Shown: piece by piece, positions 1-64,000 of the stretch
Layout of the letters: every line of letters begins with the position of its first letter
How positions within the stretch are numbered: position 1 is the stretch's first letter
DNA from: Acidobacteriota bacterium
GTDB lineage: Bacteria > Acidobacteriota > Terriglobia > Bryobacterales > Bryobacteraceae
NCBI GenBank assembly: GCA_026393985.1
Contig: JAPKZB010000081.1
Coordinates: forward strand, 98,136 to 162,135
Reading direction: 5' to 3'
Length of the DNA stretch: 64,000 nucleotides
Notes under the pieces: model-generated
The model's input: only the letters and a program-made list of their open reading frames with translations
What the model was told of the DNA's origin: nothing
The model's database searches: none
Position numbers and translations under genes: made by a program

Positions 1-658
1 AATCGACCGCAAGAAATTCGCCCTCGCCCCCGGCCAGTTCTTCGCCGAAACCTTCCCCAAAGACCTCCTTGTCCTCCACTTCACCGCCGGCTCAACCGCC
101 CGCAGCGCCTTCGACTTCTGGCGCAATACCCCGCTCCAGGTCGCCACGTCCTACCTGGTCGATACCGACGGCAAGATCTACGAGTGCTTTCCCCCCAACT
201 ACTGGGCCTACCACCTTGGCATCACCGGCGCCGCGTCGGCCAACTGGAAACACGACAAGCGCTCCATCGGCATCGAAATCGCCAACGTCGGCCCCCTCCG
301 CCCCGACCAGAACAACCCCCAACAGTTGAACTGGTGGCCTCCCGACAACAAATTCCAGACCAAGTACTGCACCCTCGCCGAAACCGGTAAATACGTTGCC
401 ACCCCCTATCGCGGCTACTCCCACTACGCCAGCTTCCCCGCCCCGCAGTCCGATGCCGTCATCGCCCTCGTCGAACACCTCTGCACCGCCTTCGCCATCC
501 CCCGCGTCCTGGCCCCGGCCGACCGGCAGACCGCCTTTGACATGGACTACTTCAAGTCCTTCCGTGGCATCGCTACCCACCAGAACTTCCGCAAGGACAA
601 GACGGATATCGGCCCGGCCTTTCCGCTTGCCCAAGTGGCTCCCGCCTCCACCCCATAA
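1..658 (+). CDS. N-acetylmuramoyl-L-alanine amidase (Amidase_2 / PGRP fold), 5' truncated by window edge
   Basis: The reading frame is already open at base 2 and ends with TAA at 656-658, so the N-terminus lies outside the window. The visible product carries the zinc-amidase signature HFTAG near its start, then a segment ending IGIEIANVG, and a late His followed by a DIGPAF stretch (THQNFRKDKTDIGPAF). These are the usual first His, second His and Asp/Cys zinc ligand positions of Amidase_2 enzymes. Family members cleave the bond between muramic acid and L-alanine in peptidoglycan or its fragments. Whether it is secreted cannot be told without the start. The next gene begins 29 bases downstream and is unrelated. 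The fold is confident; the exact substrate is not. Confidence 0.85.
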   Translation, partial: IDRKKFALAPGQFFAETFPKDLLVLHFTAGSTARSAFDFWRNTPLQVATSYLVDTDGKIYECFPPNYWAYHLGITGAASANWKHDKRSIGIEIANVGPLRPDQNNPQQLNWWPPDNKFQTKYCTLAETGKYVATPYRGYSHYASFPAPQSDAVIALVEHLCTAFAIPRVLAPADRQTAFDMDYFKSFRGIATHQNFRKDKTDIGPAFPLAQVAPASTP

Positions 659-687
659 CTGGAGAGCGCTCTGCTTCAATAGAAGGA

Positions 688-1248
688 ATGCTCCCCGCAG
701 CACTCACCGACACTTGGCCCTGGTACATCGCCGGCCCTCTCATCGGACTCTTCGTCCCCCTGCTGCAACTCCTCGGCGGCAAGCAACTCGGCATCTCCGG
801 AAACCTCCGCCATTTGTGCGCCGCGCTCCTGCCCGGGCGCGGCGATTTTCTTCGCTATGACTGGAAATCCACCGGCGGCTGGAATCTCCTGTTCGCCCTC
901 GGCACGGCCCTCGGCGGCCTGCTCGGTATCCAAGTGCTCGGCACCCACCACATCGCCATCTCCCCGGAAACCCGGGCCGCCCTCGGCGCCCTCGGCCTCC
1001 AGGACCTCTCGGGGCTCGTGCCCCGCGAAATCTTCAGTTGGCCCGCCCTGCTCACGCCCCGCGGATTCGTCTCGGTCGTCGTAGGCGGCTTCCTCGTTGG
1101 CTTCGGTGCCGCCTACGCCGGCGGCTGCACCTCCGGCCACGCCATCTCCGGGCTCTCCAACTTCCAGTTGCGCTCCCTGTTCGCCGTCCTCGGCTTCTTC
1201 GCCGGCGGCCTGCTGGCCACCCACCTGCTCCTGCCCCTTCTCTTTTAG
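688..1248 (+). CDS. YeeE/YedE family membrane transporter subunit (PmpA-like)
   Basis: This is a 186-residue hydrophobic protein with about four or five membrane segments. It has the hallmark GGCTSGH motif around Cys147, which sits in the pore of YeeE/YedE (TsuA-like) transporters and passes thiosulfate or other sulfur species by thiol relay. It is about half the length of full-size YeeE proteins and is followed 9 bases later by a second half-size relative, the split arrangement known as PmpA/PmpB. AGAAGGA directly precedes the ATG, closer than an ideal ribosome binding site. The substrate (thiosulfate, sulfide or a persulfide) is inferred from family knowledge only. Confidence 0.86.
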   Translation: MLPAALTDTWPWYIAGPLIGLFVPLLQLLGGKQLGISGNLRHLCAALLPGRGDFLRYDWKSTGGWNLLFALGTALGGLLGIQVLGTHHIAISPETRAALGALGLQDLSGLVPREIFSWPALLTPRGFVSVVVGGFLVGFGAAYAGGCTSGHAISGLSNFQLRSLFAVLGFFAGGLLATHLLLPLLF

Positions 1249-1257
1249 GCCAGCCCC

Positions 1258-1689
1258 ATGACCCATCGCCTCTTCCCCGTTCTCTACCTCCTGCTCGGCA
1301 CCCTCTTCGGCATCATCCTCACCAAGGCCGAAGTCATCTCCTGGTTTCGGATTCAGGAGATGTTCCGCTTCCAGGCCTTCCACATGTACGGCATTATCGG
1401 CTCGGCCATCGCCGTCGCCGCCGTCACCCGCCGCCTCCTGCCCCGGCGGCCCGCTCTCCCCACCCTGTGCGGCGAAAACACGCCGGCCGCCGACGAGCGA
1501 ACCGGTCGCGGCGCCCGCTTCTGGCTCGGCGGCGCCATCTTCGGCCTCGGCTGGGCCCTCACAGGCGCATGCCCCGGCCCGCTCTTCATCCTCCTCGGCG
1601 GCGGCGTTACGGTCATGTTTGCCGCCCTCCTCAGCGCCCTCGCCGGCACCTGGGCCTACGGCAATCTGCGCTCCCGCCTGCCTCACTAA
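1258..1689 (+). CDS. YeeE/YedE family membrane transporter subunit (PmpB-like, DUF6691)
   Basis: This 143-residue membrane protein has a conserved LTGACPGP motif (Cys105), the second-half equivalent of the GGCTSGH motif in the preceding gene. An N-terminal hairpin contains FGIILTKAEVISW, typical of this half. It starts 9 bases after the PmpA-like gene, so the two are almost certainly co-transcribed and together form one two-part sulfur-compound channel. No sulfurtransferase, rhodanese or persulfide dioxygenase lies next to the pair here, so the physiological substrate cannot be read from context. Confidence 0.86.
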   Translation: MTHRLFPVLYLLLGTLFGIILTKAEVISWFRIQEMFRFQAFHMYGIIGSAIAVAAVTRRLLPRRPALPTLCGENTPAADERTGRGARFWLGGAIFGLGWALTGACPGPLFILLGGGVTVMFAALLSALAGTWAYGNLRSRLPH

Positions 1690-1719
1690 ACACCGATCAG
1701 CGATACTGGGAAGACACCC

Positions 1720-3168
1720 TTGTCTGCCGATCCCTTCGACTCTTCACTCCTGCCCAGCCTCCGCTCCACCCTCGAGCTCCTGGAACGCCTGGACACCGAC
1801 CGCGACCTGCTCGAACGCCTCCCGGCCCCCGAGCGCGAGCGCCTTCACCGCATCGTCGCCCAGCTCTTCAACCCCGACCCCGTCGCCCGCCGCGCCCGCC
1901 TTAAGGCCGCCGAACGCGAACGCAGCGCCGCCGATATCGAACGTGCCTCCGCCCTACTCGACCAAACCGGCATCCGATCCCTCCGCCGTAAACCCGTCTT
2001 CACCACCCCCAACTACTTCCCCCCCCCCGCGGCCGAACAGAAGCCCCGCCAAGCCCCCGAACCCCTCCACTGCTACGTCTGCAAGCAGAAGTACACCCAG
2101 GTCCATCACTTTTACGACCAGATGTGCCCAGCCTGCGCCGATCTCAACTTCTCCAAGCGAACCGAACTCGCCGACCTGTCCGGCCGCGTCGCCCTTCTCA
2201 CCGGCGGCCGCGTCAAAATCGGCTACCAGACCGGACTTAAGCTCCTCCGCTGCGGCGTCCATCTCATCGTCACCACCCGCTTCCCCCGCGATTCCGCGAA
2301 ACGCTACGCCCAGGAACCCGACTTTGAACAATGGGCCCATCGCCTCGAAATCCACGGCCTCGACCTTCGTCACACCCCCAGTGTCGAAGCCTTCTGCCAG
2401 GAACTCGTCACCTCCCACCCCCGCCTCGACTTCGTTATCAATAACGCCTGCCAAACCGTCCGCCGCCCCCCCGAGTTCTACGCCCACATGATGGAAGGCG
2501 AACGCGCCGCCCTGCTCGGCATGTCCAGCGCCGTCAAAAAACTCCTGCCCACCGGCCCCGCCGTCGCCCCCTCGGCCGAACTCTCCCAACTCCCCCTCCT
2601 GCCCGAAGAGCTCCTCAGCCAGAAGCATCTTTTCCCGGAGGGCCGCCTCGACCAGGACCTCCAACAGGTCGACCTCCGCGGCCGCAACTCCTGGCGCCTC
2701 CTGCTCGCCGAAGTCTCCACCGTCGAACTCCTCGAAGTCCAACTCGTCAACGCCGTCGCGCCCTTCGTTCTCAACGCCCGCCTCAAACCCCTCCTGCTCC
2801 GCACCCCGGAACGCGACAAGCACATCGTCAACGTCTCGGCCGTCGAAGGACAGTTCTACCGCAAGTGGAAGACCACCCGCCACCCCCACACCAACATGGC
2901 CAAGGCCGCCCTGAACATGATGACCCGCACCTCGGCCGCCGACTACCAGCAGGATGGCATCCACATGAATAGCGTCGACACCGGCTGGGTCACCGACGAA
3001 GATCCCGTCGAAATCGCCGCCCGCAAAACCGCCGAACAGCGCTTCCACCCGCCCCTCGACATCGTCGACGGCGCCGCTCGTATCGTCGACCCCATCATCA
3101 CCGGCTTCAACACCGGCGTCCACCCCTGGGGCCAGTTCTACAAGGACTACCAGCCCGCCGACTGGTAA
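1720..3168 (+). CDS. SDR-fold protein with N-terminal zinc ribbon and altered catalytic motif
   Basis: 482 residues, TTG start. Residues 1-110 are charged and helical. A C-x2-C...C-x2-C zinc ribbon follows (Cys118, 121, 136, 139), then a Rossmann domain from about residue 152 with TGGRVKIG (161-168) in place of the usual TGxxxGxG, and INNAC in place of NNAG. The catalytic Ser (Ser373, VNVSAVEG) is recognisable, but the Tyr of the YxxxK motif is Thr391 (HTNMAKAAL, Lys395). About 90 residues are inserted between the NNAC strand and the Ser strand. It is therefore an SDR relative whose chemistry may differ from a classical dehydrogenase. The coding sequence contains a run of ten C at 2019-2028, yet the frame is intact on both sides. 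It stands alone, with no operon partner. Confidence 0.8.
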   Translation: MSADPFDSSLLPSLRSTLELLERLDTDRDLLERLPAPERERLHRIVAQLFNPDPVARRARLKAAERERSAADIERASALLDQTGIRSLRRKPVFTTPNYFPPPAAEQKPRQAPEPLHCYVCKQKYTQVHHFYDQMCPACADLNFSKRTELADLSGRVALLTGGRVKIGYQTGLKLLRCGVHLIVTTRFPRDSAKRYAQEPDFEQWAHRLEIHGLDLRHTPSVEAFCQELVTSHPRLDFVINNACQTVRRPPEFYAHMMEGERAALLGMSSAVKKLLPTGPAVAPSAELSQLPLLPEELLSQKHLFPEGRLDQDLQQVDLRGRNSWRLLLAEVSTVELLEVQLVNAVAPFVLNARLKPLLLRTPERDKHIVNVSAVEGQFYRKWKTTRHPHTNMAKAALNMMTRTSAADYQQDGIHMNSVDTGWVTDEDPVEIAARKTAEQRFHPPLDIVDGAARIVDPIITGFNTGVHPWGQFYKDYQPADW

Positions 3169-3473
3169 CCGCCGAACGTCCCCTCCCCCCCGTCCACCAC
3201 CCCCCGTCCACCCCCCATCGTAAACCCCGCTCCAACTCAGCACCGTCTCCATCGCGTTCGCCAACAGCTCACCGGTCACGGCATCCCGCCGGAAGCCGGA
3301 TGGCTGCCCCTGCCTCGATGCGGGCCAGCCCGGTAACTCCGTCACCGGCCCCGTCTACCGCAGCTTCCGCGGATTCCTCGTCCCCATCACCGGCGCCGGC
3401 CCGGCCGGGTAGTATCCCGTCGCCGGGCTCACGCTCCTGCCCGTCCCCGCGATTGTTGTCAATAGGTAACAGG
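3169..3473. other. Non-coding stretch, probably remnant of the adjacent decayed gene
   Basis: About 300 bases between the SDR gene and the pseudogene. It starts with a C-rich repetitive stretch (3180-3222, runs of CCCCC and CCACC). No convincing ORF, tRNA or hairpin is seen. On the minus strand the reading frames next to 3474 still give Ig-domain-like fragments (AQAQTITAGSG followed by ATYTAVFGTG), so part of this DNA is likely the degraded 3' end of the surface-protein gene to its right. Confidence 0.4.
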
Positions 3474-4679
3474 TTACCCGTCCCGAAGACGGCCGTATAA
3501 GTCGCCAGCCCGCTGCCCGCCGTAATCGTCTGCGCCTGCGCCCTGCGTCCTGCTCGCCAACTGGTAGCGGGTCCCGTCCCCCGACGCCAGATTCATCGCC
3601 GCCATCGGGTAGCTCCCCGGCACCAGACTCAACAACGTTCCACCCGTAATCGCCAGCCCGTTCACCTCGAGCCGCAACCCCGGCGGCGAGGTCTGAAACG
3701 GAATCGTCTGCACCGGCGCCGTCACCTGGACACCCGCCACGGTGTTACGTGACAAGGTGCAATTGGCCGACGTCAGAGAGGTGAACGAAACACTCGCCTT
3801 CCTCACCAGCGTCCCCGGCGCCGCCAGCGGCGCCAACGGGATCGTTTGCGTCAACTTAAACTCTGCATCGCCATCGCCATCGCCGGAGCGTAGTTCGCAT
3901 TGCCCGCCTGCCGCGGCTCCACCCTGCACGTCCCGCCCCCCCACAATCATCAACACCGTCCCCGCCACCGCACAAACCGCAGGCGTCGAACCCGCAAAAC
4001 TCACCGGCAATCCCGAGCGGGCCTTAGCACTCAGCACAAACGGCAGCACGCCAAGCGTCACGCTCTCGCTCACCGGAAACGGAATCGTCTGTCCCTCAAT
4101 CGTCGTCACCTCCGGCGAGAGTTGCACCCTGCCCGCTCTGCTCACCCCGCCACCCCCGTAATCGTGTGCGACGGCGCCAACCCATCGTTCCAGCCGCCAA
4201 ACTGGTACCGCACACCATCGCCCGGTGGAACGTCGGCGGTTAGGTATAGGTGAAGTCGTCACCGGACGCCGGTTCTCGGACCCGCTCAACGGATGGGAGT
4301 ACATCACCGAAGCGTTGTCATACCAGCCCAGCGGCGCCGCGTTGCTCATCCACGGTGACAGATGAGCCGCTAACTGTGGCTTGTCCGCCTTCGCCGTATA
4401 CAGGCTCACCCAAGTCGCCACATCCCACGGCTGATTCTCGTCGTTTGGACCCAGCACCTGGCCTTCTCCTGCAACAGGCAACTGCGCCGCCGCCGTCTCC
4501 TCGCGCAGCGTCATGGCCCGGCTCTCTAACCGCCGCGCCCCGTGCCACGGTAACCCGTCAATACAAATCTCCGGGGCCGGTCCGCGCGGGACCATCGCCC
4601 GCACAAGCGAACTGAAAATCAGGTGGCGCAAACGACTTCTACACGCCAAATAGTGTCGACGCGCCACCACGACGCTCAA
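3474..4679 (-). pseudogene. Decayed Ig-like repeat surface protein with several frameshifts
   Basis: A 401-codon frame is open, but family-like segments jump between frames. The open frame has QTIPFPVSESVTLGV and SGLPVSFAGSTPAVC, typical of the repeated Ig-like modules in secreted acidobacterial proteins. The continuation GTCRVEPRQAGNANYAPA lies in another frame, entered at a run of seven C on the plus strand (3936-3942). The frame then returns to QTIPLAPLAAPG. A similar break separates VRYQFGGWNDG and SHTITGV (about 4150-4215) from the open frame. At least three frame changes are needed to restore a continuous repeat protein, so a dead gene is more likely than one sequencing error. No signal peptide is recognisable at the apparent start. 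Confidence 0.7.
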
Positions 4680-4688
4680 AGCAACCAG

Positions 4689-5870
4689 CTACGCACTCCG
4701 CAGAAAATGTTTTAACTCCCGCATCGCCTGACGCGTCCGGTGCGGATTTTCTATGAAACTGAACCGCACATGCCCCTCGCCGAGCGGACCAAACCCAATG
4801 CCCGGGCTCACCGCAATCAACGCCTTCTCCATCAGCAGCTTGGCAAACTCAAGCGACCCCATCGCCCGGAATCGCTCCGGAATCGGCGCCCACAGGAACA
4901 TGCTCCCCTGCGGCTTCTCGCACGGCCACCCGGCCGCCGCCAACCCCTCGAGCAGCACGTCCCGACGGTCCTGATACATATCCCGGATCTCGGCCGTGTT
5001 CTCCTCGCACTCGCGCAGCGCGATAATACTCGCAATCTGAATCGGCTGAAACGTCCCGTAGTCGAGGTAGCTCTTAATCCGGCTCAGCGCATAAATCATC
5101 CGCTGATTCCCCAGGCAAAAGCCCACGCGCCATCCGGCCATGTTATAGCTCTTCGACATCGAGAAGATCTCAACAGCCAGATCCTTCGCCCCCGGAACCT
5201 CCAGAATGCTCGGCGGCTTGTAGCCGTCAAACCCCAGATCGGCGTAAGCAAAGTCATGCACAATCAACGAACCGTGCACCTGCGCCATCCGCACGACTTC
5301 CTTCATGAAGTTCAAGTCCACGCAGGTCGTCGTCGGATTGTGCGGGAAGCTGATCAGAATCACCTTCGGCTTCTTCGGGCCCTTGTAGACGTCCTCCAGC
5401 CCCTGCAGAAACGTCGCCGGATCGGGCATCGGCAGCATCACCGCCTCGCCCTCGGCCATAATCACCCCGTACTGGTGAATCGGATAGGCCGGGTTCGGCG
5501 AAACCACCACATCCCCTGGAGCAATGATGGCAAACAACAGATGCGCCAGCGCGTCCTTGGCGCCAATGGTGACAATCGCTTCCTTTTCCGAATCGAGCTC
5601 CACACCATAATTCCGCTGGTAGCGCTTGACGATCTCCTGCCGCAAATGCGGAATGCCCCGCGACATCGAGTAACGGTGGTTCTTGGCCTGCTGCGCGGCT
5701 TCGCACAGCTTATCGATCACCGACTGCGGCGTCGCGCCATCCGGATTCCCCATACCGAAATCGACCACATCTTTGCCGGCTGCTCGCAGGTTTGCCTTCA
5801 TCTCGTTGATGACGGCAAACACATAAGGGGGCAGCTTCGCGATGCGGTAAAACTGATCGGTGTCAGACAT
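4689..5870 (-). CDS. alaC: Alanine aminotransferase, class I/II PLP enzyme (AlaC-like)
   Basis: 393 residues; converts pyruvate and glutamate to alanine and 2-oxoglutarate in the cytoplasm. The N-terminus (RIAKLPPYVF, DFGMGNPDGATP), the SMSKSYNMAGWRVGF segment with PLP lysine Lys240, and the C-terminal SPGIGFG all match AlaC-type enzymes closely along the whole length. The longer frame reaches back to 6011, but ATG 5870 is chosen because AGAGGA lies nine bases upstream and the family N-terminus begins there. The 80-base gap to topA contains a pyrimidine-rich tract on the coding strand. LL-diaminopimelate aminotransferase is a related alternative, but the closer match is AlaC. Confidence 0.92.
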   Translation of the reverse strand: MSDTDQFYRIAKLPPYVFAVINEMKANLRAAGKDVVDFGMGNPDGATPQSVIDKLCEAAQQAKNHRYSMSRGIPHLRQEIVKRYQRNYGVELDSEKEAIVTIGAKDALAHLLFAIIAPGDVVVSPNPAYPIHQYGVIMAEGEAVMLPMPDPATFLQGLEDVYKGPKKPKVILISFPHNPTTTCVDLNFMKEVVRMAQVHGSLIVHDFAYADLGFDGYKPPSILEVPGAKDLAVEIFSMSKSYNMAGWRVGFCLGNQRMIYALSRIKSYLDYGTFQPIQIASIIALRECEENTAEIRDMYQDRRDVLLEGLAAAGWPCEKPQGSMFLWAPIPERFRAMGSLEFAKLLMEKALIAVSPGIGFGPLGEGHVRFSFIENPHRTRQAMRELKHFLRSA

Positions 5871-5950
5871 AACAAAAAATCCTCTGTAAGTTGGGAAAAA
5901 AGAAAGAAAGAAGAGAGAAACAGCGGGGAGCGGAAAAGGAAGTAAACGCT

Positions 5951-8368
5951 CTAGGCGCTTACTTCCTCGGTTGCGAGTGCTTCTTTGAATTTGCACTCGG
6001 CGTTCGGACATTGGGCGAATGCCCCGGACTTGAGGAACTTCTCAATGAGGTAAGGATTGTTACACTCCGGGCACGCCTTGGCCACGGGTTTACCCCACGC
6101 CACAAAGTCGCACTCCGGGTAGCGGTTGCAGCCAAAGAAGGTCTTCCCCTTCTTCGACCGCCGTTCAATGATGTCACCCGCCGAGCAGGTCGGGCACTTC
6201 ACGCCCACCGTCTTCTGCTTGACGTACTTACAGGTCGGGTAACTCGAACAGGCAATAAACTCGCCGAACCGGCCAAACTTCTTCACCAGGTTCTTGCCGC
6301 AGGTCGGGCACGGCTCATCGAGCGGCACATCGGCCTGCTTGGCCGCTTGCCCTAACTGCTTGGTCGTCTTGCAGTCCGGATAGCCGGAACAGGCATAGAA
6401 CTGGCCGAAACGCCCTTTCTTCAACACCATCGGGCGGCCGCAGTTCGGGCAGTACTCCTCCTCGCCCTGCTCGCCCATCTCTTCCGGTTGCGCCGACGGC
6501 AGTTCCCGCGTATTCGAACACTCCGGGTAGCCCGTACAGGCGATAAAGCTGCCGTGCCGGCCCCACTTGATCACCATCGGCTTGCTGCACTTCTCGCAGA
6601 TGAAGTCGGTGGGCTTCTCCATCCGCTTGATATCGGTCATCTGCGTCGCCGCGCGTTCGAGATCGACGGCAAACCGCTCGTAGAACGATCCCATCGCGTG
6701 CCGCCAGTCCACCTTACCGTCTTCGATCTCGTCGAGCTCCTCTTCCATCCGCGCCGTGTACCGGATGTCGAAGATGTCACCGAACGACTCGGTCAGCAGG
6801 TCGGTCACCACCGTACCCAGCTCGGTCGGATAGAACTTGCCGCCCTCTTTCTTGACATACTCCCGCTCCTGAATCGTCGACAGGATCGAGGCGTAGGTCG
6901 AAGGCCGGCCCACTCCCTTGGCTTCGAGCTCTTTGACGAGCGTGGCTTCGTTGAACCGCGGCGGCGGCTCGGTAAAGTGCTGCTCCGGATCAAGCGACTT
7001 CAGCTTCAGCTCTTCGCCCCGCGTCACCAGCGGCAGCTTCTGCTTCAACTCGTCGTCCTCTTCGTCCTTGACGTCTTTGCCCTCTTCGTAGACCGCCAGA
7101 AAGCCGTCAAACTTCGGCACCGAACCCGTCGCCCGGAACAGATACTCCGCCTTCGACTTGCCCTTGGCCAGCACGTCAATCGTCGTCTGATCGAACACGG
7201 CGCTCGTCATCTGCGAGCCCACAAACCGCATCCAGATCAGCCGGTACATCTTCAACTCGTCTTCCTGCAGGAACGGCGCCACCGACTCCGGCGTCCGCAT
7301 CGCCGCCGTTGGCCGAATCGCCTCGTGGGCGTCCTGCGCGTCCTTCTTGCCCTTGTACAGGTTCGGCTTCTCCGGCAGATACGCCGCACCGTACCGGTCA
7401 CCGATAAACTGCCGCACCTCACCAAGCGCATCGTCGGAGACCCGCACCGAATCGGTACGCATGTAGGTAATTAAACCAATCGATCCCTCGGCCCCCAACT
7501 CGACGCCCTCGTACAGCCGCTGCGCGATCATCATCGAACGCTTCACAGAAAAGCGCAGCTTCCGCGCCGCCTCCTGCTGCAGCGTCGAGGTGATGAACGG
7601 CGGCACCGGGTTCCGGCGCTTCTCTTTCGTACCCACCGCCTGCACGGTATAGGCCCGATCCGCCAGGTCTTTCACAATCGCCGACGAGCGCTGCTCATCG
7701 GAAATCACCGGGTTTTCCCCGTCAATCTTCGCCAGACGCGCCTTCAATACCGGCGCTTTCTTGGCGTTCAGCGCAACGTCGATCGTCCAGTACTCTTCTT
7801 TGAGGAACGCCTGAATCTCGCGCTCCCGGTCCACAATCAGCCGCAGGGCCACCGTCTGCACCCGCCCCGCCGAGAGCCCGCGCCGTACCTTGTCCCACAG
7901 CAGCGGCGAGATCTTGTACCCCACCAGCCGGTCCAGCACGCGCCGCGCCTGCTGCGCGTCCACCAGGTTCGTGTTCACCTGCAACGGGTTGTCAAAGGCC
8001 TTCCGCACCGCCGTTGCCGTGATCTCGTTGAACATCACACGGAAAATCTTCGGACCGTCGGCTTTCTTGGAAGCCAGTTCCTCCTGCAGGTGGTAGCAGA
8101 TCGCCTCCCCTTCCCGGTCCGGGTCAGCCGCCAGGTAGATGGAGTCGACGCCCTTGGCCGCCGCGCGCAGCTCGCCAATCAGCTTCTTCTTACCCTCAAT
8201 CACCTCGTACGTAGGCTCAAAGCCGCGATCGACGTCAACGGCCAGGTCGCTCTTCGGCAGGTCTTTAATATGACCCAGCGAAGCCTTGACGACAAATTGA
8301 TTGCCGAGGTATTTTCCGATGGTTTTCGCCTTCGCCGGCGATTCGACGATGACGAGGGATTTGGACAT
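5951..8368 (-). CDS. topA: DNA topoisomerase I (type IA)
   Basis: 805 residues; relaxes negative supercoils. The TOPRIM domain starts at residue 1 with VIVESPAKAKTI (Glu9) and the acidic ADPDREGE (Asp82, Asp84). The catalytic tyrosine is Tyr302 in SIGLITYMRTDS. From residue 591 there are five consecutive four-cysteine zinc ribbons (patterns such as CEKC...C, CPNC...C, CPTC...C, CPTC...C, CPEC...C), more than the three of E. coli TopA. ATG at 8368 matches the universal N-terminus. It lies 33 bases downstream of dprA, a common topA-dprA neighbourhood. Confidence 0.97.
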   Translation of the reverse strand: MSKSLVIVESPAKAKTIGKYLGNQFVVKASLGHIKDLPKSDLAVDVDRGFEPTYEVIEGKKKLIGELRAAAKGVDSIYLAADPDREGEAICYHLQEELASKKADGPKIFRVMFNEITATAVRKAFDNPLQVNTNLVDAQQARRVLDRLVGYKISPLLWDKVRRGLSAGRVQTVALRLIVDREREIQAFLKEEYWTIDVALNAKKAPVLKARLAKIDGENPVISDEQRSSAIVKDLADRAYTVQAVGTKEKRRNPVPPFITSTLQQEAARKLRFSVKRSMMIAQRLYEGVELGAEGSIGLITYMRTDSVRVSDDALGEVRQFIGDRYGAAYLPEKPNLYKGKKDAQDAHEAIRPTAAMRTPESVAPFLQEDELKMYRLIWMRFVGSQMTSAVFDQTTIDVLAKGKSKAEYLFRATGSVPKFDGFLAVYEEGKDVKDEEDDELKQKLPLVTRGEELKLKSLDPEQHFTEPPPRFNEATLVKELEAKGVGRPSTYASILSTIQEREYVKKEGGKFYPTELGTVVTDLLTESFGDIFDIRYTARMEEELDEIEDGKVDWRHAMGSFYERFAVDLERAATQMTDIKRMEKPTDFICEKCSKPMVIKWGRHGSFIACTGYPECSNTRELPSAQPEEMGEQGEEEYCPNCGRPMVLKKGRFGQFYACSGYPDCKTTKQLGQAAKQADVPLDEPCPTCGKNLVKKFGRFGEFIACSSYPTCKYVKQKTVGVKCPTCSAGDIIERRSKKGKTFFGCNRYPECDFVAWGKPVAKACPECNNPYLIEKFLKSGAFAQCPNAECKFKEALATEEVSA

Positions 8369-8401
8369 ATAGGTTTTTACTCTTCGGGCCGACAGCCCAG
8401 A

Positions 8402-9565
8402 TTACCAGACTTTGACGAACTGCTTGCCCGGCAGCTGCTTGACCAGACCCAACAGCTCCAATTCAAACAACGCCGCCACAATCTCAGACGAGGAATAGTT
8501 TTCCAGACGATCTAGCACTTCGTCAATATGCGTCGCCTTTTCAATGAGCAGGTTTTCGAGAATCGCCCGCCCCAGCGGAGCGTTCGGACCCAACGGCAGC
8601 AGTTGCTGCGCCAAGTCGCCACGCTGTTCTTTTTCAACGGTTTGCAGGCGGTAACGCTCGTCCGGCGGCAGCTCGCTGACAATGTCCTGCGCGTCCATGA
8701 CCAGCTTGGCTCCCTGCCGGATTAAAAGATTCGGCGCCCAGCTCAACTTCGAGGTAATGTTGCCCGGAACCGCAAAAACCTCCCGCCCCTGGTCCATCGC
8801 CAGCCGCGCCGTAATCGCCGATCCCGAGTACTGCGCCCCCTCCACAATCAACACCCCGGAGCTCATCCCGGACACAATCCGGTTCCGAATCGGAAAATTC
8901 TGGGGAAACGCCGGCGCCCCCATCGGGAACTCGCTCACCAGCAGCCCCTTGGCCGCAATCTCCTCGTACAGCTTCCGGTTCTCGGTCGGATAAACCATAT
9001 CCACCCCACAGCCGAACACGGCAATTGTCTTCCCGCCGGCCAACAGCGTTCCCCGATGCGCCGCCGTGTCGATGCCCCGCGCCATTCCGCTGATCACCCC
9101 CACCCCTAATCCCGCCAGATCCCCGGCCAGCTTCTCGGCCACCGCCATCCCGTAAGGCGTCGGCTTCCGCGTTCCGACCACGGCCACCGTAATCGCCGAC
9201 AGCAGCCCCAGGTCCCCCCGGCAGAACAGCACCGTCGGCGGGTCCAGAATCCCCCGCAGCTTCTCCGGGTAGGCCGGATCGGTGACCGGCACCAACTGCG
9301 CCCCGGTCGCCCGCAGCCGGTCGGCCTGCGTCGCTGCGTCCTCAAAGGTGCAGCCGGACTGAATCGCCCGCGCCACGCCCGGCGACAGCCCGGCCCCCTC
9401 CAGTTCGCTCACCGAGGCCCGGAAAAGCGCCAGCGGCGTTCGGAACCGCTCAAGCACCGTCACCGCCTTCCGCGTCCCCAGGCCAGGGATCAGCCGCAGC
9501 GCCAGCCAGTGCAGCAGCTCTTCATCGGTCAGACGGGGGGCAAGAGTGGGGGCAGATCCTGTCAT
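8402..9565 (-). CDS. dprA: DNA-processing protein DprA
   Basis: 387 residues. The N-terminal helical HhH/SAM-like region (LIPGLGTRKA) is followed by the Rossmann-like DprA core with VVGTRKPTPYG, ISGMARGIDTAAH and FPIRNRIVSG, and a C-terminal winged-helix-like region (IDEVLDRLENYSSSEIVAALFELELLG, shown here in part as IVAALFELELLG). DprA loads RecA on incoming single-stranded DNA during natural transformation. It precedes topA in the same orientation with a 33-base gap, so the two are likely co-transcribed. No Shine-Dalgarno sequence is evident before ATG 9565. Confidence 0.95.
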   Translation of the reverse strand: MTGSAPTLAPRLTDEELLHWLALRLIPGLGTRKAVTVLERFRTPLALFRASVSELEGAGLSPGVARAIQSGCTFEDAATQADRLRATGAQLVPVTDPAYPEKLRGILDPPTVLFCRGDLGLLSAITVAVVGTRKPTPYGMAVAEKLAGDLAGLGVGVISGMARGIDTAAHRGTLLAGGKTIAVFGCGVDMVYPTENRKLYEEIAAKGLLVSEFPMGAPAFPQNFPIRNRIVSGMSSGVLIVEGAQYSGSAITARLAMDQGREVFAVPGNITSKLSWAPNLLIRQGAKLVMDAQDIVSELPPDERYRLQTVEKEQRGDLAQQLLPLGPNAPLGRAILENLLIEKATHIDEVLDRLENYSSSEIVAALFELELLGLVKQLPGKQFVKVW

Positions 9566-9613
9566 GCAAAAGGGGGGTGCGAGCCAAGAGTCGGAAATCT
9601 CAAACCTTTGCGA

Positions 9614-9619
9614 TACCCT
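9614..9619 (+). promoter_or_regulatory. TANNNT -10-like hexamer (TACCCT), 8 bases before ATG 9628
   Basis: TACCCT ends 8 bases before the start codon, so transcription would begin at or next to the ATG. No Shine-Dalgarno sequence fits in the gap. No clear -35 element is seen. Confidence 0.5.
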
Positions 9620-9627
9620 AAAAAGAT

Positions 9628-10077
9628 ATGAGTCAGCATGCCACGTTCGATGATGCCAACCTGATCCTTCGCTTGTACGAAATCCGGCGTGAGGAGCGGT
9701 TGCGCGAAGCCCGCCGCTGGTTCGCCCGCAACTTCGGGCCCGCCACTCTGGCCGAGTACCGCGCCATCTGCACCCCCGGCACCGACGAGGACGAGTACGT
9801 CCGCATGGTCATCAGCTACTACGAAATGGTGGCCAGCTTCATCACCAAGGGCGTCCTCAGCACCGACCTGTACTTTGCCACCGGCGGCGAACTGGGTCTG
9901 GTCTACTCCCGCCTCGAACCTGTCCTGGCCGAACTCCGCGCCGCCACCGGCCACCCCGGCATGTACAAGAACCTCGAAATCGTCGCCCGGCAGTACGGCG
10001 AATACCTCGACGCCCAGGCCCCCGGCAACTGGGAAGGGTTCAAGAAGCGCACCCGCGGCATGATCCTGGCCAAGTAG
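9628..10077 (+). CDS. Conserved hypothetical protein, helical (possibly DUF4760-like)
   Basis: 149 residues, soluble and rich in charged helices: DDANLILRLYEIRREERLR, then RRWFARNF, then a YYEMVASF segment, ending in GNWEGFKKRTRG. There is no signal peptide or membrane segment. The layout resembles small DUF4760-type proteins, a tentative assignment from pattern alone. The ATG is preceded by TACCCT at an 8-base gap, suggesting a leaderless message. The next gene starts 2 bases after its stop, so the two are translated as a pair. Function unknown. Confidence 0.75.
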   Translation: MSQHATFDDANLILRLYEIRREERLREARRWFARNFGPATLAEYRAICTPGTDEDEYVRMVISYYEMVASFITKGVLSTDLYFATGGELGLVYSRLEPVLAELRAATGHPGMYKNLEIVARQYGEYLDAQAPGNWEGFKKRTRGMILAK

Positions 10078-10079
10078 CC

Positions 10080-10349
10080 ATGCGCCGGGAACCGGATTTC
10101 TTCGGTGAGGACGAGGAGTTAGACCTCGTCTACATCGCCAAACGGCTGCTCGACGCCCAGCGACTCGAGGACAAACTCACAGCGGCCGGCGTGGAATACC
10201 TTGTCGAGCCCGACGAGTACCGGGGCGGGTTTCTGTTTCAGACCGTCCGCACGGGGGCCTTCTTCTATGTCCGCGGAGAAGAAGGGGATGCCGTGCGCGA
10301 GAAACTGGCTGCGCTGGGCTTCAAACCGCAGCCGCTGGGGGAAGGCTAA
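10080..10349 (+). CDS. Small conserved hypothetical protein
   Basis: 89 residues, acidic start (DFFGEDEELDLVYIAKRL), then a segment resembling small signal-transducer-like DUF2007 proteins: LEDKLTAAGVEYLVEPDEYRG followed by FFYVRGEEGDAVREKLAALG (given here in two short parts: AAGVEYLVEPDEY and REKLAALGF). That alpha/beta pattern is usual for ligand-binding or regulatory mini-domains. It starts 2 bases after the upstream gene and is probably translationally coupled to it. Function unknown. Confidence 0.75.
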   Translation: MRREPDFFGEDEELDLVYIAKRLLDAQRLEDKLTAAGVEYLVEPDEYRGGFLFQTVRTGAFFYVRGEEGDAVREKLAALGFKPQPLGEG

Positions 10350-10373
10350 CCCTCCCCCGCCGCCGCTTCCTCA

Positions 10374-13130
10374 CTAGGGCGCCGGCTGCACGACCACTTC
10401 GGTGGGGTTCCGCAACGGGAACGTGATCACGTTGCTCACGTAGATATCCTGCGCGATCGTCAACTGCGTGGCCGAGTTCGTCGGCAGATCCGAGTTCAGT
10501 TCGAGGTGAACCTCGTACAGGCCGATAGAACCCGGGCGCAGACCGGCGTACAGCACGTTGGCCGTCTTGCCGCCCGCCAGCGACGAGACAAACGCGGAAG
10601 GCTCGTTCAACACCGGACCGCGATACACGCCGCCGGTCAACGCCAGATCCTGCGCGAAGGTTTCCTTCAGCCGGCCCAGACCCGTGCCGAAGACGACGAT
10701 GGTCTGCCCCGGCAGCGCCGGGTTGGCTTCGGTCACCGTCGCCCCTTCCGTATTGGCGCAGCAGAGGTTTGGCGTCGTCGCGGTGAGAATCACTTGGGCC
10801 CCTTCGTTGGTCTTGGCTGAATATTTGATACCGTTTCCCGCCTCGCCGGCTGTCCGCGCCCGCAAGCGGATACGGGTAAACACGCCCGCCGCGTAGGCCT
10901 CCACCTGCTGGTCTTTGTTGATCTCCACGATCAACGCGTCGCGCACACTGGCGAGGCTGTCGGTATCCTTCACCGTATAGCTGTACTCCCGGTCTTCGAT
11001 CACAACGGTCGCGACGTCGCCGGCCTTGATTCCTCCATCGACGGAAACCGTTCCGGTCGACCGCGACGAAAAGTGCTGCACGACGCCCACGCGGGGGTCG
11101 GTGCCTTCAATCGCAAACAGTCCCGGATTTTGCGGGATAATCTGTACCGCCACCGGCATCGTGGTCACCACGCGGCCATCGCTGAAGCGCGTGCGCACAT
11201 ACGCACTCACGCTGTTGCGATCGTAGAACTCCCAGGGGAGCTGCGCGTTGATCCGGTTCGGCGATACCAGAAAGAGCGGGGCCAGCTTGCCGTCGAGGTA
11301 CAACTGCACATTGCCGAGTTCGGTCGGCAGCTTTTCGGCGCCTGCCGGGGCTGCGACCGCCACCTCGGAGAGTTTGTCGCCGAGCAGCGAGATGATCGTC
11401 CCCGGCGCCACGCGGGCCGCGTCCTGGCCGCCGGTCAGGAAGGCGCCGCCGGTGGTGAGCACAATCGTCGCATCGGTGGGCGCGGTACTCGTCGAAATCT
11501 CCACCCTGTTTCCGCCCTCGCCGCCCTCGCGCGCTGTCAACAGCAGGGTGCTGAGATCGGGGATAATGCTGGCGGTGACGTAGGGGTCCGGCTTGCTGTT
11601 AATCACCCGCACCAGATTGTTGAGCAGGGTGGTGACCGTGTCGGTCTTGGCGATCTTGTAGGTGTAGGTGTTTTTGGTACCCTCGCGAGTCACGTTGATC
11701 GTGATCTCGTCGTTCTCGCGAACGGTTCCCGACAGGCCGATCGTGCCCGTGGCAAACACGTCGAGGCTGGCCGAGTTTCGAACGGCGGTGTAGGGAATGG
11801 GTTGGTCGTGCGTCGAGAAGACCATGACGCGCCGGTTGAACGGGTCGGCGACATACAGGTTGGTGCCGTCCCAAGCGAGTGACATGGGCGTGCGCAACTG
11901 GTCGGTGGCCGCGCGCAACAGGGGATAGGCGCTATCGGAAGAGCGGTTGATCGATTCGCCCACCTGGCCCAGGATCGTATCGGCGGCCTGGCCGTTGCGG
12001 ACGGGCAACGAGTTGTAGACGAGAATGCGGTCGTTACCGCCATCGGCCACGAACAGCCTTTTGCCGTCGCTGAGCACGAAGCGGGGGAACTCGATGGTCG
12101 CGCCGCACAGCCGCGGGAAGAGGTCGGCGCCTTTGTCGTCCTTGCCGGTCGCCTTGCAGAGTTTTGGGCTGTTGTTGGCCACCGAGGAGGTCAGGTCCGG
12201 CTGGCCGAGCACGAGATCGGCGGGCCGCGTGTTCGAGGTCGGAATCGTGTTCCAGATCATGACGCGGTTGAAGCCGAGGTCGGCTACAAACACGCGCTGC
12301 CCGTCGCTGGTGACCGAAACCGGGTTCAGCAGGTTATCGGCCTTGGCGTCAATCCGGGTGACGGCCAGGTCCAGTTCGACGCGCGTCGTAAAGTCCGGCG
12401 CGCCCAGGACGACGTCGGCCGCCTGGTTGTTCCGAGTCGGGAAGTTATTCCAGATCAGCACGCGGTTATTGCTCGTATCGGCCACCATGACGCGGCTGCC
12501 CTGAATCCAGACGCCCTGCGGTCCGCGCAGGCTGCTCGCTGTCGGCGGGTTGACCACGCGACTCGTTGTAAAATTTTCCTGGCCCAGCACGAGGTCGGCC
12601 GGCTGATTGTTCTGCGTGGGGATGCTGTTCCAGATGAGAATCCGGTTGTTGTCGGTGTCCGAGACGAGCAGCCGGACGCCGTCGGTGGCGACGGCGTTGG
12701 GCTGCCGCAGCGAGGCGTTGGTGGGAATCAACTTCAGATCGTTGGCGGTGAAAGTGGCCTGACCAAGGACCACCGAAGCGGTGCCGCGGCAGGCCGGGCA
12801 TAGTTTGCCGGGAATCTGGGGCACTTCCGCGTTGATGGGCAGGGCGATGTCGCTCGCCACGTTGCGGTAGATGAGTACGCGATGGTTGAGCGGTCCGGCC
12901 CCGACGCGGTTGGCGTCCGCCACAACCAAAATGTTGTTGGCAAACGCGACTCCGCCCGCGCCGCCCAGCGTGTTCGGGTTCGGCGTATCTCCCTGCGCGG
13001 TAAAGGTTTCCTGGCCAATCACGAGCCGGGCCGCCTGACCGGTAAAGAAATCAGCGGGCACGGCGACCGAGGCGGTCGCCAGCAGAATGGCGAAAGGATT
13101 CATTCGGAAGAACTTCATCATCGAATACAC
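10374..13130 (-). CDS. Secreted NHL-repeat protein with interrupted TIGR03437 C-terminal domain
   Basis: 918 residues with a signal peptide (about residues 4-26, KFFRMNPFAILLATASVAVP). Residues about 30-440 form NHL-type beta-propeller repeats recurring as VLGQxxFT...NRVLIWNxxPTxNNQPAD. The C-terminal half is the Solibacter-type TIGR03437 domain (NSASL; VAPGTIISLLGDKLS; NRINAQLPWEF; PGQTIVVFGTGLG). It is interrupted twice by similar modules of about 95 residues: one after NSASLD containing YTYKIAKTDTVTTLLNNLV, one after VVQHFSS containing YSYTVKDTDSLASVRDALI. GTG 13130 sits 8 bases after a TATACT hexamer; ATG 13121 or 13118 are alternatives. Role unknown, probably cell-surface or extracellular. 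Confidence 0.85.
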   Translation of the reverse strand: MYSMMKFFRMNPFAILLATASVAVPADFFTGQAARLVIGQETFTAQGDTPNPNTLGGAGGVAFANNILVVADANRVGAGPLNHRVLIYRNVASDIALPINAEVPQIPGKLCPACRGTASVVLGQATFTANDLKLIPTNASLRQPNAVATDGVRLLVSDTDNNRILIWNSIPTQNNQPADLVLGQENFTTSRVVNPPTASSLRGPQGVWIQGSRVMVADTSNNRVLIWNNFPTRNNQAADVVLGAPDFTTRVELDLAVTRIDAKADNLLNPVSVTSDGQRVFVADLGFNRVMIWNTIPTSNTRPADLVLGQPDLTSSVANNSPKLCKATGKDDKGADLFPRLCGATIEFPRFVLSDGKRLFVADGGNDRILVYNSLPVRNGQAADTILGQVGESINRSSDSAYPLLRAATDQLRTPMSLAWDGTNLYVADPFNRRVMVFSTHDQPIPYTAVRNSASLDVFATGTIGLSGTVRENDEITINVTREGTKNTYTYKIAKTDTVTTLLNNLVRVINSKPDPYVTASIIPDLSTLLLTAREGGEGGNRVEISTSTAPTDATIVLTTGGAFLTGGQDAARVAPGTIISLLGDKLSEVAVAAPAGAEKLPTELGNVQLYLDGKLAPLFLVSPNRINAQLPWEFYDRNSVSAYVRTRFSDGRVVTTMPVAVQIIPQNPGLFAIEGTDPRVGVVQHFSSRSTGTVSVDGGIKAGDVATVVIEDREYSYTVKDTDSLASVRDALIVEINKDQQVEAYAAGVFTRIRLRARTAGEAGNGIKYSAKTNEGAQVILTATTPNLCCANTEGATVTEANPALPGQTIVVFGTGLGRLKETFAQDLALTGGVYRGPVLNEPSAFVSSLAGGKTANVLYAGLRPGSIGLYEVHLELNSDLPTNSATQLTIAQDIYVSNVITFPLRNPTEVVVQPAP

Positions 13131-13138
13131 AACCTGTT

Positions 13139-13144
13139 AGTATA
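13139..13144 (-). promoter_or_regulatory. TANNNT -10-like hexamer (TATACT) for the NHL/TIGR03437 gene
   Basis: On the minus strand TATACT ends 8 bases before GTG 13130. Initiation would fall at or just before the start codon. If ATG 13121 is the real start, the leader would be only about ten bases. Confidence 0.5.
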
Positions 13145-13191
13145 GCAGCGGCCGGGGGACGTATCCGCGCACGTGCCCCGTGGCTGGGAAT

Positions 13192-13824
13192 TTACCTTCC
13201 CGGGGTGATTTCACCCCAAATCACCTGGTAGACCTCGAGGCGTCCCTCGATGTTTTTGCCGGCTCGGATGAAGACCATCTGGTTCACCGGCAGGTTCTCG
13301 CGATGGGAGGCCACCCCGCCTTCGAGGAACCGCGTGTCGGGCCGCAGTAGCAGCGGCCGGGCCGGGGCCGAGCGCGTCTTGACCAACACAGAGTCGGTAG
13401 TAAACCCGGTCACCACGCCGGAAAACGTCAGGTCGCCGCGCGGAATGATGTGTTCGGTTACGCTCCGGTAGACCGGCCGCCGCGGATTCGGGGCGGGAGC
13501 GTTCGGCTCGATCAGCCGCACGGTGCGGGCGTAGCAGCGCCGGGAGCCATCGGCCTGCAGCCGTTGATCGACGAGCACCTCCACCGGGTCGGCCGGGCCG
13601 AAGGAGTTGACCGAGACGCGCACGCGCTGCGACTCAAACCAAGTCCGCTCGTCAAAGTTACAGCGCGTTTGGCGACCCGTTTCGGCGGTCAGCAGGAAGC
13701 GACCGCGCAGTCCGGTCGACTCCGGCTCGGAGAGCTTGCCCCGGACAATTCCGAGAGGTAGCTCCTCTCGGTCCTGCGCCCAAGCGGCCGTCACTATCGT
13801 GATCAGTAAGAAGACCCGGCCCAT
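13192..13824 (-). CDS. Secreted protein of unknown function
   Basis: 210 residues with a short signal peptide (MGRVFLLITIVTAAWAQ). The mature part is beta-rich, with phrases such as GIVRGKLSEPESTGLRGRF, TWFESQRVRVSV, TFSGVVTGFTTDSVLVKT and FLEGGVASHRENLPVNQMVF (shown in short parts). The pattern of repeated small beta-barrel-like segments recalls DUF5666-type periplasmic domains, but I cannot assign a family. The start lies 24 bases from the divergent gene at 13849, and TAGCAT lies 6 bases before the ATG. It is separated from the downstream NHL gene by 61 bases that include that gene's own promoter-like hexamer. Confidence 0.75.
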   Translation of the reverse strand: MGRVFLLITIVTAAWAQDREELPLGIVRGKLSEPESTGLRGRFLLTAETGRQTRCNFDERTWFESQRVRVSVNSFGPADPVEVLVDQRLQADGSRRCYARTVRLIEPNAPAPNPRRPVYRSVTEHIIPRGDLTFSGVVTGFTTDSVLVKTRSAPARPLLLRPDTRFLEGGVASHRENLPVNQMVFIRAGKNIEGRLEVYQVIWGEITPGR

Positions 13825-13830
13825 ATCCCG

Positions 13831-13840
13831 ATGCTACACT
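13831..13840. promoter_or_regulatory. Overlapping divergent TANNNT hexamers
   Basis: Minus strand: TAGCAT at 13831-13836, 6 bases before ATG 13824. Plus strand: TACACT at 13835-13840, 8 bases before TTG 13849. The two hexamers share two base pairs, so this 24-bp gap appears to hold back-to-back leaderless promoters. Confidence 0.5.
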
Positions 13841-13848
13841 GATTTTTT

Positions 13849-14931
13849 TTGCAGGATCTTAACGCTTTGCTCTCACCGGATCTCGATTCGTTCGCCCACG
13901 CCGGCGCCTGGTTTTTGCATTCGGGGATTCAGGAGGCCAATGGGGGCGTAGCCCGCTACCACCTGTCGGCGAAGGCCCAAAACCTGCCGGTCTCAACCGA
14001 AATTACCGGCTATGCTTGCAGCGCCTTCGCCTACCTCCATCGCCTGACTGGCGAGGCGGCCTACCGCGAGGCCGGCCTCCGCGCCGCGACCTTTCTAACC
14101 GATACCGCCTGGCAACCGGACCTGGGAGCCATGCCGTTTGAAGTCGGCGATCCGCTGCCGCCGGCCTACTTCTTTGACTGCGGCATTATTGTCCGCGGAC
14201 TGCTGGCCGTTTTCCGCATGACGGGCCAGAGCCGGTGGCTCGACCGCGCACGCGAGATTGGTCTGTTCATGGGCCGGGCGTTCCGGTCGAGCGGCGTCTG
14301 CCATCCGATCATTTCCCTGCCTTCGGGCGAGGCCTGGCCGTATGAGAGGCGCTGGTCGCGCGAGCCGGGCTGCTTTCAACTGAAGTCGGCGATGGCTTGG
14401 GACGATCTGGCGGCCTACTTTCCGGCCGACCCGTTTGTGGACTGGTACGAGGAGTCGCTAGCTTACTCCCTGGCGACATGGGAGACGTTTCTGCCTGGCG
14501 ATGCGGACCCGCTGCGGGTGATGGACCGGCTGCATGCGCATTGCTACTTCCTTGAAGGAATGCAGCCGCGCAAGCAGCGGCCGGAGGTCCGCGCCACGCT
14601 GGCGGCTGCCATCGAGCGGACGAGCCGCTATCTGCGGGAGATCGCGCCGCGGTTTGAGCGCAGCGACGTCTGTGCGCAGCTGCTCCGCGCCCGGCTCTAC
14701 ACGGGCGAGGTGGACGAGGCGCTGGCCGCCGACGAGGCCGAGCGCTGCCGGCGGCATCAGGTTTTCGGCTCCGAGGCGATGAACGACGGCGGGTTCTGCT
14801 TCGGCCGGCGGGACGGGCAGCCATTGCCGTTTATGAATCCGGTTTCGACCGCTTTTTGTCTGCAGGCGCTCGAGCAGTGGCGGCGGTATGCGGCGGGGGA
14901 TTTTCCCGGCGATCTCGGGGAGCTGATTTGA
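13849..14931 (+). CDS. Alpha/alpha-barrel (six-hairpin glycosidase-like) protein
   Basis: 360 residues, TTG start placed 8 bases after TACACT. The sequence is built from repeated helix pairs with aromatic and glycine turns (GYACSAFAYLHRLTGEAAY, FFDCGIIVRGLLAVFRMTG, FLEGMQPRKQRPEVRATLA), the pattern of (alpha/alpha)6 toroid enzymes such as unsaturated glucuronyl hydrolases and AGE epimerases. No secretion signal is seen. Its stop overlaps the start of the fused glycosyltransferase (TTGA), and an AGE-family epimerase lies at the far end of the same gene run. A role in processing or sensing the glycan made by the neighbours is inference; catalytic residues cannot be assigned. Confidence 0.75.
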   Translation: MQDLNALLSPDLDSFAHAGAWFLHSGIQEANGGVARYHLSAKAQNLPVSTEITGYACSAFAYLHRLTGEAAYREAGLRAATFLTDTAWQPDLGAMPFEVGDPLPPAYFFDCGIIVRGLLAVFRMTGQSRWLDRAREIGLFMGRAFRSSGVCHPIISLPSGEAWPYERRWSREPGCFQLKSAMAWDDLAAYFPADPFVDWYEESLAYSLATWETFLPGDADPLRVMDRLHAHCYFLEGMQPRKQRPEVRATLAAAIERTSRYLREIAPRFERSDVCAQLLRARLYTGEVDEALAADEAERCRRHQVFGSEAMNDGGFCFGRRDGQPLPFMNPVSTAFCLQALEQWRRYAAGDFPGDLGELI

Positions 14932-17567
14932 CGGGTCGCTGCAAGATCGCCTTCGCGGCCGGGACCGACGATCTCATCCCGACCCTGCTTGAGGAGATGG
15001 AGAAGCTGCCGGGCGACCTGCCAATCTATGTGGTTGGCGAGTTCCCGCCCCCCTCGGGCAAGTGGATTCCGTGGAACCCGGCCCGCTCGTTTGCCGAGAA
15101 CTATGAGCGGATGCTGGATGACCTCGAGGGCAACGAGGTCGTATTTGCAGGCATTCTGCTGCAGCCCAAACAGCCCTACTGGGATATCCGCTGGGCGGGG
15201 CTGCGGGCCTTTGGCCTGCGCGTGGTGTTTTTCAACGACAACCTGGACCATTTCATGATCCGGCCCCGGCAGTTGCCCGTGATGGCGCGGCACTGCTGGT
15301 GGCAGTTGAAGAACCTGATCCACTGGGAGACGCATCCGGGGGGCCTGCTCTACACCTGGGTCTGGCGGGTGTTTCATCCCTGGGCTTTTCGGCGACCGAT
15401 CTTCTACACGCTGGGCTGTTGGGCGGGGCGGCTGGCCGCGGGCCGGGCGCCGGCGCCGCGGGAGCCGGTGGCGTTGCCGCCGGGGCTCTCGGTGGTGATT
15501 CCGACGCGGAACGGCCGGGCGCTGCTCGAACGGCTGTGGCCGACGCTGGGGCTGCCGGCGGGCGCTGAGATCATCCTGGTGGATAACGGCAGCAGCGACG
15601 GGACGGCGGCGGCGTTTCCGGAGGCGAAGGTGATGGTTTCGGTCGAGCCGCTGTCGTTCGCGGCGGCCGTCAACCGGGGGATCGCGGCGGCGCGGTATTC
15701 GCATGTGTGCCTGCTCAACAACGATATGGTGCTCGAGCCCGGCTTCTTCGGGGCGCTGCGGGCGGCGTTTGACCGGGTGCCGGAGCTGTTTGCCGCGACG
15801 GCGCAGATCTTCTTCCCGGCCGGGCAGCGTCGCGAGGAGACGGGCAAGGCGATGTACGATCCGGAGGCGGTTGACCATGTGCCGCTGCGGTGCGTCGAGC
15901 CGCTGGCGGGGGAGGACTTGACGTGGGTGCTCTACGGCTCGGGCGGATGCACGCTCTACGATACGTCGAAGCTCCGGGCGCTAGGCGGGTTCAACGAGAC
16001 GATGACGCCGGCTTATGTCGAAGACCTGGATGTTGGCTACCGGGGCTGGCTACGGGGTTGGCCGTCGGTGTACGTCGGGGCGGCGCGGGTGCTGCATCTG
16101 CACCGGACGACGACGGCGAAGGTGTACTCGGCGTTTACGTTGGCCTGCGCGGTGGAGCGGAACTATCTGCGGTTTGTGCTGACGGGCACGGGGCCGCATT
16201 TCGGGGCGCTGTGGGAGCAGGCGCTGGGCCAATTGAACCATCAGGCGGCCAAGCAGGAGCCGGTGCGCAGCGCCGAGGTGGTGCTGCAAGAGGCTTGGCG
16301 CATGGCCTTGACGAAACGAAGCCAACAGGCGACCCAAGTTGATGAAAAAGAGATCCTTGCGCTGAATCAGGGGACCATTGCCGTGTTTCCCGGGGGCCGT
16401 TTTTGCGAAACGAAGCCAACGGTGCTGGTGGCGACGCCGTATCTGCCGTATCCGCTGGCGCACGGGGGAGCGGTGCGGATGTTCAACCTGATGCGGGAGG
16501 CAAGTAAGACCCACAATCAGGTGGTGCTCTCATTCGTCGATGAGTTGGCTGCGCCAGCGCCGGAGTTGCTGGCTTGGTGCGCCGAGGTGGTGCTGGTGGA
16601 GCGGCGGGGTTCGCATCTGCACACGAGTACGGAGCGGCCGGACGTGGTGGAAGATTTTGACCGGGAGGATTTCCGGGCGGCGCTGCGGTGGTCGCGGCGG
16701 AAGTGGGCGCCGGAGATTGTGCAGCTGGAGTTTACGCAGATGGCGCTGTATGCGCCGGACTGCCGGCCGGCGCGGACGGTACTGGTGGAGCACGATATCA
16801 CGCTCGATTTGTACGAGCAGCTGCTTGGGCAGAAGAGCGACTGGGAGACGCGGCGGCAGCACCGGCTGTGGGTTCGTTTTGAGCAGAAGGCCTGGGGCGA
16901 GGTGGACCGGGTGGTGGTGATGAGCGAGAAGGACCGGGAGCGGGTGGGAAGACATGGGGCGGTAGTGATCCGGAACGGGGTGGATCTTGAACGGTTTCAG
17001 CCAGTGGAGAGGGCGCCCGAGCCGCGGCGGCTGCTGTTTCTGGGTTCTTTTGCGCATCTGCCGAACCTGCTGGCGCTGGACTTTTTCCTGGCCGAGGTGT
17101 GGCCGCTGCTGGAGAATGTAACGCTGCATATTATCGCGGGCAAAAACCATGAGCGGTATTTCGAGGGCCGCGATTTCAATCGGCCCGGCATTGAGCTCGA
17201 GGGGTTTGTGGCTGATGTTCGGGGGGCTTACGGGCGGGCGGCGGTGGTGCTGGCGCCGCTGGTGGCCTCGGCCGGGACAAATATCAAGGTGATGGAGGCG
17301 ATGGCGATGCGGAAGGCGATTGTGGCGACGCCGGCCGGGATTAACGGCCTCGATCTGCGGCACGGCGAGGAGGTGCTGATTGCGCGGACGGGCGGGGAGA
17401 TGGCGGTGGCCATTGAGATGCTGCTGGCCGATGGGGAGCGGCGGGAGAGTTTGGAGCGGGGGGCGCGGCGGGCGGCCGAGGCGCATTACGGCTGGGACCG
17501 TATCGGCGAGGCGCAGGCGGCGATGTACCATACATTGAGAGAGTCTTATGTCGCAAAAACTGTCTGA
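14928..17567 (+). CDS. Bifunctional glycosyltransferase, GT2 fused to GT4, with N-terminal domain of unknown function
   Basis: 879 residues from TTG 14928, which overlaps the preceding TGA; GGGGAG lies just upstream. Residues 1 to about 180 form a domain I do not recognise ([39 protein letters not shown]). A GT-A domain follows ([40 protein letters not shown]). The C-terminal half is a GT-B, GT4-like domain ([63 protein letters not shown]). One polypeptide thus carries two transferase activities, suggesting sequential addition of two sugars to a surface glycan. There are no membrane segments. It overlaps gnd by 20 bases. Confidence 0.9.
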
Positions 17568-19050
17568 TATCGGCTTGGTTGGCCTGGCGGTAATGGGCCA
17601 GAACCTTGCTTTGAACATTGCCGATCACGGCTTCCAGATTTCGGTCTATAACCGGACCACGGAGACGATGGAGAAGTTCCTCGCCGAGAACCCGAACACG
17701 CCGGGTGGTCTGGTGGGCGAGGCGACGCTCGAGGGGTTTGTGGCTTCGCTGGCCAAGCCGCGGAGGATCATCATTCTCGTGAAGGCGGGTAAGCCGACCG
17801 ATGCCGTGATCAGTTCGCTCGAGCCGCTGCTTGAGGCCGGCGACATCGTTATCGACGGCGGGAACGCGCTGTGGACGGATACGATCCGGCGCGAGAAGGA
17901 GCTTTCGGCCAAGGGTTTCCGGTTTGTCGGTTCGGGGGTTTCGGGCGGAGAGGAGGGGGCGCGGTTCGGCCCGTCGCTGATGCCGGGTGGCGACCCGTCG
18001 AGTTTTGCTGCGATCCAGCCGATCTGGGACGCGATTGCGGCCAAAGTGGACGCCGCGACGGGCAAGCCGCTGACGGGCGCGACGCCGGGGCGACCGGTGG
18101 AGGGCGGGGTGCCGTGTACCACCTACATCGGGCCGAACGGGGCCGGGCACTACGTGAAGATGGTGCACAACGGGATTGAGTACGGCGATATGCAGATGAT
18201 CTGCGAGGCGTACGCGATTCTGACGCAGTTGGGCGGGCTAAGTCCGGATGAGTGCAGCGCGGTGTTCGCTGAGTGGAACCGGGGGGTGCTCGACAGCTTC
18301 CTGATTGAGATTACGGCCGATATTCTGCAGCAGAAGGACCCGATGACGGGGGGGCCGTTCGTGGACATCGTTCTCGATACGGCCGGGCAGAAGGGTACGG
18401 GCAAGTGGACGAGCGTGAATGCGCTCGATATGGGGGTGCCGGCGCCGACGGTGGCCGAGGCGGTGTTTGCGCGGTGTCTGTCGGCGGTAAAAGAAGAGCG
18501 GGTGGCGGCGGCGGCCACGCTGCAGGGTCCGAACAGGGTGTATACGGGCGACCGGCAGCAGCTGATTCACATGGTGCATGACGCCTTGTATCTGTCGAAG
18601 ATCTGTTCGTACGCGCAAGGCTTCCAACTGATGCGGACGGCGCAGGCCGAGTACAACTGGACGCTGAACTTTGGCGAGATCGCCAAGATCTGGCGGGGCG
18701 GCTGCATTATTCGGGCCGGATTCCTGCAGAAGATTACCGAGGCGTTTACACGGAACGCGGAGCTGGCCAACCTGCTGCTGGACCCCTACTTCAGCGCCGA
18801 GATCCACCGCTGCCAAGCCAACTGGCGGACGGTGATTGCGCTGGCGGCGGGGCACGGGATCAGCGCGCCGACCTTCTTTTCGGCGCTCTCCTACTATGAC
18901 GGCTATCGTTCGGCGCGGCTGCCGGCCAACCTGCTGCAGGCGCAGCGGGATTACTTTGGCGCGCACACCTACGAGCGGACCGACTTCCCGCGGGGTAAGT
19001 TTTTCCACCTCGACTGGCCCGAGCCGGGCCGTCCGCAACTGGCCATCTGA
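17548..19050 (+). CDS. gnd: 6-phosphogluconate dehydrogenase, decarboxylating
   Basis: 500 residues, full length for the family. The N-terminal Rossmann motif is [13 protein letters not shown]. The substrate-binding [21 protein letters not shown] and the catalytic segment [17 protein letters not shown] (Lys and Asn) are intact, and the C-terminal helical domain is complete to [13 protein letters not shown]. It oxidises 6-phosphogluconate to ribulose 5-phosphate with NADP+ or NAD+. It sits inside a glycan-type operon, overlapping the glycosyltransferase by 20 bases and followed 8 bases later by an epimerase. No zwf or pgl gene is adjacent; the lactonase-fold gene at 60.4 kb is far away and carries an export signal. 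Confidence 0.95.
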
Positions 19051-19058
19051 CCGGCGCC

Positions 19059-20171
19059 ATGACGCTTGCCGCCTACGCCAACTTCTACCGCGACCATTTG
19101 ACGAACGCCGTGCTTCCGTTCTGGCTGCAGCATACGCCGGACCGGGAGCACGGCGGTTACTTTTCGTGCGTGGACCGGCAAGGGCAGGTCTATGACCCGC
19201 GCAAATACGTCTGGATGCAGGGCCGGGCGGTGTGGATGTTCGAGACGCTCTACCGGAAACTGGAGGCGCGCAGCGAGTATGCCGAGTTTGCGGCCAACGT
19301 GTTTGGTTTTGTAGACCGGTATGCGCGGCGGGGGGAGCCGCGGGTGTGGTTTTCGCTGGGCCGGGACGGCGCGCCGGGGTACTTTCAGCGCAAGCCGTAT
19401 TCGGCGGTGTTTGTGGCGCTGGCTTACGTGTCGCAGGGGCGGGTGGCCGAGGCGCGGGAGCTGTTTGACCGGATTGCGGGGTGGATTGCCGAGCCGGGAT
19501 CGCTGGGGCGGCCGCCGGGGCCGGTTTCGCAGCTAGCCGATATTATGGTGCTGGCGCTGCTGGCGATGGAGCTGCTGGCGGTGGACGAAGACCCGCGCTA
19601 TCGGCTGACGATTGCGCAGTGCCAGGAGGCGGTGTGGGCGCATTACGAGCCGGCCAACTGGCTGCTCGTCGAGAACGTGGCGCCGCGGGAGCTGCCCGAG
19701 GGGCGGATGGTGTGTCCGGGGAGCATTCTCGAGGTGGCTTGGTTTCTGCTGCATACGACCGAGCGGGTGCCGAACGCCGAGCTCGAGGGGATGCTGCTGC
19801 GGGTAATTCTGGGGGCGCTCGAGTTTGGCTGGGACGGGGAGTACGGCGGGTTGTACTACTTCATGGACCTGGACGGGCGGCCGCGGCCGGAGCTGGATGC
19901 CAATATGAAGCTGTGGTGGCCGCACACCGAGGCGCTGTACGCGCTGGTGCTCGCTTATACCAGGACGGGCGATGGGCGCTACAAGCAGTGGCTGGACCGG
20001 GTGCACGAGTACACCTTTTCGACGTTTCCCGACAGCAAGTACGGGGAGTGGTTCGGCTATTGCGACCGGGGCGGGCGGGTGGCGACCGAGATGAAGGGCG
20101 GGGCGTACAAGTGCTGCTTTCACGTGCCGCGGGCGCTGCTTTATAGCATTTTGGCGATTGAGCGAGCCTGA
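19059..20171 (+). CDS. AGE-family (N-acylglucosamine 2-epimerase-like) sugar isomerase
   Basis: 370 residues forming an (alpha/alpha)6 barrel. Family motifs are present in order: YVWMQGRAVWMFETLYR, KLWWPHTEALYALVLAY and YKCCFHVPRAL (the conserved Trp/His positions of the active site). The family includes N-acetylglucosamine 2-epimerase, cellobiose 2-epimerase and mannose isomerase. Which substrate is used here cannot be decided from sequence by eye. ATG 19059 lies 8 bases after gnd, so it is the last gene of the 13849-20171 run. It ends 21 bases before the convergent HDOD gene. Confidence 0.9.
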   Translation: MTLAAYANFYRDHLTNAVLPFWLQHTPDREHGGYFSCVDRQGQVYDPRKYVWMQGRAVWMFETLYRKLEARSEYAEFAANVFGFVDRYARRGEPRVWFSLGRDGAPGYFQRKPYSAVFVALAYVSQGRVAEARELFDRIAGWIAEPGSLGRPPGPVSQLADIMVLALLAMELLAVDEDPRYRLTIAQCQEAVWAHYEPANWLLVENVAPRELPEGRMVCPGSILEVAWFLLHTTERVPNAELEGMLLRVILGALEFGWDGEYGGLYYFMDLDGRPRPELDANMKLWWPHTEALYALVLAYTRTGDGRYKQWLDRVHEYTFSTFPDSKYGEWFGYCDRGGRVATEMKGGAYKCCFHVPRALLYSILAIERA

Positions 20172-20192
20172 ACCCGGGGCGGGGGCGGGGGG

Positions 20193-21614
20193 CTAGCGGG
20201 AGAGGCTGAGCGCGTGGGCGAGGGAGTCGCGCACTGTGCGGAGGGCGTTCAGCAGCCCGGCGGTGGGACCGGGGTGGCGGCGGTCGGCATACAGAACGCC
20301 GGCGAGTTGGCCGTTGACGACGACGGGCAGGAGGGCAAAGAGGGCGGCGTCGAGGGACTGGACAAAGGGAGTTTCGCGGAAGCGGCCGTCCGAGAGCAGG
20401 TCGACGAGCAGGTCCTGCCGCAGGGACAGGGCGAGTGACAGGGGCGGGCGGTGGGGCAGTGCGATGGTGGGGGCGAACAGGGGGCGGGCCGAGGCGGCAT
20501 CGAGTCCGAGAGCGGCCGCGACGACGAGGCGGTCCTCGTTGGGGTGCCATTCGCAGAAGATGGCGCGGTCGAGCGAGTGGTCGGCCAGGGCGGCGGTGAG
20601 CGCGAGGGCGATGGCGCAGGGACCTTCGGCGGCGTGGCCGTGTTCTGTAAGCATCGCGGCCAAGTGCTCCCTGACCTGGGGGCTGGACACGCGGAGGCGG
20701 TGGGCGGGAATGCCGAGATGGCAGAGCTCCTCTTCCGCCTCCCCGATGGCGGTTTCCATGAGCGGCAACAGCTCCGGGAGGCCGAGGCCGAAGACGCCGC
20801 CGTAGGCGCGAAGCCAAAGGTCGAGGATCTTGCGCTGTTCGGCATCCTGGGCGCGCTGGAGGGCGTCGACGAAAACGTGGGCGAGTTTGGCGGCCAGGGC
20901 GACGCGGCTATCGGGGTCTTCGGCGGCGTTGGCTTTGAGCACATCGGCTTCGGCGGCGATGGCCATGTGCGGTGCGCCGTGGAGGCCGAAGCCGTGGAGA
21001 ATTGCCGCGCCGGCTTCGTCGAAGTTGAAACCGATCTGCTTGCGGCACTCGGTCTTTTTGGCCAGGAGTTTGCCCTGGCAGGCGGCGATGATGCGGGCGT
21101 AGGTCTCCGGGCGGTGGTAGGCGAAGGCGATTTCGCCGAGGTTGGCCAGCATGCCGGCGAGGTAGGCATCCTCCGAGGGGCGGCCACCGGGGGCGGAGGC
21201 CAGACGCCGGGCGACATTGGCGGCGAGTAGGGAGAGGGCGGTGAGGTCGATGGCCGAGGAGGAGTTTCCGGAGAAGTGACGGAGGAGGCGACCGCTGGTG
21301 GCGATGCGGGTTAACTCGTCGAGGCCGAGCAGGGAGGCGGCGTGGGTGACGCTGAGGATGGGGCGGCGGGAGCGGTTGTAGAGGGCCGAATTGGCGATGC
21401 GGAGCACCCGCAGGGTGAGGGCGAGGTCGCGCTCGATGGCCTGGGCGAAGTTCTGAATGGTGGCGTCTCCGTCGGCGGCGAGGGCGAGCAGGGTGCGGAC
21501 GTTTTCGGCGCAGGCCGGAAAGTCCGGATCGCTGTGGACCTGTTGCAGGAACACCGCAAGCGGGGTGATGACGCCTTTGCGGCTTTCCGACTCTACCAAT
21601 TCCTTAGGTATCAT
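20193..21614 (-). CDS. HDOD-domain signalling protein with C-terminal GAF-like region
   Basis: 473 residues from ATG 21614 (GTG 21626 in the same frame is an alternative). ATG is favoured by AAGGGGGG about 11 bases upstream. Residues about 20-215 form an HDOD domain (FAQAIERDLALTLRVLRIANS, THAASLLGLDELTRIA, SEDAYLAGMLANLGEIAF, abbreviated here), the catalytically inactive HD relative found in bacterial regulators. After a helical linker the C-terminus (about 330-470) resembles a GAF domain (LADHSLDRAIFCEWHPNEDRL; ALLPVVVNGQLAGVLYADRR). Such proteins act in motility, biofilm or nucleotide signalling. Its start lies within 7 bases of the divergent HAD gene. Confidence 0.88.
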   Translation of the reverse strand: MIPKELVESESRKGVITPLAVFLQQVHSDPDFPACAENVRTLLALAADGDATIQNFAQAIERDLALTLRVLRIANSALYNRSRRPILSVTHAASLLGLDELTRIATSGRLLRHFSGNSSSAIDLTALSLLAANVARRLASAPGGRPSEDAYLAGMLANLGEIAFAYHRPETYARIIAACQGKLLAKKTECRKQIGFNFDEAGAAILHGFGLHGAPHMAIAAEADVLKANAAEDPDSRVALAAKLAHVFVDALQRAQDAEQRKILDLWLRAYGGVFGLGLPELLPLMETAIGEAEEELCHLGIPAHRLRVSSPQVREHLAAMLTEHGHAAEGPCAIALALTAALADHSLDRAIFCEWHPNEDRLVVAAALGLDAASARPLFAPTIALPHRPPLSLALSLRQDLLVDLLSDGRFRETPFVQSLDAALFALLPVVVNGQLAGVLYADRRHPGPTAGLLNALRTVRDSLAHALSLSR

Positions 21615-21620
21615 GAAGTG

Positions 21621-22301
21621 TTGCACCCCCCTTTACTGCTCTTCGACATCGATGGCACTCTTGTGAGGCGAGCCGGTCCACTGCACCGGCAGGTTCTCGA
21701 GGAGGCGGGGGCGGCGGTGACCGGTTTGGCGGTGACGACAGCGAACATTCCGACGCAGGGGATGCTGGACGGGCAGATTCTGACGTTGATGCTGCGGGAG
21801 GCGGGGATGTCGCTGGCGGCGATCCGGCGGGCGCTGCCGGCGATGATGGAGATGGCGCAGGACCTTTACGTGGCGCGTTGTCCGGATTTACGGAAGAGGG
21901 TGTGTCCGGGGGCGCGCAGCGTGCTGCACCGGCTGGCGCGCAAGCGGGTGCGGACGGGATTGGTGACCGGCAATTTGTCGCGCATTGGCTGGAAAAAGAT
22001 GGAATGCGCCGGATTGCGGCACTACCTGCATTTTGGCGCCTTCGCCGAGCAGGGCGACGAGCGGCGGAAGCTGGTGGGGCAGGCGCTGCGCGAGGCGCGG
22101 CGGGCGGGATGGATTACCCGCCACTCGATGGTGGCGTTGGTGGGTGACCATGAGAACGATATTCTGGCGGCGCAGGCCAATGGAATTCCGGTAGTTTCGG
22201 TGGCGACGGGGGTTTCGTCGTCGGCGGACCTGGCCAAGCTGAATCCGGATTATCTGATTGAAGACCTGCGCAGCTTTCCCTGGCAGGAGTTATCGCTTTG
22301 A
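21621..22301 (+). CDS. HAD-superfamily hydrolase (phosphoglycolate phosphatase-like)
   Basis: About 226 residues. The nucleophile motif DIDGTL (Asp9, Asp11) is followed by a helical cap, then motif II TGLVTGN, a Lys around GWKKME, and motif IV ALVGDHENDILAA. Family members dephosphorylate small phosphate esters such as phosphoglycolate or nucleotides. TTG 21621 is chosen because TATCAT (21609-21614) ends 6 bases before it; GTG 21618 is one codon further upstream. The 5' end abuts the divergent HDOD gene, and its TGA overlaps the TTG of the methyltransferase that follows. Confidence 0.85.
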   Translation: MHPPLLLFDIDGTLVRRAGPLHRQVLEEAGAAVTGLAVTTANIPTQGMLDGQILTLMLREAGMSLAAIRRALPAMMEMAQDLYVARCPDLRKRVCPGARSVLHRLARKRVRTGLVTGNLSRIGWKKMECAGLRHYLHFGAFAEQGDERRKLVGQALREARRAGWITRHSMVALVGDHENDILAAQANGIPVVSVATGVSSSADLAKLNPDYLIEDLRSFPWQELSL

Positions 22302-23725
22302 ACGAACGGGAATCGCAGACGCTGGCCGTAAAGCGCGCCCAGGTGGAGTTCCACAATTTTGCTTCGCTCGGGGAACCGGAGCGGGCCGAGCGGGTCTACC
22401 GGGAAGAGAACGGCAGGCGGGGGGCCATTTTGCGCCATCATGCGGGCTTTATTGGCCCGATGACGCCGTTTTTGGAGATTGGGGCCAACGCCGGTCATTC
22501 GGCCTACATGCTGTGCAACGAGTTTGGCGAGGATGGTTTTGCGCTGGACATTTCGGCCGACTCGCTGCGGCACGGCATTGCGCTGATGGACAAATGGAAC
22601 CTCGAGAAAGCGCCGGTTCGGGTGGCGGGCGATGCGCTGAATCTGCCGTTTCAGGACAATTCGCTGCGGGCGGTGATCGCCTACCAGATGCTGTCGCAGT
22701 TTCAGGATATTGAAGCCGTGTTTGTTGAAGTCAAGCGGGTGCTGGCGCCGGGGGGCACGTTTATCTTCGCCGAAGAGCCGATGCGGCGGAAGCTTTCCCT
22801 GCGCCTGTACCGCTGCCCGTACTACGAGACGATGAAGTGGTGGGAGCGGAAGCTGTACGACTGGGGGTTGCTGGGCTTTCTGGTGCAGGACGTGATTGGC
22901 GCGGCGCAGGAGGAGGGGTTTGGGATTCGCCAGAACCACCGGATGGAGCTGCGGGACTGGCACGGGCTGATGGTGAAGCACTTTGCCGATAACCAGTTCC
23001 GGCTGTTTCTGCCGCAGCGGGGATGGGGCGAGAAGCTGATCCGGTGGGTGGGGCGGCGCATCGACAAGATGGGATCGGACTGGGTGCCGGCGCGGCTGCT
23101 GGGCGGGACGCTGGCGGCGATGTGCAGGAAGCACGGGGAGGCGGAGGTGGACCGGACGGCGCCGTTTGAGTCGCGGCTGCGGTGTCCGGACTGCCATGCG
23201 GGGATGCGGCTTGACGAGGCGGGGACGCTGCATTGCCGGGCGTGCGCGTACGCGGCGCCGAACGAGGGCGGGGTGTATAACCTGATCCGCTCAGTGGAGA
23301 AGCGGGAGCTTTATCCGGGCGACCGGGATGACGTGATTGACTTCACGCTGCCGGGGCACGAGACCAAGCTGCTGGCGGGCTGGTTTCAGCTCGAGGGGAG
23401 CTACGGGAACAAGTACCGCTGGATTGGCGAGCGGGCGACGGCACGATTGAAGCCGCTCGATGGGGCGCCCAAGCGCATCCGGATCCGCGGGCACGCGAGC
23501 GCGGAGTTTTTGCGGCCCGGCGCGTTTGTGAAGGTCAAAGTGAACGGCACGGAGGTGGTGGCCTGGGAGGCGGAGCGGACGGGTTTGTTTATTCTCGAGG
23601 CCGATGTGGCGGCGGCGGAGGAGTACGTCGTCGAGATCGTGGCGGGGCCGCTGTGGCAGGCGCCGAACGATGAGCGGCGGTTTACGGTGACGCTGAGTAT
23701 GCTGCGGCTAATCCCCCGCGACTAG
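22298..23725 (+). CDS. Multidomain protein: SAM methyltransferase, zinc ribbon and C-terminal beta-sandwich
   Basis: 475 residues, TTG start overlapping the HAD stop. Residues about 50-160 are a class I methyltransferase (FLEIGANAGHSAYML, FALDISADSL, RVLAPGGTFIFAEEP). Around residues 290-325 there is a CPDC...CRAC zinc ribbon like the Trm112-type ribbon usually found at the N-terminus of such enzymes. The last 130 residues form a beta-rich module (LLAGWFQLEGSYGNKYRWIG, VKVKVNGTEVVAW) resembling a region of the lipoprotein at 49400-49945. A surface-glycan or lipid methylation role is plausible from the neighbouring sugar genes but not proven. Its 3' end overlaps the convergent gene by 18 bases. 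Confidence 0.82.
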   Translation: MNERESQTLAVKRAQVEFHNFASLGEPERAERVYREENGRRGAILRHHAGFIGPMTPFLEIGANAGHSAYMLCNEFGEDGFALDISADSLRHGIALMDKWNLEKAPVRVAGDALNLPFQDNSLRAVIAYQMLSQFQDIEAVFVEVKRVLAPGGTFIFAEEPMRRKLSLRLYRCPYYETMKWWERKLYDWGLLGFLVQDVIGAAQEEGFGIRQNHRMELRDWHGLMVKHFADNQFRLFLPQRGWGEKLIRWVGRRIDKMGSDWVPARLLGGTLAAMCRKHGEAEVDRTAPFESRLRCPDCHAGMRLDEAGTLHCRACAYAAPNEGGVYNLIRSVEKRELYPGDRDDVIDFTLPGHETKLLAGWFQLEGSYGNKYRWIGERATARLKPLDGAPKRIRIRGHASAEFLRPGAFVKVKVNGTEVVAWEAERTGLFILEADVAAAEEYVVEIVAGPLWQAPNDERRFTVTLSMLRLIPRD

Positions 23726-24190
23726 CCGGGAGCCGGTGTGCTGATCGACCAGTTCGAGGGTTCCGGACTGGGGGTAGTAGAGGGCGAGGCAGTTGGCGTT
23801 GAGAAGGACAGCCATGAGCTTGCCCATGAGGAAATAGGCTTCGTCGTCGGCGGGGCCGCTCTGCAGGTCGATGGACCACCAGCCGCGGTGGCGGCGGACG
23901 GCGGCGCCGGTTTCCGTGGAGGTCACTTTAGCGGCGAGGTCTTCGACGAACATGCCGCGGACGGCCTGGAGGACAAACGTCCGGGGACCGATGGTGAGGC
24001 GGGCGCCAGTGGCGGCAAAGGCACCTTCTCCCCAGGCGCGGGTGGCGGCGTGGGTGATGGTGGCGGGGGGAAGTTCGCGGAAATCCTGGAGGAGGAAGAC
24101 GATGGAGACGAGCGGGTCGCCGGGGGCGAACGCGAAAAGACCCTTAATCCAGGAAGCAAGACCCACGCCGTGATTATAGAATAATGCCAT
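23708..24190 (-). CDS. Hypothetical protein, possibly DUF4261-like
   Basis: 160 residues with no signal peptide. It begins MALFYNHGVGLASWIKGLF, contains SIVFLLQDFRELPPATITHAATRAWGE (quoted in part: SIVFLLQDFREL), RHRGWWSIDLQSGPADDEAY and ends with LALYYPQSGTLELVD. The pattern of a beta-alpha start followed by an xAWG helix recalls small DUF4261-like proteins, without certainty. It overlaps the methyltransferase gene tail to tail by 18 bases, and its start codon shares the sequence CATG with the start of the divergent DUF1553 gene. Nothing in it shows an enzymatic motif. Confidence 0.65.
   Translation of the reverse strand: MALFYNHGVGLASWIKGLFAFAPGDPLVSIVFLLQDFRELPPATITHAATRAWGEGAFAATGARLTIGPRTFVLQAVRGMFVEDLAAKVTSTETGAAVRRHRGWWSIDLQSGPADDEAYFLMGKLMAVLLNANCLALYYPQSGTLELVDQHTGSRLVAGD
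24177..24182 (+). promoter_or_regulatory. TANNNT -10-like hexamer (TAGAAT), 6 bases before ATG 24189
   Basis: TAGAAT lies inside the AT-rich stretch 24173-24185 and ends 6 bases before the start of the DUF1553 gene. The hexamer falls within the first codons of the divergent gene, so the promoter overlaps coding DNA. Confidence 0.45.
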
Positions 24191-26351
24191 GCGGTTAGCC
24201 GTTTTTTTCCTGATAGCGATGACCGTTTGGGGTCAGAAGCGGTTCTGGGCGTTTCAACCGCTTGCGCCGGCGGCGGGCACCATTGACGAGATTCTGCAGC
24301 CGCAGGGGACGGCGGTGGGGGACGGGGCGTGGGCGCGGCGGGTGAGCTTTTCGCTGACCGGGCTGCCGCCGGAGGCGGGGCGGCCGCGGGACCGGGCGGC
24401 GTACGTGGACAGTCTGCTGGCGAGTCCGCACTATGGCGAGCGTTGGGCGAGGCACTGGCTTGACCTGATGCGCTATGCCGAGACGAACGGGCACGAGTTC
24501 GATAACGACAAGAGCGACGCGTGGCGGTACCGGGATTACGTGATCCGGGCGTTGAATGAAGACTTGCCGTACGATCAGTTTGTGCGGGAACACGTGGCGG
24601 GGGACCTGCTGGCGGCGCCGCGGGTGTCGGCCGATGGCGCGTATCTGGAATCGCCGATGGCGACGGGGGCGTGGTGGTTCGGAGAGATTTTGAACTCGGC
24701 GACGGATTCGGCCAAGTCGCGGGCGGACGCGGTGGACAACCAGATTGACGTGTTTTCAAAAGCCTTTCTGGGGTTGACGGTGGCGTGCGCGCGATGCCAC
24801 GACCATAAGTTCGACCCGATTCCGACGGCCGATTACTATGCCCTGGCCGGGGTGATGCATTCGACCAATTTGCGGGAGGCGGTGGTGGATTCGCCGGCGC
24901 GGCGGGAGGCGATTGCGGCGAAGCTGGGGCCGCGGCCCGTGGCGCGGGGCGTGCGGTTGGCGTTGCGACCGGGCGATGAGCTGTTTGCCGGATTTGAGAA
25001 CTGGCGGGCGGAGGGGCAGGCGATGGGGGTGAGCGATGGGGTGGCGAGTTCGGCGCCGGTGGAGGGGGTGGGGTCGCTGACATCGGCGAAGTTCAAGATG
25101 CCGAAGTTTTATGTGCATGTGCTGATGCAGGGTTCGAAGTACCGGCGGCCGCGGGTGGGCGACGGCGAACTGCGGCTGACGCTGGTGGCCGATGACTTTA
25201 AGAGCTCGCACTGGTTTCCGTCGGGCGTGCCGGGATTTACGTGGAAGACGCAGCGGATGACTCTTTCGCACGGGCGGGAGTGTTACTTCGAGCTGGTGGA
25301 CCGGTCGCGGAGCGGGTATCTGGGGGTGGCGGCGATTGTGATCTCCGATCAAAAGACACCGCCGGGGATTTTGGAGAATGCCGCGTTGGCGGCGCCGGGA
25401 CGGGTGGGGGAGCTGCCGGAGTCGACCTTTGCGATGATCAGCCGGGACGAGGCGCCGCGGAATGCGCGGCTGCATTTGCGGGGCAGCCATTTGGACCTGG
25501 GGCCGGAGGTGGCGCGGGGTTTTTTGAAAGTACTGACGACGGAGAAGAGGGAGCTGGCGGGGAGCGGGCGGCGGGAGTTTGCCGAGTGGCTGACGCAGGA
25601 CGCGCAGGCGCTGCTGGCGCGGGTGGTGGTGAACCGGGTGTGGAAGCACCACTTTGGGACGGGGCTGGTGGCGTCGACGGACAATTTTGGCCTGCTGGGG
25701 GAGCGGCCGGCGAACCGGGGGCTGCTCGATGCGCTGGCGGCGCGGTTGATCGCGGGCGGGTGGCGGCTGAAGCCGCTACACCGGGAGATTCTGCTTTCGG
25801 GAGCCTATGCGCGGACGGTGCCGGTGCGCCGGTTGGAGGCCGAGGCGATTCGGGATGCGATGCTGCAGCTGTCGGGACGTTTGGACAGGAAGCTGTACGG
25901 GCCGAGCGTGCTGCCGCACATCAGCGCCTACCAGGACGGGCGGGGGAAGCCTCCTTCGGGACCGCTTGACGGGGACGGGCGGCGGAGCCTTTATATCCAA
26001 GTGCGGCGGAACTTTTTGACGCCGATGTTTTTGGCCTTCGATCATCCGCTGCCGATTTCGACGATCGGGAACCGGACAACGAGCGTGGTGCCGACGCAGG
26101 CGCTGCTGCTGCTGAACAACGAGTTTGTGCTGGGGCAGGCGCGGGGGTGGGCGCAACGGACGATGCGGGAGGGTTTGGGGCCGGAGGAGCTGGTGGGGGC
26201 GCTTTACCGGGCGGCGTTTGCGCGGGAGCCACGGACCGAGGAGCAGATTGCGGCGCTTGACTATCTGCGGCAGCACGGGGACAACGAAGAGTCGCGGGCG
26301 GACCTGTGCCACGTTTTATTCAATACGGCGGAGTTCAGCTATGTTCAATAG
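24189..26351 (+). CDS. Secreted DUF1549/DUF1553 protein lacking the N-terminal cytochrome domain
   Basis: 720 residues with a signal peptide (MRLAVFFLIAMTVWGQ). It starts directly with the DUF1549 region (VSFSLTGLPPEAGRPRDRA, ASPHYGERWARHWLDLMRYAE), contains the conserved CARCHDHKFDPI motif, and ends with DUF1553 (DNFGLLGERPANRGLLDALA, TTSVVPTQALLLLNNEFV). The paralogue at 57049-59289 has an additional N-terminal CxxCH haem domain; here that domain is absent. These proteins are always paired with DUF1501 partners in Planctomycetes and Acidobacteria, and their biochemical role is unknown. The next gene starts inside its last codons (11-base overlap), indicating coupled translation. Confidence 0.9.
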   Translation: MRLAVFFLIAMTVWGQKRFWAFQPLAPAAGTIDEILQPQGTAVGDGAWARRVSFSLTGLPPEAGRPRDRAAYVDSLLASPHYGERWARHWLDLMRYAETNGHEFDNDKSDAWRYRDYVIRALNEDLPYDQFVREHVAGDLLAAPRVSADGAYLESPMATGAWWFGEILNSATDSAKSRADAVDNQIDVFSKAFLGLTVACARCHDHKFDPIPTADYYALAGVMHSTNLREAVVDSPARREAIAAKLGPRPVARGVRLALRPGDELFAGFENWRAEGQAMGVSDGVASSAPVEGVGSLTSAKFKMPKFYVHVLMQGSKYRRPRVGDGELRLTLVADDFKSSHWFPSGVPGFTWKTQRMTLSHGRECYFELVDRSRSGYLGVAAIVISDQKTPPGILENAALAAPGRVGELPESTFAMISRDEAPRNARLHLRGSHLDLGPEVARGFLKVLTTEKRELAGSGRREFAEWLTQDAQALLARVVVNRVWKHHFGTGLVASTDNFGLLGERPANRGLLDALAARLIAGGWRLKPLHREILLSGAYARTVPVRRLEAEAIRDAMLQLSGRLDRKLYGPSVLPHISAYQDGRGKPPSGPLDGDGRRSLYIQVRRNFLTPMFLAFDHPLPISTIGNRTTSVVPTQALLLLNNEFVLGQARGWAQRTMREGLGPEELVGALYRAAFAREPRTEEQIAALDYLRQHGDNEESRADLCHVLFNTAEFSYVQ

Positions 26352-27660
26352 GCGGCAGTTTTTGGCGATGGCGCTGGGGGCGCCGCACTTCGCGCCGAAG
26401 GCGAAGTCGGTGATTTTTCTCTTCATGGACGGGGGGCCGTCGCAGATGGACACCTTCGACCCGAAGCCGCGGCTGAACGCCGAGGACGGCAAGCCGCTGC
26501 CGTTCCGGCCGCCGACGACGGTGTTCAACATTTCGGATAAGATTCTGGGGTCGCCTTTTTCTTTCCGGCGCTACGGACAGTCGGGGACGCCGGTGAGTGA
26601 GCTGTTTCCGGAGACGGCGCAGTGCGTGGATGACCTGTGCGTGATACGGAGCATGGTGGCGGACCACTCCGAGCATACGGCGGCGAACTATTTCATCCAC
26701 TCGGGCAGCGGCTTTCAGGGGCGGCCGAGCATGGGGGCGTGGGTGAACTATGGCCTGGGGAGCGAGAGCAAGAATTTGCCGGGCTACGTGGTGCTGGAGG
26801 CCGGGCTGATTCCGCCGGGCGGGTTGGACTGCTTTGGCGCGGGGTTTCTGCCGGCGAGCTACCAGGGGACGCTGTTCAAGCGCGGGGCGACGCCGATTGC
26901 CGATCTGGAGCCGCCGGCGGCCGAGCGGCCGAAGCAGAAAGACAAGCTGGCGCTGCTGGCGCAGTTGAACCGGGGCTACGGGGGGTCGAGCGAAGTGGAG
27001 GCGTTCATCAAGAACTATGAGCTGGCGTTCCGGATGCAGGCGGCGGTGCCGGAGTTGCTCGACTTGACGGGGGAGAGCGAGGCGACGCGGAAGCTGTACG
27101 GGATGGACGAGGAGATGACGGCCGAGTTTGGGCGGGAGTGTCTGCTGGCGCGTCGGCTGGTGGAGAAGGGCGTGCGGTTTGTGGAGCTGCTGACGCCGGC
27201 GCGGCCGGGGCTGGACCGGTGGGATCAGCACAGCGGGATTGAGAACGGCCATCGGATCAACGCGCGGAGCGTGGACAAGCCGATTGCGGGGCTGCTGCGG
27301 GATTTGAAGGGCCGGGGGCTGTTGAAAGATACGCTGGTGATTTGGGGGGGCGAGTTCGGGCGAACGCCGTGCGCGCAGATACCGGATAACGGGGACCGGA
27401 GCCGGGTGGGACGGGATCATAATCCGTATGGGTTTACGATGTGGATGGCGGGGGGCGGGGTGAAGGGCGGGATGGTGTACGGGGCGACGGATGAGTATGG
27501 GTACTTCGCGGTGGAGAACAAGGTGCATGTGCACGATCTGCATGCGACGATGCTGCACCTGCTGGGGCTGGACCATAAGCGGCTGACGTATCGCTACTCG
27601 GGGCGCGATATGCGCTTGACCGATGTACACGGGAACGTGGTGAAGGAGATTCTCGGGTAA
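26341..27660 (+). CDS. DUF1501 protein with Tat-type signal
   Basis: 439 residues from ATG 26341; the longer frame back to 26125 is only the unused overlap with the DUF1553 gene. The N-terminus NRRQFLAMALG is a twin-arginine signal. The body has the alkaline-phosphatase/sulfatase-like signature IFLFMDGGPSQMDTFDPKP, WGGEFGRTPCAQ, GRDHNPYGFTMWMAGGGVKGG (split here) and HDLHATMLHLLGLDH with metal-ligand-like Asp and His residues. DUF1501 proteins are thought to be exported hydrolases of unknown substrate and form a fixed pair with the upstream DUF1553 protein. The ychF gene begins 12 bases downstream. Confidence 0.9.
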   Translation: MFNRRQFLAMALGAPHFAPKAKSVIFLFMDGGPSQMDTFDPKPRLNAEDGKPLPFRPPTTVFNISDKILGSPFSFRRYGQSGTPVSELFPETAQCVDDLCVIRSMVADHSEHTAANYFIHSGSGFQGRPSMGAWVNYGLGSESKNLPGYVVLEAGLIPPGGLDCFGAGFLPASYQGTLFKRGATPIADLEPPAAERPKQKDKLALLAQLNRGYGGSSEVEAFIKNYELAFRMQAAVPELLDLTGESEATRKLYGMDEEMTAEFGRECLLARRLVEKGVRFVELLTPARPGLDRWDQHSGIENGHRINARSVDKPIAGLLRDLKGRGLLKDTLVIWGGEFGRTPCAQIPDNGDRSRVGRDHNPYGFTMWMAGGGVKGGMVYGATDEYGYFAVENKVHVHDLHATMLHLLGLDHKRLTYRYSGRDMRLTDVHGNVVKEILG

Positions 27661-27672
27661 ACTAAGAGGTTC

Positions 27673-28776
27673 ATGCTTTGTGCTGGAATTGTAGGTCTGC
27701 CGAACGTCGGCAAGAGTACCCTTTTTAACGCGTTGACCCAGAGCCGGAAGGCGATGGCGGCCAACTACCGCTTCTGTACGATTGAGCCGAATAACGGCAT
27801 CGTGACGGTGCCGGATGAGCGCCTGGAGGTGCTCGCGAAGATCAGCGGCTCGCAGAAGATTGTGCCGAGCGTGTTTGAGTTTGTCGATATCGCCGGCCTT
27901 GTGAAGGGCGCGAGCCAGGGCGAGGGGCTGGGGAACCAGTTTCTGGGCCACATCCGGGAAGTGGACGCGATTGCGCAGGTGGTGCGGTGTTTTGAGAACG
28001 CCGACATTGAGCACGTCATGGACACGGTGGACCCGGTGCGGGATATCGAGGTGATCGATACCGAGCTGATTCTGGCCGATCTCGAGAGCGTGCAGAAGCG
28101 GCGGCAGCGGAACGCGAAGGCGGCCAAGTCGGGCGATAAGAAAGCGGCGGCGGAGCTGGAGTTGCTCGACCGGCTGGAGCCGCATTTGAGTTCGGGGAGG
28201 CATGCGTTTTCGCTGGAGACGACGGCGGAGGAGAAGGCGCTGATGAAGCCGCTGTTTCTGTTGACGTACAAGCCGACGCTGTTTGCGTGCAACGTGGCCG
28301 AGGGCGACCTGGCGAATCCGGACGCCAATCCGTGGGTGGGCAAGGTGCGGGAGCTGGCGGCGAAGCACCATGGGTGTGAGGTGGTAGTGGTTTCGGCCGA
28401 GATTGAGGCCGAGCTGATGAATCTGTCGGCCGAGGAGCGGGCGGAGTATCTGGAGAGCCTGGGGGTGAAGGAGGGTGGCGCGGGGAGTTTGATCCGGGCG
28501 GCGTACCATCTGCTGGGGCTGCGGACGTATCTGACGACGGGGGAGAAGGAGACGCGGGCGTGGACGATCCGCGCCGGGGATAAGGCGCCGCAGGCGGCCG
28601 GGGTGATTCACTCCGACTTTGAAAAGGCCTTTATTTCGGCCGAGACGATCGCCTACGACGACCTGGTGGCGCTGGGAAGTTTTGCCGCCGCCCGGGCGGT
28701 GGGTAAGCTCCGGACGGAAGGCAAGGAGTACGTCGTGCAGGACGGCGACGTGATGGAGTTCAAGACGTTCGTCTAA
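27673..28776 (+). CDS. ychF: Redox-regulated ATPase YchF (Obg-like P-loop protein)
   Basis: 367 residues, full length. The P-loop is GLPNVGKST (8-16), switch II is FVDIAGLVKGASQGEGLGN (split), and a central coiled-coil (ADLESVQKRRQRN) and the C-terminal TGS-like domain (RAWTIRAGDKAPQAAGVIH, VVQDGDVMEFKTF) are complete. YchF binds ATP in preference to GTP, associates with ribosomes and the proteasome-like machinery, and takes part in stress responses. TAAACT lies 9 bases upstream of the ATG, overlapping an AAGAGG that could serve as a ribosome binding site. Its stop overlaps the stop of the convergent mqnE by 4 bases. Confidence 0.96.
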   Translation: MLCAGIVGLPNVGKSTLFNALTQSRKAMAANYRFCTIEPNNGIVTVPDERLEVLAKISGSQKIVPSVFEFVDIAGLVKGASQGEGLGNQFLGHIREVDAIAQVVRCFENADIEHVMDTVDPVRDIEVIDTELILADLESVQKRRQRNAKAAKSGDKKAAAELELLDRLEPHLSSGRHAFSLETTAEEKALMKPLFLLTYKPTLFACNVAEGDLANPDANPWVGKVRELAAKHHGCEVVVVSAEIEAELMNLSAEERAEYLESLGVKEGGAGSLIRAAYHLLGLRTYLTTGEKETRAWTIRAGDKAPQAAGVIHSDFEKAFISAETIAYDDLVALGSFAAARAVGKLRTEGKEYVVQDGDVMEFKTFV

Positions 28777-29891
28777 GTGAGAATAGTGAACGCGGTCTCG
28801 GTGCGGACAACGGGGCGGTAGAGCGTATCGCGTTCGAAGGGCTGGCGGCCGGCTTCGCGGATGAGGCGGAGGAGGTCGCCGCGGCGGAGGTTCTGGCTGG
28901 TGGTGGCGCCGGCGTCGTGGTAGATCTTCTCTTCGACGACGGTGCCGTCGATGTCGTTGGCGCCGAAGCGTTGGGCGATTTGGGCGATGGCTTCGGACAT
29001 CATGACCCAGTAGGCTTTGATGTGGGGGATGTTGTCGAGCAGGAGGCGGGAGACGGCGATGTTGCGGATATCGTCGAAGCCGGTGGTGGTGGGCAGGTGG
29101 GCCATGGCGGTGTTGGCCGGGTGGAAGGCGAGGGGGATGAAGGTTTGGAAGCCGCCGGTTTCGTCCTGTAACTCGCGGAGCTTGACGAGATGGTCGACAC
29201 GATCGGCCTCGGTTTCGATGTGGCCGTAGAGCATGGTGCAGTTGGATTTGAGGCCGAGTTGGTGGGAGGTGCGGGCGATTTCGAGCCACTCGCCGCCGTC
29301 GATTTTGTGATCGCAGATGACGCGGCGGATGCGTTCGCTGAAGATTTCGGCGCCGCCACCGGGCTGGGAGTCGATGCCGGCGGCGATGAGGCGTTCGAGG
29401 ACTTCGCGGTTGGAGATCTTCATGCGCTTGGCGAAGTAGGAGACTTCGACCATGGTGAAGGCCTTGAGGTGGACCTGGGGGTAGCGCTCTTTGAGACCGC
29501 GGATCATCTGGCAGTACCAGTCGAGGGTGAGTTCGGGGTGGAGGCCGCCGACGATGTGGAACTCGCTGACAGCTTCCGAGTAGCCTTCGCCGGCGCGGTG
29601 CCAGACCTCTTCGAGCGACATGGTGTAGCCTTTGGGGTCTTTGGCTTTCTTGCCGAAGGCGCAGAGGCGGCAGGAGGCGGTACAGACGTCGGTGGGGTTG
29701 ATGTGGCGGTTGACGTTGAAGTAGGTCAGGTCGCCGTGGAGGCGTTCGCGGACGAGGTTGGCGAGGTAGCCGACGCCGAGCAGGTCGGGGGTCTGGTAGA
29801 GGACGAGGCCGTCAGCGGGGGAGAGGCGCTGTTCGGTCTGCACCTTCTCAAGAATCGGTAGCAGGCGGGCATCTTCGAAGTGGGGAATCAT
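28773..29891 (-). CDS. mqnE: Aminofutalosine synthase (radical SAM)
   Basis: 372 residues from ATG 29891. It carries the radical-SAM cysteines Cys70, Cys74 and Cys77 (CTASCRLC) after NVNRHINPTDV, with ELHIVGG-type and SQPGGGAEIF motifs typical of MqnE. It joins 3-[(1-carboxyvinyl)oxy]benzoate and SAM to give 6-amino-6-deoxyfutalosine, the second committed step of the futalosine route to menaquinone. Start and stop of mqnP overlap it as ATGA (29888-29891), so the two are co-translated. The frame continues far upstream, but those codons belong to mqnP DNA read out of frame. Confidence 0.95.
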   Translation of the reverse strand: MIPHFEDARLLPILEKVQTEQRLSPADGLVLYQTPDLLGVGYLANLVRERLHGDLTYFNVNRHINPTDVCTASCRLCAFGKKAKDPKGYTMSLEEVWHRAGEGYSEAVSEFHIVGGLHPELTLDWYCQMIRGLKERYPQVHLKAFTMVEVSYFAKRMKISNREVLERLIAAGIDSQPGGGAEIFSERIRRVICDHKIDGGEWLEIARTSHQLGLKSNCTMLYGHIETEADRVDHLVKLRELQDETGGFQTFIPLAFHPANTAMAHLPTTTGFDDIRNIAVSRLLLDNIPHIKAYWVMMSEAIAQIAQRFGANDIDGTVVEEKIYHDAGATTSQNLRRGDLLRLIREAGRQPFERDTLYRPVVRTETAFTILT

Positions 29892-30769
29892 AGTTTGGTG
29901 CTCCAGTAGACGTCGGCGGCCCAGAAGGCGAAAAAGAGCACACTGACATAGCCGTTGACGGTGAAGAAAGCGGCGTTGACTTTGCTGAGATCGTGGGGTT
30001 TGACGAGGGTGTGCTCGTAGAGGAGCAGGGCGGCGACGGCGGCGACCCCGGCCCAGGCGAGGGCGCCGAGGCCGAAGCTGTCGACGAGCAGGGTGAGACA
30101 GAGGAGCATAGCGGCGTGGAGGGCGCGGGCGAGCAGGAGGGCGTGGGCGACGCCGAGACGCTGGGGGAGGCTGTAGAGGCCGGCGGAGCGGTCGAAGGCG
30201 ACATCCTGGCAGGCGTAGATGACGTCGAAGCCGGCGGTCCAGAAGGTGACGGCGGCGGTGAGCCAGAGGATGCGGGGGTCGAGCGAGCCGGTGACGGCGA
30301 TCCAGGCGGCGGCGGGGGCGACGCCGAGGGCGAAGCCGAGCACGAGGTGGGAGAAGCTGGTGAAGCGTTTGGTGAACGAGTAGAAGAAGACGATGACGAG
30401 AGCGGGCATCGAGAGGTAGAAGCAAAGGGGGCCGAGGGCGGCGGCGGCAGAGACGAAGGCGAACGCCATGACGAACAGAAAGCCCCAGGTGAAGCGTTTC
30501 GAGAGCTTGCCGGAGGGGATTTCGCGGCCTTTGGTCCGGGGGTTGGCGGCGTCGATTTCGGCGTCGAGGAGGCGATTAAACGCCATGGCGGCGCTGCGGG
30601 CGGCGACCATGGCGAGGACGATCCAGGCCAGTTTCTCGAGGGCTCCCGCGCGGGGGAACCCCTGGGACCGCCAGGCGAGGAGCGCGCCGGTGAGCGCAAA
30701 GGGCAGAGCGAACACGGAGTGTTCGAATTTGATCATTCCCAAGGTGAGACGGAGCCGTTCCCAAAACAT
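29888..30769 (-). CDS. mqnP: Menaquinone-pathway prenyltransferase (UbiA family)
   Basis: 293 residues with about eight membrane segments. The first Asp-rich motif is NRLLDAEID (Asn65, Asp69, Asp73) followed by NPRTKGREIPSG; the second is in DVIYACQDVAFD. UbiA enzymes attach a polyprenyl chain to an aromatic ring. Direct overlap with mqnE points to the MqnP variant of the futalosine pathway rather than ubiquinone synthesis. TAAAAT on the coding strand lies 11 bases before ATG 30769, nested with the hexamer of the divergent DUF192 gene. Confidence 0.9.
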   Translation of the reverse strand: MFWERLRLTLGMIKFEHSVFALPFALTGALLAWRSQGFPRAGALEKLAWIVLAMVAARSAAMAFNRLLDAEIDAANPRTKGREIPSGKLSKRFTWGFLFVMAFAFVSAAAALGPLCFYLSMPALVIVFFYSFTKRFTSFSHLVLGFALGVAPAAAWIAVTGSLDPRILWLTAAVTFWTAGFDVIYACQDVAFDRSAGLYSLPQRLGVAHALLLARALHAAMLLCLTLLVDSFGLGALAWAGVAAVAALLLYEHTLVKPHDLSKVNAAFFTVNGYVSVLFFAFWAADVYWSTKL

Positions 30770-30776
30770 TCTGCGT

Positions 30777-30782
30777 TACCAT
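30777..30782 (+). promoter_or_regulatory. TANNNT -10-like hexamer (TACCAT), 8 bases before ATG 30791
   Basis: TACCAT ends 8 bases before the start of the DUF192 lipoprotein gene. The divergent mqnP start is at 30769, and its own TAAAAT-like element (minus strand 30781-30786) overlaps, so the 21-bp gap would serve both directions. Confidence 0.45.
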
Positions 30783-30790
30783 TTTACTGG

Positions 30791-31252
30791 ATGCTCGCCC
30801 GATCATTTCTGCTTCTGTTTGTCGCCGGATTCCTTGGCTGCTCTTCGAGCCCCCGCAAGACCGTCACCGTGGAGGAGTTTAACCTGCGCGAGGTGAAACT
30901 GCCCAACGGGATGGTTTTGAAGGTGGAGACGATGTCCAGGATGGCGGATGTCATGCGGGGCATGATGTTTCGGGATTCGCTGGCGCCGGACCGGGGAATG
31001 CTGTTTGTGCACGGGGAACCGGGACTGTATCCGTACTGGATGTATCAGGTGCGGATTCCGCTCGACATCGTGTGGATCGACCGTTACAAAATCGTGACGG
31101 AGATCTCCCCGCGAACCCCGCCCTGCCCTAGTGAAAGCAGCTCCGCGTGCCCGAAGTTCGGCGGCTCGAGAACGTCCCTCTACGTTCTGGAGATGGCCGC
31201 CGGGGAAGCTGAGAAGAACAAACTACAGGTTGGCGACAGGATAGATTTTTAA
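30791..31252 (+). CDS. DUF192 lipoprotein
   Basis: 153 residues from ATG 30791; the frame extending back to 29993 runs through mqnP DNA and is ignored. The lipobox FLGC puts the lipidated cysteine at residue 17. The mature part is a single DUF192 domain ([49 protein letters not shown]; quoted parts RGMMFRDSL and PLDIVWID). DUF192 proteins are small periplasmic beta-rich proteins of unsettled function. larB follows after one base, so they form an operon. Confidence 0.88.
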
Positions 31253-31253
31253 C

Positions 31254-32000
31254 ATGGACCATAACTTACTGAGGGAACTGCTTGAGCAGGTTAAGGATGG
31301 GCGGACGGATGTGGCGGCGGCGGCCGAGCGGCTGCGCCACCTGCCATTCGAAGATTTGGGATTTGCCAAGGTGGACCACCACCGGGCGTTGCGCCATGGG
31401 GTGCCAGAGGTGATTTTCGGCGTGGGCAAGGCACCGGAGCATGTGGTGGATATCGCCCGGAAGCTGCAGGAGAAGGCGAGCAATCTGCTGATTACGCGGA
31501 CGACGAAGGAGTGCGCCGCGATGGTGATGGAAGCGATACCGGGGGCCGAGTATTTCCCGCTGTCGGGATGCATCCGGGTTTGGCGGGATAAGACCGTGTT
31601 TGGACGGGGGAAGGTGGGGATTGTGTGCGCCGGCACGAGCGACATACCCGTGGCTGAAGAGGCGCGGGTGACGGCCGAGGTGATGGGGAACGAGGTGTTT
31701 TCCATCTATGACGTCGGGGTGGCGGGGATCCACCGGTTGATGAGCAACCGGGAGAAGCTGATGGAAGCCAAGGTGCTGGTAGTTTGCGCGGGGATGGAGG
31801 GGGCGTTGCCTTCGGCCGTGGGCGGGTTGGTGAGCGTGCCGGTGATTGCGGTGCCGACTTCGGTGGGCTACGGCGCGGCGTTCCAGGGCCTGGCGGCAAT
31901 GCTGGGGATGTTGACCAGCTGCGCGAGCAACGTGACGGTGGTGAACATCGACAACGGCTTTGGCGGGGCGTACGTGGCGAGCCTGATCAACCGGCCGTAA
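31254..32000 (+). CDS. larB: Nickel-pincer cofactor biosynthesis protein LarB
   Basis: 248 residues. The N-terminal region ([27 protein letters not shown]) and the C-terminal PurE-like domain ([54 protein letters not shown]) match LarB along its length. LarB carboxylates and hydrolyses the pyridinium ring of nicotinic acid adenine dinucleotide, the first step toward the nickel-pincer nucleotide cofactor of lactate racemase and relatives. larC and larE, needed for the later steps, are not in this window. It starts one base after the DUF192 gene. Confidence 0.93.
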
Positions 32001-32033
32001 GCGCAACCATCCTTACCGTAAGCGCAACCACCC

Positions 32034-32390
32034 CTAACTGATGGGTTCGAGGACGACGTAGAGTCCGAAGCGGGGTTCGAGTGAACCCCGCCCCCAACGA
32101 TTGACGACCCAGCGAACGCGCAGAAACCGCGCAGTAGTCTCCGGCGGCAGGGTGACGATGAGAGCCGACGTCCCGACGTAGAACTTCTGCGGGAAGGAGG
32201 CCAGCGGCGGGGAGGGCCACGTGGTTCCATCGGGCGAACCTTCCAGCAGCAGTTCGAGCGACTCCTGTTCGACGACGGCGGTGATGCCGAGAGTCATTTG
32301 AGCAGTATGCCAGCCTAGGGGCCGTCCCATCGCCGGGGAGGCACCGTTGGCGTGAACCGCCGTGGCAGGGAGAAGAAAAACCGGAGCCAT
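32034..32390 (-). CDS. Small conserved hypothetical protein
   Basis: 118 residues. From about residue 33 it reads as a compact beta-sandwich: LGITAVVEQESLELLLEGS, PPLASFPQKFYVGTSALIV, FLRVRWVVNRWGRGSLEP. From memory this pattern (SFPQKFY, then a VNRWGRG turn) recurs in acidobacterial genomes, but I know no function. The first 30 residues are less conserved-looking, so the true start may be ATG at the internal MTLGITAVV. It ends 33 bases from larB (convergent) and lies 12 bases downstream of the RodZ-like gene on the same strand. Confidence 0.65.
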   Translation of the reverse strand: MAPVFLLPATAVHANGASPAMGRPLGWHTAQMTLGITAVVEQESLELLLEGSPDGTTWPSPPLASFPQKFYVGTSALIVTLPPETTARFLRVRWVVNRWGRGSLEPRFGLYVVLEPIS

Positions 32391-32402
32391 GCCGCCGAGA
32401 GA

Positions 32403-33326
32403 TTAGACTTCGCCGGCCGGCTTGGACGGCAGGGCGCGGTTAGGTTCCAAAATTTCGACCTGATCCTTCGTCAGCCGGACGACGCGCACCTGGCCGCGGG
32501 GACCGATGGGCCCGATATCGCGGCCGGCCTTCTGGACGGTGATGCCGCCGGCGTTGCCCACCACCATGCGCGCCGACTCGGAGGTCCGCATGGTCTGTGT
32601 CTGCCCGGCCTCGAGCACGCCCATGAAGATACGCTTGCCGTCGGCGGTAATTTCGATCCAGGTTTTTTCGGTGGCGGAGATGTTCAGGGAGATCACCCCG
32701 TCGATCAGGGAATTATCTGCCAATGCAGTGTTTGTGGTCTCGGCGTGCGCGCTCGCGGGGCCGGTGGTGGCGGCGGTAATGGAGGCGTCGGGGACAGACG
32801 GGGCCGCGGGAGGCGGTTGGGCCGGAACAATGGGTTGCAGTAGCGGACGATCGGAGACCGAGACGGCGGCTTGGGGTCCATTCGAAGCGCGCACGTTGTC
32901 CCAAACGAGGGAGAACAAACCGCCGCCGGCGATGAGCACCACCAGAGCGGCTAAGGCGAGACCGGTACGGCTGTCAAAGAACGAGGTGGGCCGTTCGGTG
33001 ACCGGCGCTACGGAGATTAATTTTCGCTCTTCCAGAAGTCGGGCGCGGGGATCGCGGGCGGCGCCCATGGCTTCGAGATCCACGCCGGCATCGCGACTCA
33101 CAATGGAGCGGTAGTCGTTTTCAAACTGCGGCCCATTCAGGCCCAGGGCCTCGGCATACTGGCGCACAAAACTGCGGTTAAAGAAGCCGCCGGGCAGGAG
33201 ATCCCACTGTTCGGCTTCGATGGCTTCGAGGTATCGCGCACCGATGCGAAGGCCCTCCGCGATTGGACGGATCGATTTGCCTTGCCGAAGGCGCTCTTCT
33301 CGTAAACGCTGCCCTAAACTTGCCAT
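32403..33326 (-). CDS. RodZ-like membrane protein: HTH_25 domain, one TM segment, DUF4115
   Basis: 307 residues from ATG 33326, where the family N-terminus MASLGQRLREERLRQGKS begins; upstream codons in the same frame overlap the divergent gene. Residues 1-90 are a Cro/RodZ-type helix-turn-helix. A single membrane segment (LALAALVVLIAGGGLFSLV) follows at about residue 140, then a Pro/Ala-rich linker and a C-terminal DUF4115 domain (LNISATEKTWIEITADGK, VMVGNAGGITV-like). This is the domain order of RodZ, which links MreB to the wall-synthesis machinery. No mre gene is adjacent. The AT-rich element 33351-33360 lies about 25 bases upstream. Confidence 0.87.
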   Translation of the reverse strand: MASLGQRLREERLRQGKSIRPIAEGLRIGARYLEAIEAEQWDLLPGGFFNRSFVRQYAEALGLNGPQFENDYRSIVSRDAGVDLEAMGAARDPRARLLEERKLISVAPVTERPTSFFDSRTGLALAALVVLIAGGGLFSLVWDNVRASNGPQAAVSVSDRPLLQPIVPAQPPPAAPSVPDASITAATTGPASAHAETTNTALADNSLIDGVISLNISATEKTWIEITADGKRIFMGVLEAGQTQTMRTSESARMVVGNAGGITVQKAGRDIGPIGPRGQVRVVRLTKDQVEILEPNRALPSKPAGEV

Positions 33327-33350
33327 ATAACCAGTTGTCCCGACCCAGCC

Positions 33351-33356
33351 TATAAT
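33351..33356 (+). promoter_or_regulatory. Perfect -10 hexamer TATAAT, 6 bases before TTG 33363
   Basis: TATAAT is followed by ATACCA and then TTG, so transcription would begin at the first codon of the GT2 gene. This is the clearest consensus -10 in the window and supports the TTG start. The same AT-rich block may also serve the divergent rodZ-like gene. Confidence 0.6.
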
Positions 33357-33362
33357 ATACCA

Positions 33363-34397
33363 TTGTCGAGAAAAGTCCCAGTGCCACCGGTAACGGTAAT
33401 TGTAGTCAATTGGAACCGTCGGGAGTTCCTGCGGGAGTGTCTTGTATCCTTGCAAAAACAGGTCACTTACGCCGGACTTCCCTTCCCGGCCGAGACGATC
33501 GTCGTGGATAATGGATCCGGGGACGGGTCCCCTGAATTGGTAATGTCCGAGTTTCCGGCGGTGCGTCTGATCTGCAACCGGGCGAATCGAGGGTTTTGTG
33601 CCGCGAACAACCAAGGGATTGCGGCGGCGCGAGGCTCACGGATCGCTTTGTTGAACAACGATGCCGTGGCGGAACCGCACTGGCTGGCCGCGCTGACCGC
33701 GGCGCTCGACGGCGGAGCGGGGATAGGGATGGCGGCGAGCAAGATTGTGCAATATGAGGCGCCGGACCGCATCGACAAGGCCGGCCACATCCTCTATCTC
33801 GACGGGCAGAACCGGGGTCGCGGAACGGGCGAGGCCGATACGGGGCAATACGACGGTCCGCTGCAGATGGGGTGGCCGGATGGTTGCGCGGCCATGTATC
33901 GTAAAGCGATGCTCGAACAGATAGGAGGCTTTGACGAGGACCTGTTTGCCTACGCCGACGACGCCGAACTGGGTCTGCGCGCGCGGATTGCGGGCTGGGG
34001 GTGCGCTTATGCTCCCACGGCGGTGGTCCGGCACCGGCGAGGCGCAACGCTGGGCCGGGGCAATCCGGAGCGGGTGTTTCTGATCGAGCGCAATCGGGTT
34101 CTGCTGGCGGCCAAGTTGTTTCCCTGGCGGCTGCTCGTGTTGAATCCTTTCTATTTCGTGCGGCGCCTGTTGGCCGCGCCGGAAGATTCCGGAGATATGG
34201 CGGCTTTTCCGGGTTGGCGCGGGAAAGTGACGCTGGCGATGGCGGTGGTGCGGGCTGATTTGGCCGCGCTCCGGCTCTTGCCGAGGTTTTTGGCCAAGCG
34301 TCGGGCAATCCGGCGGATTGCCCGGCTGCGCGGCCGGGAGTTGGCAGCCCTGCTACGGCGGGAGGCGCCGGAGGCGGCGGCGATGTACGGCAAATGA
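33363..34397 (+). CDS. GT2-family glycosyltransferase
   Basis: 344 residues. The GT-A fold shows VTVIVVNWNRREFLRECL near the start, then IVVDNGSGDGS, a DxD-like NNDAVAE and the acceptor-site GWPDGCAAMYRKAMLEQIGGFDEDLFAYADDAELGLR (in parts: GGFDEDLFAYADD). This resembles rhamnosyl- or related transferases of O-antigen and exopolysaccharide assembly. TTG 33363 is preferred because TATAAT lies 6 bases before it; GTG 33381 is an alternative. The stop overlaps the next start as ATGA. It is the first of four genes (GT2, two methyltransferases, cupin) in one unit. Confidence 0.9.
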   Translation: MSRKVPVPPVTVIVVNWNRREFLRECLVSLQKQVTYAGLPFPAETIVVDNGSGDGSPELVMSEFPAVRLICNRANRGFCAANNQGIAAARGSRIALLNNDAVAEPHWLAALTAALDGGAGIGMAASKIVQYEAPDRIDKAGHILYLDGQNRGRGTGEADTGQYDGPLQMGWPDGCAAMYRKAMLEQIGGFDEDLFAYADDAELGLRARIAGWGCAYAPTAVVRHRRGATLGRGNPERVFLIERNRVLLAAKLFPWRLLVLNPFYFVRRLLAAPEDSGDMAAFPGWRGKVTLAMAVVRADLAALRLLPRFLAKRRAIRRIARLRGRELAALLRREAPEAAAMYGK

Positions 34398-35356
34398 CGG
34401 GACCGCGCACCAGTCCGTGTCCGGCCTGCGGACACGGCGACTACAAATCGCTGTTCCATGGCACGGATCGGCTCTACGGCACAACGGATCGGAGCTTTAC
34501 GGTCGTCGAGTGCTCGCAGTGCCGTCTGCTGCGGTTGTTTCCACAGCCGGAACCGGGCGAACTGGCGGGCTATTATCCGGCCAATTACTGGTTCAACCCG
34601 GCGGCCGGCGCGGCGTCCTCGCTCGAGGAGCGTTACCGCCGGTTTGTGTTGGGCGACCATGTGCGCTTTGTGGAAGGGGCGATTGAGGCGGCGGGGGAGC
34701 GGGGTCCGATCCTTGATGTGGGCTGTGGGGGCGGTCTGTTCCTGCGTTTGCTGCGGGAGCGCGGGCACCGGGTGATTGGCCTCGATTTTTCGCTCGATGC
34801 CGCGCGGGTGGCCTGGAGGCAGAACCGCGTGCCGGCGCTTTGCGCGACGCTTACCCGCGCGCCGCTGCCGCCGCGGACGTTTTCAACCATCACGATGTTC
34901 CACGTGCTTGAACATCTGTACGATCCGATCGGTTACTGCGATGCGGCGCGGGAGCTGCTGCGGGACGACGGGCGGCTGGTGATTCAGGTTCCCAACGCGG
35001 GCTGCTGGCAGTTTCTGTTGTTTGGCGAACATTGGAACGGCATTGACATTCCGCGCCACCTGATCAACTTCAAAGAGAAAGATCTGGTGAACCTGCTGGA
35101 CGTTTGCGGCTTTGAAGTGGTTCGCCGCAAGCATTTTTCGCTGCGCGATAATCCGGCGGGTTTGGCAACGACGCTGGCGGTGGGGCTGGACCCGATGGCG
35201 CGACGGATCCGGGCGCAGAAAGAGTCTCCGCGCCAGCGGCTGTTCAAAGATGCGGTTTACTTCAGCCTGATGCTGGCCTGCCTGCTGCCGACGGCCGTCG
35301 AGGCCGCCTGCCGGGCGGGTTCGACGATTATGGTGGAAGCGCGCAAGAAGCGATGA
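34394..35356 (+). CDS. SAM-dependent methyltransferase with N-terminal zinc ribbon
   Basis: 320 residues. A CPACG...CSQC zinc ribbon occupies residues 9-43. The class I methyltransferase domain (Methyltransf_23 type) has ILDVGCGGGLFLRLL, GLDFSLDAARVA, FHVLEHLYDP and DGRLVIQVPNAG. The C-terminal part has HLINFKEKDLVNLLDVCGF, typical of enzymes methylating sugar or polyketide-like acceptors in glycan clusters. It overlaps both neighbours by 4 bases, so it is translated in step with the upstream GT2 and the downstream methyltransferase. Confidence 0.9.
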   Translation: MTGPRTSPCPACGHGDYKSLFHGTDRLYGTTDRSFTVVECSQCRLLRLFPQPEPGELAGYYPANYWFNPAAGAASSLEERYRRFVLGDHVRFVEGAIEAAGERGPILDVGCGGGLFLRLLRERGHRVIGLDFSLDAARVAWRQNRVPALCATLTRAPLPPRTFSTITMFHVLEHLYDPIGYCDAARELLRDDGRLVIQVPNAGCWQFLLFGEHWNGIDIPRHLINFKEKDLVNLLDVCGFEVVRRKHFSLRDNPAGLATTLAVGLDPMARRIRAQKESPRQRLFKDAVYFSLMLACLLPTAVEAACRAGSTIMVEARKKR

Positions 35357-36039
35357 AGGGCTACATCCTGCACTTTGAGGCGGCGATTACGAGCGCCGTC
35401 GGGCGTTTTGGGGCGGAGTTGGCGCCGCAGAGCCGGGTGCTGGACGCGGGTGCGGGCGAGGGGCAGTATGCCCATTATTTCGCGGGCCATCGGTATGTGG
35501 GGGTGGACCTGGGGGTTGGCGATGCGGCGTGGGACTACGGGGGGTTGAGCGCGGTGGCCGATCTGCTAGCGCTGCCGTTTCCCGATGGGACGTTCGATGG
35601 TGTGCTGAACGTGGTAACGCTCGAGCACGTGACCGATCCGCCGGGCGTGGTGAGGGAGTTGGCGCGGGTACTGGCCGCGGGGGGGCGCCTGCTGCTGATT
35701 GTTCCGCACGAGTGGGAGGTGCATCAGCATCCCCACGACTACTTCCGCTACACGCGGTTCGGCTGCCAGCTGCTGCTCAAGGGCGCCGGACTGCGGATTG
35801 ACTCCATCCGTCCGGTGGGCGGCTACTTCCGGCTGCTCAGCCGGCGTTTGCTATCCGGCTACAAGTTCTTTCCGGCACCGCTCAGTTGGCTGTGGCTGGC
35901 GGTGGTGGCGCTTCCGGCGCTGCTGCTGCCGTGGCTTGACGGACTGGATCGGCAGGCCGACTATACGCTGGGCTACATCTGCCACGCGCACAAGGACGCG
36001 GAATCGGGTTACGCTGATGGCTATGCCGAAACGCCGTGA
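35353..36039 (+). CDS. Class I SAM-dependent methyltransferase with C-terminal membrane segment
   Basis: 228 residues. The SAM fold shows VLDAGAGEGQYAHYF, YVGVDLGVGD, ALPFPDGTFDGVLNVVTLEH (split) and GGRLLLIVPHEWEVHQHPHDYFRYT, the last being typical of Methyltransf_11 enzymes in polysaccharide clusters. Residues about 175-200 are strongly hydrophobic (LSWLWLAVVALPALLLPW), suggesting membrane attachment. Start ATG 35353 overlaps the preceding stop by 4 bases and the next gene begins inside its last codons. The acceptor is unknown. Confidence 0.88.
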   Translation: MKGYILHFEAAITSAVGRFGAELAPQSRVLDAGAGEGQYAHYFAGHRYVGVDLGVGDAAWDYGGLSAVADLLALPFPDGTFDGVLNVVTLEHVTDPPGVVRELARVLAAGGRLLLIVPHEWEVHQHPHDYFRYTRFGCQLLLKGAGLRIDSIRPVGGYFRLLSRRLLSGYKFFPAPLSWLWLAVVALPALLLPWLDGLDRQADYTLGYICHAHKDAESGYADGYAETP

Positions 36040-36427
36040 CCTGATTGCCCTTGCCGCCCCGCTGGCGCTGTTTGCCGCCAAACCGGGTGGCTTGCCCAAC
36101 GTGACGCTCAACGCCAAAGACGTGAAGATACAGAAGAACCCTTTTGGCGAACTGCGCATTTACTTTGACGGCCCGACCGACCAGCTGCGCGCCATGACGG
36201 CCGGCAGCCTGCGGCTGAACGCCGGGGCGACGCCGCATCCGCCGCACACGCACCCGGAAGAGGAGTTCATGGTGGTGACCGAAGGGACCGGGGAGATGTT
36301 TTGCGATGGCAAAACGGTAGCCATCGGACCGGGGTCGATGATGTACTGCGCCGCTAATGTTTCCCATGGGATCGTGAATACGGGTAAAAAGCCGCTGCTG
36401 TTCTACTTTTATAAGTGGAAAGCTTAA
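36017..36427 (+). CDS. Exported cupin-domain protein
   Basis: 136 residues from ATG 36017 (ATG 36023 also possible). The N-terminus KRRDLIALAAPLALFAA is a twin-arginine-like export signal. The body is a single cupin with metal ligands His77, His79, Glu83 (PHTHPEEEF) and His117 (NVSHGI). It overlaps the methyltransferase by 23 bases. An exported cupin at the end of a glycan gene run may act on the secreted sugar, but no catalytic type (isomerase, oxygenase or binding) can be assigned. Confidence 0.85.
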   Translation: MAMPKRRDLIALAAPLALFAAKPGGLPNVTLNAKDVKIQKNPFGELRIYFDGPTDQLRAMTAGSLRLNAGATPHPPHTHPEEEFMVVTEGTGEMFCDGKTVAIGPGSMMYCAANVSHGIVNTGKKPLLFYFYKWKA

Positions 36428-36459
36428 TGTAGGCTTTACGATTCTTTGCAGATCTTGGG

Positions 36460-36488
36460 TTGTTCCGGGGCGGTTGAGGCACTAGAGT
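36460..36488 (+). promoter_or_regulatory. Putative promoter TTGTTC-17-TAGAGT of the sigma factor gene
   Basis: TTGTTC (36460-36465) and TAGAGT (36483-36488) are 17 bases apart; TAGAGT ends 7 bases before ATG 36496. It is one of the few TANNNT sites here with a plausible -35 element. Confidence 0.45.
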
Positions 36489-36495
36489 AGATTCG

Positions 36496-37107
36496 ATGGA
36501 GCCAATCGATTCGGACCTGATGTGCCGGTTTCAGCAAGGTGACCAAACGGCATACGAAGAGCTGGTCAACCGCTACTCGGTCCGTCTGCATCGATTTCTG
36601 CAGCGATTGGTACTGAATTCAGCCGTGGCGGAGGAGTTGACGCAGGATACGTTTCTGCGGGTCTTCCTGGCCCGGGAGCGGTATCAGGCTTCGGCGACCT
36701 TCTCGACGTGGATCTACCGGATTGCCACCAACCTGGCGCTGAACTGGCTGCGGGATTCGCGTCACGCGCGGCAGGCGGCGAGTCTGGAGGCGTTGACCAT
36801 TTTCGGAACAAGGCTGCAGATTCCCTGCCCGGAGCGGACGGCAGAGGAGAATCTGCTGGCGATGGTCAATCGGGACCGGATCCGGATGGCGATCGAGGCG
36901 CTCCCCGAGCGGCAGCGCCTGGCCGTGATTCTGCACAAGTACGAGGGGATGGATTACGAGGCCATCGCCCGGACGCTCGGCTGCTCGGTAGCCGCGCTGA
37001 AGAGCCTGTTATGCCGTGCCTATGCCTTACTGCGCGGGCGGCTGACGGCAGAGGACGAGGCTCAGAACTCGTTACCCTTGTACATCGAAGCCACGTACTG
37101 CTCGTAG
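36496..37107 (+). CDS. ECF-type RNA polymerase sigma factor
   Basis: 203 residues with sigma region 2 (YEELVNRYSVRLHRFLQRL, AEELTQDTFLRVFLA, FSTWIYRIATNLALNWLRD) and sigma region 4 (ALPERQRLAVILHKYEGMDYEAIARTLG, in parts, then VAALKSLLCRAYALLRGRL). There is no extra domain and no adjacent anti-sigma gene with a zinc-binding HxxxCxxC motif. The last 46 bases overlap the 3' end of the convergent msrP gene, so the C-terminal tail (NSLPLYIEATYCS) is encoded opposite msrP codons. Targets are unknown. Confidence 0.92.
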   Translation: MEPIDSDLMCRFQQGDQTAYEELVNRYSVRLHRFLQRLVLNSAVAEELTQDTFLRVFLARERYQASATFSTWIYRIATNLALNWLRDSRHARQAASLEALTIFGTRLQIPCPERTAEENLLAMVNRDRIRMAIEALPERQRLAVILHKYEGMDYEAIARTLGCSVAALKSLLCRAYALLRGRLTAEDEAQNSLPLYIEATYCS

Positions 37108-37982
37108 CCGTTGTAGAGCAGGGTGGGCTTGCGCTGCATGGACGGAATCAACTGTTCGACGGCTTGCGACCAGCGCGGATGGGGCTTCTTGGGGTCGATG
37201 TTTGAATAAAAGCCGTACTCCTGAGCGTTCAATTTATTCCAGAAGGTAGGCGGTTCGGATGAAGTGAATTCGATTTTGACGATCGACTTGATGGATTTGT
37301 AGCCGTATTTCCAGGGCACCACCAGACGGACGGGGGCGCCGTTCTGCTTGGGCAGGGGTTTGCCGTAAATGCCGGTGCTGAGCAGGGTGAGTTCGTTCAT
37401 GGCCTCATCCATGCGGAGACCTTCAAAGTAGGGCCAGGGGTAGGGGGCCTGCTTCATGCCAGGCATCTGGTTGGGACGGTTGACGGTGACGAAACGGAGG
37501 TATTTGGCGGCGGGTTTGGGTTCAACGAGCTTGATGAGTTCGCTCAAGGGGAAACCGGACCAAGGGACCGCCATCGCCCAGCGTTCGACGCAGCGGAAGC
37601 GGTAGAGACGTTCTTCGATGGGGAATTTTTTGAGGAGGTCGTCGAGATCGAGAGTCTGCGGCTTGTTGACCTGTCCGGAGATTTCGATCTTCCAGGGGGA
37701 GATGACAAACTCGCTGGTGAGCGCGGCGAGGCCCTCTTTGGCGTAGGGATTGAATTCGTAGTAGTTGTTGTAGCCCGTGGCGGCCCACTCTTCGGTAATC
37801 GGGCGATCGAGCGTGTACTTCTCGTTGCGCTTCGGCGCGGCCACGGCCAAAGCCGGCGCGGCCAAAGCCGGCGCGGCCAGCAGACCGGCGGCGGTCAGCA
37901 GTTCGCGGCGATTGTAATACGCCGACTCCGGCGTCGCTTCTCTTTCCGGTATCTCCCAACCTTTCCGAGTACGAATCCACAT
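37062..37982 (-). CDS. msrP: Protein-methionine-sulfoxide reductase catalytic subunit MsrP (molybdopterin)
   Basis: 306 residues from ATG 37982, which has TACAGT 6 bases upstream. The N-terminal NRRELLTAAGLLAAPALA is a Tat signal. The sulfite-oxidase fold follows, with the Mo-ligand Cys131 in FRCVERWAMAVPWSG, and ends NGYEQYVASMYKGNEF. MsrP repairs oxidised methionines in periplasmic proteins. Its usual haem membrane partner MsrQ is not next to it, so electrons must come from a distant gene product. The Tat signal includes a perfect 15-bp tandem duplication. Confidence 0.93.
   Translation of the reverse strand: MWIRTRKGWEIPEREATPESAYYNRRELLTAAGLLAAPALAAPALAVAAPKRNEKYTLDRPITEEWAATGYNNYYEFNPYAKEGLAALTSEFVISPWKIEISGQVNKPQTLDLDDLLKKFPIEERLYRFRCVERWAMAVPWSGFPLSELIKLVEPKPAAKYLRFVTVNRPNQMPGMKQAPYPWPYFEGLRMDEAMNELTLLSTGIYGKPLPKQNGAPVRLVVPWKYGYKSIKSIVKIEFTSSEPPTFWNKLNAQEYGFYSNIDPKKPHPRWSQAVEQLIPSMQRKPTLLYNGYEQYVASMYKGNEF
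37846..37875 (-). repeat. 15-bp perfect tandem repeat inside the msrP signal peptide
   Basis: The unit GCCAAAGCCGGCGCG (plus strand) occurs at 37846-37860 and again at 37861-37875. It encodes two copies of a five-residue Ala/Pro/Leu unit just before the Tat cleavage region. Because it is a multiple of three, gain or loss of a unit keeps the frame. Confidence 0.85.
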
Positions 37983-37988
37983 GCTTCT

Positions 37989-37994
37989 ACTGTA
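37989..37994 (-). promoter_or_regulatory. TANNNT -10-like hexamer (TACAGT), 6 bases before msrP ATG
   Basis: Minus-strand TACAGT ends 6 bases before ATG 37982. No ribosome binding site fits in the gap. This decides in favour of the ATG over the upstream in-frame TTG. Confidence 0.5.
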
Positions 37995-38402
37995 CAAAGT
38001 TTAGAAGCCGGAAGGCGGCAGGGGATCCCCACGGAAACCCGACGCCAGGCTGCGACTCGCCCTGAACGCAGCCTGGCGGATCGTAAGCAGGCGGCGCGGC
38101 CTCACACTTGCCCGAGTGAAGGCGGCACCGCTCTGTTCGCTTTGGGAGCGGCTACACGCAGACTACGGCAAAGCGGTCCCTCAACCGCTTGCCTCCGTCC
38201 TGGGCACTCAACCACGCGACTTGCTTACACCCACACTTTCGCATCCGGGACGGGATCGCGCCGGACGGCAGTTTTTCTATCTTATTGATTACAAGAGAAA
38301 TAAAAATTCAATTCGCATGTCAACCGGGTTTTCGCGCGGTGCGACCAGGGCGGAAGTGAGTTGGACAGATGCTTTCAGGACGCTTTCAGTTTCAGGACGC
38401 TT
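37995..38402. other. 400-bp intergenic region with three hairpins
   Basis: No credible protein is encoded; the only frame (38116-38487) is of low coding character and runs into the opposite gene. It holds three perfect inverted repeats: 12-bp arms at 38043-38054 and 38067-38078; 6-bp arms CCGCTC/GAGCGG at 38128-38133 and 38146-38151; 7-bp arms AAGCGGT/ACCGCTT at 38171-38177 and 38184-38190. An AT-rich stretch (38273-38317) follows a GTTTTTCT tract. A REP-like element cluster or a structured non-coding RNA are both possible. Confidence 0.5.
38043..38078. repeat. Perfect 12-bp inverted repeat with 12-base loop
   Basis: CGCCAGGCTGCG at 38043-38054 is mirrored by CGCAGCCTGGCG at 38067-38078. It is not followed by a T run in either direction, so it is not a typical intrinsic terminator. 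Confidence 0.85.
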
Positions 38403-38406
38403 TCAG
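38373..38406. repeat. Perfect 17-bp tandem duplication spanning a stop codon
   Basis: TTTCAGGACGCTTTCAG occurs at 38373-38389 and again at 38390-38406. The second copy contains the TGA stop (38403-38405) of the S66 carboxypeptidase gene on the minus strand. Confidence 0.9.
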
Positions 38407-39422
38407 GAGGTGGCCGCTTCGGTAATCGTCAGCGTGCCGGCATCGGCGTCGAGCGTGGCGGCCACGCCCAGTGGCAGGGTCAGTTGATCGGCGGTGTGCC
38501 CGATCGTCAAGCCCGCGAGCACCGGAATCTTCAGTTTGCCCAGAATCTCGTCGACCACCTCGCCGAGCGAGAGATTGTTATCGAACCCAGGCTTGAAATC
38601 CTTCGGCGTGCAGCGGGAGCACTCGCCGAAGACAATGCCGGCGGCCTGGTCCAACTTGCCCGCCAGCCGCATCTGCGTGAGCATGCGGTCCATGGCGTAG
38701 GGCTCTTCGCCGACGTCTTCGATGAAGAAGATCCTGCCGCGGGTATCGACTTCGTAGGGCGTGCCCATCGTGGTCGCCAGCAGGGTGAGGCATCCTCCGG
38801 TGAGCGGTCCGCTCGCCTTGCCGCCGACCACGGTGCGCAGAGTGTGATTGGGCCGCAGGGGATTGGCCTCGGCCGGGTTGGTCAACGTGCCAAGCGGACC
38901 GCTTTCAAACAACGCCTTCCGGTAGTGTTTTTGCGTGTAGTCGGTGAAGGCGGACAAGGGCACGGGGCCGTGGAAGGTCACCAGGCCGGTCTTCTGGTGG
39001 ATGGCCAGGTGCATGGCCGTGATGTCGCTGTAGCCGATGAAGATCTTCGGGTTCTTTGCGATCAGGTCGTAGTTGAGGGCGGGCAGAATCTGCGCGCTGC
39101 CGTAGCCGCCGCGGATGGCGAAGACGGCGTCGACGCCGGGGTCGGCGAACATCGCATTGACGTCGGCCGCCCGCTCCTCAATCGTGCCGCCGAGATAGCC
39201 GAGCTTTTTCTTGACAAACTGCCCCATCTTCACCTTGCAGCCGAAGTACTCGATGGTCCGGACGGCCGTGCGTAACTCGTCGGGATCGGAGACATAGGTG
39301 GAGGGCGTGACCAGGCCGACGGTCATGCCGGGGTGGAGCCGCCGGGGCTTGCGCAGTTGCGGGGGGGCAGCGGATGCGGCGCTGGCCGCCGCGACGGTTC
39401 CAAGGAAAGATCGGCGTCTCAT
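38403..39422 (-). CDS. LD-carboxypeptidase-like S66 family peptidase, exported
   Basis: 339 residues with a Tat-like signal (RRRSFLGTVAAASAASAA). The body matches S66 enzymes: VGLVTPSTYVSD, IRGGYGSAQILPALNYD, IGYSDITAMHLA with the nucleophilic Ser, then FIEDVGEEPYAMDRML with the catalytic Glu and GLTIGHTADQLTLPLG with the His. LdcA removes the terminal D-alanine of peptidoglycan tetrapeptides and is normally cytoplasmic, so an export signal suggests periplasmic work. TAGACT lies 8 bases before ATG 39422. The stop codon falls in a 17-bp duplication. Confidence 0.9.
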   Translation of the reverse strand: MRRRSFLGTVAAASAASAAPPQLRKPRRLHPGMTVGLVTPSTYVSDPDELRTAVRTIEYFGCKVKMGQFVKKKLGYLGGTIEERAADVNAMFADPGVDAVFAIRGGYGSAQILPALNYDLIAKNPKIFIGYSDITAMHLAIHQKTGLVTFHGPVPLSAFTDYTQKHYRKALFESGPLGTLTNPAEANPLRPNHTLRTVVGGKASGPLTGGCLTLLATTMGTPYEVDTRGRIFFIEDVGEEPYAMDRMLTQMRLAGKLDQAAGIVFGECSRCTPKDFKPGFDNNLSLGEVVDEILGKLKIPVLAGLTIGHTADQLTLPLGVAATLDADAGTLTITEAATS

Positions 39423-39430
39423 ACCAGTTG

Positions 39431-39436
39431 AGTCTA
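39431..39436 (-). promoter_or_regulatory. TANNNT -10-like hexamer (TAGACT), 8 bases before ATG 39422
   Basis: Minus-strand TAGACT ends 8 bases before the S66 peptidase ATG. The gap (ACTGG-containing) has no ribosome binding site. Confidence 0.5.
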
Positions 39437-39451
39437 AGGCCGGGCTGCGCC

Positions 39452-39955
39452 CTAAAGCAAAGGCCGCACGCGCCGCTGATACTCGCGGTAGGCTTCGCCC
39501 AACTCCCGCACCAGCTTCCGCTCCTCAAACTGCATCCCGATGAAGAGATACACCGTAAGCCCCGCGGCGAGCAACAAACCGCCTTCGGTCATGACAGGGC
39601 GGAGCCAGAGAATCCCGAGCGTGGCAACGTAGAGCGGATGCCGCGAATACCGGTAGAGCAGGGGCTCCCGGAAGACAGCCGGACCCGGCTCCCGCCAGCC
39701 CAACAGTTCGCCGGCGCCCAGGGAGACCGCGGCCCCAACCAGCAGAGCCCAACTGGCCACCCAGAGAGGCCAGACCCAGGGCGAGGTGCGCCACAACAGG
39801 TCCGGCAGTGGACGCCAAAGGGCCCACAGACAAGCCACGGCGGCGTAGGAGGCCAGCGCATACGTCCGCCGGCGGAGCCCCGGCCAGCGCGCCATGCAGC
39901 TATGTTGCAGGGCGAACAGCAGAAGCAGCAACAGATTCGAGCCCGCCGCCGTCAC
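39452..39955 (-). CDS. Isoprenylcysteine-carboxyl-methyltransferase-like membrane protein
   Basis: 167 residues with four or five membrane segments. The C-terminal signature [16 protein letters not shown], then [21 protein letters not shown] (split), matches the ICMT/PEMT family of membrane methyltransferases (NnrU/ICMT superfamily), where the RHP and E-E-R motifs bind SAM. GTG 39955 overlaps the glgB stop as GTGA. Bacterial substrates are generally unknown; small lipids or isoprenoids are likely. Confidence 0.85.
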
Positions 39956-42090
39956 ACGCGTTGGAACACCAGCACGCCGAGCGGCGGCAGCGTGAGAGAA
40001 ACACTGTAGGGCCGGCCGTGGCTAGGCATCTCTTCGGCCAGCACCCAGCCATGATTCCCGGCATTCGACCCGCCAAAGAAGTGCGAATCCGAGTTGAGAA
40101 GTTCGATGTAAGTTCCTGCCTCCGGGACGCCGATCCGGTAACCGCGCCGTTCGACCGGGGTGAAGTTACACACCACCAGTAACCAGTCGCGCGGATCCTT
40201 CGCTTTGCGATTGAAGGCGATGACGGAGGATTCGACATCGCGGAAGTCGACCCACTCGAAACCATCCGAGTCGTGATCGCGCTCATAGAGCGCGGGCTGG
40301 CGGCGGTAGAGCGCGTTCAACTCGGCCACAAAGTGCTGTAACTGGCGGTGGAACGGGTAATCGAGCAGGACCCAGTTGCAGCTCGCGCCTTCGTTCCACT
40401 CTTCGTACTGGCCGATTTCCTGGCCCATGAAGAGAAGCTTCTTGCCCGGATGGGTGTACATGTAGCCCAGAAAGGCCCGCACGTTGGCAAAGCGCTGCCA
40501 CTCATCGCCAGGCATCTTACCAAGCAGCGAACTTTTGCCGTGCACGACCTCGTCATGAGAGACGGGCAGGAGGAAGTTCTCCGTGAAGGCGTAGAGCAGC
40601 GAGAAGGTAATGTGATTCTGATTGAACTTACGGAAAACCGGATCGTGCTTGAAGTAGGCGAACATGTCGTGCATCCATCCCATGTTCCACTTCATGGTGA
40701 AGCCGAGGCCACCGGTATAGACTGGGCGCGACACGCCGACAAAGGAGGTGGACTCCTCGGCGATGGTCACCGTCCCGGGGATCTTGTGAACCTCCGTGTT
40801 GCACTGGCGCAGAAAGGCGATCGCCTCGAGATTTTCGCGGCCGCCGAACTCGTTGGTGAGCCATTCGCCGGGCTCGCGGCAGTAATCGAGATAGAGCATC
40901 GAGGCCACGGCATCGACGCGTAAACCATCAATGTGATATTGCTCGAGCCAGAAGAGAGCGTTTGAGATGAGAAAGCTGACCACTTCGCTGCGGCCATAGT
41001 TGAAGACGAGGGTCCCCCAGCCTTTGTGTTCGCCTTTGCGCGGGTCGGCGTGCTCATAGAGGGCCGTGCCATCGAAGAAGGCGAGGCCGTGGGCATCGCG
41101 GGGATAGTGCCCTGGAACCCAATCGACGATGACGCCGATGCCGGCCGCGTGGCAGCGGTCGACAAAGTACTTGAAATCATCGGGCGAGCCGAACCGGGAG
41201 GTGGGCGCGTAGAAGCCGGTAACCTGATAGCCCCAGGAGCCGGAGAAGGGATGCTCCATGATCGGGAGTAACTCGATGTGAGTATAGTGCAGGCGCTTGA
41301 CATACTCGACCAGGGTGACGGCGAGTTCGCGATAGGAGAGCGGCCGTCCGTCCGGGTGGCGCATCCAGCTTTCGAGGTGCACCTCGTAGACGGCCATCGG
41401 CTCTTCGAGGGCATTGCGCCGGGCGCGTTCTTCGAGCCACTCCTGGTCGGTCCACTGGTAGCTGCGGAGGTCGGCCACCACGGAGGCCGTCCGGGGCGGG
41501 ACCTCGGATTGGAAGCCGTAGGGATCGCACTTCAGCTGCTCGTAGCCGTTGTACTTACTCTTGACGAAGTACTTATAGCTTATCCCGTAAGTAACACCGG
41601 GGATAAACAACTCCCAGACACCGCCGTCGCGCATGCGCATGGGGTGCCGCCGGGTGTCCCAGTCGTTGCAGTCGCCGGTGACGCTTACCGATTGGGCGTT
41701 CGGGGCCCAGACCGCGAACAGGACGCCGTCGACGCCATCGACTTCGGTCCGGTGCGCGCCGAGGGTTTCCCAGGCGCGGTACAACGTGCCCTCGCCGTGC
41801 AGGTGGAGATCGAAGCTGCTGAGGATGGGCCAGAAGCGGTAGGGGTCCTCCTGTTCGACAGTTTGGCCGTTGGGCAGGGTGAGCGCCAATCGGTAGCTGC
41901 CGGTCCATTCACCGATCCAGAAGCCGCTGGGGTCGGCCTGCCGCATGGGAGTATGCAGTTCGCCGCGGACGAGCGTAACGGCTGCCGCCTGCGGCAGGAA
42001 GGCGCGGACCTCTCCGCCGTGGGGACCCAGAATCCGGAACGGGTCGCCGTGGTAGCCGCCCAGGATCGCGTCAATCTCTTCGCGGAGCAT
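39952..42090 (-). CDS. glgB: 1,4-alpha-glucan branching enzyme
   Basis: 712 residues, typical length. N-terminal carbohydrate-binding modules ([17 protein letters not shown]-like: [19 protein letters not shown]) precede the GH13 barrel with [15 protein letters not shown], the nucleophile region [15 protein letters not shown], the acid/base TIAEESTSF and the SHDEVVHGK motif. GlgB forms alpha-1,6 branches in glycogen. No glgA, glgC or glgP is in the window. ATG 42090 is 18 bases from the start of the divergent deaminase, with CATAAT 6 bases upstream. It overlaps the downstream methyltransferase by 4 bases. Confidence 0.96.
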
Positions 42091-42095
42091 GCGAC

Positions 42096-42102
42096 TATTA
42101 TG
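42096..42102. promoter_or_regulatory. Overlapping divergent -10-like hexamers between glgB and the deaminase
   Basis: Plus strand TATTAT at 42096-42101 ends 7 bases before GTG 42109. Minus strand CATAAT at 42097-42102 ends 6 bases before glgB ATG 42090. The two elements coincide except for one base, so a single AT-rich hexamer may drive both directions. Confidence 0.5.
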
Positions 42103-42108
42103 GCAATA

Positions 42109-42996
42109 GTGCTTGATTTTCTAAAGACGCTTCCTAAAGCCGAACTCCATGTCCATCTGGAGGGCTCCTTTACCCCTGACGTTCCCGATGCCGAATTAGC
42201 CGCCAAGTGGGACTGCTGCGACTTTGCCAGTTTCCTCGAATCATTCAAGTGGACGGTGAGTTTTCTCAAGAAACCTGAGGATTATGGGCGGGCCGCCCGG
42301 CAGTTGATTTCGGGACTGCGGCGCCAGGGTGTGCAGTATGCCGAGATTACGCTGTCGGCCGGCGTGGTCCGGTGGAAGAAGCTCGATCTTGAAGAAGTCT
42401 ACGCCGCGGTGAACCGCGAAGCCCGGCGCGCGCCCTTCCCTGTTTACTGGATTGTCGATTGTATCCGTCAGCACGGCGGCGGGGGCGCGATGCCGGTGGC
42501 GAAGTTTGCGGCGCGTCATGCGGCGGATGGCGTGGCGGCTTTCGGCATTGGGGGCGACGAGACCAGCGTACCGGCCGAGGAGTTTCGCGGCGCCGTCGAG
42601 GCGGCGGGGGTGCCGTTTGTGCCGCACGCCGGGGAGATATCGAACGCGGAAAACATCTGGGAGATGATCCGTCTGGGCGCCCGGCGCATCGGCCACGGGA
42701 TTCGGGCGGTGGAGGATCCAGAGCTTTGCTCCTATCTCAAAGCGCACGATATCCCGCTCGAAATTTCGCTCACGAGCAATGTGCGCACGGGGGCGGTGCC
42801 TTCGCTGCGGGTGCATCCGCTCCGGCAACTGTTCGACGCCGGGGTGCCGATCGTGCTCGGCACCGACGACCCGGCCATCTTCGGCACGACGCTCGTCGAT
42901 GAGTATTTGATGGCCGCCGAACTCGGCTTTTCGCGGGCGGAACTGGCGCAGTTAGCCGAAAACAGCCTGCGTTACGGCTTCCACCGCGCTAAGTAG
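42109..42996 (+). CDS. Adenosine deaminase-family metallohydrolase
   Basis: 295 residues from GTG 42109 (ATG 42100 is three codons upstream). Zinc motif ELHVHLEGS (His14, His16), [27 protein letters not shown] and the [10 protein letters not shown] zinc-Asp motif are all present. It is shorter than eukaryotic adenosine deaminases. Bacteria that make menaquinone through 6-amino-6-deoxyfutalosine may use an ADA-like deaminase (MqnX type) to form futalosine; because mqnE is in this genome, that role is a reasonable alternative to plain adenosine deamination. Its last 25 bases overlap the convergent sialidase-like gene. Confidence 0.88.
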
Positions 42997-43892
42997 ATCG
43001 CCGTTTTTTCTTCGTGCGAGCTGTAGTAACTAATCCACAGCTCGCCCTTTTCCCACACGAGGCCCGCGTAGCTGGAATCGCCGCTCGAGGGCAGCTTTTC
43101 AAGCTCCGTCAGCTTGCCGGTGGCGGGGTCGATTTCGACGATCGCCGTGCGCTGCTTGCCATCATAAAGACGCACCACGCCGATCACGCGGCCGCCTGGA
43201 ATCTGCAGCATGTGCGGCCCGCCGATGCGGGCGCCCATGTCCTGCCAGGTCCATTCTTTGTAGGGTGGGCGGCTGGTTCCCCACTGGCCGGTCATGGTGC
43301 CGCGGTCGCGGCGGAGCATCATGCGGGCCGTACCATTTTTTTCAAAAATCAGGGAGCTTTCGTTCGGGTAGCCTTCGGCGAACAGGCGGGGCACCCAGGT
43401 TTCAAACGTTCGTCCATCGGCGCTGCGGTAGAGCCGGGTAAAGTCGGTATCCCGGCTGGTGGTGCCGTAGCCGACACTGTAAGCGAGACCCTTGTGCCAC
43501 TGCACGCGCCACAGCCAGAAGTTCAGTTCGCCAGCCTTGACCGGCTCGCTCCACTGCCGGGCATCGCGCGAGAACCAGACCATCGACTGGTGGGAAACGG
43601 GCTCTTTGGGCCGGTCGGCGGCCGCGGTGGTGAGCATCAATTCGCCGCGCGGGGTGACCGTGAGCTTGGGGTCGCGCAGGTCGAGGGCGGGCAGGCTGAT
43701 ACGGGCGGCGGAGGTCCAGGTCTTACCGTCGCGGCTGGTAATCACGCGGATGGCGCCGTCCGGCGAGACATGCCGGGCGGCCTCGCGGAAGGCGCAGACC
43801 CACTCCCCGTGGTAGCGGATCAGGTCTGTGAAAGCGTTGTGCGGGGCGGCGTCCCAAATCCGCGTCACCATCAGCAGGCTAGCCAGTATCAT
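42972..43892 (-). CDS. Sialidase-like beta-propeller protein
   Basis: 306 residues. Repeated Asp-box-like turns (SRDGKTWTSA, SRDARQWSEPV, SADGRTFETWV) and an overall six-blade pattern match exo-sialidase/neuraminidase superfamily propellers. Arginines are spaced as in the family (VQWHKGLAYSVGYG, GPHMLQIPGGRVIGV). The start MILASLLMVTRIW could act as a short, weak signal peptide. Many family members in soil bacteria are not sialidases, so the substrate is open. It lies between the deaminase (overlapping tails) and the Nudix gene (starts 7 bases apart). Confidence 0.75.
   Translation of the reverse strand: MILASLLMVTRIWDAAPHNAFTDLIRYHGEWVCAFREAARHVSPDGAIRVITSRDGKTWTSAARISLPALDLRDPKLTVTPRGELMLTTAAADRPKEPVSHQSMVWFSRDARQWSEPVKAGELNFWLWRVQWHKGLAYSVGYGTTSRDTDFTRLYRSADGRTFETWVPRLFAEGYPNESSLIFEKNGTARMMLRRDRGTMTGQWGTSRPPYKEWTWQDMGARIGGPHMLQIPGGRVIGVVRLYDGKQRTAIVEIDPATGKLTELEKLPSSGDSSYAGLVWEKGELWISYYSSHEEKTAIYLARWKP
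43887..43892 (+). promoter_or_regulatory. TANNNT -10-like hexamer (TATCAT), 6 bases before GTG 43899
   Basis: TATCAT overlaps the start codon of the divergent sialidase-like gene and ends 6 bases before the Nudix GTG. Identical hexamer and gap occur before the HAD gene at 21609. Confidence 0.45.
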
Positions 43893-43898
43893 AAACGT

Positions 43899-44432
43899 GT
43901 GTCCTGGAAACTCCTCAACAGCCGCACCCTCATCGAAGATCAGTGGATTACGGTTCGTAGCAACGACTATATCACCGGGGATGGCCGCCAGATCGACGGC
44001 TATTATCTCGTGGAACGGAGCAATTTCGTCATCGTCGCGGCGGAAAGCCGGGGGAAGCTGGTGATGATCCGGGAGTACCGGGCAGGCACGGGCCGCCAGT
44101 ATCTGAGCCTACCTTCCGGCCACATGGAACCGGGAGAGGATCCGGTGGCCGCCGGTCTGCGCGAGTTCCGGGAGGAGACCGGATTTGCGGGGTCCAACGG
44201 GCGCCTGCTCGCCGTGCTCGACCCGCAACCGGCCTATCTGCGCAGCTTCGGGCATGTGGTCGCCATCGACGCGAGCGACCGGCCGGTGGACCGGGCGACC
44301 GACGGAGAGGTGGACGCGGTGGTGCTGCTCGACTGGGAAGCCGCGATTGAAAAAATTCGCACCGGGGAGATCCGGGACATGCAAGCGGTGGCGACCCTGT
44401 ACCTGGTCCGCGACCTACTGGGTAAGGGTTGA
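43899..44432 (+). CDS. Nudix hydrolase
   Basis: 177 residues from GTG 43899; the longer open frame (from 43014) is antisense to the sialidase-like gene. The Nudix box starts at Gly74: GHMEPGEDPVAAGLREF continuing REETGF, which matches GX5EX7REUXEEXGU. Upstream strands (VVIAAESRGKLVMIREYRAG-like) suggest an ADP-ribose-pyrophosphatase type. It cleaves nucleoside diphosphates linked to another moiety. The 3' end overlaps the convergent cysE remnant by 18 bases. Confidence 0.9.
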   Translation: MSWKLLNSRTLIEDQWITVRSNDYITGDGRQIDGYYLVERSNFVIVAAESRGKLVMIREYRAGTGRQYLSLPSGHMEPGEDPVAAGLREFREETGFAGSNGRLLAVLDPQPAYLRSFGHVVAIDASDRPVDRATDGEVDAVVLLDWEAAIEKIRTGEIRDMQAVATLYLVRDLLGKG

Positions 44433-45037
44433 GGACTCGGTCAGGGTTCTGACCAGTTGCTCCAGTTTCCCCACGCGGTCGCGCAGTTCGGCGATCGCCT
44501 GGCCCTCGGGGTCGGGCAGTTTGCCATGTTCGAGGTCATCGTCCGATTCCGTACGGTCGGCTTCGGCGCGCCGCCGCACCACCTTCCCCGGAATACCAAC
44601 GACCGTGGAACCGGGGGGCACGGGATGCACAACCACGCTGCCCGCCCCAATGCGCGAACCATCGCCGATCAGGATATTGCCCAGCACCGGCGTTTGCCAC
44701 ATTCTTTACCGGTGCCGCCCAAGGTCACGCCCTGATACAGCAGCACATCGTCGCCAATCTCGGTGGTCTCACCGATCACCACTCCCATACCATGGTCGAT
44801 GAAAAACCGGCGTCCGATCTTAGCGCCCGGATGGATCTCGATGCCGGTGATCCACCGCCCAAACTGCGAAAGGAGCCGGGGCAGCAGCGGGACTCCCAAA
44901 CGGTGAAGCCGGTGGGAGAGCCGGTGCAGGAGAATCGCGTGCAGGCCCGGGTAGCACAATAGAATTTCGAGCGTGCTCCGGGCTGCCGGATCCTCCCGGA
45001 AGACGGTCTCGATCTGTTCTCGGATCGTGCGCAACAT
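44415..45037 (-). pseudogene. cysE: Serine O-acetyltransferase with internal deletion and frameshift
   Basis: The 5' part (ATG 45037; 45049 and 45085 are upstream options) reads [75 protein letters not shown], a near-perfect CysE. It then runs out of frame (RRCWAIS, stop). The 3' part in another frame resumes with [37 protein letters not shown] (quoted in part: [18 protein letters not shown]). Compared with the family, about 43 bases encoding the conserved RHPTIGDNVVVGAGAK-type stretch are missing at about 44688-44693. That removes one to two turns of the left-handed beta-helix. It is a broken gene, or an assembly error in this spot. Confidence 0.85.
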
Positions 45038-45090
45038 TCCCAGCACCATTATGATGCCAAGCGCGGCGCGAACGGTGCGCGGCAATACGC

Positions 45091-45096
45091 TATATT
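45091..45096 (+). promoter_or_regulatory. TANNNT -10-like hexamer (TATATT), 6 bases before nuoA ATG
   Basis: TATATT is followed by GGGTCT and ATG 45103. The spacing places transcription initiation at the start codon. Confidence 0.5.
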
Positions 45097-45102
45097 GGGT
45101 CT

Positions 45103-45459
45103 ATGCTGGAAGGCTACCTGCCTTTGTTCGTCTTCCTTGGATTGTCAATTGCCTTCCCCGTGGCAGCTTTACTTGTGGGTAAAGCGCTCCGCCCGTCCGC
45201 GTTCGCCCCGGCCAAGCTTGAGTCTTACGAGTGCGGTATCGAATCCGTAGGCGGAGCCCGGGGCCGTTACAGCGTCCGGTTCTATCTGGTCGCCATACTG
45301 TTCGTTATCTTCGATGTCGAAACGATCTTTCTGTTCCCCTGGGCGGTCCGCTATCGCCAACTTGGGTGGTTTGGAGTCGCCGAAGCGCTGGTTTTCCTTG
45401 CCATTCTGGTTGTCGGCTACGTCTGGGCATACAAGAAAGGCGCCCTCGAATGGGTTTGA
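45103..45459 (+). CDS. nuoA: NADH-quinone oxidoreductase subunit A
   Basis: 118 residues with three membrane segments; the conserved ESYECGIES loop and FYLVAILFVIFDVETIFLFPW (split) are diagnostic. NuoA is a membrane subunit of complex I, which oxidises NADH and reduces quinone (menaquinone here). The usual nuoB-N genes do not follow; the next gene is a TIGR03437 protein 69 bases away. It is therefore a solitary copy, with TATATT just ahead of the ATG. Whether the rest of complex I lies elsewhere cannot be seen. Confidence 0.94.
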   Translation: MLEGYLPLFVFLGLSIAFPVAALLVGKALRPSAFAPAKLESYECGIESVGGARGRYSVRFYLVAILFVIFDVETIFLFPWAVRYRQLGWFGVAEALVFLAILVVGYVWAYKKGALEWV

Positions 45460-45528
45460 TCGCCCTCTGCCCCGTACCCGCTGGTCCCCGCGTCCAAAAC
45501 AAAATCGAGTAGACTTGTGAGGATTCCT

Positions 45529-47289
45529 ATGAACGCTTTTCTTTCGGTCATCACCCGCCGGAGCCTGACTCTGGCGCTTTTCGCTCTCTGTAGCCTTGGC
45601 GTCGCGGTGGCACAGCCCCGCCTCCGCCTTGCCGAAACGACGATCGGACCGGTTTCGGTCGCCGCCGGCGCCAACGGCCCCACGCGCAGCATTGACGCCA
45701 CCAACGCCGGCAGCGGGTCGCTGAGTCTGACGGCCTCCTCCTCGGTGACCTGGATCACCCCGACGATCGGCGCCTCGCGCACCTGCTCGGTCCTGGGCGG
45801 CTCCAGTTGCGTCCCGGTGCAAGTAGCGCTGAACACGGCTTCGCTTACCCGTGGCACCTACACCGGCATTGTGACCGTTTCGGATCCCAACGCCATTGAT
45901 GCCCCTCAGACCATAACCGTCACCGTGCAGATAGGCGGGAGCGTTCCGGATTCGACCACGCTGTATCTGCCGACGCGCGCCGGCGCTACGGCCACCACCC
46001 AGTTCTTTACCAACAGCATCATCCAGGGCACGCCGACGACGACGAGTGGCGGTAACTGGCTCGCGCTCGCCTTTGACGGCGCCAGCAGCTTCGCCTTCAC
46101 CCTGCCGTATGTCATTCGCGCCACCAACCCGGGGCTAGCCGAAGGAACTTACAATGGCGCGGTGGCCATCACCGGGTCGACCTTTGCTCCGGACAACAAG
46201 TCCGTCCCGGTCACGCTCAATGTCACCTCGCGGCCGATCATTGCCCTCTCCCAGCGCCAGCTTCGCCTGCGCATCGCCCAAACCGCGGCTCCGCAGTCGA
46301 ACTTCATCAACTGCACCAACGCGGGTCTCGGCACGCTGACCTTAGCGGATAATCCGGTATCGGTTTCCGCCGGCGTCGCGTGGATGACCGCCAGCCGGTA
46401 CTCCGGAACCAATTTCATACAGATCGACATCAACCCCGCCACGCTTGCCCCTGGCAACTACTCCGCCACCGTAACCATCAACAGCAACGCCGCCAACGGT
46501 CCGCAGGCCGTACCGGTAGATCTGCAGGTGGTCGCCTCCGGCGCGCCGCTCGTCTCGGCCGGCGGTGTGGTGGATAACGCCACCTTCGCGGGCAACGACG
46601 AACTCGGACGCGGCACCATCGCCGCTGTCTTCGGCGAACAGCTATTGATGACCGCCCCGGCCGCGGCCACGAGTCTGCCGCTGCAGACCACGCTCAACGG
46701 TGTCCGGGTGCTCGTGAACAATCAGCCGGCGCCCGTCTACTACGCCTCCTACGGGCAAATCAACTTCCAGATCCCCTTTGACGCCCCCGTTGGCCCGACC
46801 ACCGTGGCCGTTGAACGGAACGGCACGCGGTCGAACCTCACGGCAGTGCGCATCGCCAACCGCTCGCCGCGGCTGCTGTCCTTCGGCAACTTCCCCGGCT
46901 ACGGCATTATCGTCAACCAGGACGGAACGTATCCCCTGCCCGCCAGCGCCGGTCTCGGCAGCGCGGCGCGGCCGGCGCGTTCCGGCGATACGCTGGTTGT
47001 CTACGCTCTCGGCCTCGGGCCCACGGTTCCCACGGTTGCCAGCGGCGCCGGCGCGCCCACCAGTCCGCTGGCCGTCATCAGCCCGGCGCCAGGTGTGGTG
47101 TTTGGTGCGAACTCCATCGCACAGGTGGATTCGGTCGCCCCGGACTTCGTCGGCCTGACGCCCAACTTTGTGGGGCTCTACCAGATCAACGTCCGGGTCC
47201 CCGCGCAGGTCGAGCGCGGCAACGCCGTGCCGCTCTACCTGAACTTCGGCGCCCAGGTGAGCAACCGCGTCAACCTGGCCATCCAATAG
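45529..47289 (+). CDS. Secreted BACON/Ig-like repeat protein with C-terminal TIGR03437 domain
   Basis: 586 residues from ATG 45529, preceded by GAGGA at 5 bases; GTG 45517 is a weaker start. A signal peptide (RRSLTLALFALCSLGVAVAQ) is followed by three repeats of about 100 residues with BACON-like ends (LTRGTYTGIVTVSDPNA, LAEGTYNGAVAITGSTFA, LAPGNYSATVTINSNAA). The C-terminus is TIGR03437 (VDNATFAGNDELGRGTIAAVFG, QINFQIPFDAPVGPTTVAV in parts, VYALGLGPTVP). This is a cell-surface or secreted protein typical of Solibacter relatives, role unknown. A TAGACT lies 13 bases before the ATG. Confidence 0.88.
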   Translation: MNAFLSVITRRSLTLALFALCSLGVAVAQPRLRLAETTIGPVSVAAGANGPTRSIDATNAGSGSLSLTASSSVTWITPTIGASRTCSVLGGSSCVPVQVALNTASLTRGTYTGIVTVSDPNAIDAPQTITVTVQIGGSVPDSTTLYLPTRAGATATTQFFTNSIIQGTPTTTSGGNWLALAFDGASSFAFTLPYVIRATNPGLAEGTYNGAVAITGSTFAPDNKSVPVTLNVTSRPIIALSQRQLRLRIAQTAAPQSNFINCTNAGLGTLTLADNPVSVSAGVAWMTASRYSGTNFIQIDINPATLAPGNYSATVTINSNAANGPQAVPVDLQVVASGAPLVSAGGVVDNATFAGNDELGRGTIAAVFGEQLLMTAPAAATSLPLQTTLNGVRVLVNNQPAPVYYASYGQINFQIPFDAPVGPTTVAVERNGTRSNLTAVRIANRSPRLLSFGNFPGYGIIVNQDGTYPLPASAGLGSAARPARSGDTLVVYALGLGPTVPTVASGAGAPTSPLAVISPAPGVVFGANSIAQVDSVAPDFVGLTPNFVGLYQINVRVPAQVERGNAVPLYLNFGAQVSNRVNLAIQ

Positions 47290-47294
47290 CCGCC

Positions 47295-48365
47295 ATGCGC
47301 CTGTACTACGACAACGCCTACGCCACGTCGTTTGCGGCGCGCGTCGTCGCCACCGCGGAGGAGGGCCGCCGGGTCTACCTGGACCAGACGGCCTTCTACC
47401 CGACCTCCGGCGGCCAACTGCACGATCACGGGACGCTCAATGGCATCCCGGTCGTCGATGTCATCGCTGAAGAGGATGGGCGCATCGCCCATCTTCTCGA
47501 CGCCCCGCTCGCCGCGGATACCATCCAGGGTGAGATCGACTGGACCCGCCGCTTCGACTTCATGCAGCAGCACTCGGGGCAGCATCTGCTGTCTGCCGTG
47601 ATCGCACAGCCCACGCTCAGCGTCCATCTGGGTCTCGAAGCATCAACCATCGACATCGCCACCGATAAGCTGGACTTGGCCCCGATCGAAGAACGGGCCA
47701 ACGCCGCCGTCTTCGCCAACCTCCCGCTCGGCGTCTCCTACGAAGAGGCATCCACGGCCGCCGGCCTGCGCAAAGCCACCGAGCGCGCCGGGGTCATCCG
47801 GATCGTCACCATCGAAGGCCTCGACCGTTCGGCCTGCGGCGGCACCCACGTCCGCGCCACCGGCGAGATCGGCCCCATCCTGCTCCGCAAAACCGAAAAG
47901 ATGCGCGGCAACCTGCGCCTTCACTTTCTGTGCGGCCACCGCGCCCTGCGCGCCATCCGCGCCGACCAGGCGCAGCAGAGCGCCGCGATCGCCCAGCTCA
48001 CGGAGGCGGCGAAAGAAGCCGACAAGCGGGCCGCCAAGCTTGCCCTTGACCTCGCCACCTACCAGGGACGCGAGCTCTACGCCCAGTCGCCCTGCCAACG
48101 CGTGCAAACGACCATCGACGAGAGCACCCGGGCGCTGGCCAATGCGTTTCTGGCGGCCGGGCCGGGCACCATTCTGTTCACCGGCGCCAACGCCGTGATG
48201 CTCGGGTCGAACCAGCGCCACGCCGGCAACGAACTGAAGGCTCTGCTGGCGGCGCACGGCGGGCGCGGCGGCGGCAGCGCCCAACTTGCGCAAGGCTCCG
48301 TACCAGACGCCGCCGCCGTCGAGGCCATCGCCGCAGCCTTGGGCTTCCCCGCCCTGCAAAGTTAA
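47295..48365 (+). CDS. Alanyl-tRNA editing protein (AlaX-L type with DHHA1)
   Basis: 356 residues. The editing core has FYPTSGGQLHDHG, the zinc motif QQHSGQHLLSAV (HxxxH) and SACGGTHVRATGEIG. The C-terminal 120 residues correspond to DHHA1 (AGPGTILFTGAN, GGRGGGSAQLAQGSV). The protein hydrolyses Ser-tRNA(Ala) or Gly-tRNA(Ala) in trans and lacks any aminoacylation domain. It begins 5 bases after the TIGR03437 gene and heads a run of eight plus-strand genes. Confidence 0.92.
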   Translation: MRLYYDNAYATSFAARVVATAEEGRRVYLDQTAFYPTSGGQLHDHGTLNGIPVVDVIAEEDGRIAHLLDAPLAADTIQGEIDWTRRFDFMQQHSGQHLLSAVIAQPTLSVHLGLEASTIDIATDKLDLAPIEERANAAVFANLPLGVSYEEASTAAGLRKATERAGVIRIVTIEGLDRSACGGTHVRATGEIGPILLRKTEKMRGNLRLHFLCGHRALRAIRADQAQQSAAIAQLTEAAKEADKRAAKLALDLATYQGRELYAQSPCQRVQTTIDESTRALANAFLAAGPGTILFTGANAVMLGSNQRHAGNELKALLAAHGGRGGGSAQLAQGSVPDAAAVEAIAAALGFPALQS

Positions 48366-48396
48366 CCAGACCGGCGCCGGGAGCCAGGATAACAGC

Positions 48397-48744
48397 ATGG
48401 GGTTTAACTATCATGGCCGCCAGTTTTGCGCGGTCGCCAATTCCGACACGGGAGAGGTGAACGGCGAGACCCGGTTCGTCTATCAGCAGGCCGGCGACCT
48501 CGTTTGGGGCACTTACTCCGGAGGCGCCATCCGCCTAGGTCATCTGATCGCCGTGATGAGTGAGAATGGTGAGTTGGATATGCGTTACCACCACGTCAAC
48601 GCTGCCGGGCAGTTGCAAACCGGTATCTGCCGCTCCGTCCCCACCGTGCTCCCCGATGGCCGCTACCGGCTCGCCGAATCCTGGCGTTGGACCTCCGGCG
48701 ACGGCGCGACCGGGACCTCCGTACTCGAACAGATCCTGCCATGA
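48397..48744 (+). CDS. Small beta-rich protein, often labelled N-acetylglutamate synthase
   Basis: 115 residues from ATG 48397. It is made of beta-hairpins with phrases NYHGRQFCAVANSDTGEVNG, TRFVYQQAGDLVWGTYSGG, DMRYHHVNAAGQLQTGICRS and YRLAESWRWTSGDGATGTSV (quoted in pieces). Similar proteins in Bacteroidetes carry the database label n-acetylglutamate synthase, but no GNAT acetyltransferase motif is present, so I do not accept that function. Its stop overlaps the nth start as ATGA, implying coupled translation. Confidence 0.8.
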   Translation: MGFNYHGRQFCAVANSDTGEVNGETRFVYQQAGDLVWGTYSGGAIRLGHLIAVMSENGELDMRYHHVNAAGQLQTGICRSVPTVLPDGRYRLAESWRWTSGDGATGTSVLEQILP

Positions 48745-49403
48745 AGAAGCCCAAGTCCGCCGCCGAACGAAAAGCCCGCTACAGCGCCATCCTCGCCATT
48801 CTCGACGAGCTCTACCCGAACGTCACCTGCGCCCTCGACCATCGCAACGCCTGGGAGCTGCTCGTGGCCACAATCCTCTCGGCCCAGTGCACCGACGAAC
48901 GCGTGAACAAGGTCACCCCGGGCCTGTTTGCCAAGTACCCGACGATCACCGACCTCGCGCACGCCCCGGTAGCCGAAGTGGCGGAGGCCGTCCATTCCAC
49001 CGGCTTCTTCAACAACAAAGCCAAGAACATCATCGGGGCCGCGCAGCGGATCCTGAGCGAATTCAACGGTGAGGTGCCGCAGAACATCGACGACCTGCTG
49101 ACCGTACCGGGCGCCGCACGCAAGACAGCCAACGTCGTCCTCGGAACCTGCTTTGGCATCGCCAGCGGGGTGGTGGTGGATACGCACGTCTCGCGCATCA
49201 CCCAACGGCTCGATTTCACGCGGCAGACAACGCCCGAAAAGATCGAGAAGGATCTTGTGAAATTGCTACCGCAATCGCGCTGGATTCAGTTTTCGCACCA
49301 GTTGATCCACTTCGGGAGGCAGACCTGCGTGGCGCGCAAACCCAAGTGCGGCGAGTGCCGTATGGCCGAACTCTGCTACGCCAAGGACAAGACCGCGGCA
49401 TGA
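48741..49403 (+). CDS. nth: Endonuclease III (bifunctional DNA glycosylase/AP lyase)
   Basis: 220 residues. The helix-hairpin-helix LLTVPGAARKTANVVL carries the catalytic Lys128, VVDTHVSRI the catalytic Asp147, and the [4Fe-4S] cluster is Cys196, 203, 206, 212 (C-x6-C-x2-C-x5-C). The usual PGVGRKTA reads PGAARKTA here, a small change in the hairpin turn. It excises oxidised pyrimidines and nicks the abasic site. It overlaps both the upstream small gene and the downstream lipoprotein by 4 bases. Confidence 0.96.
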   Translation: MKKPKSAAERKARYSAILAILDELYPNVTCALDHRNAWELLVATILSAQCTDERVNKVTPGLFAKYPTITDLAHAPVAEVAEAVHSTGFFNNKAKNIIGAAQRILSEFNGEVPQNIDDLLTVPGAARKTANVVLGTCFGIASGVVVDTHVSRITQRLDFTRQTTPEKIEKDLVKLLPQSRWIQFSHQLIHFGRQTCVARKPKCGECRMAELCYAKDKTAA

Positions 49404-49945
49404 GAGGCTGGGGATTGCTGCTGCTCCTGTTCGGCACGGGCTGCACCCCGGTGCCGCAGTGGTACCCGTTGCCCTACCAGCGGGTCCTGAACGTGGGCGC
49501 CGACCCGGTGGGCTTGGGCGAATTCGTCGCCTTCAGCCAGCGGGCAGCACAGGAGTACGTCGTCGCCGACATCCTCGAAGGCGCGCCGAACGACGTCTGG
49601 CGGTGGACGAATCAAAACCCGACTCTGCGCTTCTTTCTGCTCGAGCCGCAGGCGTGGAACTTTCAGGTGAACTTCGTGCTCGCCGAATCGACCTGGAAGA
49701 GCACAGGTCCTGTGCGGCTGCGGGTGCTGCTGAACGGCCAGTTGCTCGGCCAGGCGACGGGAATGGCGCAGGGGAGGCATGAGAAGAGTTGGGCCGTGCC
49801 GCCGGCGCTCATCAAGCCCAAGGCTGAGAACATCATCCGGCTGGAGCTCGACAAGGTGTTTGTCGCGCCGGGAGACGGGGCGAAACTGGGAATGATTCTC
49901 GAAGCGGCCGGGTTCAGGAAACTGGGTTCAGGGAACAATGAGTGA
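49400..49945 (+). CDS. Lipoprotein with beta-sandwich domain
   Basis: 181 residues from ATG 49400. The lipobox LFGTGC puts the lipidated Cys at residue 15. The mature part has DVWRWTNQNPTLRFFLLEP, TGPVRLRVLLNGQLLGQ and RLELDKVFVAPGDGAKLG, a beta-sandwich with the order W-R-W-T then VxVLLNG. The same order is seen in the C-terminal module of the methyltransferase at 22298-23725. It overlaps nth by 4 bases and the membrane glycosyltransferase-like gene by 8, so it probably works with that protein at the envelope. Function unknown. Confidence 0.8.
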   Translation: MRGWGLLLLLFGTGCTPVPQWYPLPYQRVLNVGADPVGLGEFVAFSQRAAQEYVVADILEGAPNDVWRWTNQNPTLRFFLLEPQAWNFQVNFVLAESTWKSTGPVRLRVLLNGQLLGQATGMAQGRHEKSWAVPPALIKPKAENIIRLELDKVFVAPGDGAKLGMILEAAGFRKLGSGNNE

Positions 49946-52139
49946 AGTGATCTATCTGCTGCTCGGATGGGCGGCCACCGTGGGTGGATGCTACGCACTG
50001 GGGCGCATTCTGTGGAGCCGGCTGCGGGTGCGTCTGGGGCGGGAGGAGGAGATCGCCTTTTCCTTTCTGCTGGGCGCGGCCGGATACGCGATGATCCTGT
50101 TCGGCCTCGGACTGGCGCATGGCTACTACCGCGGGGTGTTCTTCGCACTTCCTGTGGCCTTGGGGCTGGCGGCGTGGCGGCTCGGCGCCCTGGTGCTGCC
50201 GGCCGAACGGCTCGCCCCGCTCCAGCCGGGTCTGCGGCGGCTGCTCTGGTTCGTCGGCGGGCCCTTCGCAGTGCTCTATTTGAGCAATGCGATGGCGCCG
50301 GAAATCAGCCCGGACGGGTCGACCTACCACCTGGGCCTGGTGGCCCGCTACTACCGGGAGCATGCCATGGTGCCCGTGCACACGAGCATCTATGCGGCGC
50401 TGAGCCAGGGCGTTGAGATGCTGTTTCTGCCGGCGTTCGCCATCGGGCGGCACTCGGCGGCCGGCATGGTGCACGCCACGTTTCTGTTTCTGGTGCCGTG
50501 GATGATGCTCACCTGGGCCCGGCGGCGCGGCCACGCGGCAGCCGGAGTCGGGGCGGCCTTAATTGTGTTCGTGACGCCCGTGGTTGGAGTGGACGGCATC
50601 AGCGCCTATAACGACCTGGCGGCGGCAGCCGTCGTGTTCGCCGTCTTCGCGCTGCTCGACCGTTGGGACGAGACGCGGGAGCCGGGCTTGCTGTATGCGA
50701 TTGGCGTGCTGGCCGGCTTCAGTTATGGCGTGAAGTATACGCTCGCGTTGGCCGTGCCGATGGCGCTGGCCTGGGTGGGCTGGCGCGAGCGAAAATGGCG
50801 GCCGGTGCTGGTCGTAGCCGGCTGCGCGGCCCTGATGATTCTGCCGTGGATGATCCGCAACGCCGTCTGGTGGCAGAATCCCGTGGCGCCGCTGTTCAAC
50901 GCCTGGTTCCCGAATCCGTACGTGCACCAGTGGTTTGAGCGCGAGTACACGCTATCGATGAAGACCTACACGCTGCCTTCTCGGTGGATGATTCCCTGGG
51001 AAGTCACCATGCAGGGGCAGACGCTCGGCGGGCGGCTGGGGCCTTTGTTCCTGCTGGCGCCGCTGGCGCTCTGGAGCTTGCGGACCGCGCTGGGGCGCCG
51101 CTTACTGCTCGTCTGGGCGGTGTTTTCGGCAACTTACTTTTCCAACGTCGGGACCCGCTTTCTGATCCCCGGCCTGCCGTTTCTCACCCTGGCGCTGGGG
51201 CTGCTGCCGTGGCCGCGGGCGTTGCTGGGCGCGGTGGTCGTAGCGCATGCCATCCTCTCCTGGCCGGATGCGATGAAGTGGTACGGCGAGAGATATGGCT
51301 GGCGCCTCGAAAAGGTGGTTTGGCGCGAGGCGCTGCGCATCAAGCCGGCCGAGGACTTTCTGCGGAATCATCTGCCCAGCTATCCGATTGTGCGGCTGGT
51401 AGATGCCGGGGTGCCGGCTGGACGGCGCGTGTTCTCCTTCCAGCAGATTGCCGATGCCTACTGCCACGCCGAGATTCTGGTGGGCTTTCAATCGGCGCAA
51501 GGCGAGATCCTGCGGGACGCCGTCAACAACGCGTTGCGCGAGGAGCGCAAGCCGGGCTTGCAGGTGCGCTACTCGTTTCCGGCTCGACCGCTGACGCAGG
51601 TGCGAGCCATGGTCGGCCGCGAGTGGCCCGAGGCGCGCTGGAGCGTACACGAGATGCGGGTGTTCCATGCGGGCAAGGAGATTCCGCGTTCGCCGCACTG
51701 GCGCGTGCGGGCCGATTCGGCGGCCGAGACCGCCCCGTTTGCCTTCGACAACTCGCCGGTGACGCGCTGGAGCGCCGATGTGCCGTGGAAGAAGAACCAT
51801 GGTTTAACGGTCGATCTAGGCCTCGCGCAAACAGTCGACGAAGTGATGCTCGAGATGAGCCCGGACCAACCGTGGGAGGGGATTGTGCTCGACGGCATTC
51901 CGGAAGCGAAGATCTCGGCCCGGCACGTGCCGCCGCCCACCGGACTGCGGCGGATCGTCATGGAGGAGTTCCTCGCGCAGAACGTCCACTACATCGTGGC
52001 GGCCGCGGATGAGTATTGGTATCGGGACCTGCGCATGCGCATGGATTACTGGGGGCTGGAAGATTTGGGCACGCGCGGCAACCATACGCTTTATCGCATC
52101 CTGCTTCCCGGCGAAAACCCGAGGATAATAAACAGATAG
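49938..52139 (+). CDS. Polytopic membrane protein, GT39-like glycosyltransferase, with F5/8 type C-like tail
   Basis: 733 residues. About the first 430 contain ten or more membrane segments with an early periplasmic loop SPDGSTYHLGLVARYYREH that looks like the catalytic Asp loop of PMT/ArnT (GT39/GT-C) enzymes using lipid-linked sugars. Residues about 580-660 resemble a discoidin (F5/8 type C) carbohydrate-binding domain: FDNSPVTRWSADVPWKKN followed by HGLTVDLGLAQTVDEVML (in parts). The last stretch ends in a globular domain. It likely transfers a sugar on the periplasmic face. It overlaps the lipoprotein gene and precedes the kinase by 11 bases. Confidence 0.82.
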   Translation: MSEVIYLLLGWAATVGGCYALGRILWSRLRVRLGREEEIAFSFLLGAAGYAMILFGLGLAHGYYRGVFFALPVALGLAAWRLGALVLPAERLAPLQPGLRRLLWFVGGPFAVLYLSNAMAPEISPDGSTYHLGLVARYYREHAMVPVHTSIYAALSQGVEMLFLPAFAIGRHSAAGMVHATFLFLVPWMMLTWARRRGHAAAGVGAALIVFVTPVVGVDGISAYNDLAAAAVVFAVFALLDRWDETREPGLLYAIGVLAGFSYGVKYTLALAVPMALAWVGWRERKWRPVLVVAGCAALMILPWMIRNAVWWQNPVAPLFNAWFPNPYVHQWFEREYTLSMKTYTLPSRWMIPWEVTMQGQTLGGRLGPLFLLAPLALWSLRTALGRRLLLVWAVFSATYFSNVGTRFLIPGLPFLTLALGLLPWPRALLGAVVVAHAILSWPDAMKWYGERYGWRLEKVVWREALRIKPAEDFLRNHLPSYPIVRLVDAGVPAGRRVFSFQQIADAYCHAEILVGFQSAQGEILRDAVNNALREERKPGLQVRYSFPARPLTQVRAMVGREWPEARWSVHEMRVFHAGKEIPRSPHWRVRADSAAETAPFAFDNSPVTRWSADVPWKKNHGLTVDLGLAQTVDEVMLEMSPDQPWEGIVLDGIPEAKISARHVPPPTGLRRIVMEEFLAQNVHYIVAAADEYWYRDLRMRMDYWGLEDLGTRGNHTLYRILLPGENPRIINR

Positions 52140-52150
52140 GAACGGGAACC

Positions 52151-53104
52151 TTGCAACTCTATTTGGGCGTGGATGGCGGGCAGTCGAGTACGACGGCACT
52201 GATTGGCAATGCGCAGGGTGAAATCCTGGGCCGTGGCACGGACGGACCCTGCAATCACGTCAAGTCGGCGGCGGAAGGGCGAGAAAAATTTGTCCGGGTG
52301 ATCGGAGGCTGCGTGGCGGAAGCCTGCCGGCAGGCGGGCGTGGCGCCGGAGACGGTGCGGTTTGCCGCGGCCTGCCTCGGCTTCAGCGGCGGACCGGCGG
52401 ACAAAGAGGCCATCCTGCGGGAGATGGTTCCGGCCGACAAGATGCTGGTGACCACCGACGCGATGATTGCATTGACCGGCGCGGCGGCCGGAGGACCAGG
52501 CATCATCGTGATTGGCGGCACGGGGTCGATCGCCTTTGGCCGCGACGCGGCCGGGCGCGTGGCGCGCGCTGGGGGGTGGGGCTACATTTTTGGGGACGAG
52601 GGCGGAGCGTTCGATATTGCGCGGCAAGCGCTGCGGGCTTCACTGCGGCACCACGAAGGCTGGGGCGCGAAAACCCTTTTGCACGACCGGTTGCTGGCTG
52701 CCACCGGCGCCCGGGACATGAATGATCTGCTGCACCTCTGGTACACCGAAGAATACCCACGGTCCCGCGTGGCGACGTTTGCGCCGATGGTCGACCAAGC
52801 GGCGCGCGACGGCGACCGCGTGGCGGGCGATATCCTCTCGCGCATGGCCCGGCAGTTGACGCTGCTGGGCATGGCCGTGCGGAATCAACTGTTCAAAGAA
52901 GGCGAAGAGGTGCACGTCGCGCCCATCGGCGGCGTCTGGCAGAGCCAACTGCTGCTGCAGCACTTTACCAACTTCATCCACGTCGTCGAAGGCAACCGCG
53001 TCGCGCCGCCCCGCTACGCCCCGGCCGTCGGCGCTCTGCTCGAAGCCTATCAACTGGCGGGGGTAACTCCGCACCTGGCCAATGTCCCGGAGACCCACAA
53101 ATGA
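52151..53104 (+). CDS. BadF/BadG/BcrA/BcrD-family kinase (N-acetylglucosamine kinase-like)
   Basis: 317 residues from TTG 52151, with AGGA and GGGA in the preceding 15 bases; codons upstream in this frame overlap the membrane gene. ATPase motifs: phosphate-1 GVDGGQSSTTALIG, phosphate-2 VIGGTGSIAFG, then GWGYIFGDEGGAFDI. This pattern fits eukaryotic-type N-acetylglucosamine kinases of the ASKHA fold, which phosphorylate amino sugars. The M20 peptidase gene overlaps its end by 4 bases. A cell-wall or glycan recycling role is plausible, not shown. Confidence 0.88.
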   Translation: MQLYLGVDGGQSSTTALIGNAQGEILGRGTDGPCNHVKSAAEGREKFVRVIGGCVAEACRQAGVAPETVRFAAACLGFSGGPADKEAILREMVPADKMLVTTDAMIALTGAAAGGPGIIVIGGTGSIAFGRDAAGRVARAGGWGYIFGDEGGAFDIARQALRASLRHHEGWGAKTLLHDRLLAATGARDMNDLLHLWYTEEYPRSRVATFAPMVDQAARDGDRVAGDILSRMARQLTLLGMAVRNQLFKEGEEVHVAPIGGVWQSQLLLQHFTNFIHVVEGNRVAPPRYAPAVGALLEAYQLAGVTPHLANVPETHK

Positions 53105-54423
53105 GACTGCTGTTCCTGATTGCCTTCGCCCTGCCCCTGGCCGCCGCCGAACCCGACTGGCCGACGCTCGAACCCTACGCCCTGAGCCTACTGCAGCGCT
53201 ATATCCAGATCCCGAGCATCAACCCGCCGGCCGACACCAAGGCCGCCGCCGAGTTCATGAAACGGGAACTCGAAGCCGTAGGCATCGCCGTCAAGCTCTA
53301 TGACACCAGCGATGGCAAGCTCATCAACCTTGTCGCGCGCATCCCCGGACGAAACAAAGCCAAAAAACCGCTGCTGCTGCTGAACCATCTCGATGTCGTG
53401 CCGGTGGACCGGAAAGCCTGGGGGCGCGTGGATCCGTTTTCGGGCGAGGTGAAGGACGGCTTTGTCTGGGGCCGGGGCACACTCGACATGAAGGGCATCG
53501 GGATCATGCACCTGATGGCCATGATCACGCTCAAGAAAATCGGCCTCACGCCGGAGCGGGACATCGTCATGCTCGCCAGCTGCGATGAAGAGACAGGCGG
53601 CGACAAGGGCGTGCGGTGGATGCTCGCCAACCATCCGGCCGACATCGACGCCGAGTTCGTGCTCGATGAAGGCGGCCTCGGCACGCGAGACATCTTCCGG
53701 CAGGGCAAGCTGGTTTATGGCATCTCGGTCGCGGAAAAGCAGCCGCTGTGGATCCGCCTCCGGGCCACCGGCACAGCCGCGCACGGCTCGCAGCCGATTC
53801 CCGAAAACGCCAACATGATTCTGTATACCGCCCTGGCGCGGGCCATGGCGCTGCCCGAAGGCGGCAAGGTCAACGACGTTGTCGAAGCCATGCGCAAAGC
53901 CAGCGGCGGCGAGTTCGCCGCGGGCAAATTCACGGCCGCCATTCAAAAGAACACCATGACGCTAACCACCCTGCGCAGCGGTGTGGGCGACCCGCCCAAG
54001 GTGAACGTGATCCCTTCGACCGCGGAGGCGACCATCGACTGCCGGCTGCTGCCGGGCACCAACGCCGACGAGTTCATCAGCGAATTGAAGGCCCGCATCA
54101 ACGACCCCCGCGTCACCGTCGAACTGACCAACACCCCGCCGGGCGACCCGGGGACCTCCAACTACGACACGGGGCTGTTCGGTGTCTTGCGGCAGGTGAT
54201 TCTGAAGTACCATCCCGAGGCGGAGGTGACGCCGATGCTCGTGCCCTATTCGACCGATTCCACCAAGTTCCGCCACAAAGGACTCCCTGCCTACGGCTTC
54301 ACGCCGCTCGTGCTGCCGGGGCAGATTCTGGCTACCATGCACTCGGATGCCGAGCGGATTCCGCTCGACCAGTTCTACACCGGGGTGCGGATGATGTTCG
54401 ACGTGGTACGCTCGGAATTCTAA
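53101..54423 (+). CDS. Exported M20-family metallopeptidase
   Basis: 440 residues with a signal peptide ([17 protein letters not shown]). Zinc-site motifs are NHLDVVPVD (His), GRGTLDMKG (Asp bridging), and [10 protein letters not shown] (general base Glu and ligand Glu), with the dimerisation domain containing GTAAHGSQP and a C-terminal His in [10 protein letters not shown]20 peptidases of this ArgE/DapE/Yscs type act as carboxypeptidases or aminoacylases on small peptides. It overlaps the kinase (ATGA), and its TAA overlaps pgk as TAATG. Confidence 0.93.
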
Positions 54424-55592
54424 TGGCAAAACTGTCAATACGTGACCTGAACCTGAACGGCAAGACCGTTTTCATGCGCGTGGACTTCAACGTCCCGCTG
54501 GCCAACGGCGGCCAGGAGATCACCTCCGACAAGCGGATCAAAGCTTCCCTGCCCTCCATTCAATACGCCCTGGCGCAGGGCGCGGCGCTTATTCTCGCTA
54601 GCCACCTGGGCCGACCGAAGGGCACGCGGAACCCGGAGATGAGCCTGCGGCCGGTGGCGGTCCGTTTAGCGGAGTTGTTGGGCCAACCGGTGGCGTTCGC
54701 GTCGGACTGCGTGGGACCGGAGGTCGAAGCGATGAAGCCAGCGCCAGGTGCGGTACTGCTGCTCGAGAACCTGCGTTACCACGCCGCTGAAGAGGAGAAC
54801 GATCCGGAGTTTGCCCGGCAGTTGGCGAGCCTCTGCGATGTCTACGTCAACGATGCTTTCGGCACCGCCCACCGGGCCCACGCCTCCACCGTCGGCATGA
54901 TCGCCTTCGTACCGCAAGCGGCGGCGGGCCTGCTGATGGATAAAGAGCTCGAATATCTCGGCAAGGCCACCACGGATCCGGAACGGCCTTGCGTCGCCAT
55001 CATCGGCGGCGCCAAGGTCTCTGACAAGATCGAAGTCATCATGAACCTGCTCAAGGTGGTCGACCGCCTGATGATCGGCGGAGCGATGGCCTATACCTTC
55101 GCCAAGGCCAAAGGCGAGGCGATCGGCAAGTCTCTCGTCGAGGACGACAAACTCGAACTGGCCCGCGATCTCATGGCCAAAGCGGGCGACAAGCTGATGT
55201 TGCCGGTGGACCATGTCGTTTCGGCCGAGTTCAAGGCCGGAGCCGAGAGCGAAGTGGTTACCGTGATTCCCGAAGGCAAAATGGCTCTTGACATCGGTCC
55301 GGCTACCGTGGCGGCTTACGTCGCGGTGGTACAGTCGGCCCGGACGATCATCTGGAACGGGCCGATGGGCGTATTCGAGCTGCCGCCGTTTGACACGGGC
55401 ACCATGGCTCTCGCCCGCGCCGTGGCCGGATCAAACGCGATTTCTGTCGTCGGTGGCGGCGATTCCGAAAAGGCTATCAAGACCGCGGGCCTTAGCGATA
55501 AGATCTCGCACGTCTCCACCGGCGGCGGCGCTTCGCTCGAGTTCTTGGGCGGGGTGCAGTTACCCGGCGTGGTCGCCCTGACGGATAAGTAA
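54423..55592 (+). CDS. pgk: Phosphoglycerate kinase
   Basis: 389 residues from ATG 54423, with the stop/start TAATG overlap. [47 protein letters not shown] and the C-terminal GGGDSEKAI are intact. It catalyses 1,3-bisphosphoglycerate plus ADP to 3-phosphoglycerate plus ATP. gapA and tpiA, its usual neighbours, are absent; instead it follows the M20 peptidase. A strong GC hairpin follows one base after the stop. Confidence 0.96.
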
Positions 55593-55628
55593 GGGAGCCC
55601 GGGGGGCCGCGGCCGGCCCCCCGCTCCC
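55593..55628. terminator. GC-rich hairpin between convergent pgk and DUF1501 genes
   Basis: GGGAGC-CC-GGGGGGCCG pairs with CGGCCCCCCGCTCCC around a very short loop. It sits directly after the pgk stop and just before the DUF1501 stop (55630), so it could end transcription from both sides. There is no T tract, so intrinsic termination is not certain. Confidence 0.6.
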
Positions 55629-55629
55629 A

Positions 55630-57042
55630 CTAACTGATCACTGGCTTAATCACGTGTCCAGCCACGTCGGTCAGCCGGAAGTCGCGGCCTTGCGAACGGA
55701 ACGTCAGCTTGGTGTGGTCGAGCCCTAACTGATTGAGAATCGTCGCGTGAATATCGTGGATCTCAATCTTGGCCTCTACCGGTGAGAAACCAAACTCGTC
55801 GCTGCCGCCGTACCGCACGCCGGGCTTCAGTCCGCCGCCGGCCATGAACATGCTGAAGCTGTCGATGTGGTGATTCCGGCCAATTTTGCCCTTCTCCCGC
55901 ACCTCGCCCATCGGGGTGCGGCCAAACTCCCCGCTCCAGACCACCAGCGTCCGGTCCAGCAGCCCACGCTGTTTGAGATCCTTAATCAGCGCGGCCGAGG
56001 CGCGATCGACCTCTTTGGCCACTAAGTCCAGGGGCTTGGTAATGTCGTCGTGGTGATCCCAGTCCGTATGGTACAACTGCACGAAGCGCACCCCCCGCTC
56101 CACTAACCGGCGAGCGAGCAGACAGTTATTGGCATAACTCCGTTTGCCCGGCTCGGCGCCGTACATATCGAGCGTCTCTTGGGACTCCTTTGAAAAGTCA
56201 ATCAATTCGGGTCCGGAGGTCTGCATCTGGTACGCCATCTCGTACTGCGTGATGCGCGTGGCGATTTCGGCATCGCCCGTCTCTTCGAGCTCCATTTGAT
56301 TGAGGTCCTTGAGAACTTCAATTGTCTGCCGCTGCTGCTCCGGGCTGACGCCCTTGGGCGTCGAGAGGTTCAGAATCGGGTCGCCGACGCTGCGGAACGG
56401 AATGCCCTGATAGGAGGTGGGCAGAAAGCCGCTCGACCACAGCGCCGCGCCACTGCGGGGACCGCGGGGGCCGCTCTGCAGCACGACAAAGCCGGGCAGG
56501 TCCTTCGACTCGCTGCCGATGCCGTACGTCACCCACGCCCCCATCGAGGGCCTCCCCGCGCGGATGCTACCCGTGTTCGCGAACATCTTCGCCGGACCGT
56601 GGTTAAAGTTCTCGGTCGAAACGCCGTGCAGTACGGTGAGGTCATCAGCAATCGAGCCGACATGGGGCAGCAGGTCGCTGAAGTGATGGCCGGAATTGCC
56701 GTATTGCTTAAAGGTGCGGCGGGTGCCGAGCAGTTTCGGCGTCTCCTTCGAGAAGGTGTCCATAAAGGCAAAGCGTTTGCCTTTGAGGAACGACTCCGGT
56801 GTCGGCTTGCCATCCCACTGCACCAGCTGGGGCTTGTAGTCGAGTAACTCCAGATGGCTCGGGCCGCCGGCCATGAACAGGAAGATCACGCGATCGGCCT
56901 TGGCCGGAAAGTGGCCCTTGCCGGCCCCCAGCAGGCCATCAGCCAGCAGCGAAGCCAAGCCGACTTTACCAATACCGAAACCGCAATTGCGGAATAACTG
57001 CCGGCGTGTCTGAAACCGGGTAAGTCTGTTTTCTAGATCCAT
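55630..57042 (-). CDS. DUF1501 protein with Tat-type signal
   Basis: 470 residues. The N-terminus RFQTRRQLFRNCGFGIG is a twin-arginine signal. The hydrolase-fold body shows IFLFMAGGPSHLELLDYKP, TENFNHGPAKMFANTGS, WSGEFGRTPMGE, GRNHHIDSFSMFMAGGGLK and DIHATILNQLGLDHTKL (in parts). It is a paralogue of the protein at 26341-27660. It lies 6 bases downstream of its DUF1553 partner and ends opposite pgk, sharing a terminator-like hairpin. Confidence 0.92.
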   Translation of the reverse strand: MDLENRLTRFQTRRQLFRNCGFGIGKVGLASLLADGLLGAGKGHFPAKADRVIFLFMAGGPSHLELLDYKPQLVQWDGKPTPESFLKGKRFAFMDTFSKETPKLLGTRRTFKQYGNSGHHFSDLLPHVGSIADDLTVLHGVSTENFNHGPAKMFANTGSIRAGRPSMGAWVTYGIGSESKDLPGFVVLQSGPRGPRSGAALWSSGFLPTSYQGIPFRSVGDPILNLSTPKGVSPEQQRQTIEVLKDLNQMELEETGDAEIATRITQYEMAYQMQTSGPELIDFSKESQETLDMYGAEPGKRSYANNCLLARRLVERGVRFVQLYHTDWDHHDDITKPLDLVAKEVDRASAALIKDLKQRGLLDRTLVVWSGEFGRTPMGEVREKGKIGRNHHIDSFSMFMAGGGLKPGVRYGGSDEFGFSPVEAKIEIHDIHATILNQLGLDHTKLTFRSQGRDFRLTDVAGHVIKPVIS

Positions 57043-57048
57043 GGGGAG

Positions 57049-59289
57049 TTACTCTCGGGTCATGAACTCGTCAAGGTTCAGCAGGACGCGGGAGACGCCG
57101 GTCCAAAGCTGGGTTTCGCCGGCCGCGGGTTGGGAGTCCCGCTGCTGGCGGATAAAGCGGAGCAGGCGCTCGGTCTCGCGGGGGCGCGGGGTGCGTTGCA
57201 CGGCGAGTTCGAAGCCGTGACGGAGGCGGGCGCCCTCTTCGGCGGGCGCTTCCTTCAAAATGCGTTGGGCCAACGATGAAGCAAACTCAAAGCTTGCCTC
57301 ATCGTTGAGCAGGGTAAGCGCCTGGAGCGGAGAGTTCGAGCGGATGCGGCGCGTGCAGGAGGTGATGCCGTCAGCGGCGTCAAACACCGTCAGGCTTGGG
57401 TGCGCTGCACTGCGCTGGAAGAAGGTGTACATGCCGCGGCGGTAGCGTTCGGGGCCCGTCGCGGTCTTCCACTCGCGGACAACCTGGGTCACGTTCAAAG
57501 CGCCGGCGGGAATCGGCGGGAAGAAACTCGGGCCGCCGATCTGCTGGGTCAAAAGGCCGCTGCTGACGAGCGCCGAGTCGCGGAGGATCTCGGCGTCGAG
57601 ACGCAGCCGGTTCTGCCGCGCGAGGAGCTTGTTCTCCGGGTCGACGGCCGCGGCGTCCGGACGCGGCAGCGAGGCCTGCTGGTAGGTGTCGCTGGTCACA
57701 ATCAGCTTATGTAAAGCCTTCTGGCTCCAGCCGCTCTCCATGAAAGAGGCAGCCAGATAGTCCAGTAACTCTGGGTGCGTAGGCCGGTCGCCCACCACGC
57801 CAAAGTCGCTCTCCGTATCGACGATGCCCCGCCCGAAATACTTCTGCCAGACTCGGTTTACCGTCACCCGTGGAGTTAAAGGGTTATCCTTGGCCACCAG
57901 CCACTTGGCGAAGTCGAGACGGTTGGCCCGGGCCGGCATGGGCGGCAGGAAGGAGATGCCACCCGGCTCGACGGGGCTGCCCTTCCGGGTGAAGTCCCCT
58001 CCCAGATGGATGTACGATGGCCGCGGCGTGGGCCGCTCCTTCATGATCAGGGTGCGCAACAGGTTGGGCTTCTGCTTGCGAAGGTCGGCGAGCTCCTTGC
58101 GCAGCGCAATAAGCGTCGGATCCTTGTCCGCGTTTTCGGTAAGCGTCTCCTGGTGCTTGCGGATCTTGAGCTCAAGCAGTTGGAAGTCAGCGTCCCATTT
58201 CACTTGGCGGGCCTTCTCCTCGTCGCTGCCAATTTCAAGGAAGGGACGGTTAAAGTACTTGCGATCCTCTTCCTTGTCGATCTCATCCACGCCATTCCAG
58301 AAAGAAAAGATCTGATAAAACTCCCGCTGCGTGATCGGGTCGTATTTATGATCGTGACAGCGGGCGCAAGCCAGCGTCAGGCCGAGAAACGCCGATCCGG
58401 TGGTGGCGACCCGGTCGGCCACCGCCTCTACACGATACTGCTCAAAATCAATGCCGCCTTCATAATTGGACGGGGTGTTCCGGTGGAAGCCGGTAGCGAT
58501 CACCTGATCGGTGGTCGGGTTGGGGAGTAAGTCGCCGGCAATCTGTTCGACTACGAACTGATCGAACGGCATATCCTTATTAATCGCTTTGAGGACCCAT
58601 TCGCGGTAGGGCCAGATGTCGCGGGGGGCGTCAATTGTGTAGCCGTCGGTATCCGAGTAGCGGGCCACGTCGAGCCAATGGCGGCCCCAGCGTTCGCCGT
58701 AGGCGGGCGAGGCAAGCAGTCGATCCACCACCTTGACATAGGCGTTCGGCGACTCATCTTTAAGGAACGCTTCGACCTCGTTCGGGGTGGGTGGCAGCCC
58801 AGTCAGATCGAGGTGCACGCGGCGCAACAGAGTCCGCTTGTCGGCGCGGGGCGACAGTGCCAGCCCCTTCTCCTGTAGCTTGGCGAGGACAAATGTGTCG
58901 ATGGTGGCGCCGGCCGGTTTCGGCCGGACCGGTTGGAACGCCCAGTGCTTGCTCGTCCGGCGCTTGGCCTGCAAAAAGGAAGCCGGCGCGGGCATACCGT
59001 CCTGCACCCATTTTTCGAGCACGGCAATCTCAGCATCGGAGAGCTTTTTGCCGCCCTTGGGCATCTTGAGATCGCCTGCGTGTTTTACCGCGGCAATGAG
59101 GATCGGCGCCGCCGGCCCGCGATTGCCGCCCTTCAGAATGGCTTCTTTGGAGTCAAGCGCCAAGCCACCGTTCACGGAGTTGACGTTGTGGCAGCCCGAG
59201 CAATTCTTCTTAAGAATGGCCAGAGCCTCCGCTCCGTCCTGCGCCATTAGCGGTATCGCTGCAAGGAAGAGGAAACTGATTCGAAGCAT
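57049..59289 (-). CDS. PSD1-type protein: cytochrome-like domain, DUF1549 and DUF1553
   Basis: 746 residues from ATG 59289; further upstream codons overlap the divergent gene. A signal peptide (MLRISFLFLAAIPLMAQ) is followed by a planctomycete-type cytochrome domain with haem motif CSGCH (Cys30 to His34) and methionines in LKMPKGGKKL. DUF1549 (VHLDLTGLPPTPNEVEAFL, YGERWGRHWLDVARYSD) with CARCHDHKYDP and DUF1553 (DFGVVGDRPTHPELLDYLA, SNSPLQALTLLNDEASFE) follow. Function unknown; probably exported and redox-linked. TAAGAT lies 7 bases before the ATG. Confidence 0.93.
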   Translation of the reverse strand: MLRISFLFLAAIPLMAQDGAEALAILKKNCSGCHNVNSVNGGLALDSKEAILKGGNRGPAAPILIAAVKHAGDLKMPKGGKKLSDAEIAVLEKWVQDGMPAPASFLQAKRRTSKHWAFQPVRPKPAGATIDTFVLAKLQEKGLALSPRADKRTLLRRVHLDLTGLPPTPNEVEAFLKDESPNAYVKVVDRLLASPAYGERWGRHWLDVARYSDTDGYTIDAPRDIWPYREWVLKAINKDMPFDQFVVEQIAGDLLPNPTTDQVIATGFHRNTPSNYEGGIDFEQYRVEAVADRVATTGSAFLGLTLACARCHDHKYDPITQREFYQIFSFWNGVDEIDKEEDRKYFNRPFLEIGSDEEKARQVKWDADFQLLELKIRKHQETLTENADKDPTLIALRKELADLRKQKPNLLRTLIMKERPTPRPSYIHLGGDFTRKGSPVEPGGISFLPPMPARANRLDFAKWLVAKDNPLTPRVTVNRVWQKYFGRGIVDTESDFGVVGDRPTHPELLDYLAASFMESGWSQKALHKLIVTSDTYQQASLPRPDAAAVDPENKLLARQNRLRLDAEILRDSALVSSGLLTQQIGGPSFFPPIPAGALNVTQVVREWKTATGPERYRRGMYTFFQRSAAHPSLTVFDAADGITSCTRRIRSNSPLQALTLLNDEASFEFASSLAQRILKEAPAEEGARLRHGFELAVQRTPRPRETERLLRFIRQQRDSQPAAGETQLWTGVSRVLLNLDEFMTRE

Positions 59290-59295
59290 TGTGGG

Positions 59296-59302
59296 TATCT
59301 TA
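59296..59302. promoter_or_regulatory. Overlapping divergent TANNNT hexamers between PSD1 and monooxygenase genes
   Basis: Plus strand TATCTT at 59296-59301 ends 8 bases before ATG 59310. Minus strand TAAGAT at 59297-59302 ends 7 bases before ATG 59289. The two share five base pairs, so one 7-bp site could serve both directions. Confidence 0.55.
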
Positions 59303-59309
59303 TCAAGAG

Positions 59310-60428
59310 ATGCTGAGCTTTGCGGCTTTGTTGGCCGTATCTTTTTACGCCGATGTTTTGCCGATTCTTGAGCGGCGCTGTCTTGGCTGCCATCAGGCGG
59401 GAGAAGCGGCGCCGATGGCGCTCGGCTCCTACGCCGAAGCGCGGCCCTTTGCCAAGGCCATTCGCGATGCGGTGCTCCGGGAATCGATGCCCCCCGGCGG
59501 CGGCTTGCCCCCCACGGAGGTATCCGTGCTGCGGCAGTGGGCGGCCCACCCCGCACCCGGCGCCGGAGCCCGGCCGGCGGCGTTATCGGCACGACCCACA
59601 GTACGGGCCGACCTGTCCCTGCGCATGCCCACGCCCTTCGCCGTCGAATCCGGTACAACCGTCGACTACCAGCACTTCGTGCTGCCCACCGGCCTGGGGA
59701 AGCCGCAATGGATTCAGGCCATCGAAATCCGGCCGGGCAACCGCCGCGTGGTCCACCATGCGGTGGCGTTCGTGCGTACCGCGCGCAGCGAGTTTCTGCG
59801 GGGAGGAAGGCTCTCGGTAGAGGACGAAGTCCTCGGCACCTATCTGCCCGGCGAGGGCGTCCTGCGTTGGCCCGCCGGCTTGGCGAAACTCCTGCCGGCC
59901 GGGGCCGAGATCGTTCTCCAGATGCACTATACCGCTACGGAGAAGGCCGAGCAGGACCAGACGGAGGTACGTCTCGAATTCGGACCACCGCCGCGGGAGC
60001 GGGTCTACACCCTGTCGGTGGCCCAATGGGAGTTTGCCATTCCCCCGTTCGCCAAGTCCTATCCCGTAACAGCGGAGTTCCCCGTACAGACCGGAGTGCG
60101 CGTGCTGGCCGTCACGCCCCATATGCACCTGCGCGGCCGGAGCATGCGGGTGATGGCCGGGGAGGCGCTGATCCTGGACCTGCCACGGTACCGGTTCGAC
60201 TGGCAGTTACGCCGGGTCCTGCACCGGCCCGTGGAGTTAGCCGCCGGAGAGGTAATCCGGGTCGAGGCTACGTTCGACAACTCGCGCAACAACCCGCGCA
60301 ATCCGGACCCCGCGGCCACCGTACGCTGGGGGGAGCAGAGCTGGCAGGAGATGATGGTCGCCTTTGTCGAAGTCGCCATCCCGGCCGCCTGGCCCCCCAC
60401 GGAGATCTACCGCCCCAAGCGGTTCTAG
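59310..60428 (+). CDS. Haem-binding, copper type II monooxygenase-like protein
   Basis: 372 residues from ATG 59310 (TTG 59289 is in frame but would overlap the divergent start). A short signal-like helix precedes the haem site CLGCH (Cys24, Cys27, His28) within ILERRCLGCHQAGEAAP. The rest resembles the PHM/DBH-like copper fold: VVHHAVAFVR, IVLQMHYTATEKAEQDQTEV (split), VTPHMHLRGRSMRV. The His-His and His-x-His motifs are probable copper ligands. It is divergent from the PSD1 gene with shared promoter sequence, so a linked redox role is likely but unproven. Confidence 0.85.
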   Translation: MLSFAALLAVSFYADVLPILERRCLGCHQAGEAAPMALGSYAEARPFAKAIRDAVLRESMPPGGGLPPTEVSVLRQWAAHPAPGAGARPAALSARPTVRADLSLRMPTPFAVESGTTVDYQHFVLPTGLGKPQWIQAIEIRPGNRRVVHHAVAFVRTARSEFLRGGRLSVEDEVLGTYLPGEGVLRWPAGLAKLLPAGAEIVLQMHYTATEKAEQDQTEVRLEFGPPPRERVYTLSVAQWEFAIPPFAKSYPVTAEFPVQTGVRVLAVTPHMHLRGRSMRVMAGEALILDLPRYRFDWQLRRVLHRPVELAAGEVIRVEATFDNSRNNPRNPDPAATVRWGEQSWQEMMVAFVEVAIPAAWPPTEIYRPKRF

Positions 60429-60434
60429 CGCGCT

Positions 60435-61568
60435 TTACGCCATCGGCAGGAACTTCACGCAGACCGGCACGGGCGCCGGAACCGGCTTGCCGACCGGGGA
60501 AAGCTTGCCGGTCGAACCATCGATGCGGAAGACCATCAGCGAGTCCGAATCCTGGTTGGCCGCCACCAGGAACCGGCCCGTGGGATCGATGTTGAAGTTC
60601 CGGGGCGTCTTCCCCTGGGTCGACTCATTGCCGATCCGTTTGATCTTGCCCGAGGCGGCATCGATCGAGAAGATGGCAATCGAGTCATGGCCGCGGTTCG
60701 ATCCGTACACAAAGCGGCCGTTGGGATGGACCACCGTCTCCGCCGTACTGAGGCCGCGGGCGACCGGGATCGGCATCGTCGCTTCAGTGTTGATCTCGGA
60801 CAGCTGACCGGCCGTGCCGTCCCAGTTCATCGCGGTTAGGGTGCAGAGCATCTCGTTGATCACATAGGCCCACTTGCCGTTGGGGTGGAAGGCGAAGTGG
60901 CGCGGCCCGCTCCCCGGGGCTACAGCGAACTCACCGTGGGTAGCCATGGCGCCGCTCCTGGCATTGAACTTGTAGACCATGACGCGATCCTTGCCGAGGT
61001 CGGCCACGACGGCGAAACGGTTCGTCTTATCGAGATTGATCGAATGAGCGTGAGGACCGGACTGCCGGGCCGCATTGGGGCCGAACGGCGCGGCGTGCTG
61101 GAAGAAACCCGTGCGCTTGCCGATCTTTCCATCGGCGGCCAAGGCAAAAGCGGAAGCGCTTCCGCTGCCGTAATTCGCGCAAAGGACAAATTTGCCGTTG
61201 TCGCTGACCTTGACGTGGCAGGGGCCACTGCCGCCGCTGCCCACCTGGTTCAACTGGGTCAGTTTGCCGGTGGCCCGATCGATAGCGTACGCATTGACGG
61301 ACCCCACCTTCTCGCCCCGGAACTCGTCGAGTTCTCCCACCGAGTACAGGAAGTTCCCTTTCGGGTGCAGCGCGAGGAAGGAAGGGTTGGCGGTCTCGAC
61401 AGCAAGGCCGAGGGGCGACAGAATGCCCGAGGCGGCGTCCATCTCATATTGATAGATGCCCTTACTGGCGCCCCGCGTGTACGTTCCCACGTAGACGCGG
61501 AACTTTGCCGGCGCTTGGGCCAGGAGCGGTGCGCTCAACATCATCAAACCGAAATCCCGTCTTTGCAT
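60435..61568 (-). CDS. Lactonase-family beta-propeller (6-phosphogluconolactonase-like), exported
   Basis: 377 residues from ATG 61568, with AGGAGAG 6 bases upstream; codons further back lie in lptD. A Tat-like signal (QRRDFGLMMLSAPLLAQ) precedes a seven-blade propeller (YVGTYTRGASKGIYQYEMD, LALHPKGNFLYSVGELDE, GSGPRHFAFHPNGKWAYVINE in parts, SNRGHDSIAIFSID). YbhE/PGL-type lactonases hydrolyse sugar lactones. Export argues against a role in the pentose phosphate pathway with gnd. It starts 11 bases after the lptD stop, probably in the same transcript. Confidence 0.9.
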   Translation of the reverse strand: MQRRDFGLMMLSAPLLAQAPAKFRVYVGTYTRGASKGIYQYEMDAASGILSPLGLAVETANPSFLALHPKGNFLYSVGELDEFRGEKVGSVNAYAIDRATGKLTQLNQVGSGGSGPCHVKVSDNGKFVLCANYGSGSASAFALAADGKIGKRTGFFQHAAPFGPNAARQSGPHAHSINLDKTNRFAVVADLGKDRVMVYKFNARSGAMATHGEFAVAPGSGPRHFAFHPNGKWAYVINEMLCTLTAMNWDGTAGQLSEINTEATMPIPVARGLSTAETVVHPNGRFVYGSNRGHDSIAIFSIDAASGKIKRIGNESTQGKTPRNFNIDPTGRFLVAANQDSDSLMVFRIDGSTGKLSPVGKPVPAPVPVCVKFLPMA

Positions 61569-61579
61569 GAAGGCTCTCC

Positions 61580-63904
61580 TTAGAACATGCGCTCTTGGCG
61601 GCGCAGGGTACCAAAACTGCCAATGTTGGCTATCGCAAACGATACCAAATATTGGTTTTCGTTGCGCGTGCCGAAACTGAGGCGGCGGAATTGAAAGCTG
61701 AGGCCGCAGCAGTCCGAGTTGTAGCTGAGTTCGGTGGTGGCAAACTGCATTTTCGCCTCCCGGAAGTCGTAGACCCCGGTGTAGCCGGCGCTCCAACCGC
61801 GGCGCCCGGGCGCTCCAATCCCCCCGCGCAGGAGCAACTGATTCGCGTTGGGACTCACCTGCGGGGTTCCCCGCACCTGGTTGTGGCCGATGCCGAAAAA
61901 CGTCTGCCCGAGACGGGCATCGGCAATCACGGTCGAGTTGGTAATCCGCTTGAACAAAGGATCCCAGTCGGTGCGCCATTCGAGTGCGGCCGACCGCAGC
62001 GGCGCCGCGCGCAACACCGAGATGACCGGCGAATAATGACGCGGCCGGTCGATAAAACTGTATCCGGTCAGGGTAGTCGAAGAGAGAAATACGTTGCGGG
62101 ACCCTTCAACCACCGCGCCGCCGAAGGTCGGGTCAAAATAACGGCGCTGCATCACCTGCCAGGAGAGGACCTCACTCACCGTCCCGTTGCGCTTGGCGTA
62201 AAGCCGGTTGGTCAGCGAGACATCGGCCTCGGACGTCGAGGTCAGGATGTCGGCTTCGTCAAACCGGATGATCTCGCGGAAACTGCGCACGCCGGAAACG
62301 TGACGAAACGTGACCCTGGACTCGATGACATGCTTTACCTCGCTTCCCAACCACTTCGGTCCGTGGAAGATGCGCTCGAGTGAAGGCAGCATCAATTCGG
62401 CGCCGAAATCGTTGGCCTGCCGATAGAAGTCCTGGCCGGCGGTGGCAGTTGCCGTTGTGGCCGTCGAAAGGTCTTTGCGGGAGCCGTAGTGGGTGGCGTG
62501 AAATGTGTAGGAGGGCGTCAGGCTGAAACCCTTCCATTGCAGAGAGGCCATCACCCGCGGTGCGAAGTTCAGGCGGTCGGTAAACTGACGCGTGATGAAG
62601 CCAGGTTCCCGGCGCTTGAAGAAGCCGGCACTTGAGTCAAACGAGTACCACACGGGAATGACTTTCCCGAACAGCCGCCGCTCCCGGGTGTGGAAATCGA
62701 GCGACGGCAACTTCCGAATCACCACCTGGTCATCGGGAAGGGTGCTCTGGAAAAACTGGTGGCGGGAAAACTCCACCCCAAAAACGTAGGTATCCCAGCT
62801 CTTCTGCACGTGCCCATCCGAGTTGACCGCAGAGAAGATCGCCTCATTAAAGCTTTGCGTGAAAGCTTGTCGGAAAAGAAATGAAGACAAATAGTTTATG
62901 TTCGCTGCCCCGGTCCATCCCCGCCCCAGCACCGACCTCCCCGAGCCGTTGATCAGAAACCCGCCCTCTTTGATCCGCTCACCGCTATCGGTGAGCCGGC
63001 CGCGATCATTGACCCCATAGAGGTAGAAATTGAAATCGGTACCCTGATGCGGCTTACCACGGAAATTCACCTCATGTGCCAAACCGCGCTGGGTGAACAG
63101 CTGGCCGCGGTACATCGCATCGTAGGAGCGGTTGATAGCCCAGTAGTAACCAACGCCATACATGAAACCCCGACGGGTACTATTACCGAAGTTCGGCGTC
63201 AGGAATCCGCTCTTCCGCGGTTGCTCGGCCAGGGACTTGTAAAACACCGGCGCAAAGAAGATCGGAATCCGGCGAATCCGGAACACCGCGCGGTAGGCCA
63301 GGGCGCGGTCGCCAGGGATGATGTCGAACCGGGGACCCGACAGGCGCCACCACGGCTTGGGCAGAATGCAGTTGGTCAGGAAGCCATCGTACAAGATAAA
63401 GCGATTCTTTATCTTCTCCGCCCAACGCCCCTGAAAATTAAAGGGGTTCTGCGACATGAGCAGCCCCGGCCGGAATTCGATCTTTCCCTGCGCATTACCC
63501 CTTACCTCCGAGAAGGTTCCGGACTCTTCCTTCAAGTTGTACTTCACCTTACCCGCCCACATCTCCTCCGAGCTTGAATAGTTCCTGTAGTAGACGTTGC
63601 CGCGGGCGTCCACGTCCCCGGTGAGTTCGTTGTAGTCGATCTCATCGGCTTTGAGAAGGATTTCGGCGGTCTCCACTTCAGCCGCCCCTCGCAAATGGTA
63701 GATCCGGCCGTCAACCTCCTGCCCAATGGCCCGAACCAGCACTTCATCGGAGGCCGGGGCGTTCGGGCGCAGCGCGGCCGGCTTCCGGGACGCTACGGGC
63801 GGGGCTAAGGGGTCAGCCAATGGCGCCCGCCGCGGAGGCAACACCTGCCCGTAAACTTTTTCTGCAATCAGTATAAAGCCTAGGGCAAACGCTGCCGATA
63901 GCAC
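61580..63904 (-). CDS. lptD: LPS-assembly protein LptD (outer-membrane beta-barrel), start uncertain
   Basis: 774 residues from GTG 63904. An OstA/LptA-like N-terminal domain (VDGRIYHLRGAAEVETAEIL, LKADEIDYNELTGDVDARGN in parts) is followed by the long LptD beta-barrel, with RGFMYGVGYYWAINRSYDAMY, VRTGTP-like turns and an aromatic C-terminus (ERMF). It inserts lipopolysaccharide in the outer membrane and shows the organism is diderm. The frame stays open upstream to the window edge (KQIKDFSSALCC precedes GTG), so the true start may be beyond 64000. TATACT occurs at 63990-63995 on the minus strand. The lactonase follows 11 bases after its stop. Confidence 0.9.
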   Translation of the reverse strand: MLSAAFALGFILIAEKVYGQVLPPRRAPLADPLAPPVASRKPAALRPNAPASDEVLVRAIGQEVDGRIYHLRGAAEVETAEILLKADEIDYNELTGDVDARGNVYYRNYSSSEEMWAGKVKYNLKEESGTFSEVRGNAQGKIEFRPGLLMSQNPFNFQGRWAEKIKNRFILYDGFLTNCILPKPWWRLSGPRFDIIPGDRALAYRAVFRIRRIPIFFAPVFYKSLAEQPRKSGFLTPNFGNSTRRGFMYGVGYYWAINRSYDAMYRGQLFTQRGLAHEVNFRGKPHQGTDFNFYLYGVNDRGRLTDSGERIKEGGFLINGSGRSVLGRGWTGAANINYLSSFLFRQAFTQSFNEAIFSAVNSDGHVQKSWDTYVFGVEFSRHQFFQSTLPDDQVVIRKLPSLDFHTRERRLFGKVIPVWYSFDSSAGFFKRREPGFITRQFTDRLNFAPRVMASLQWKGFSLTPSYTFHATHYGSRKDLSTATTATATAGQDFYRQANDFGAELMLPSLERIFHGPKWLGSEVKHVIESRVTFRHVSGVRSFREIIRFDEADILTSTSEADVSLTNRLYAKRNGTVSEVLSWQVMQRRYFDPTFGGAVVEGSRNVFLSSTTLTGYSFIDRPRHYSPVISVLRAAPLRSAALEWRTDWDPLFKRITNSTVIADARLGQTFFGIGHNQVRGTPQVSPNANQLLLRGGIGAPGRRGWSAGYTGVYDFREAKMQFATTELSYNSDCCGLSFQFRRLSFGTRNENQYLVSFAIANIGSFGTLRRQERMF

Positions 63905-64000
63905 GAGTGCGGTTGAAGAGAGGCAGCAAAGTGCGGACGAAAAGTCTTTGATTTGCTTGGGAATAATGGTTGTGAAAGCGGCGAGTCGTAGTATAGTACT

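Follow-up and report, generated by a model that had tools for sequence, protein, structure and literature searches.

Leaderless genes have been predicted in all three of the Acidobacteria genomes surveyed by Zheng et al. 2011, accounting for 9.7–19.4% of genes with a mean of 13.3% (PMC3160421). In the TA-led class of the same survey, a TANNNT about 10–12 bases before the start is taken as the sigma-70 −10 box of a leaderless mRNA, the very arrangement that is proposed below. Leaderless genes are therefore not new for Acidobacteriota, although the preliminary description of the present locus knew of no account of them for this group. The survey is a whole-genome statistic (PMC3160421), whereas the present analysis uses orthologue conservation to examine individual promoters of one genome and reports divergent boxes that overlap. 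In Deinococcus radiodurans, the same motif, about 6–7 bp away from the ORF, acts as the −10 region of leaderless genes, and the −10 motif adjacent to ORFs in Deinococcus-Thermus resembles the present one in its hexamer, in its distance of about 6–7 bp, and in existing alongside a Shine-Dalgarno (SD) class; there, however, mutation and reporter tests are reported and the motif stands at almost one in three D. radiodurans genes, whereas here the share is smaller and the evidence is confined to sequence (PMC12340547). The terms "divergent" and "bidirectional" are absent from the main text of PMC12340547.

Divergent arrangements are known from two further systems. The leaderless phoR of Streptomyces, with a 5'-RACE start on the A of its ATG and a −10 of TAACCT, lies in a divergent promoter region with phoU, which likens it to the pairs described below; divergent intergenic promoters are described in the accessible sections of that paper, but no single shared or overlapping −10 box (PMC6283541). 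Bidirectional bacterial promoters carry pseudo-symmetric −10 elements on both strands, as in the present pairs, and have divergent starts usually spaced 18 bp, and also 10 and 23 bp, apart (PMC12825309, PMC10268837). "Leaderless" never appears in these two papers (PMC12825309, PMC10268837), whereas in the present pairs each of the two start codons would coincide with a transcription start. A single literature search returned no paper combining Acidobacteria, transcription start sites, and dRNA-seq, and no 5'-end map for the phylum.

The window (64,000 nucleotides of contig JAPKZB010000081.1, positions 98,136 to 162,135, Bryobacteraceae) offers a compact set of testable promoters. Similarity of its GlgB points most likely to Bryobacterales as the source. 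For genes opening transcription units, the preliminary description had listed 17 hexamers 6–9 bases before start codons, all of which exist at the gaps it gave once the strand is assigned. For a genome-wide count, 1,196,965 of the 5,925,248 bases were sampled, and 894 genes were called by a home-made, dicodon-based finder that ignores upstream DNA in choosing starts; based on spacing and strand only, they were divided into 476 transcription-unit-first genes, 338 operon-internal genes, and 80 in neither class (same-strand spacing 26–59). Against a background of 5.38 per gap (the mean over gaps 20–59), TANNNT precedes 36, 19, and 18 first genes at gaps 6, 7, and 8, which is the sharp peak that had been anticipated (73 of 476 pooled vs. 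16.1 expected, Poisson P 4e-25). Operon-internal genes give 9, 7, and 2 against 1.15 (n = 338), and the 80 genes of middle spacing give 7, 1, and 3. The proposed range of gaps holds for 6–8 but fails for 9, where an excess is absent among the first genes of the own-genome sample (5 vs. 5.38); at gap 9, an excess is present in the samples of genomes G017 (7 vs. 0.90) and G024 (5 vs. 0.72). In a de novo scan, TA---T at gap 6 ranked top among 12,800 letter/position/gap combinations.

As the preliminary description had it, SD sites are mostly missing at TA-led first genes, being found in 2 of 73 vs. 77 of the 403 other first genes (Fisher P 1.3e-4); SD-like motifs occur in 115 of 338 operon-internal genes, and the gene at 45529, cited for contrast, does have GAGGA upstream. 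The TA-led class of Zheng et al. is thus matched by a TANNNT above background, no SD signal, and a location mainly at first genes, the last point being our own addition to the definition. In the G017 sample, SD depletion is not seen at gaps 6–9 (4/21 TA-led vs. 16/78 others); at gaps 6–8, SD motifs stand in 1/14 TA-led vs. 19/85 others. The same pipeline finds the peak in a Deinococcus deserti plasmid (9 vs. 0.9 expected, a rough row owing to a low gene coverage of 0.51) and no peak in E. coli (2 vs. 4.2). A weak excess appears in G024 (6 vs. 2.1, P 0.02) and G093 (7 vs. 2.1, P 0.007), with low gene coverage (0.66–0.75) likewise making the rows of G024, G028, and G073 rough. The own-genome coding model, applied to relatives at gaps 6–8, gave 3 vs. 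1.7 in G024 and 5 vs. 0.5 in G028, and was abandoned as a survey in favor of per-genome models because too few genes were called in these two genomes.

Alignment of the 73 boxes reveals enrichment of A at position 4 and of A/C at position 5, a weak G 2 bases ahead of the box, and a purine-rich stretch behind it; no strong extended −10 was found among them, and a −35 hexamer about 17 bases upstream shows no clear excess over shuffles in these 73 sequences, the best-match histogram being close to that of the shuffled control. Sigma-70 promoters need not all carry a −35, so that its lack does not bar membership. Among the proteins encoded by the genome is a 573-aa RpoD-like sigma factor, whose motifs suggest that it belongs to group 1. 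The start codons ATG/GTG/TTG number 69/5/4 in the 78 TA-led first genes at gaps 6–9 vs. 265/88/45 in the other 398.

The hexamers are best explained, with high probability, as −10 boxes of leaderless mRNAs. The housekeeping sigma factor would recognize them as its −10 elements, from which RNA polymerase would start on the start codon or 1–2 bases before it; at gaps 7–8, one or two leader bases could remain. The resulting mRNAs would be leaderless, with no space for an SD site, and ribosomes would engage the start codon at the 5' end without an intermediate step, the mode of initiation described for leaderless mRNAs elsewhere. The missing −35 element speaks for a translation signal instead, for example a ribosome-helping AU-rich stretch within a longer leader whose true promoters lie further upstream; this reading is nonetheless highly improbable, since what is enriched is specifically T-A---T at gap 6, with a concentration in first genes, boxes and SD motifs are nearly exclusive in this genome, the pattern is seen in D. 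deserti and absent in E. coli, and some divergent pairs read overlapping bases from both strands, a feature superfluous to a translation signal.

Within the window, TACCCT (9614..9619, + strand) lies 8 bases before ATG 9628 of a DUF4760 protein and reads TACTCT in the relative G010, while TATACT (13139..13144, − strand), at gap 8 to GTG 13130 of an NHL-repeat protein, is kept in G010 despite an identity of just 57% over the 30-base flank. TATAAT (33351..33356, +; gap 6 to TTG 33363, a glycosyltransferase) is kept in G010 and G016. Orthologue comparison was also applied to TACCAT (30777..30782, +; gap 8 to ATG 30791, a DUF192 protein), to TACAGT (37989..37994, −; gap 6 to ATG 37982, a molybdopterin-binding oxidoreductase), and to two copies of TATCAT, at 21609..21614 (+; gap 6 to TTG 21621, a HAD hydrolase) and 43887..43892 (+; gap 6 to GTG 43899, a NUDIX protein). 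The final three bases of the former are the predicted start codon of a divergent HDOD gene; those of the latter are likewise the predicted start codon of a divergent gene, so that conservation of the 43899 box may be partly coding. TAAACT (27658..27663, +; gap 9 to ATG 27673, ychF), previously called probable, is present but weak, because ychF begins 12 bases past the upstream gene and the hexamer includes the stop codon of that gene; it may be a chance match.

Overall, T, A, and T were all kept in 38/40 orthologue comparisons vs. 779/1200 equally spaced flank triplets, and the three bases diagnostic of a sigma-70 −10, T1, A2 (the −11 A), and T6 (the −7 T), are accordingly conserved, with the N positions conserved equally (115 vs. 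116 of 120). Several flanks are near-identical and lie inside the coding sequence of the neighbor; given this and the equally conserved N positions, conservation at such a distance is unspecific to T, A, and T. This count treats TAGACT (39431..39436, −; gap 8 to ATG 39422, peptidase S66), which falls at a gap edge, as lost; a MAFFT alignment places TTAGACT in both relatives.

For 12 of the 17 claimed starts, the coding-potential finder disagreed, setting 9 starts further downstream and missing 3 genes altogether, which would favor true starts downstream of the claimed ones and boxes that are ordinary promoters with short leaders. Such a reading is nevertheless highly improbable: the disputed intervals, pooled against relatives, hold 160/87/495 substitutions on codon positions 1/2/3 and 23 indel bases, a bias indicating coding sequence from each claimed codon onward, even with 3 of the 12 intervals uninformative (13130, 13849, and 24189 contributed 0, 2, and 0 substitutions), and the genome-wide peak arises with upstream-blind starts, where start errors would blur a peak rather than create one. 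Individual intervals give 1/1/7 at 21621, 25/16/88 at 33363, 9/7/23 with 15 indel bases at 39422, 20/10/38 behind TAGAGT (36483..36488, +; gap 7 to ATG 36496, an ECF-type sigma factor), and 46/34/169 behind TATATT (45091..45096, +; gap 6 to ATG 45103, complex I chain 3, nuoA-type); the first 20 codons give 85/38/252. Coding-potential start calling alone thus misplaced or missed 12 of 17 genes, and annotated 5' ends in such genomes may therefore be wrong at many genes.

Chance matches through choice among several start codons and gaps, for which speak the lack of an excess at gap 9 in this genome and an alternative-start control that is not small (47.2–57.7 of 476 first genes, about 10–12%), have a negligible probability and are refuted for the box set as a whole, because 16/25 window first genes are TA-led with starts up to 300 bases upstream (control 2.7), as are 149/476 vs. 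57.7 in the genome sample, and because the key bases are kept between orthologues. Starts up to 150 bases upstream give 15/25 in the window (control 2.1), and the finder's own starts give 5/25 (control 0.7). With alternative starts allowed, the TA-led share is about 22% of first genes and about 5% of operon-internal genes, so the pattern attributed to genes opening transcription units is real but not general, and the leaderless reading stands as the best explanation for a smaller share than had been implied; such boxes would serve roughly one in five transcription-unit-first genes in this genome.

Less familiar is the apparent sharing or overlap of one box between certain opposite-facing neighbor genes. 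Warman et al. 2021 is reportedly the original work on bidirectional bacterial promoters with a shared −10. In the pair 59289/59310, TATCTT (59296..59301, +; gap 8 to ATG 59310) and TAAGAT (59297..59302, −; gap 7 to ATG 59289, a PSCyt/PSD1 protein) are opposite strands of a single heptamer, TATCTTA, and the disputed intervals hold 22/15/101 and 31/1/34 substitutions, respectively. Two bases are common to TAGCAT (13831..13836, −; gap 6 to ATG 13824) and TACACT (13835..13840, +; gap 8 to TTG 13849), and two to TAGAAT (24177..24182, +; gap 6 to ATG 24189, a PSCyt2/PSD1 protein) and TATAAT (24173..24178, −; gap 6 to GTG 24166). The latter codon is an alternative, candidate start of the divergent ORF, whose longest form starts at 24190, and the entire flank of 24189 is identical in G010, so that conservation says little there. 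At 42109, TATTAT (42096..42101, +; gap 7 to GTG 42109, adenosine-deaminase family; interval 2/0/22) faces CATAAT (42097..42102, −; gap 6 to ATG 42090, glgB), which consists of the TATTAT bases shifted by one and deviates from TANNNT in its first base; judging from these boxes, 24166/24189 and glgB/deaminase are perhaps overlapping-box pairs as well. Start codons lie 19–25 bp apart in all four pairs, a codon spacing set here beside the 7–25 bp between transcription starts by which bidirectional promoters are defined.

A strict shared heptamer was rejected as a general feature. The own sample contains 7 instances of CAT-N5-8-TANNNTA-N5-8-ATG, where the background is 0.9 and the ATG..CAT control yields 1; the relatives' sample contains 4, against 0.7 and 1. 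Long coding ORFs lie on both sides in only 3/7 own matches (59289/59310 and two more). Across 41 genomes, the (6,7) arrangement is matched 87 times, ATG..CAT 50 times, and the reversed pattern 27 times. The excess comes from the genus of the window, whose 19 genomes have 64, 35, and 11 matches, respectively, many of them visibly orthologous; no clear excess is seen in the six other genomes of the family (8 vs. 7 vs. 3) or in 16 genomes of the order's other families (15 vs. 8 vs. 13). The looser count stands: pairs with both boxes cluster at start-to-start spacings of 12–30 bases, in 10/154 divergent pairs against 0–2 in controls. In this subset, one short AT-rich core would serve two leaderless genes, and we give an even chance to a class of bidirectional leaderless promoters in such Acidobacteriota, having a symmetric or overlapping −10 core of about 7–10 bases, start codons at both transcription starts, and a control region of about 20 bases, conserved between species and making both genes rivals for a single RNA polymerase. 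Such pairs would show the minimal size of a two-gene control region.

At glgB, TGN precedes CATAAT in many relatives (by eye, uncounted), an exception to the missing extended −10.

All 17 TANNNT hexamers listed in the preliminary description lie before their start codons at the gaps claimed there (that is, the number of bases between hexamer and start codon), and a genome-wide count by distance bears out the expected peak, with 73 occurrences at gaps 6–8 in the first genes of transcription units versus 16.1 expected (P = 4e-25). The host genome comprises 5.93 Mb in 96 contigs, in which the window is bases 98136–162135 of contig 78; genes were called by a home-made dicodon gene finder, trained on 1,196,965 bases of this genome, whose start choice uses only coding potential and start-codon type. 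A gene was regarded as first if it has a divergent neighbour or lies at least 60 bases behind a same-strand gene; 80 genes at same-strand spacings of 26–59 were assigned to neither class, and the counts exclude genes that have no neighbour or fewer than 100 bases of upstream sequence within the stretch. At gaps 6, 7 and 8, the first genes (n = 476) carry 36, 19 and 18 hexamers versus 5.38 per gap at gaps 20–59, the operon-internal genes (n = 338) carry 9, 7 and 2 versus 1.15, and the 80 genes of middle spacing carry 7, 1 and 3; the peak is absent before gene-internal in-frame start codons (n = 18,206). Moreover, when three-letter patterns within a hexamer were scored at 20 gaps (12,800 combinations), TA---T at gap 6 came out on top (36 versus 5.3), followed mostly by slices of the same motif.

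The position of the box, its preference for first genes, the near-absence of Shine-Dalgarno sequences and the behaviour of two controls together point to a -10 element that is predicted to give leaderless mRNA. In standard promoter geometry, a start codon at gap 6 from the -10 box falls on the usual +1 position. A Shine-Dalgarno sequence, mostly missing from such genes according to the preliminary description, indeed accompanies only 2 of the 73 first genes with a box (TA-led genes), versus 77 of 403 other first genes and 115 of 338 internal genes. A Deinococcus deserti plasmid, used as a control, contains 9 boxes versus 0.9 expected, and E. coli K-12 displays no excess (2 versus 4.2). In a survey of a single genome per taxonomic level, the same excess recurs in the genus (14 versus 2.7), order (8 versus 1.4) and class (10 versus 2.8) samples and is weaker in the family (6 versus 2.1) and phylum (7 versus 2.1) samples; Shine-Dalgarno depletion at gaps 6–9 is absent from the genus sample (4/21 TA-led genes versus 16/78 others). 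No -35 element was detectable upstream of the boxes.

Starts chosen by coding potential only are often wrong; in a further count, in-frame starts from 150 bases upstream to 60 bases downstream of the finder's choice were admitted at gaps 6–8, with a shifted-gap control. The box then precedes 148 of 476 first genes (control 56.0; about 22%) and 28 of 338 internal genes (control 11.5; about 5%), which combine to about 15% of all genes. This share falls within the range of 9.7–19.4% (mean 13.3%) given for TA-led genes in three of three Acidobacteria genomes by Zheng et al. 2011 (PMC3160421), where leaderless genes are already predicted for Acidobacteria, contrary to the preliminary description, which knew of no account for this group. 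The TANNNT motif has been experimentally tested in Deinococcus-Thermus (PMC12340547). The observation is correct, and the promoter type is already known and already predicted for the group. Within the window, 15 of 25 first genes carry the box (control 2.1) with starts up to 150 bases upstream, 16 (control 2.7) when 300 bases are allowed, and 5 (control 0.7) at the finder's own starts; by these counts the window looks richer in TA-led genes than the genome overall.

Same-genus relatives were used to compare the claimed starts, seven contributing to the first-20-codon and hexamer comparisons and eight to that of disputed intervals. The first 20 codons contain 85, 38 and 252 substitutions at codon positions 1, 2 and 3; the disputed intervals of 12 genes, for which the finder disagreed or called none, contain 160, 87 and 495, with next to no contribution from 13130, 13849 and 24189. 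In 38 of 40 comparisons the T, A and T of the hexamer survive together, versus 779 of 1200 for equally spaced flank triplets; every one of the 17 sites is covered, many by one or two relatives only. Both scored losses belong to 39422, where a deletion edge was counted as loss, yet the alignment shows TTAGACT. The middle bases are kept in 115/120 and the key bases in 116/120, so that the whole box is conserved at this distance, beyond its three key letters. CATAAT/TATTAT sits between glgB (42090) and a deaminase gene (42109); of 80 glgB loci compared, 70 have the deaminase gene in divergent orientation. ATAAT is the commonest intergenic 5-mer there, being present in 47 of the 70 divergent loci (23 are without it) versus 2.6, and at most 7, in shuffled segments; it precedes the glgB start, as aligned, by 6–8 bases in 20 of these 47 loci and by 6–10 bases in 31. 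Three loci labelled Arcobacter, Bordetella parapertussis and Nevskia (L090, L139 and L123) have a glgB 61–65% identical to that of the window, with the same divergent deaminase, and these public records are probably mislabelled bins.

The divergent arrangement with overlapping boxes is the part deserving experiment. Between the start codons of 59289 and 59310 lies the heptamer TATCTTA, readable on both strands, and the inter-start bases are identical in seven same-genus relatives except for one base, while the flanking coding sequence drifts on both sides. The opposing boxes of 13824/13849 have two bases in common, as do those of 24166/24189, given an alternative GTG start of the minus-strand gene at 24166, which is preceded by TATAAT; a CATG palindrome at 24188–24191 could provide the start codons of the two divergent ORFs (24190, minus; 24189, plus) at the same time. 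In two divergent pairs, at 43887–43899 and 21609–21621, the opposite gene is predicted to start on the final three bases of TATCAT, which places the start codon of one gene inside the -10 box of its partner. Among 154 divergent pairs in the own-genome sample, counted when a box lies at gaps 6–8 on each side, 10 double-box pairs occur at start-to-start spacings of 12–30, 1 at 31–49, 1 at 50–68 and 0 at 69–87, versus 0, 2, 2, 1, 0 and 0 at 12–30 in six shifted-gap controls; at spacings of 0–200 there are 17, versus 2, 2, 3, 1, 3 and 5. The window holds 4 of the 10, two of which depend on alternative GTG starts (24166 and 43868). A strictly shared heptamer was rejected as a general feature, being rare and without clear enrichment beyond the genus.

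Bidirectional promoters are described with start spacings of 18, also 10 and 23 bp, in E. coli (PMC12825309) and 18 bp in Salmonella (PMC10268837), Streptomyces phoR is leaderless and opposite phoU (PMC6283541), and bidirectional TATA promoters are described in archaea. A full-text search, with most subscription papers outside its scope, found no description of two leaderless genes on one common -10 box in the available text of the Streptomyces phoR/phoU or archaeal TATA-promoter work.

In the region 57049–60428 of the window, the 59310 protein, encoded divergently from a PSCyt/PSD1 gene, is a member of a large set of paralogues, with 14 matches in its own genome (itself counted) and many in relatives. 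The GC skew of the window moves from -0.31 in the first 4 kb, where plus-strand genes are called, to about +0.25 at 20–32 kb, where genes are likewise mostly on the plus strand by length, so that the change (window 1–12000 versus 12000–32000) does not seem to be explained by gene orientation alone. In one fetched locus of a relative (L225, G028:C1:1-20000), 32% is called coding, mostly as short ORFs, possibly because the stretch is mobile or decayed, or because of errors in sequencing.
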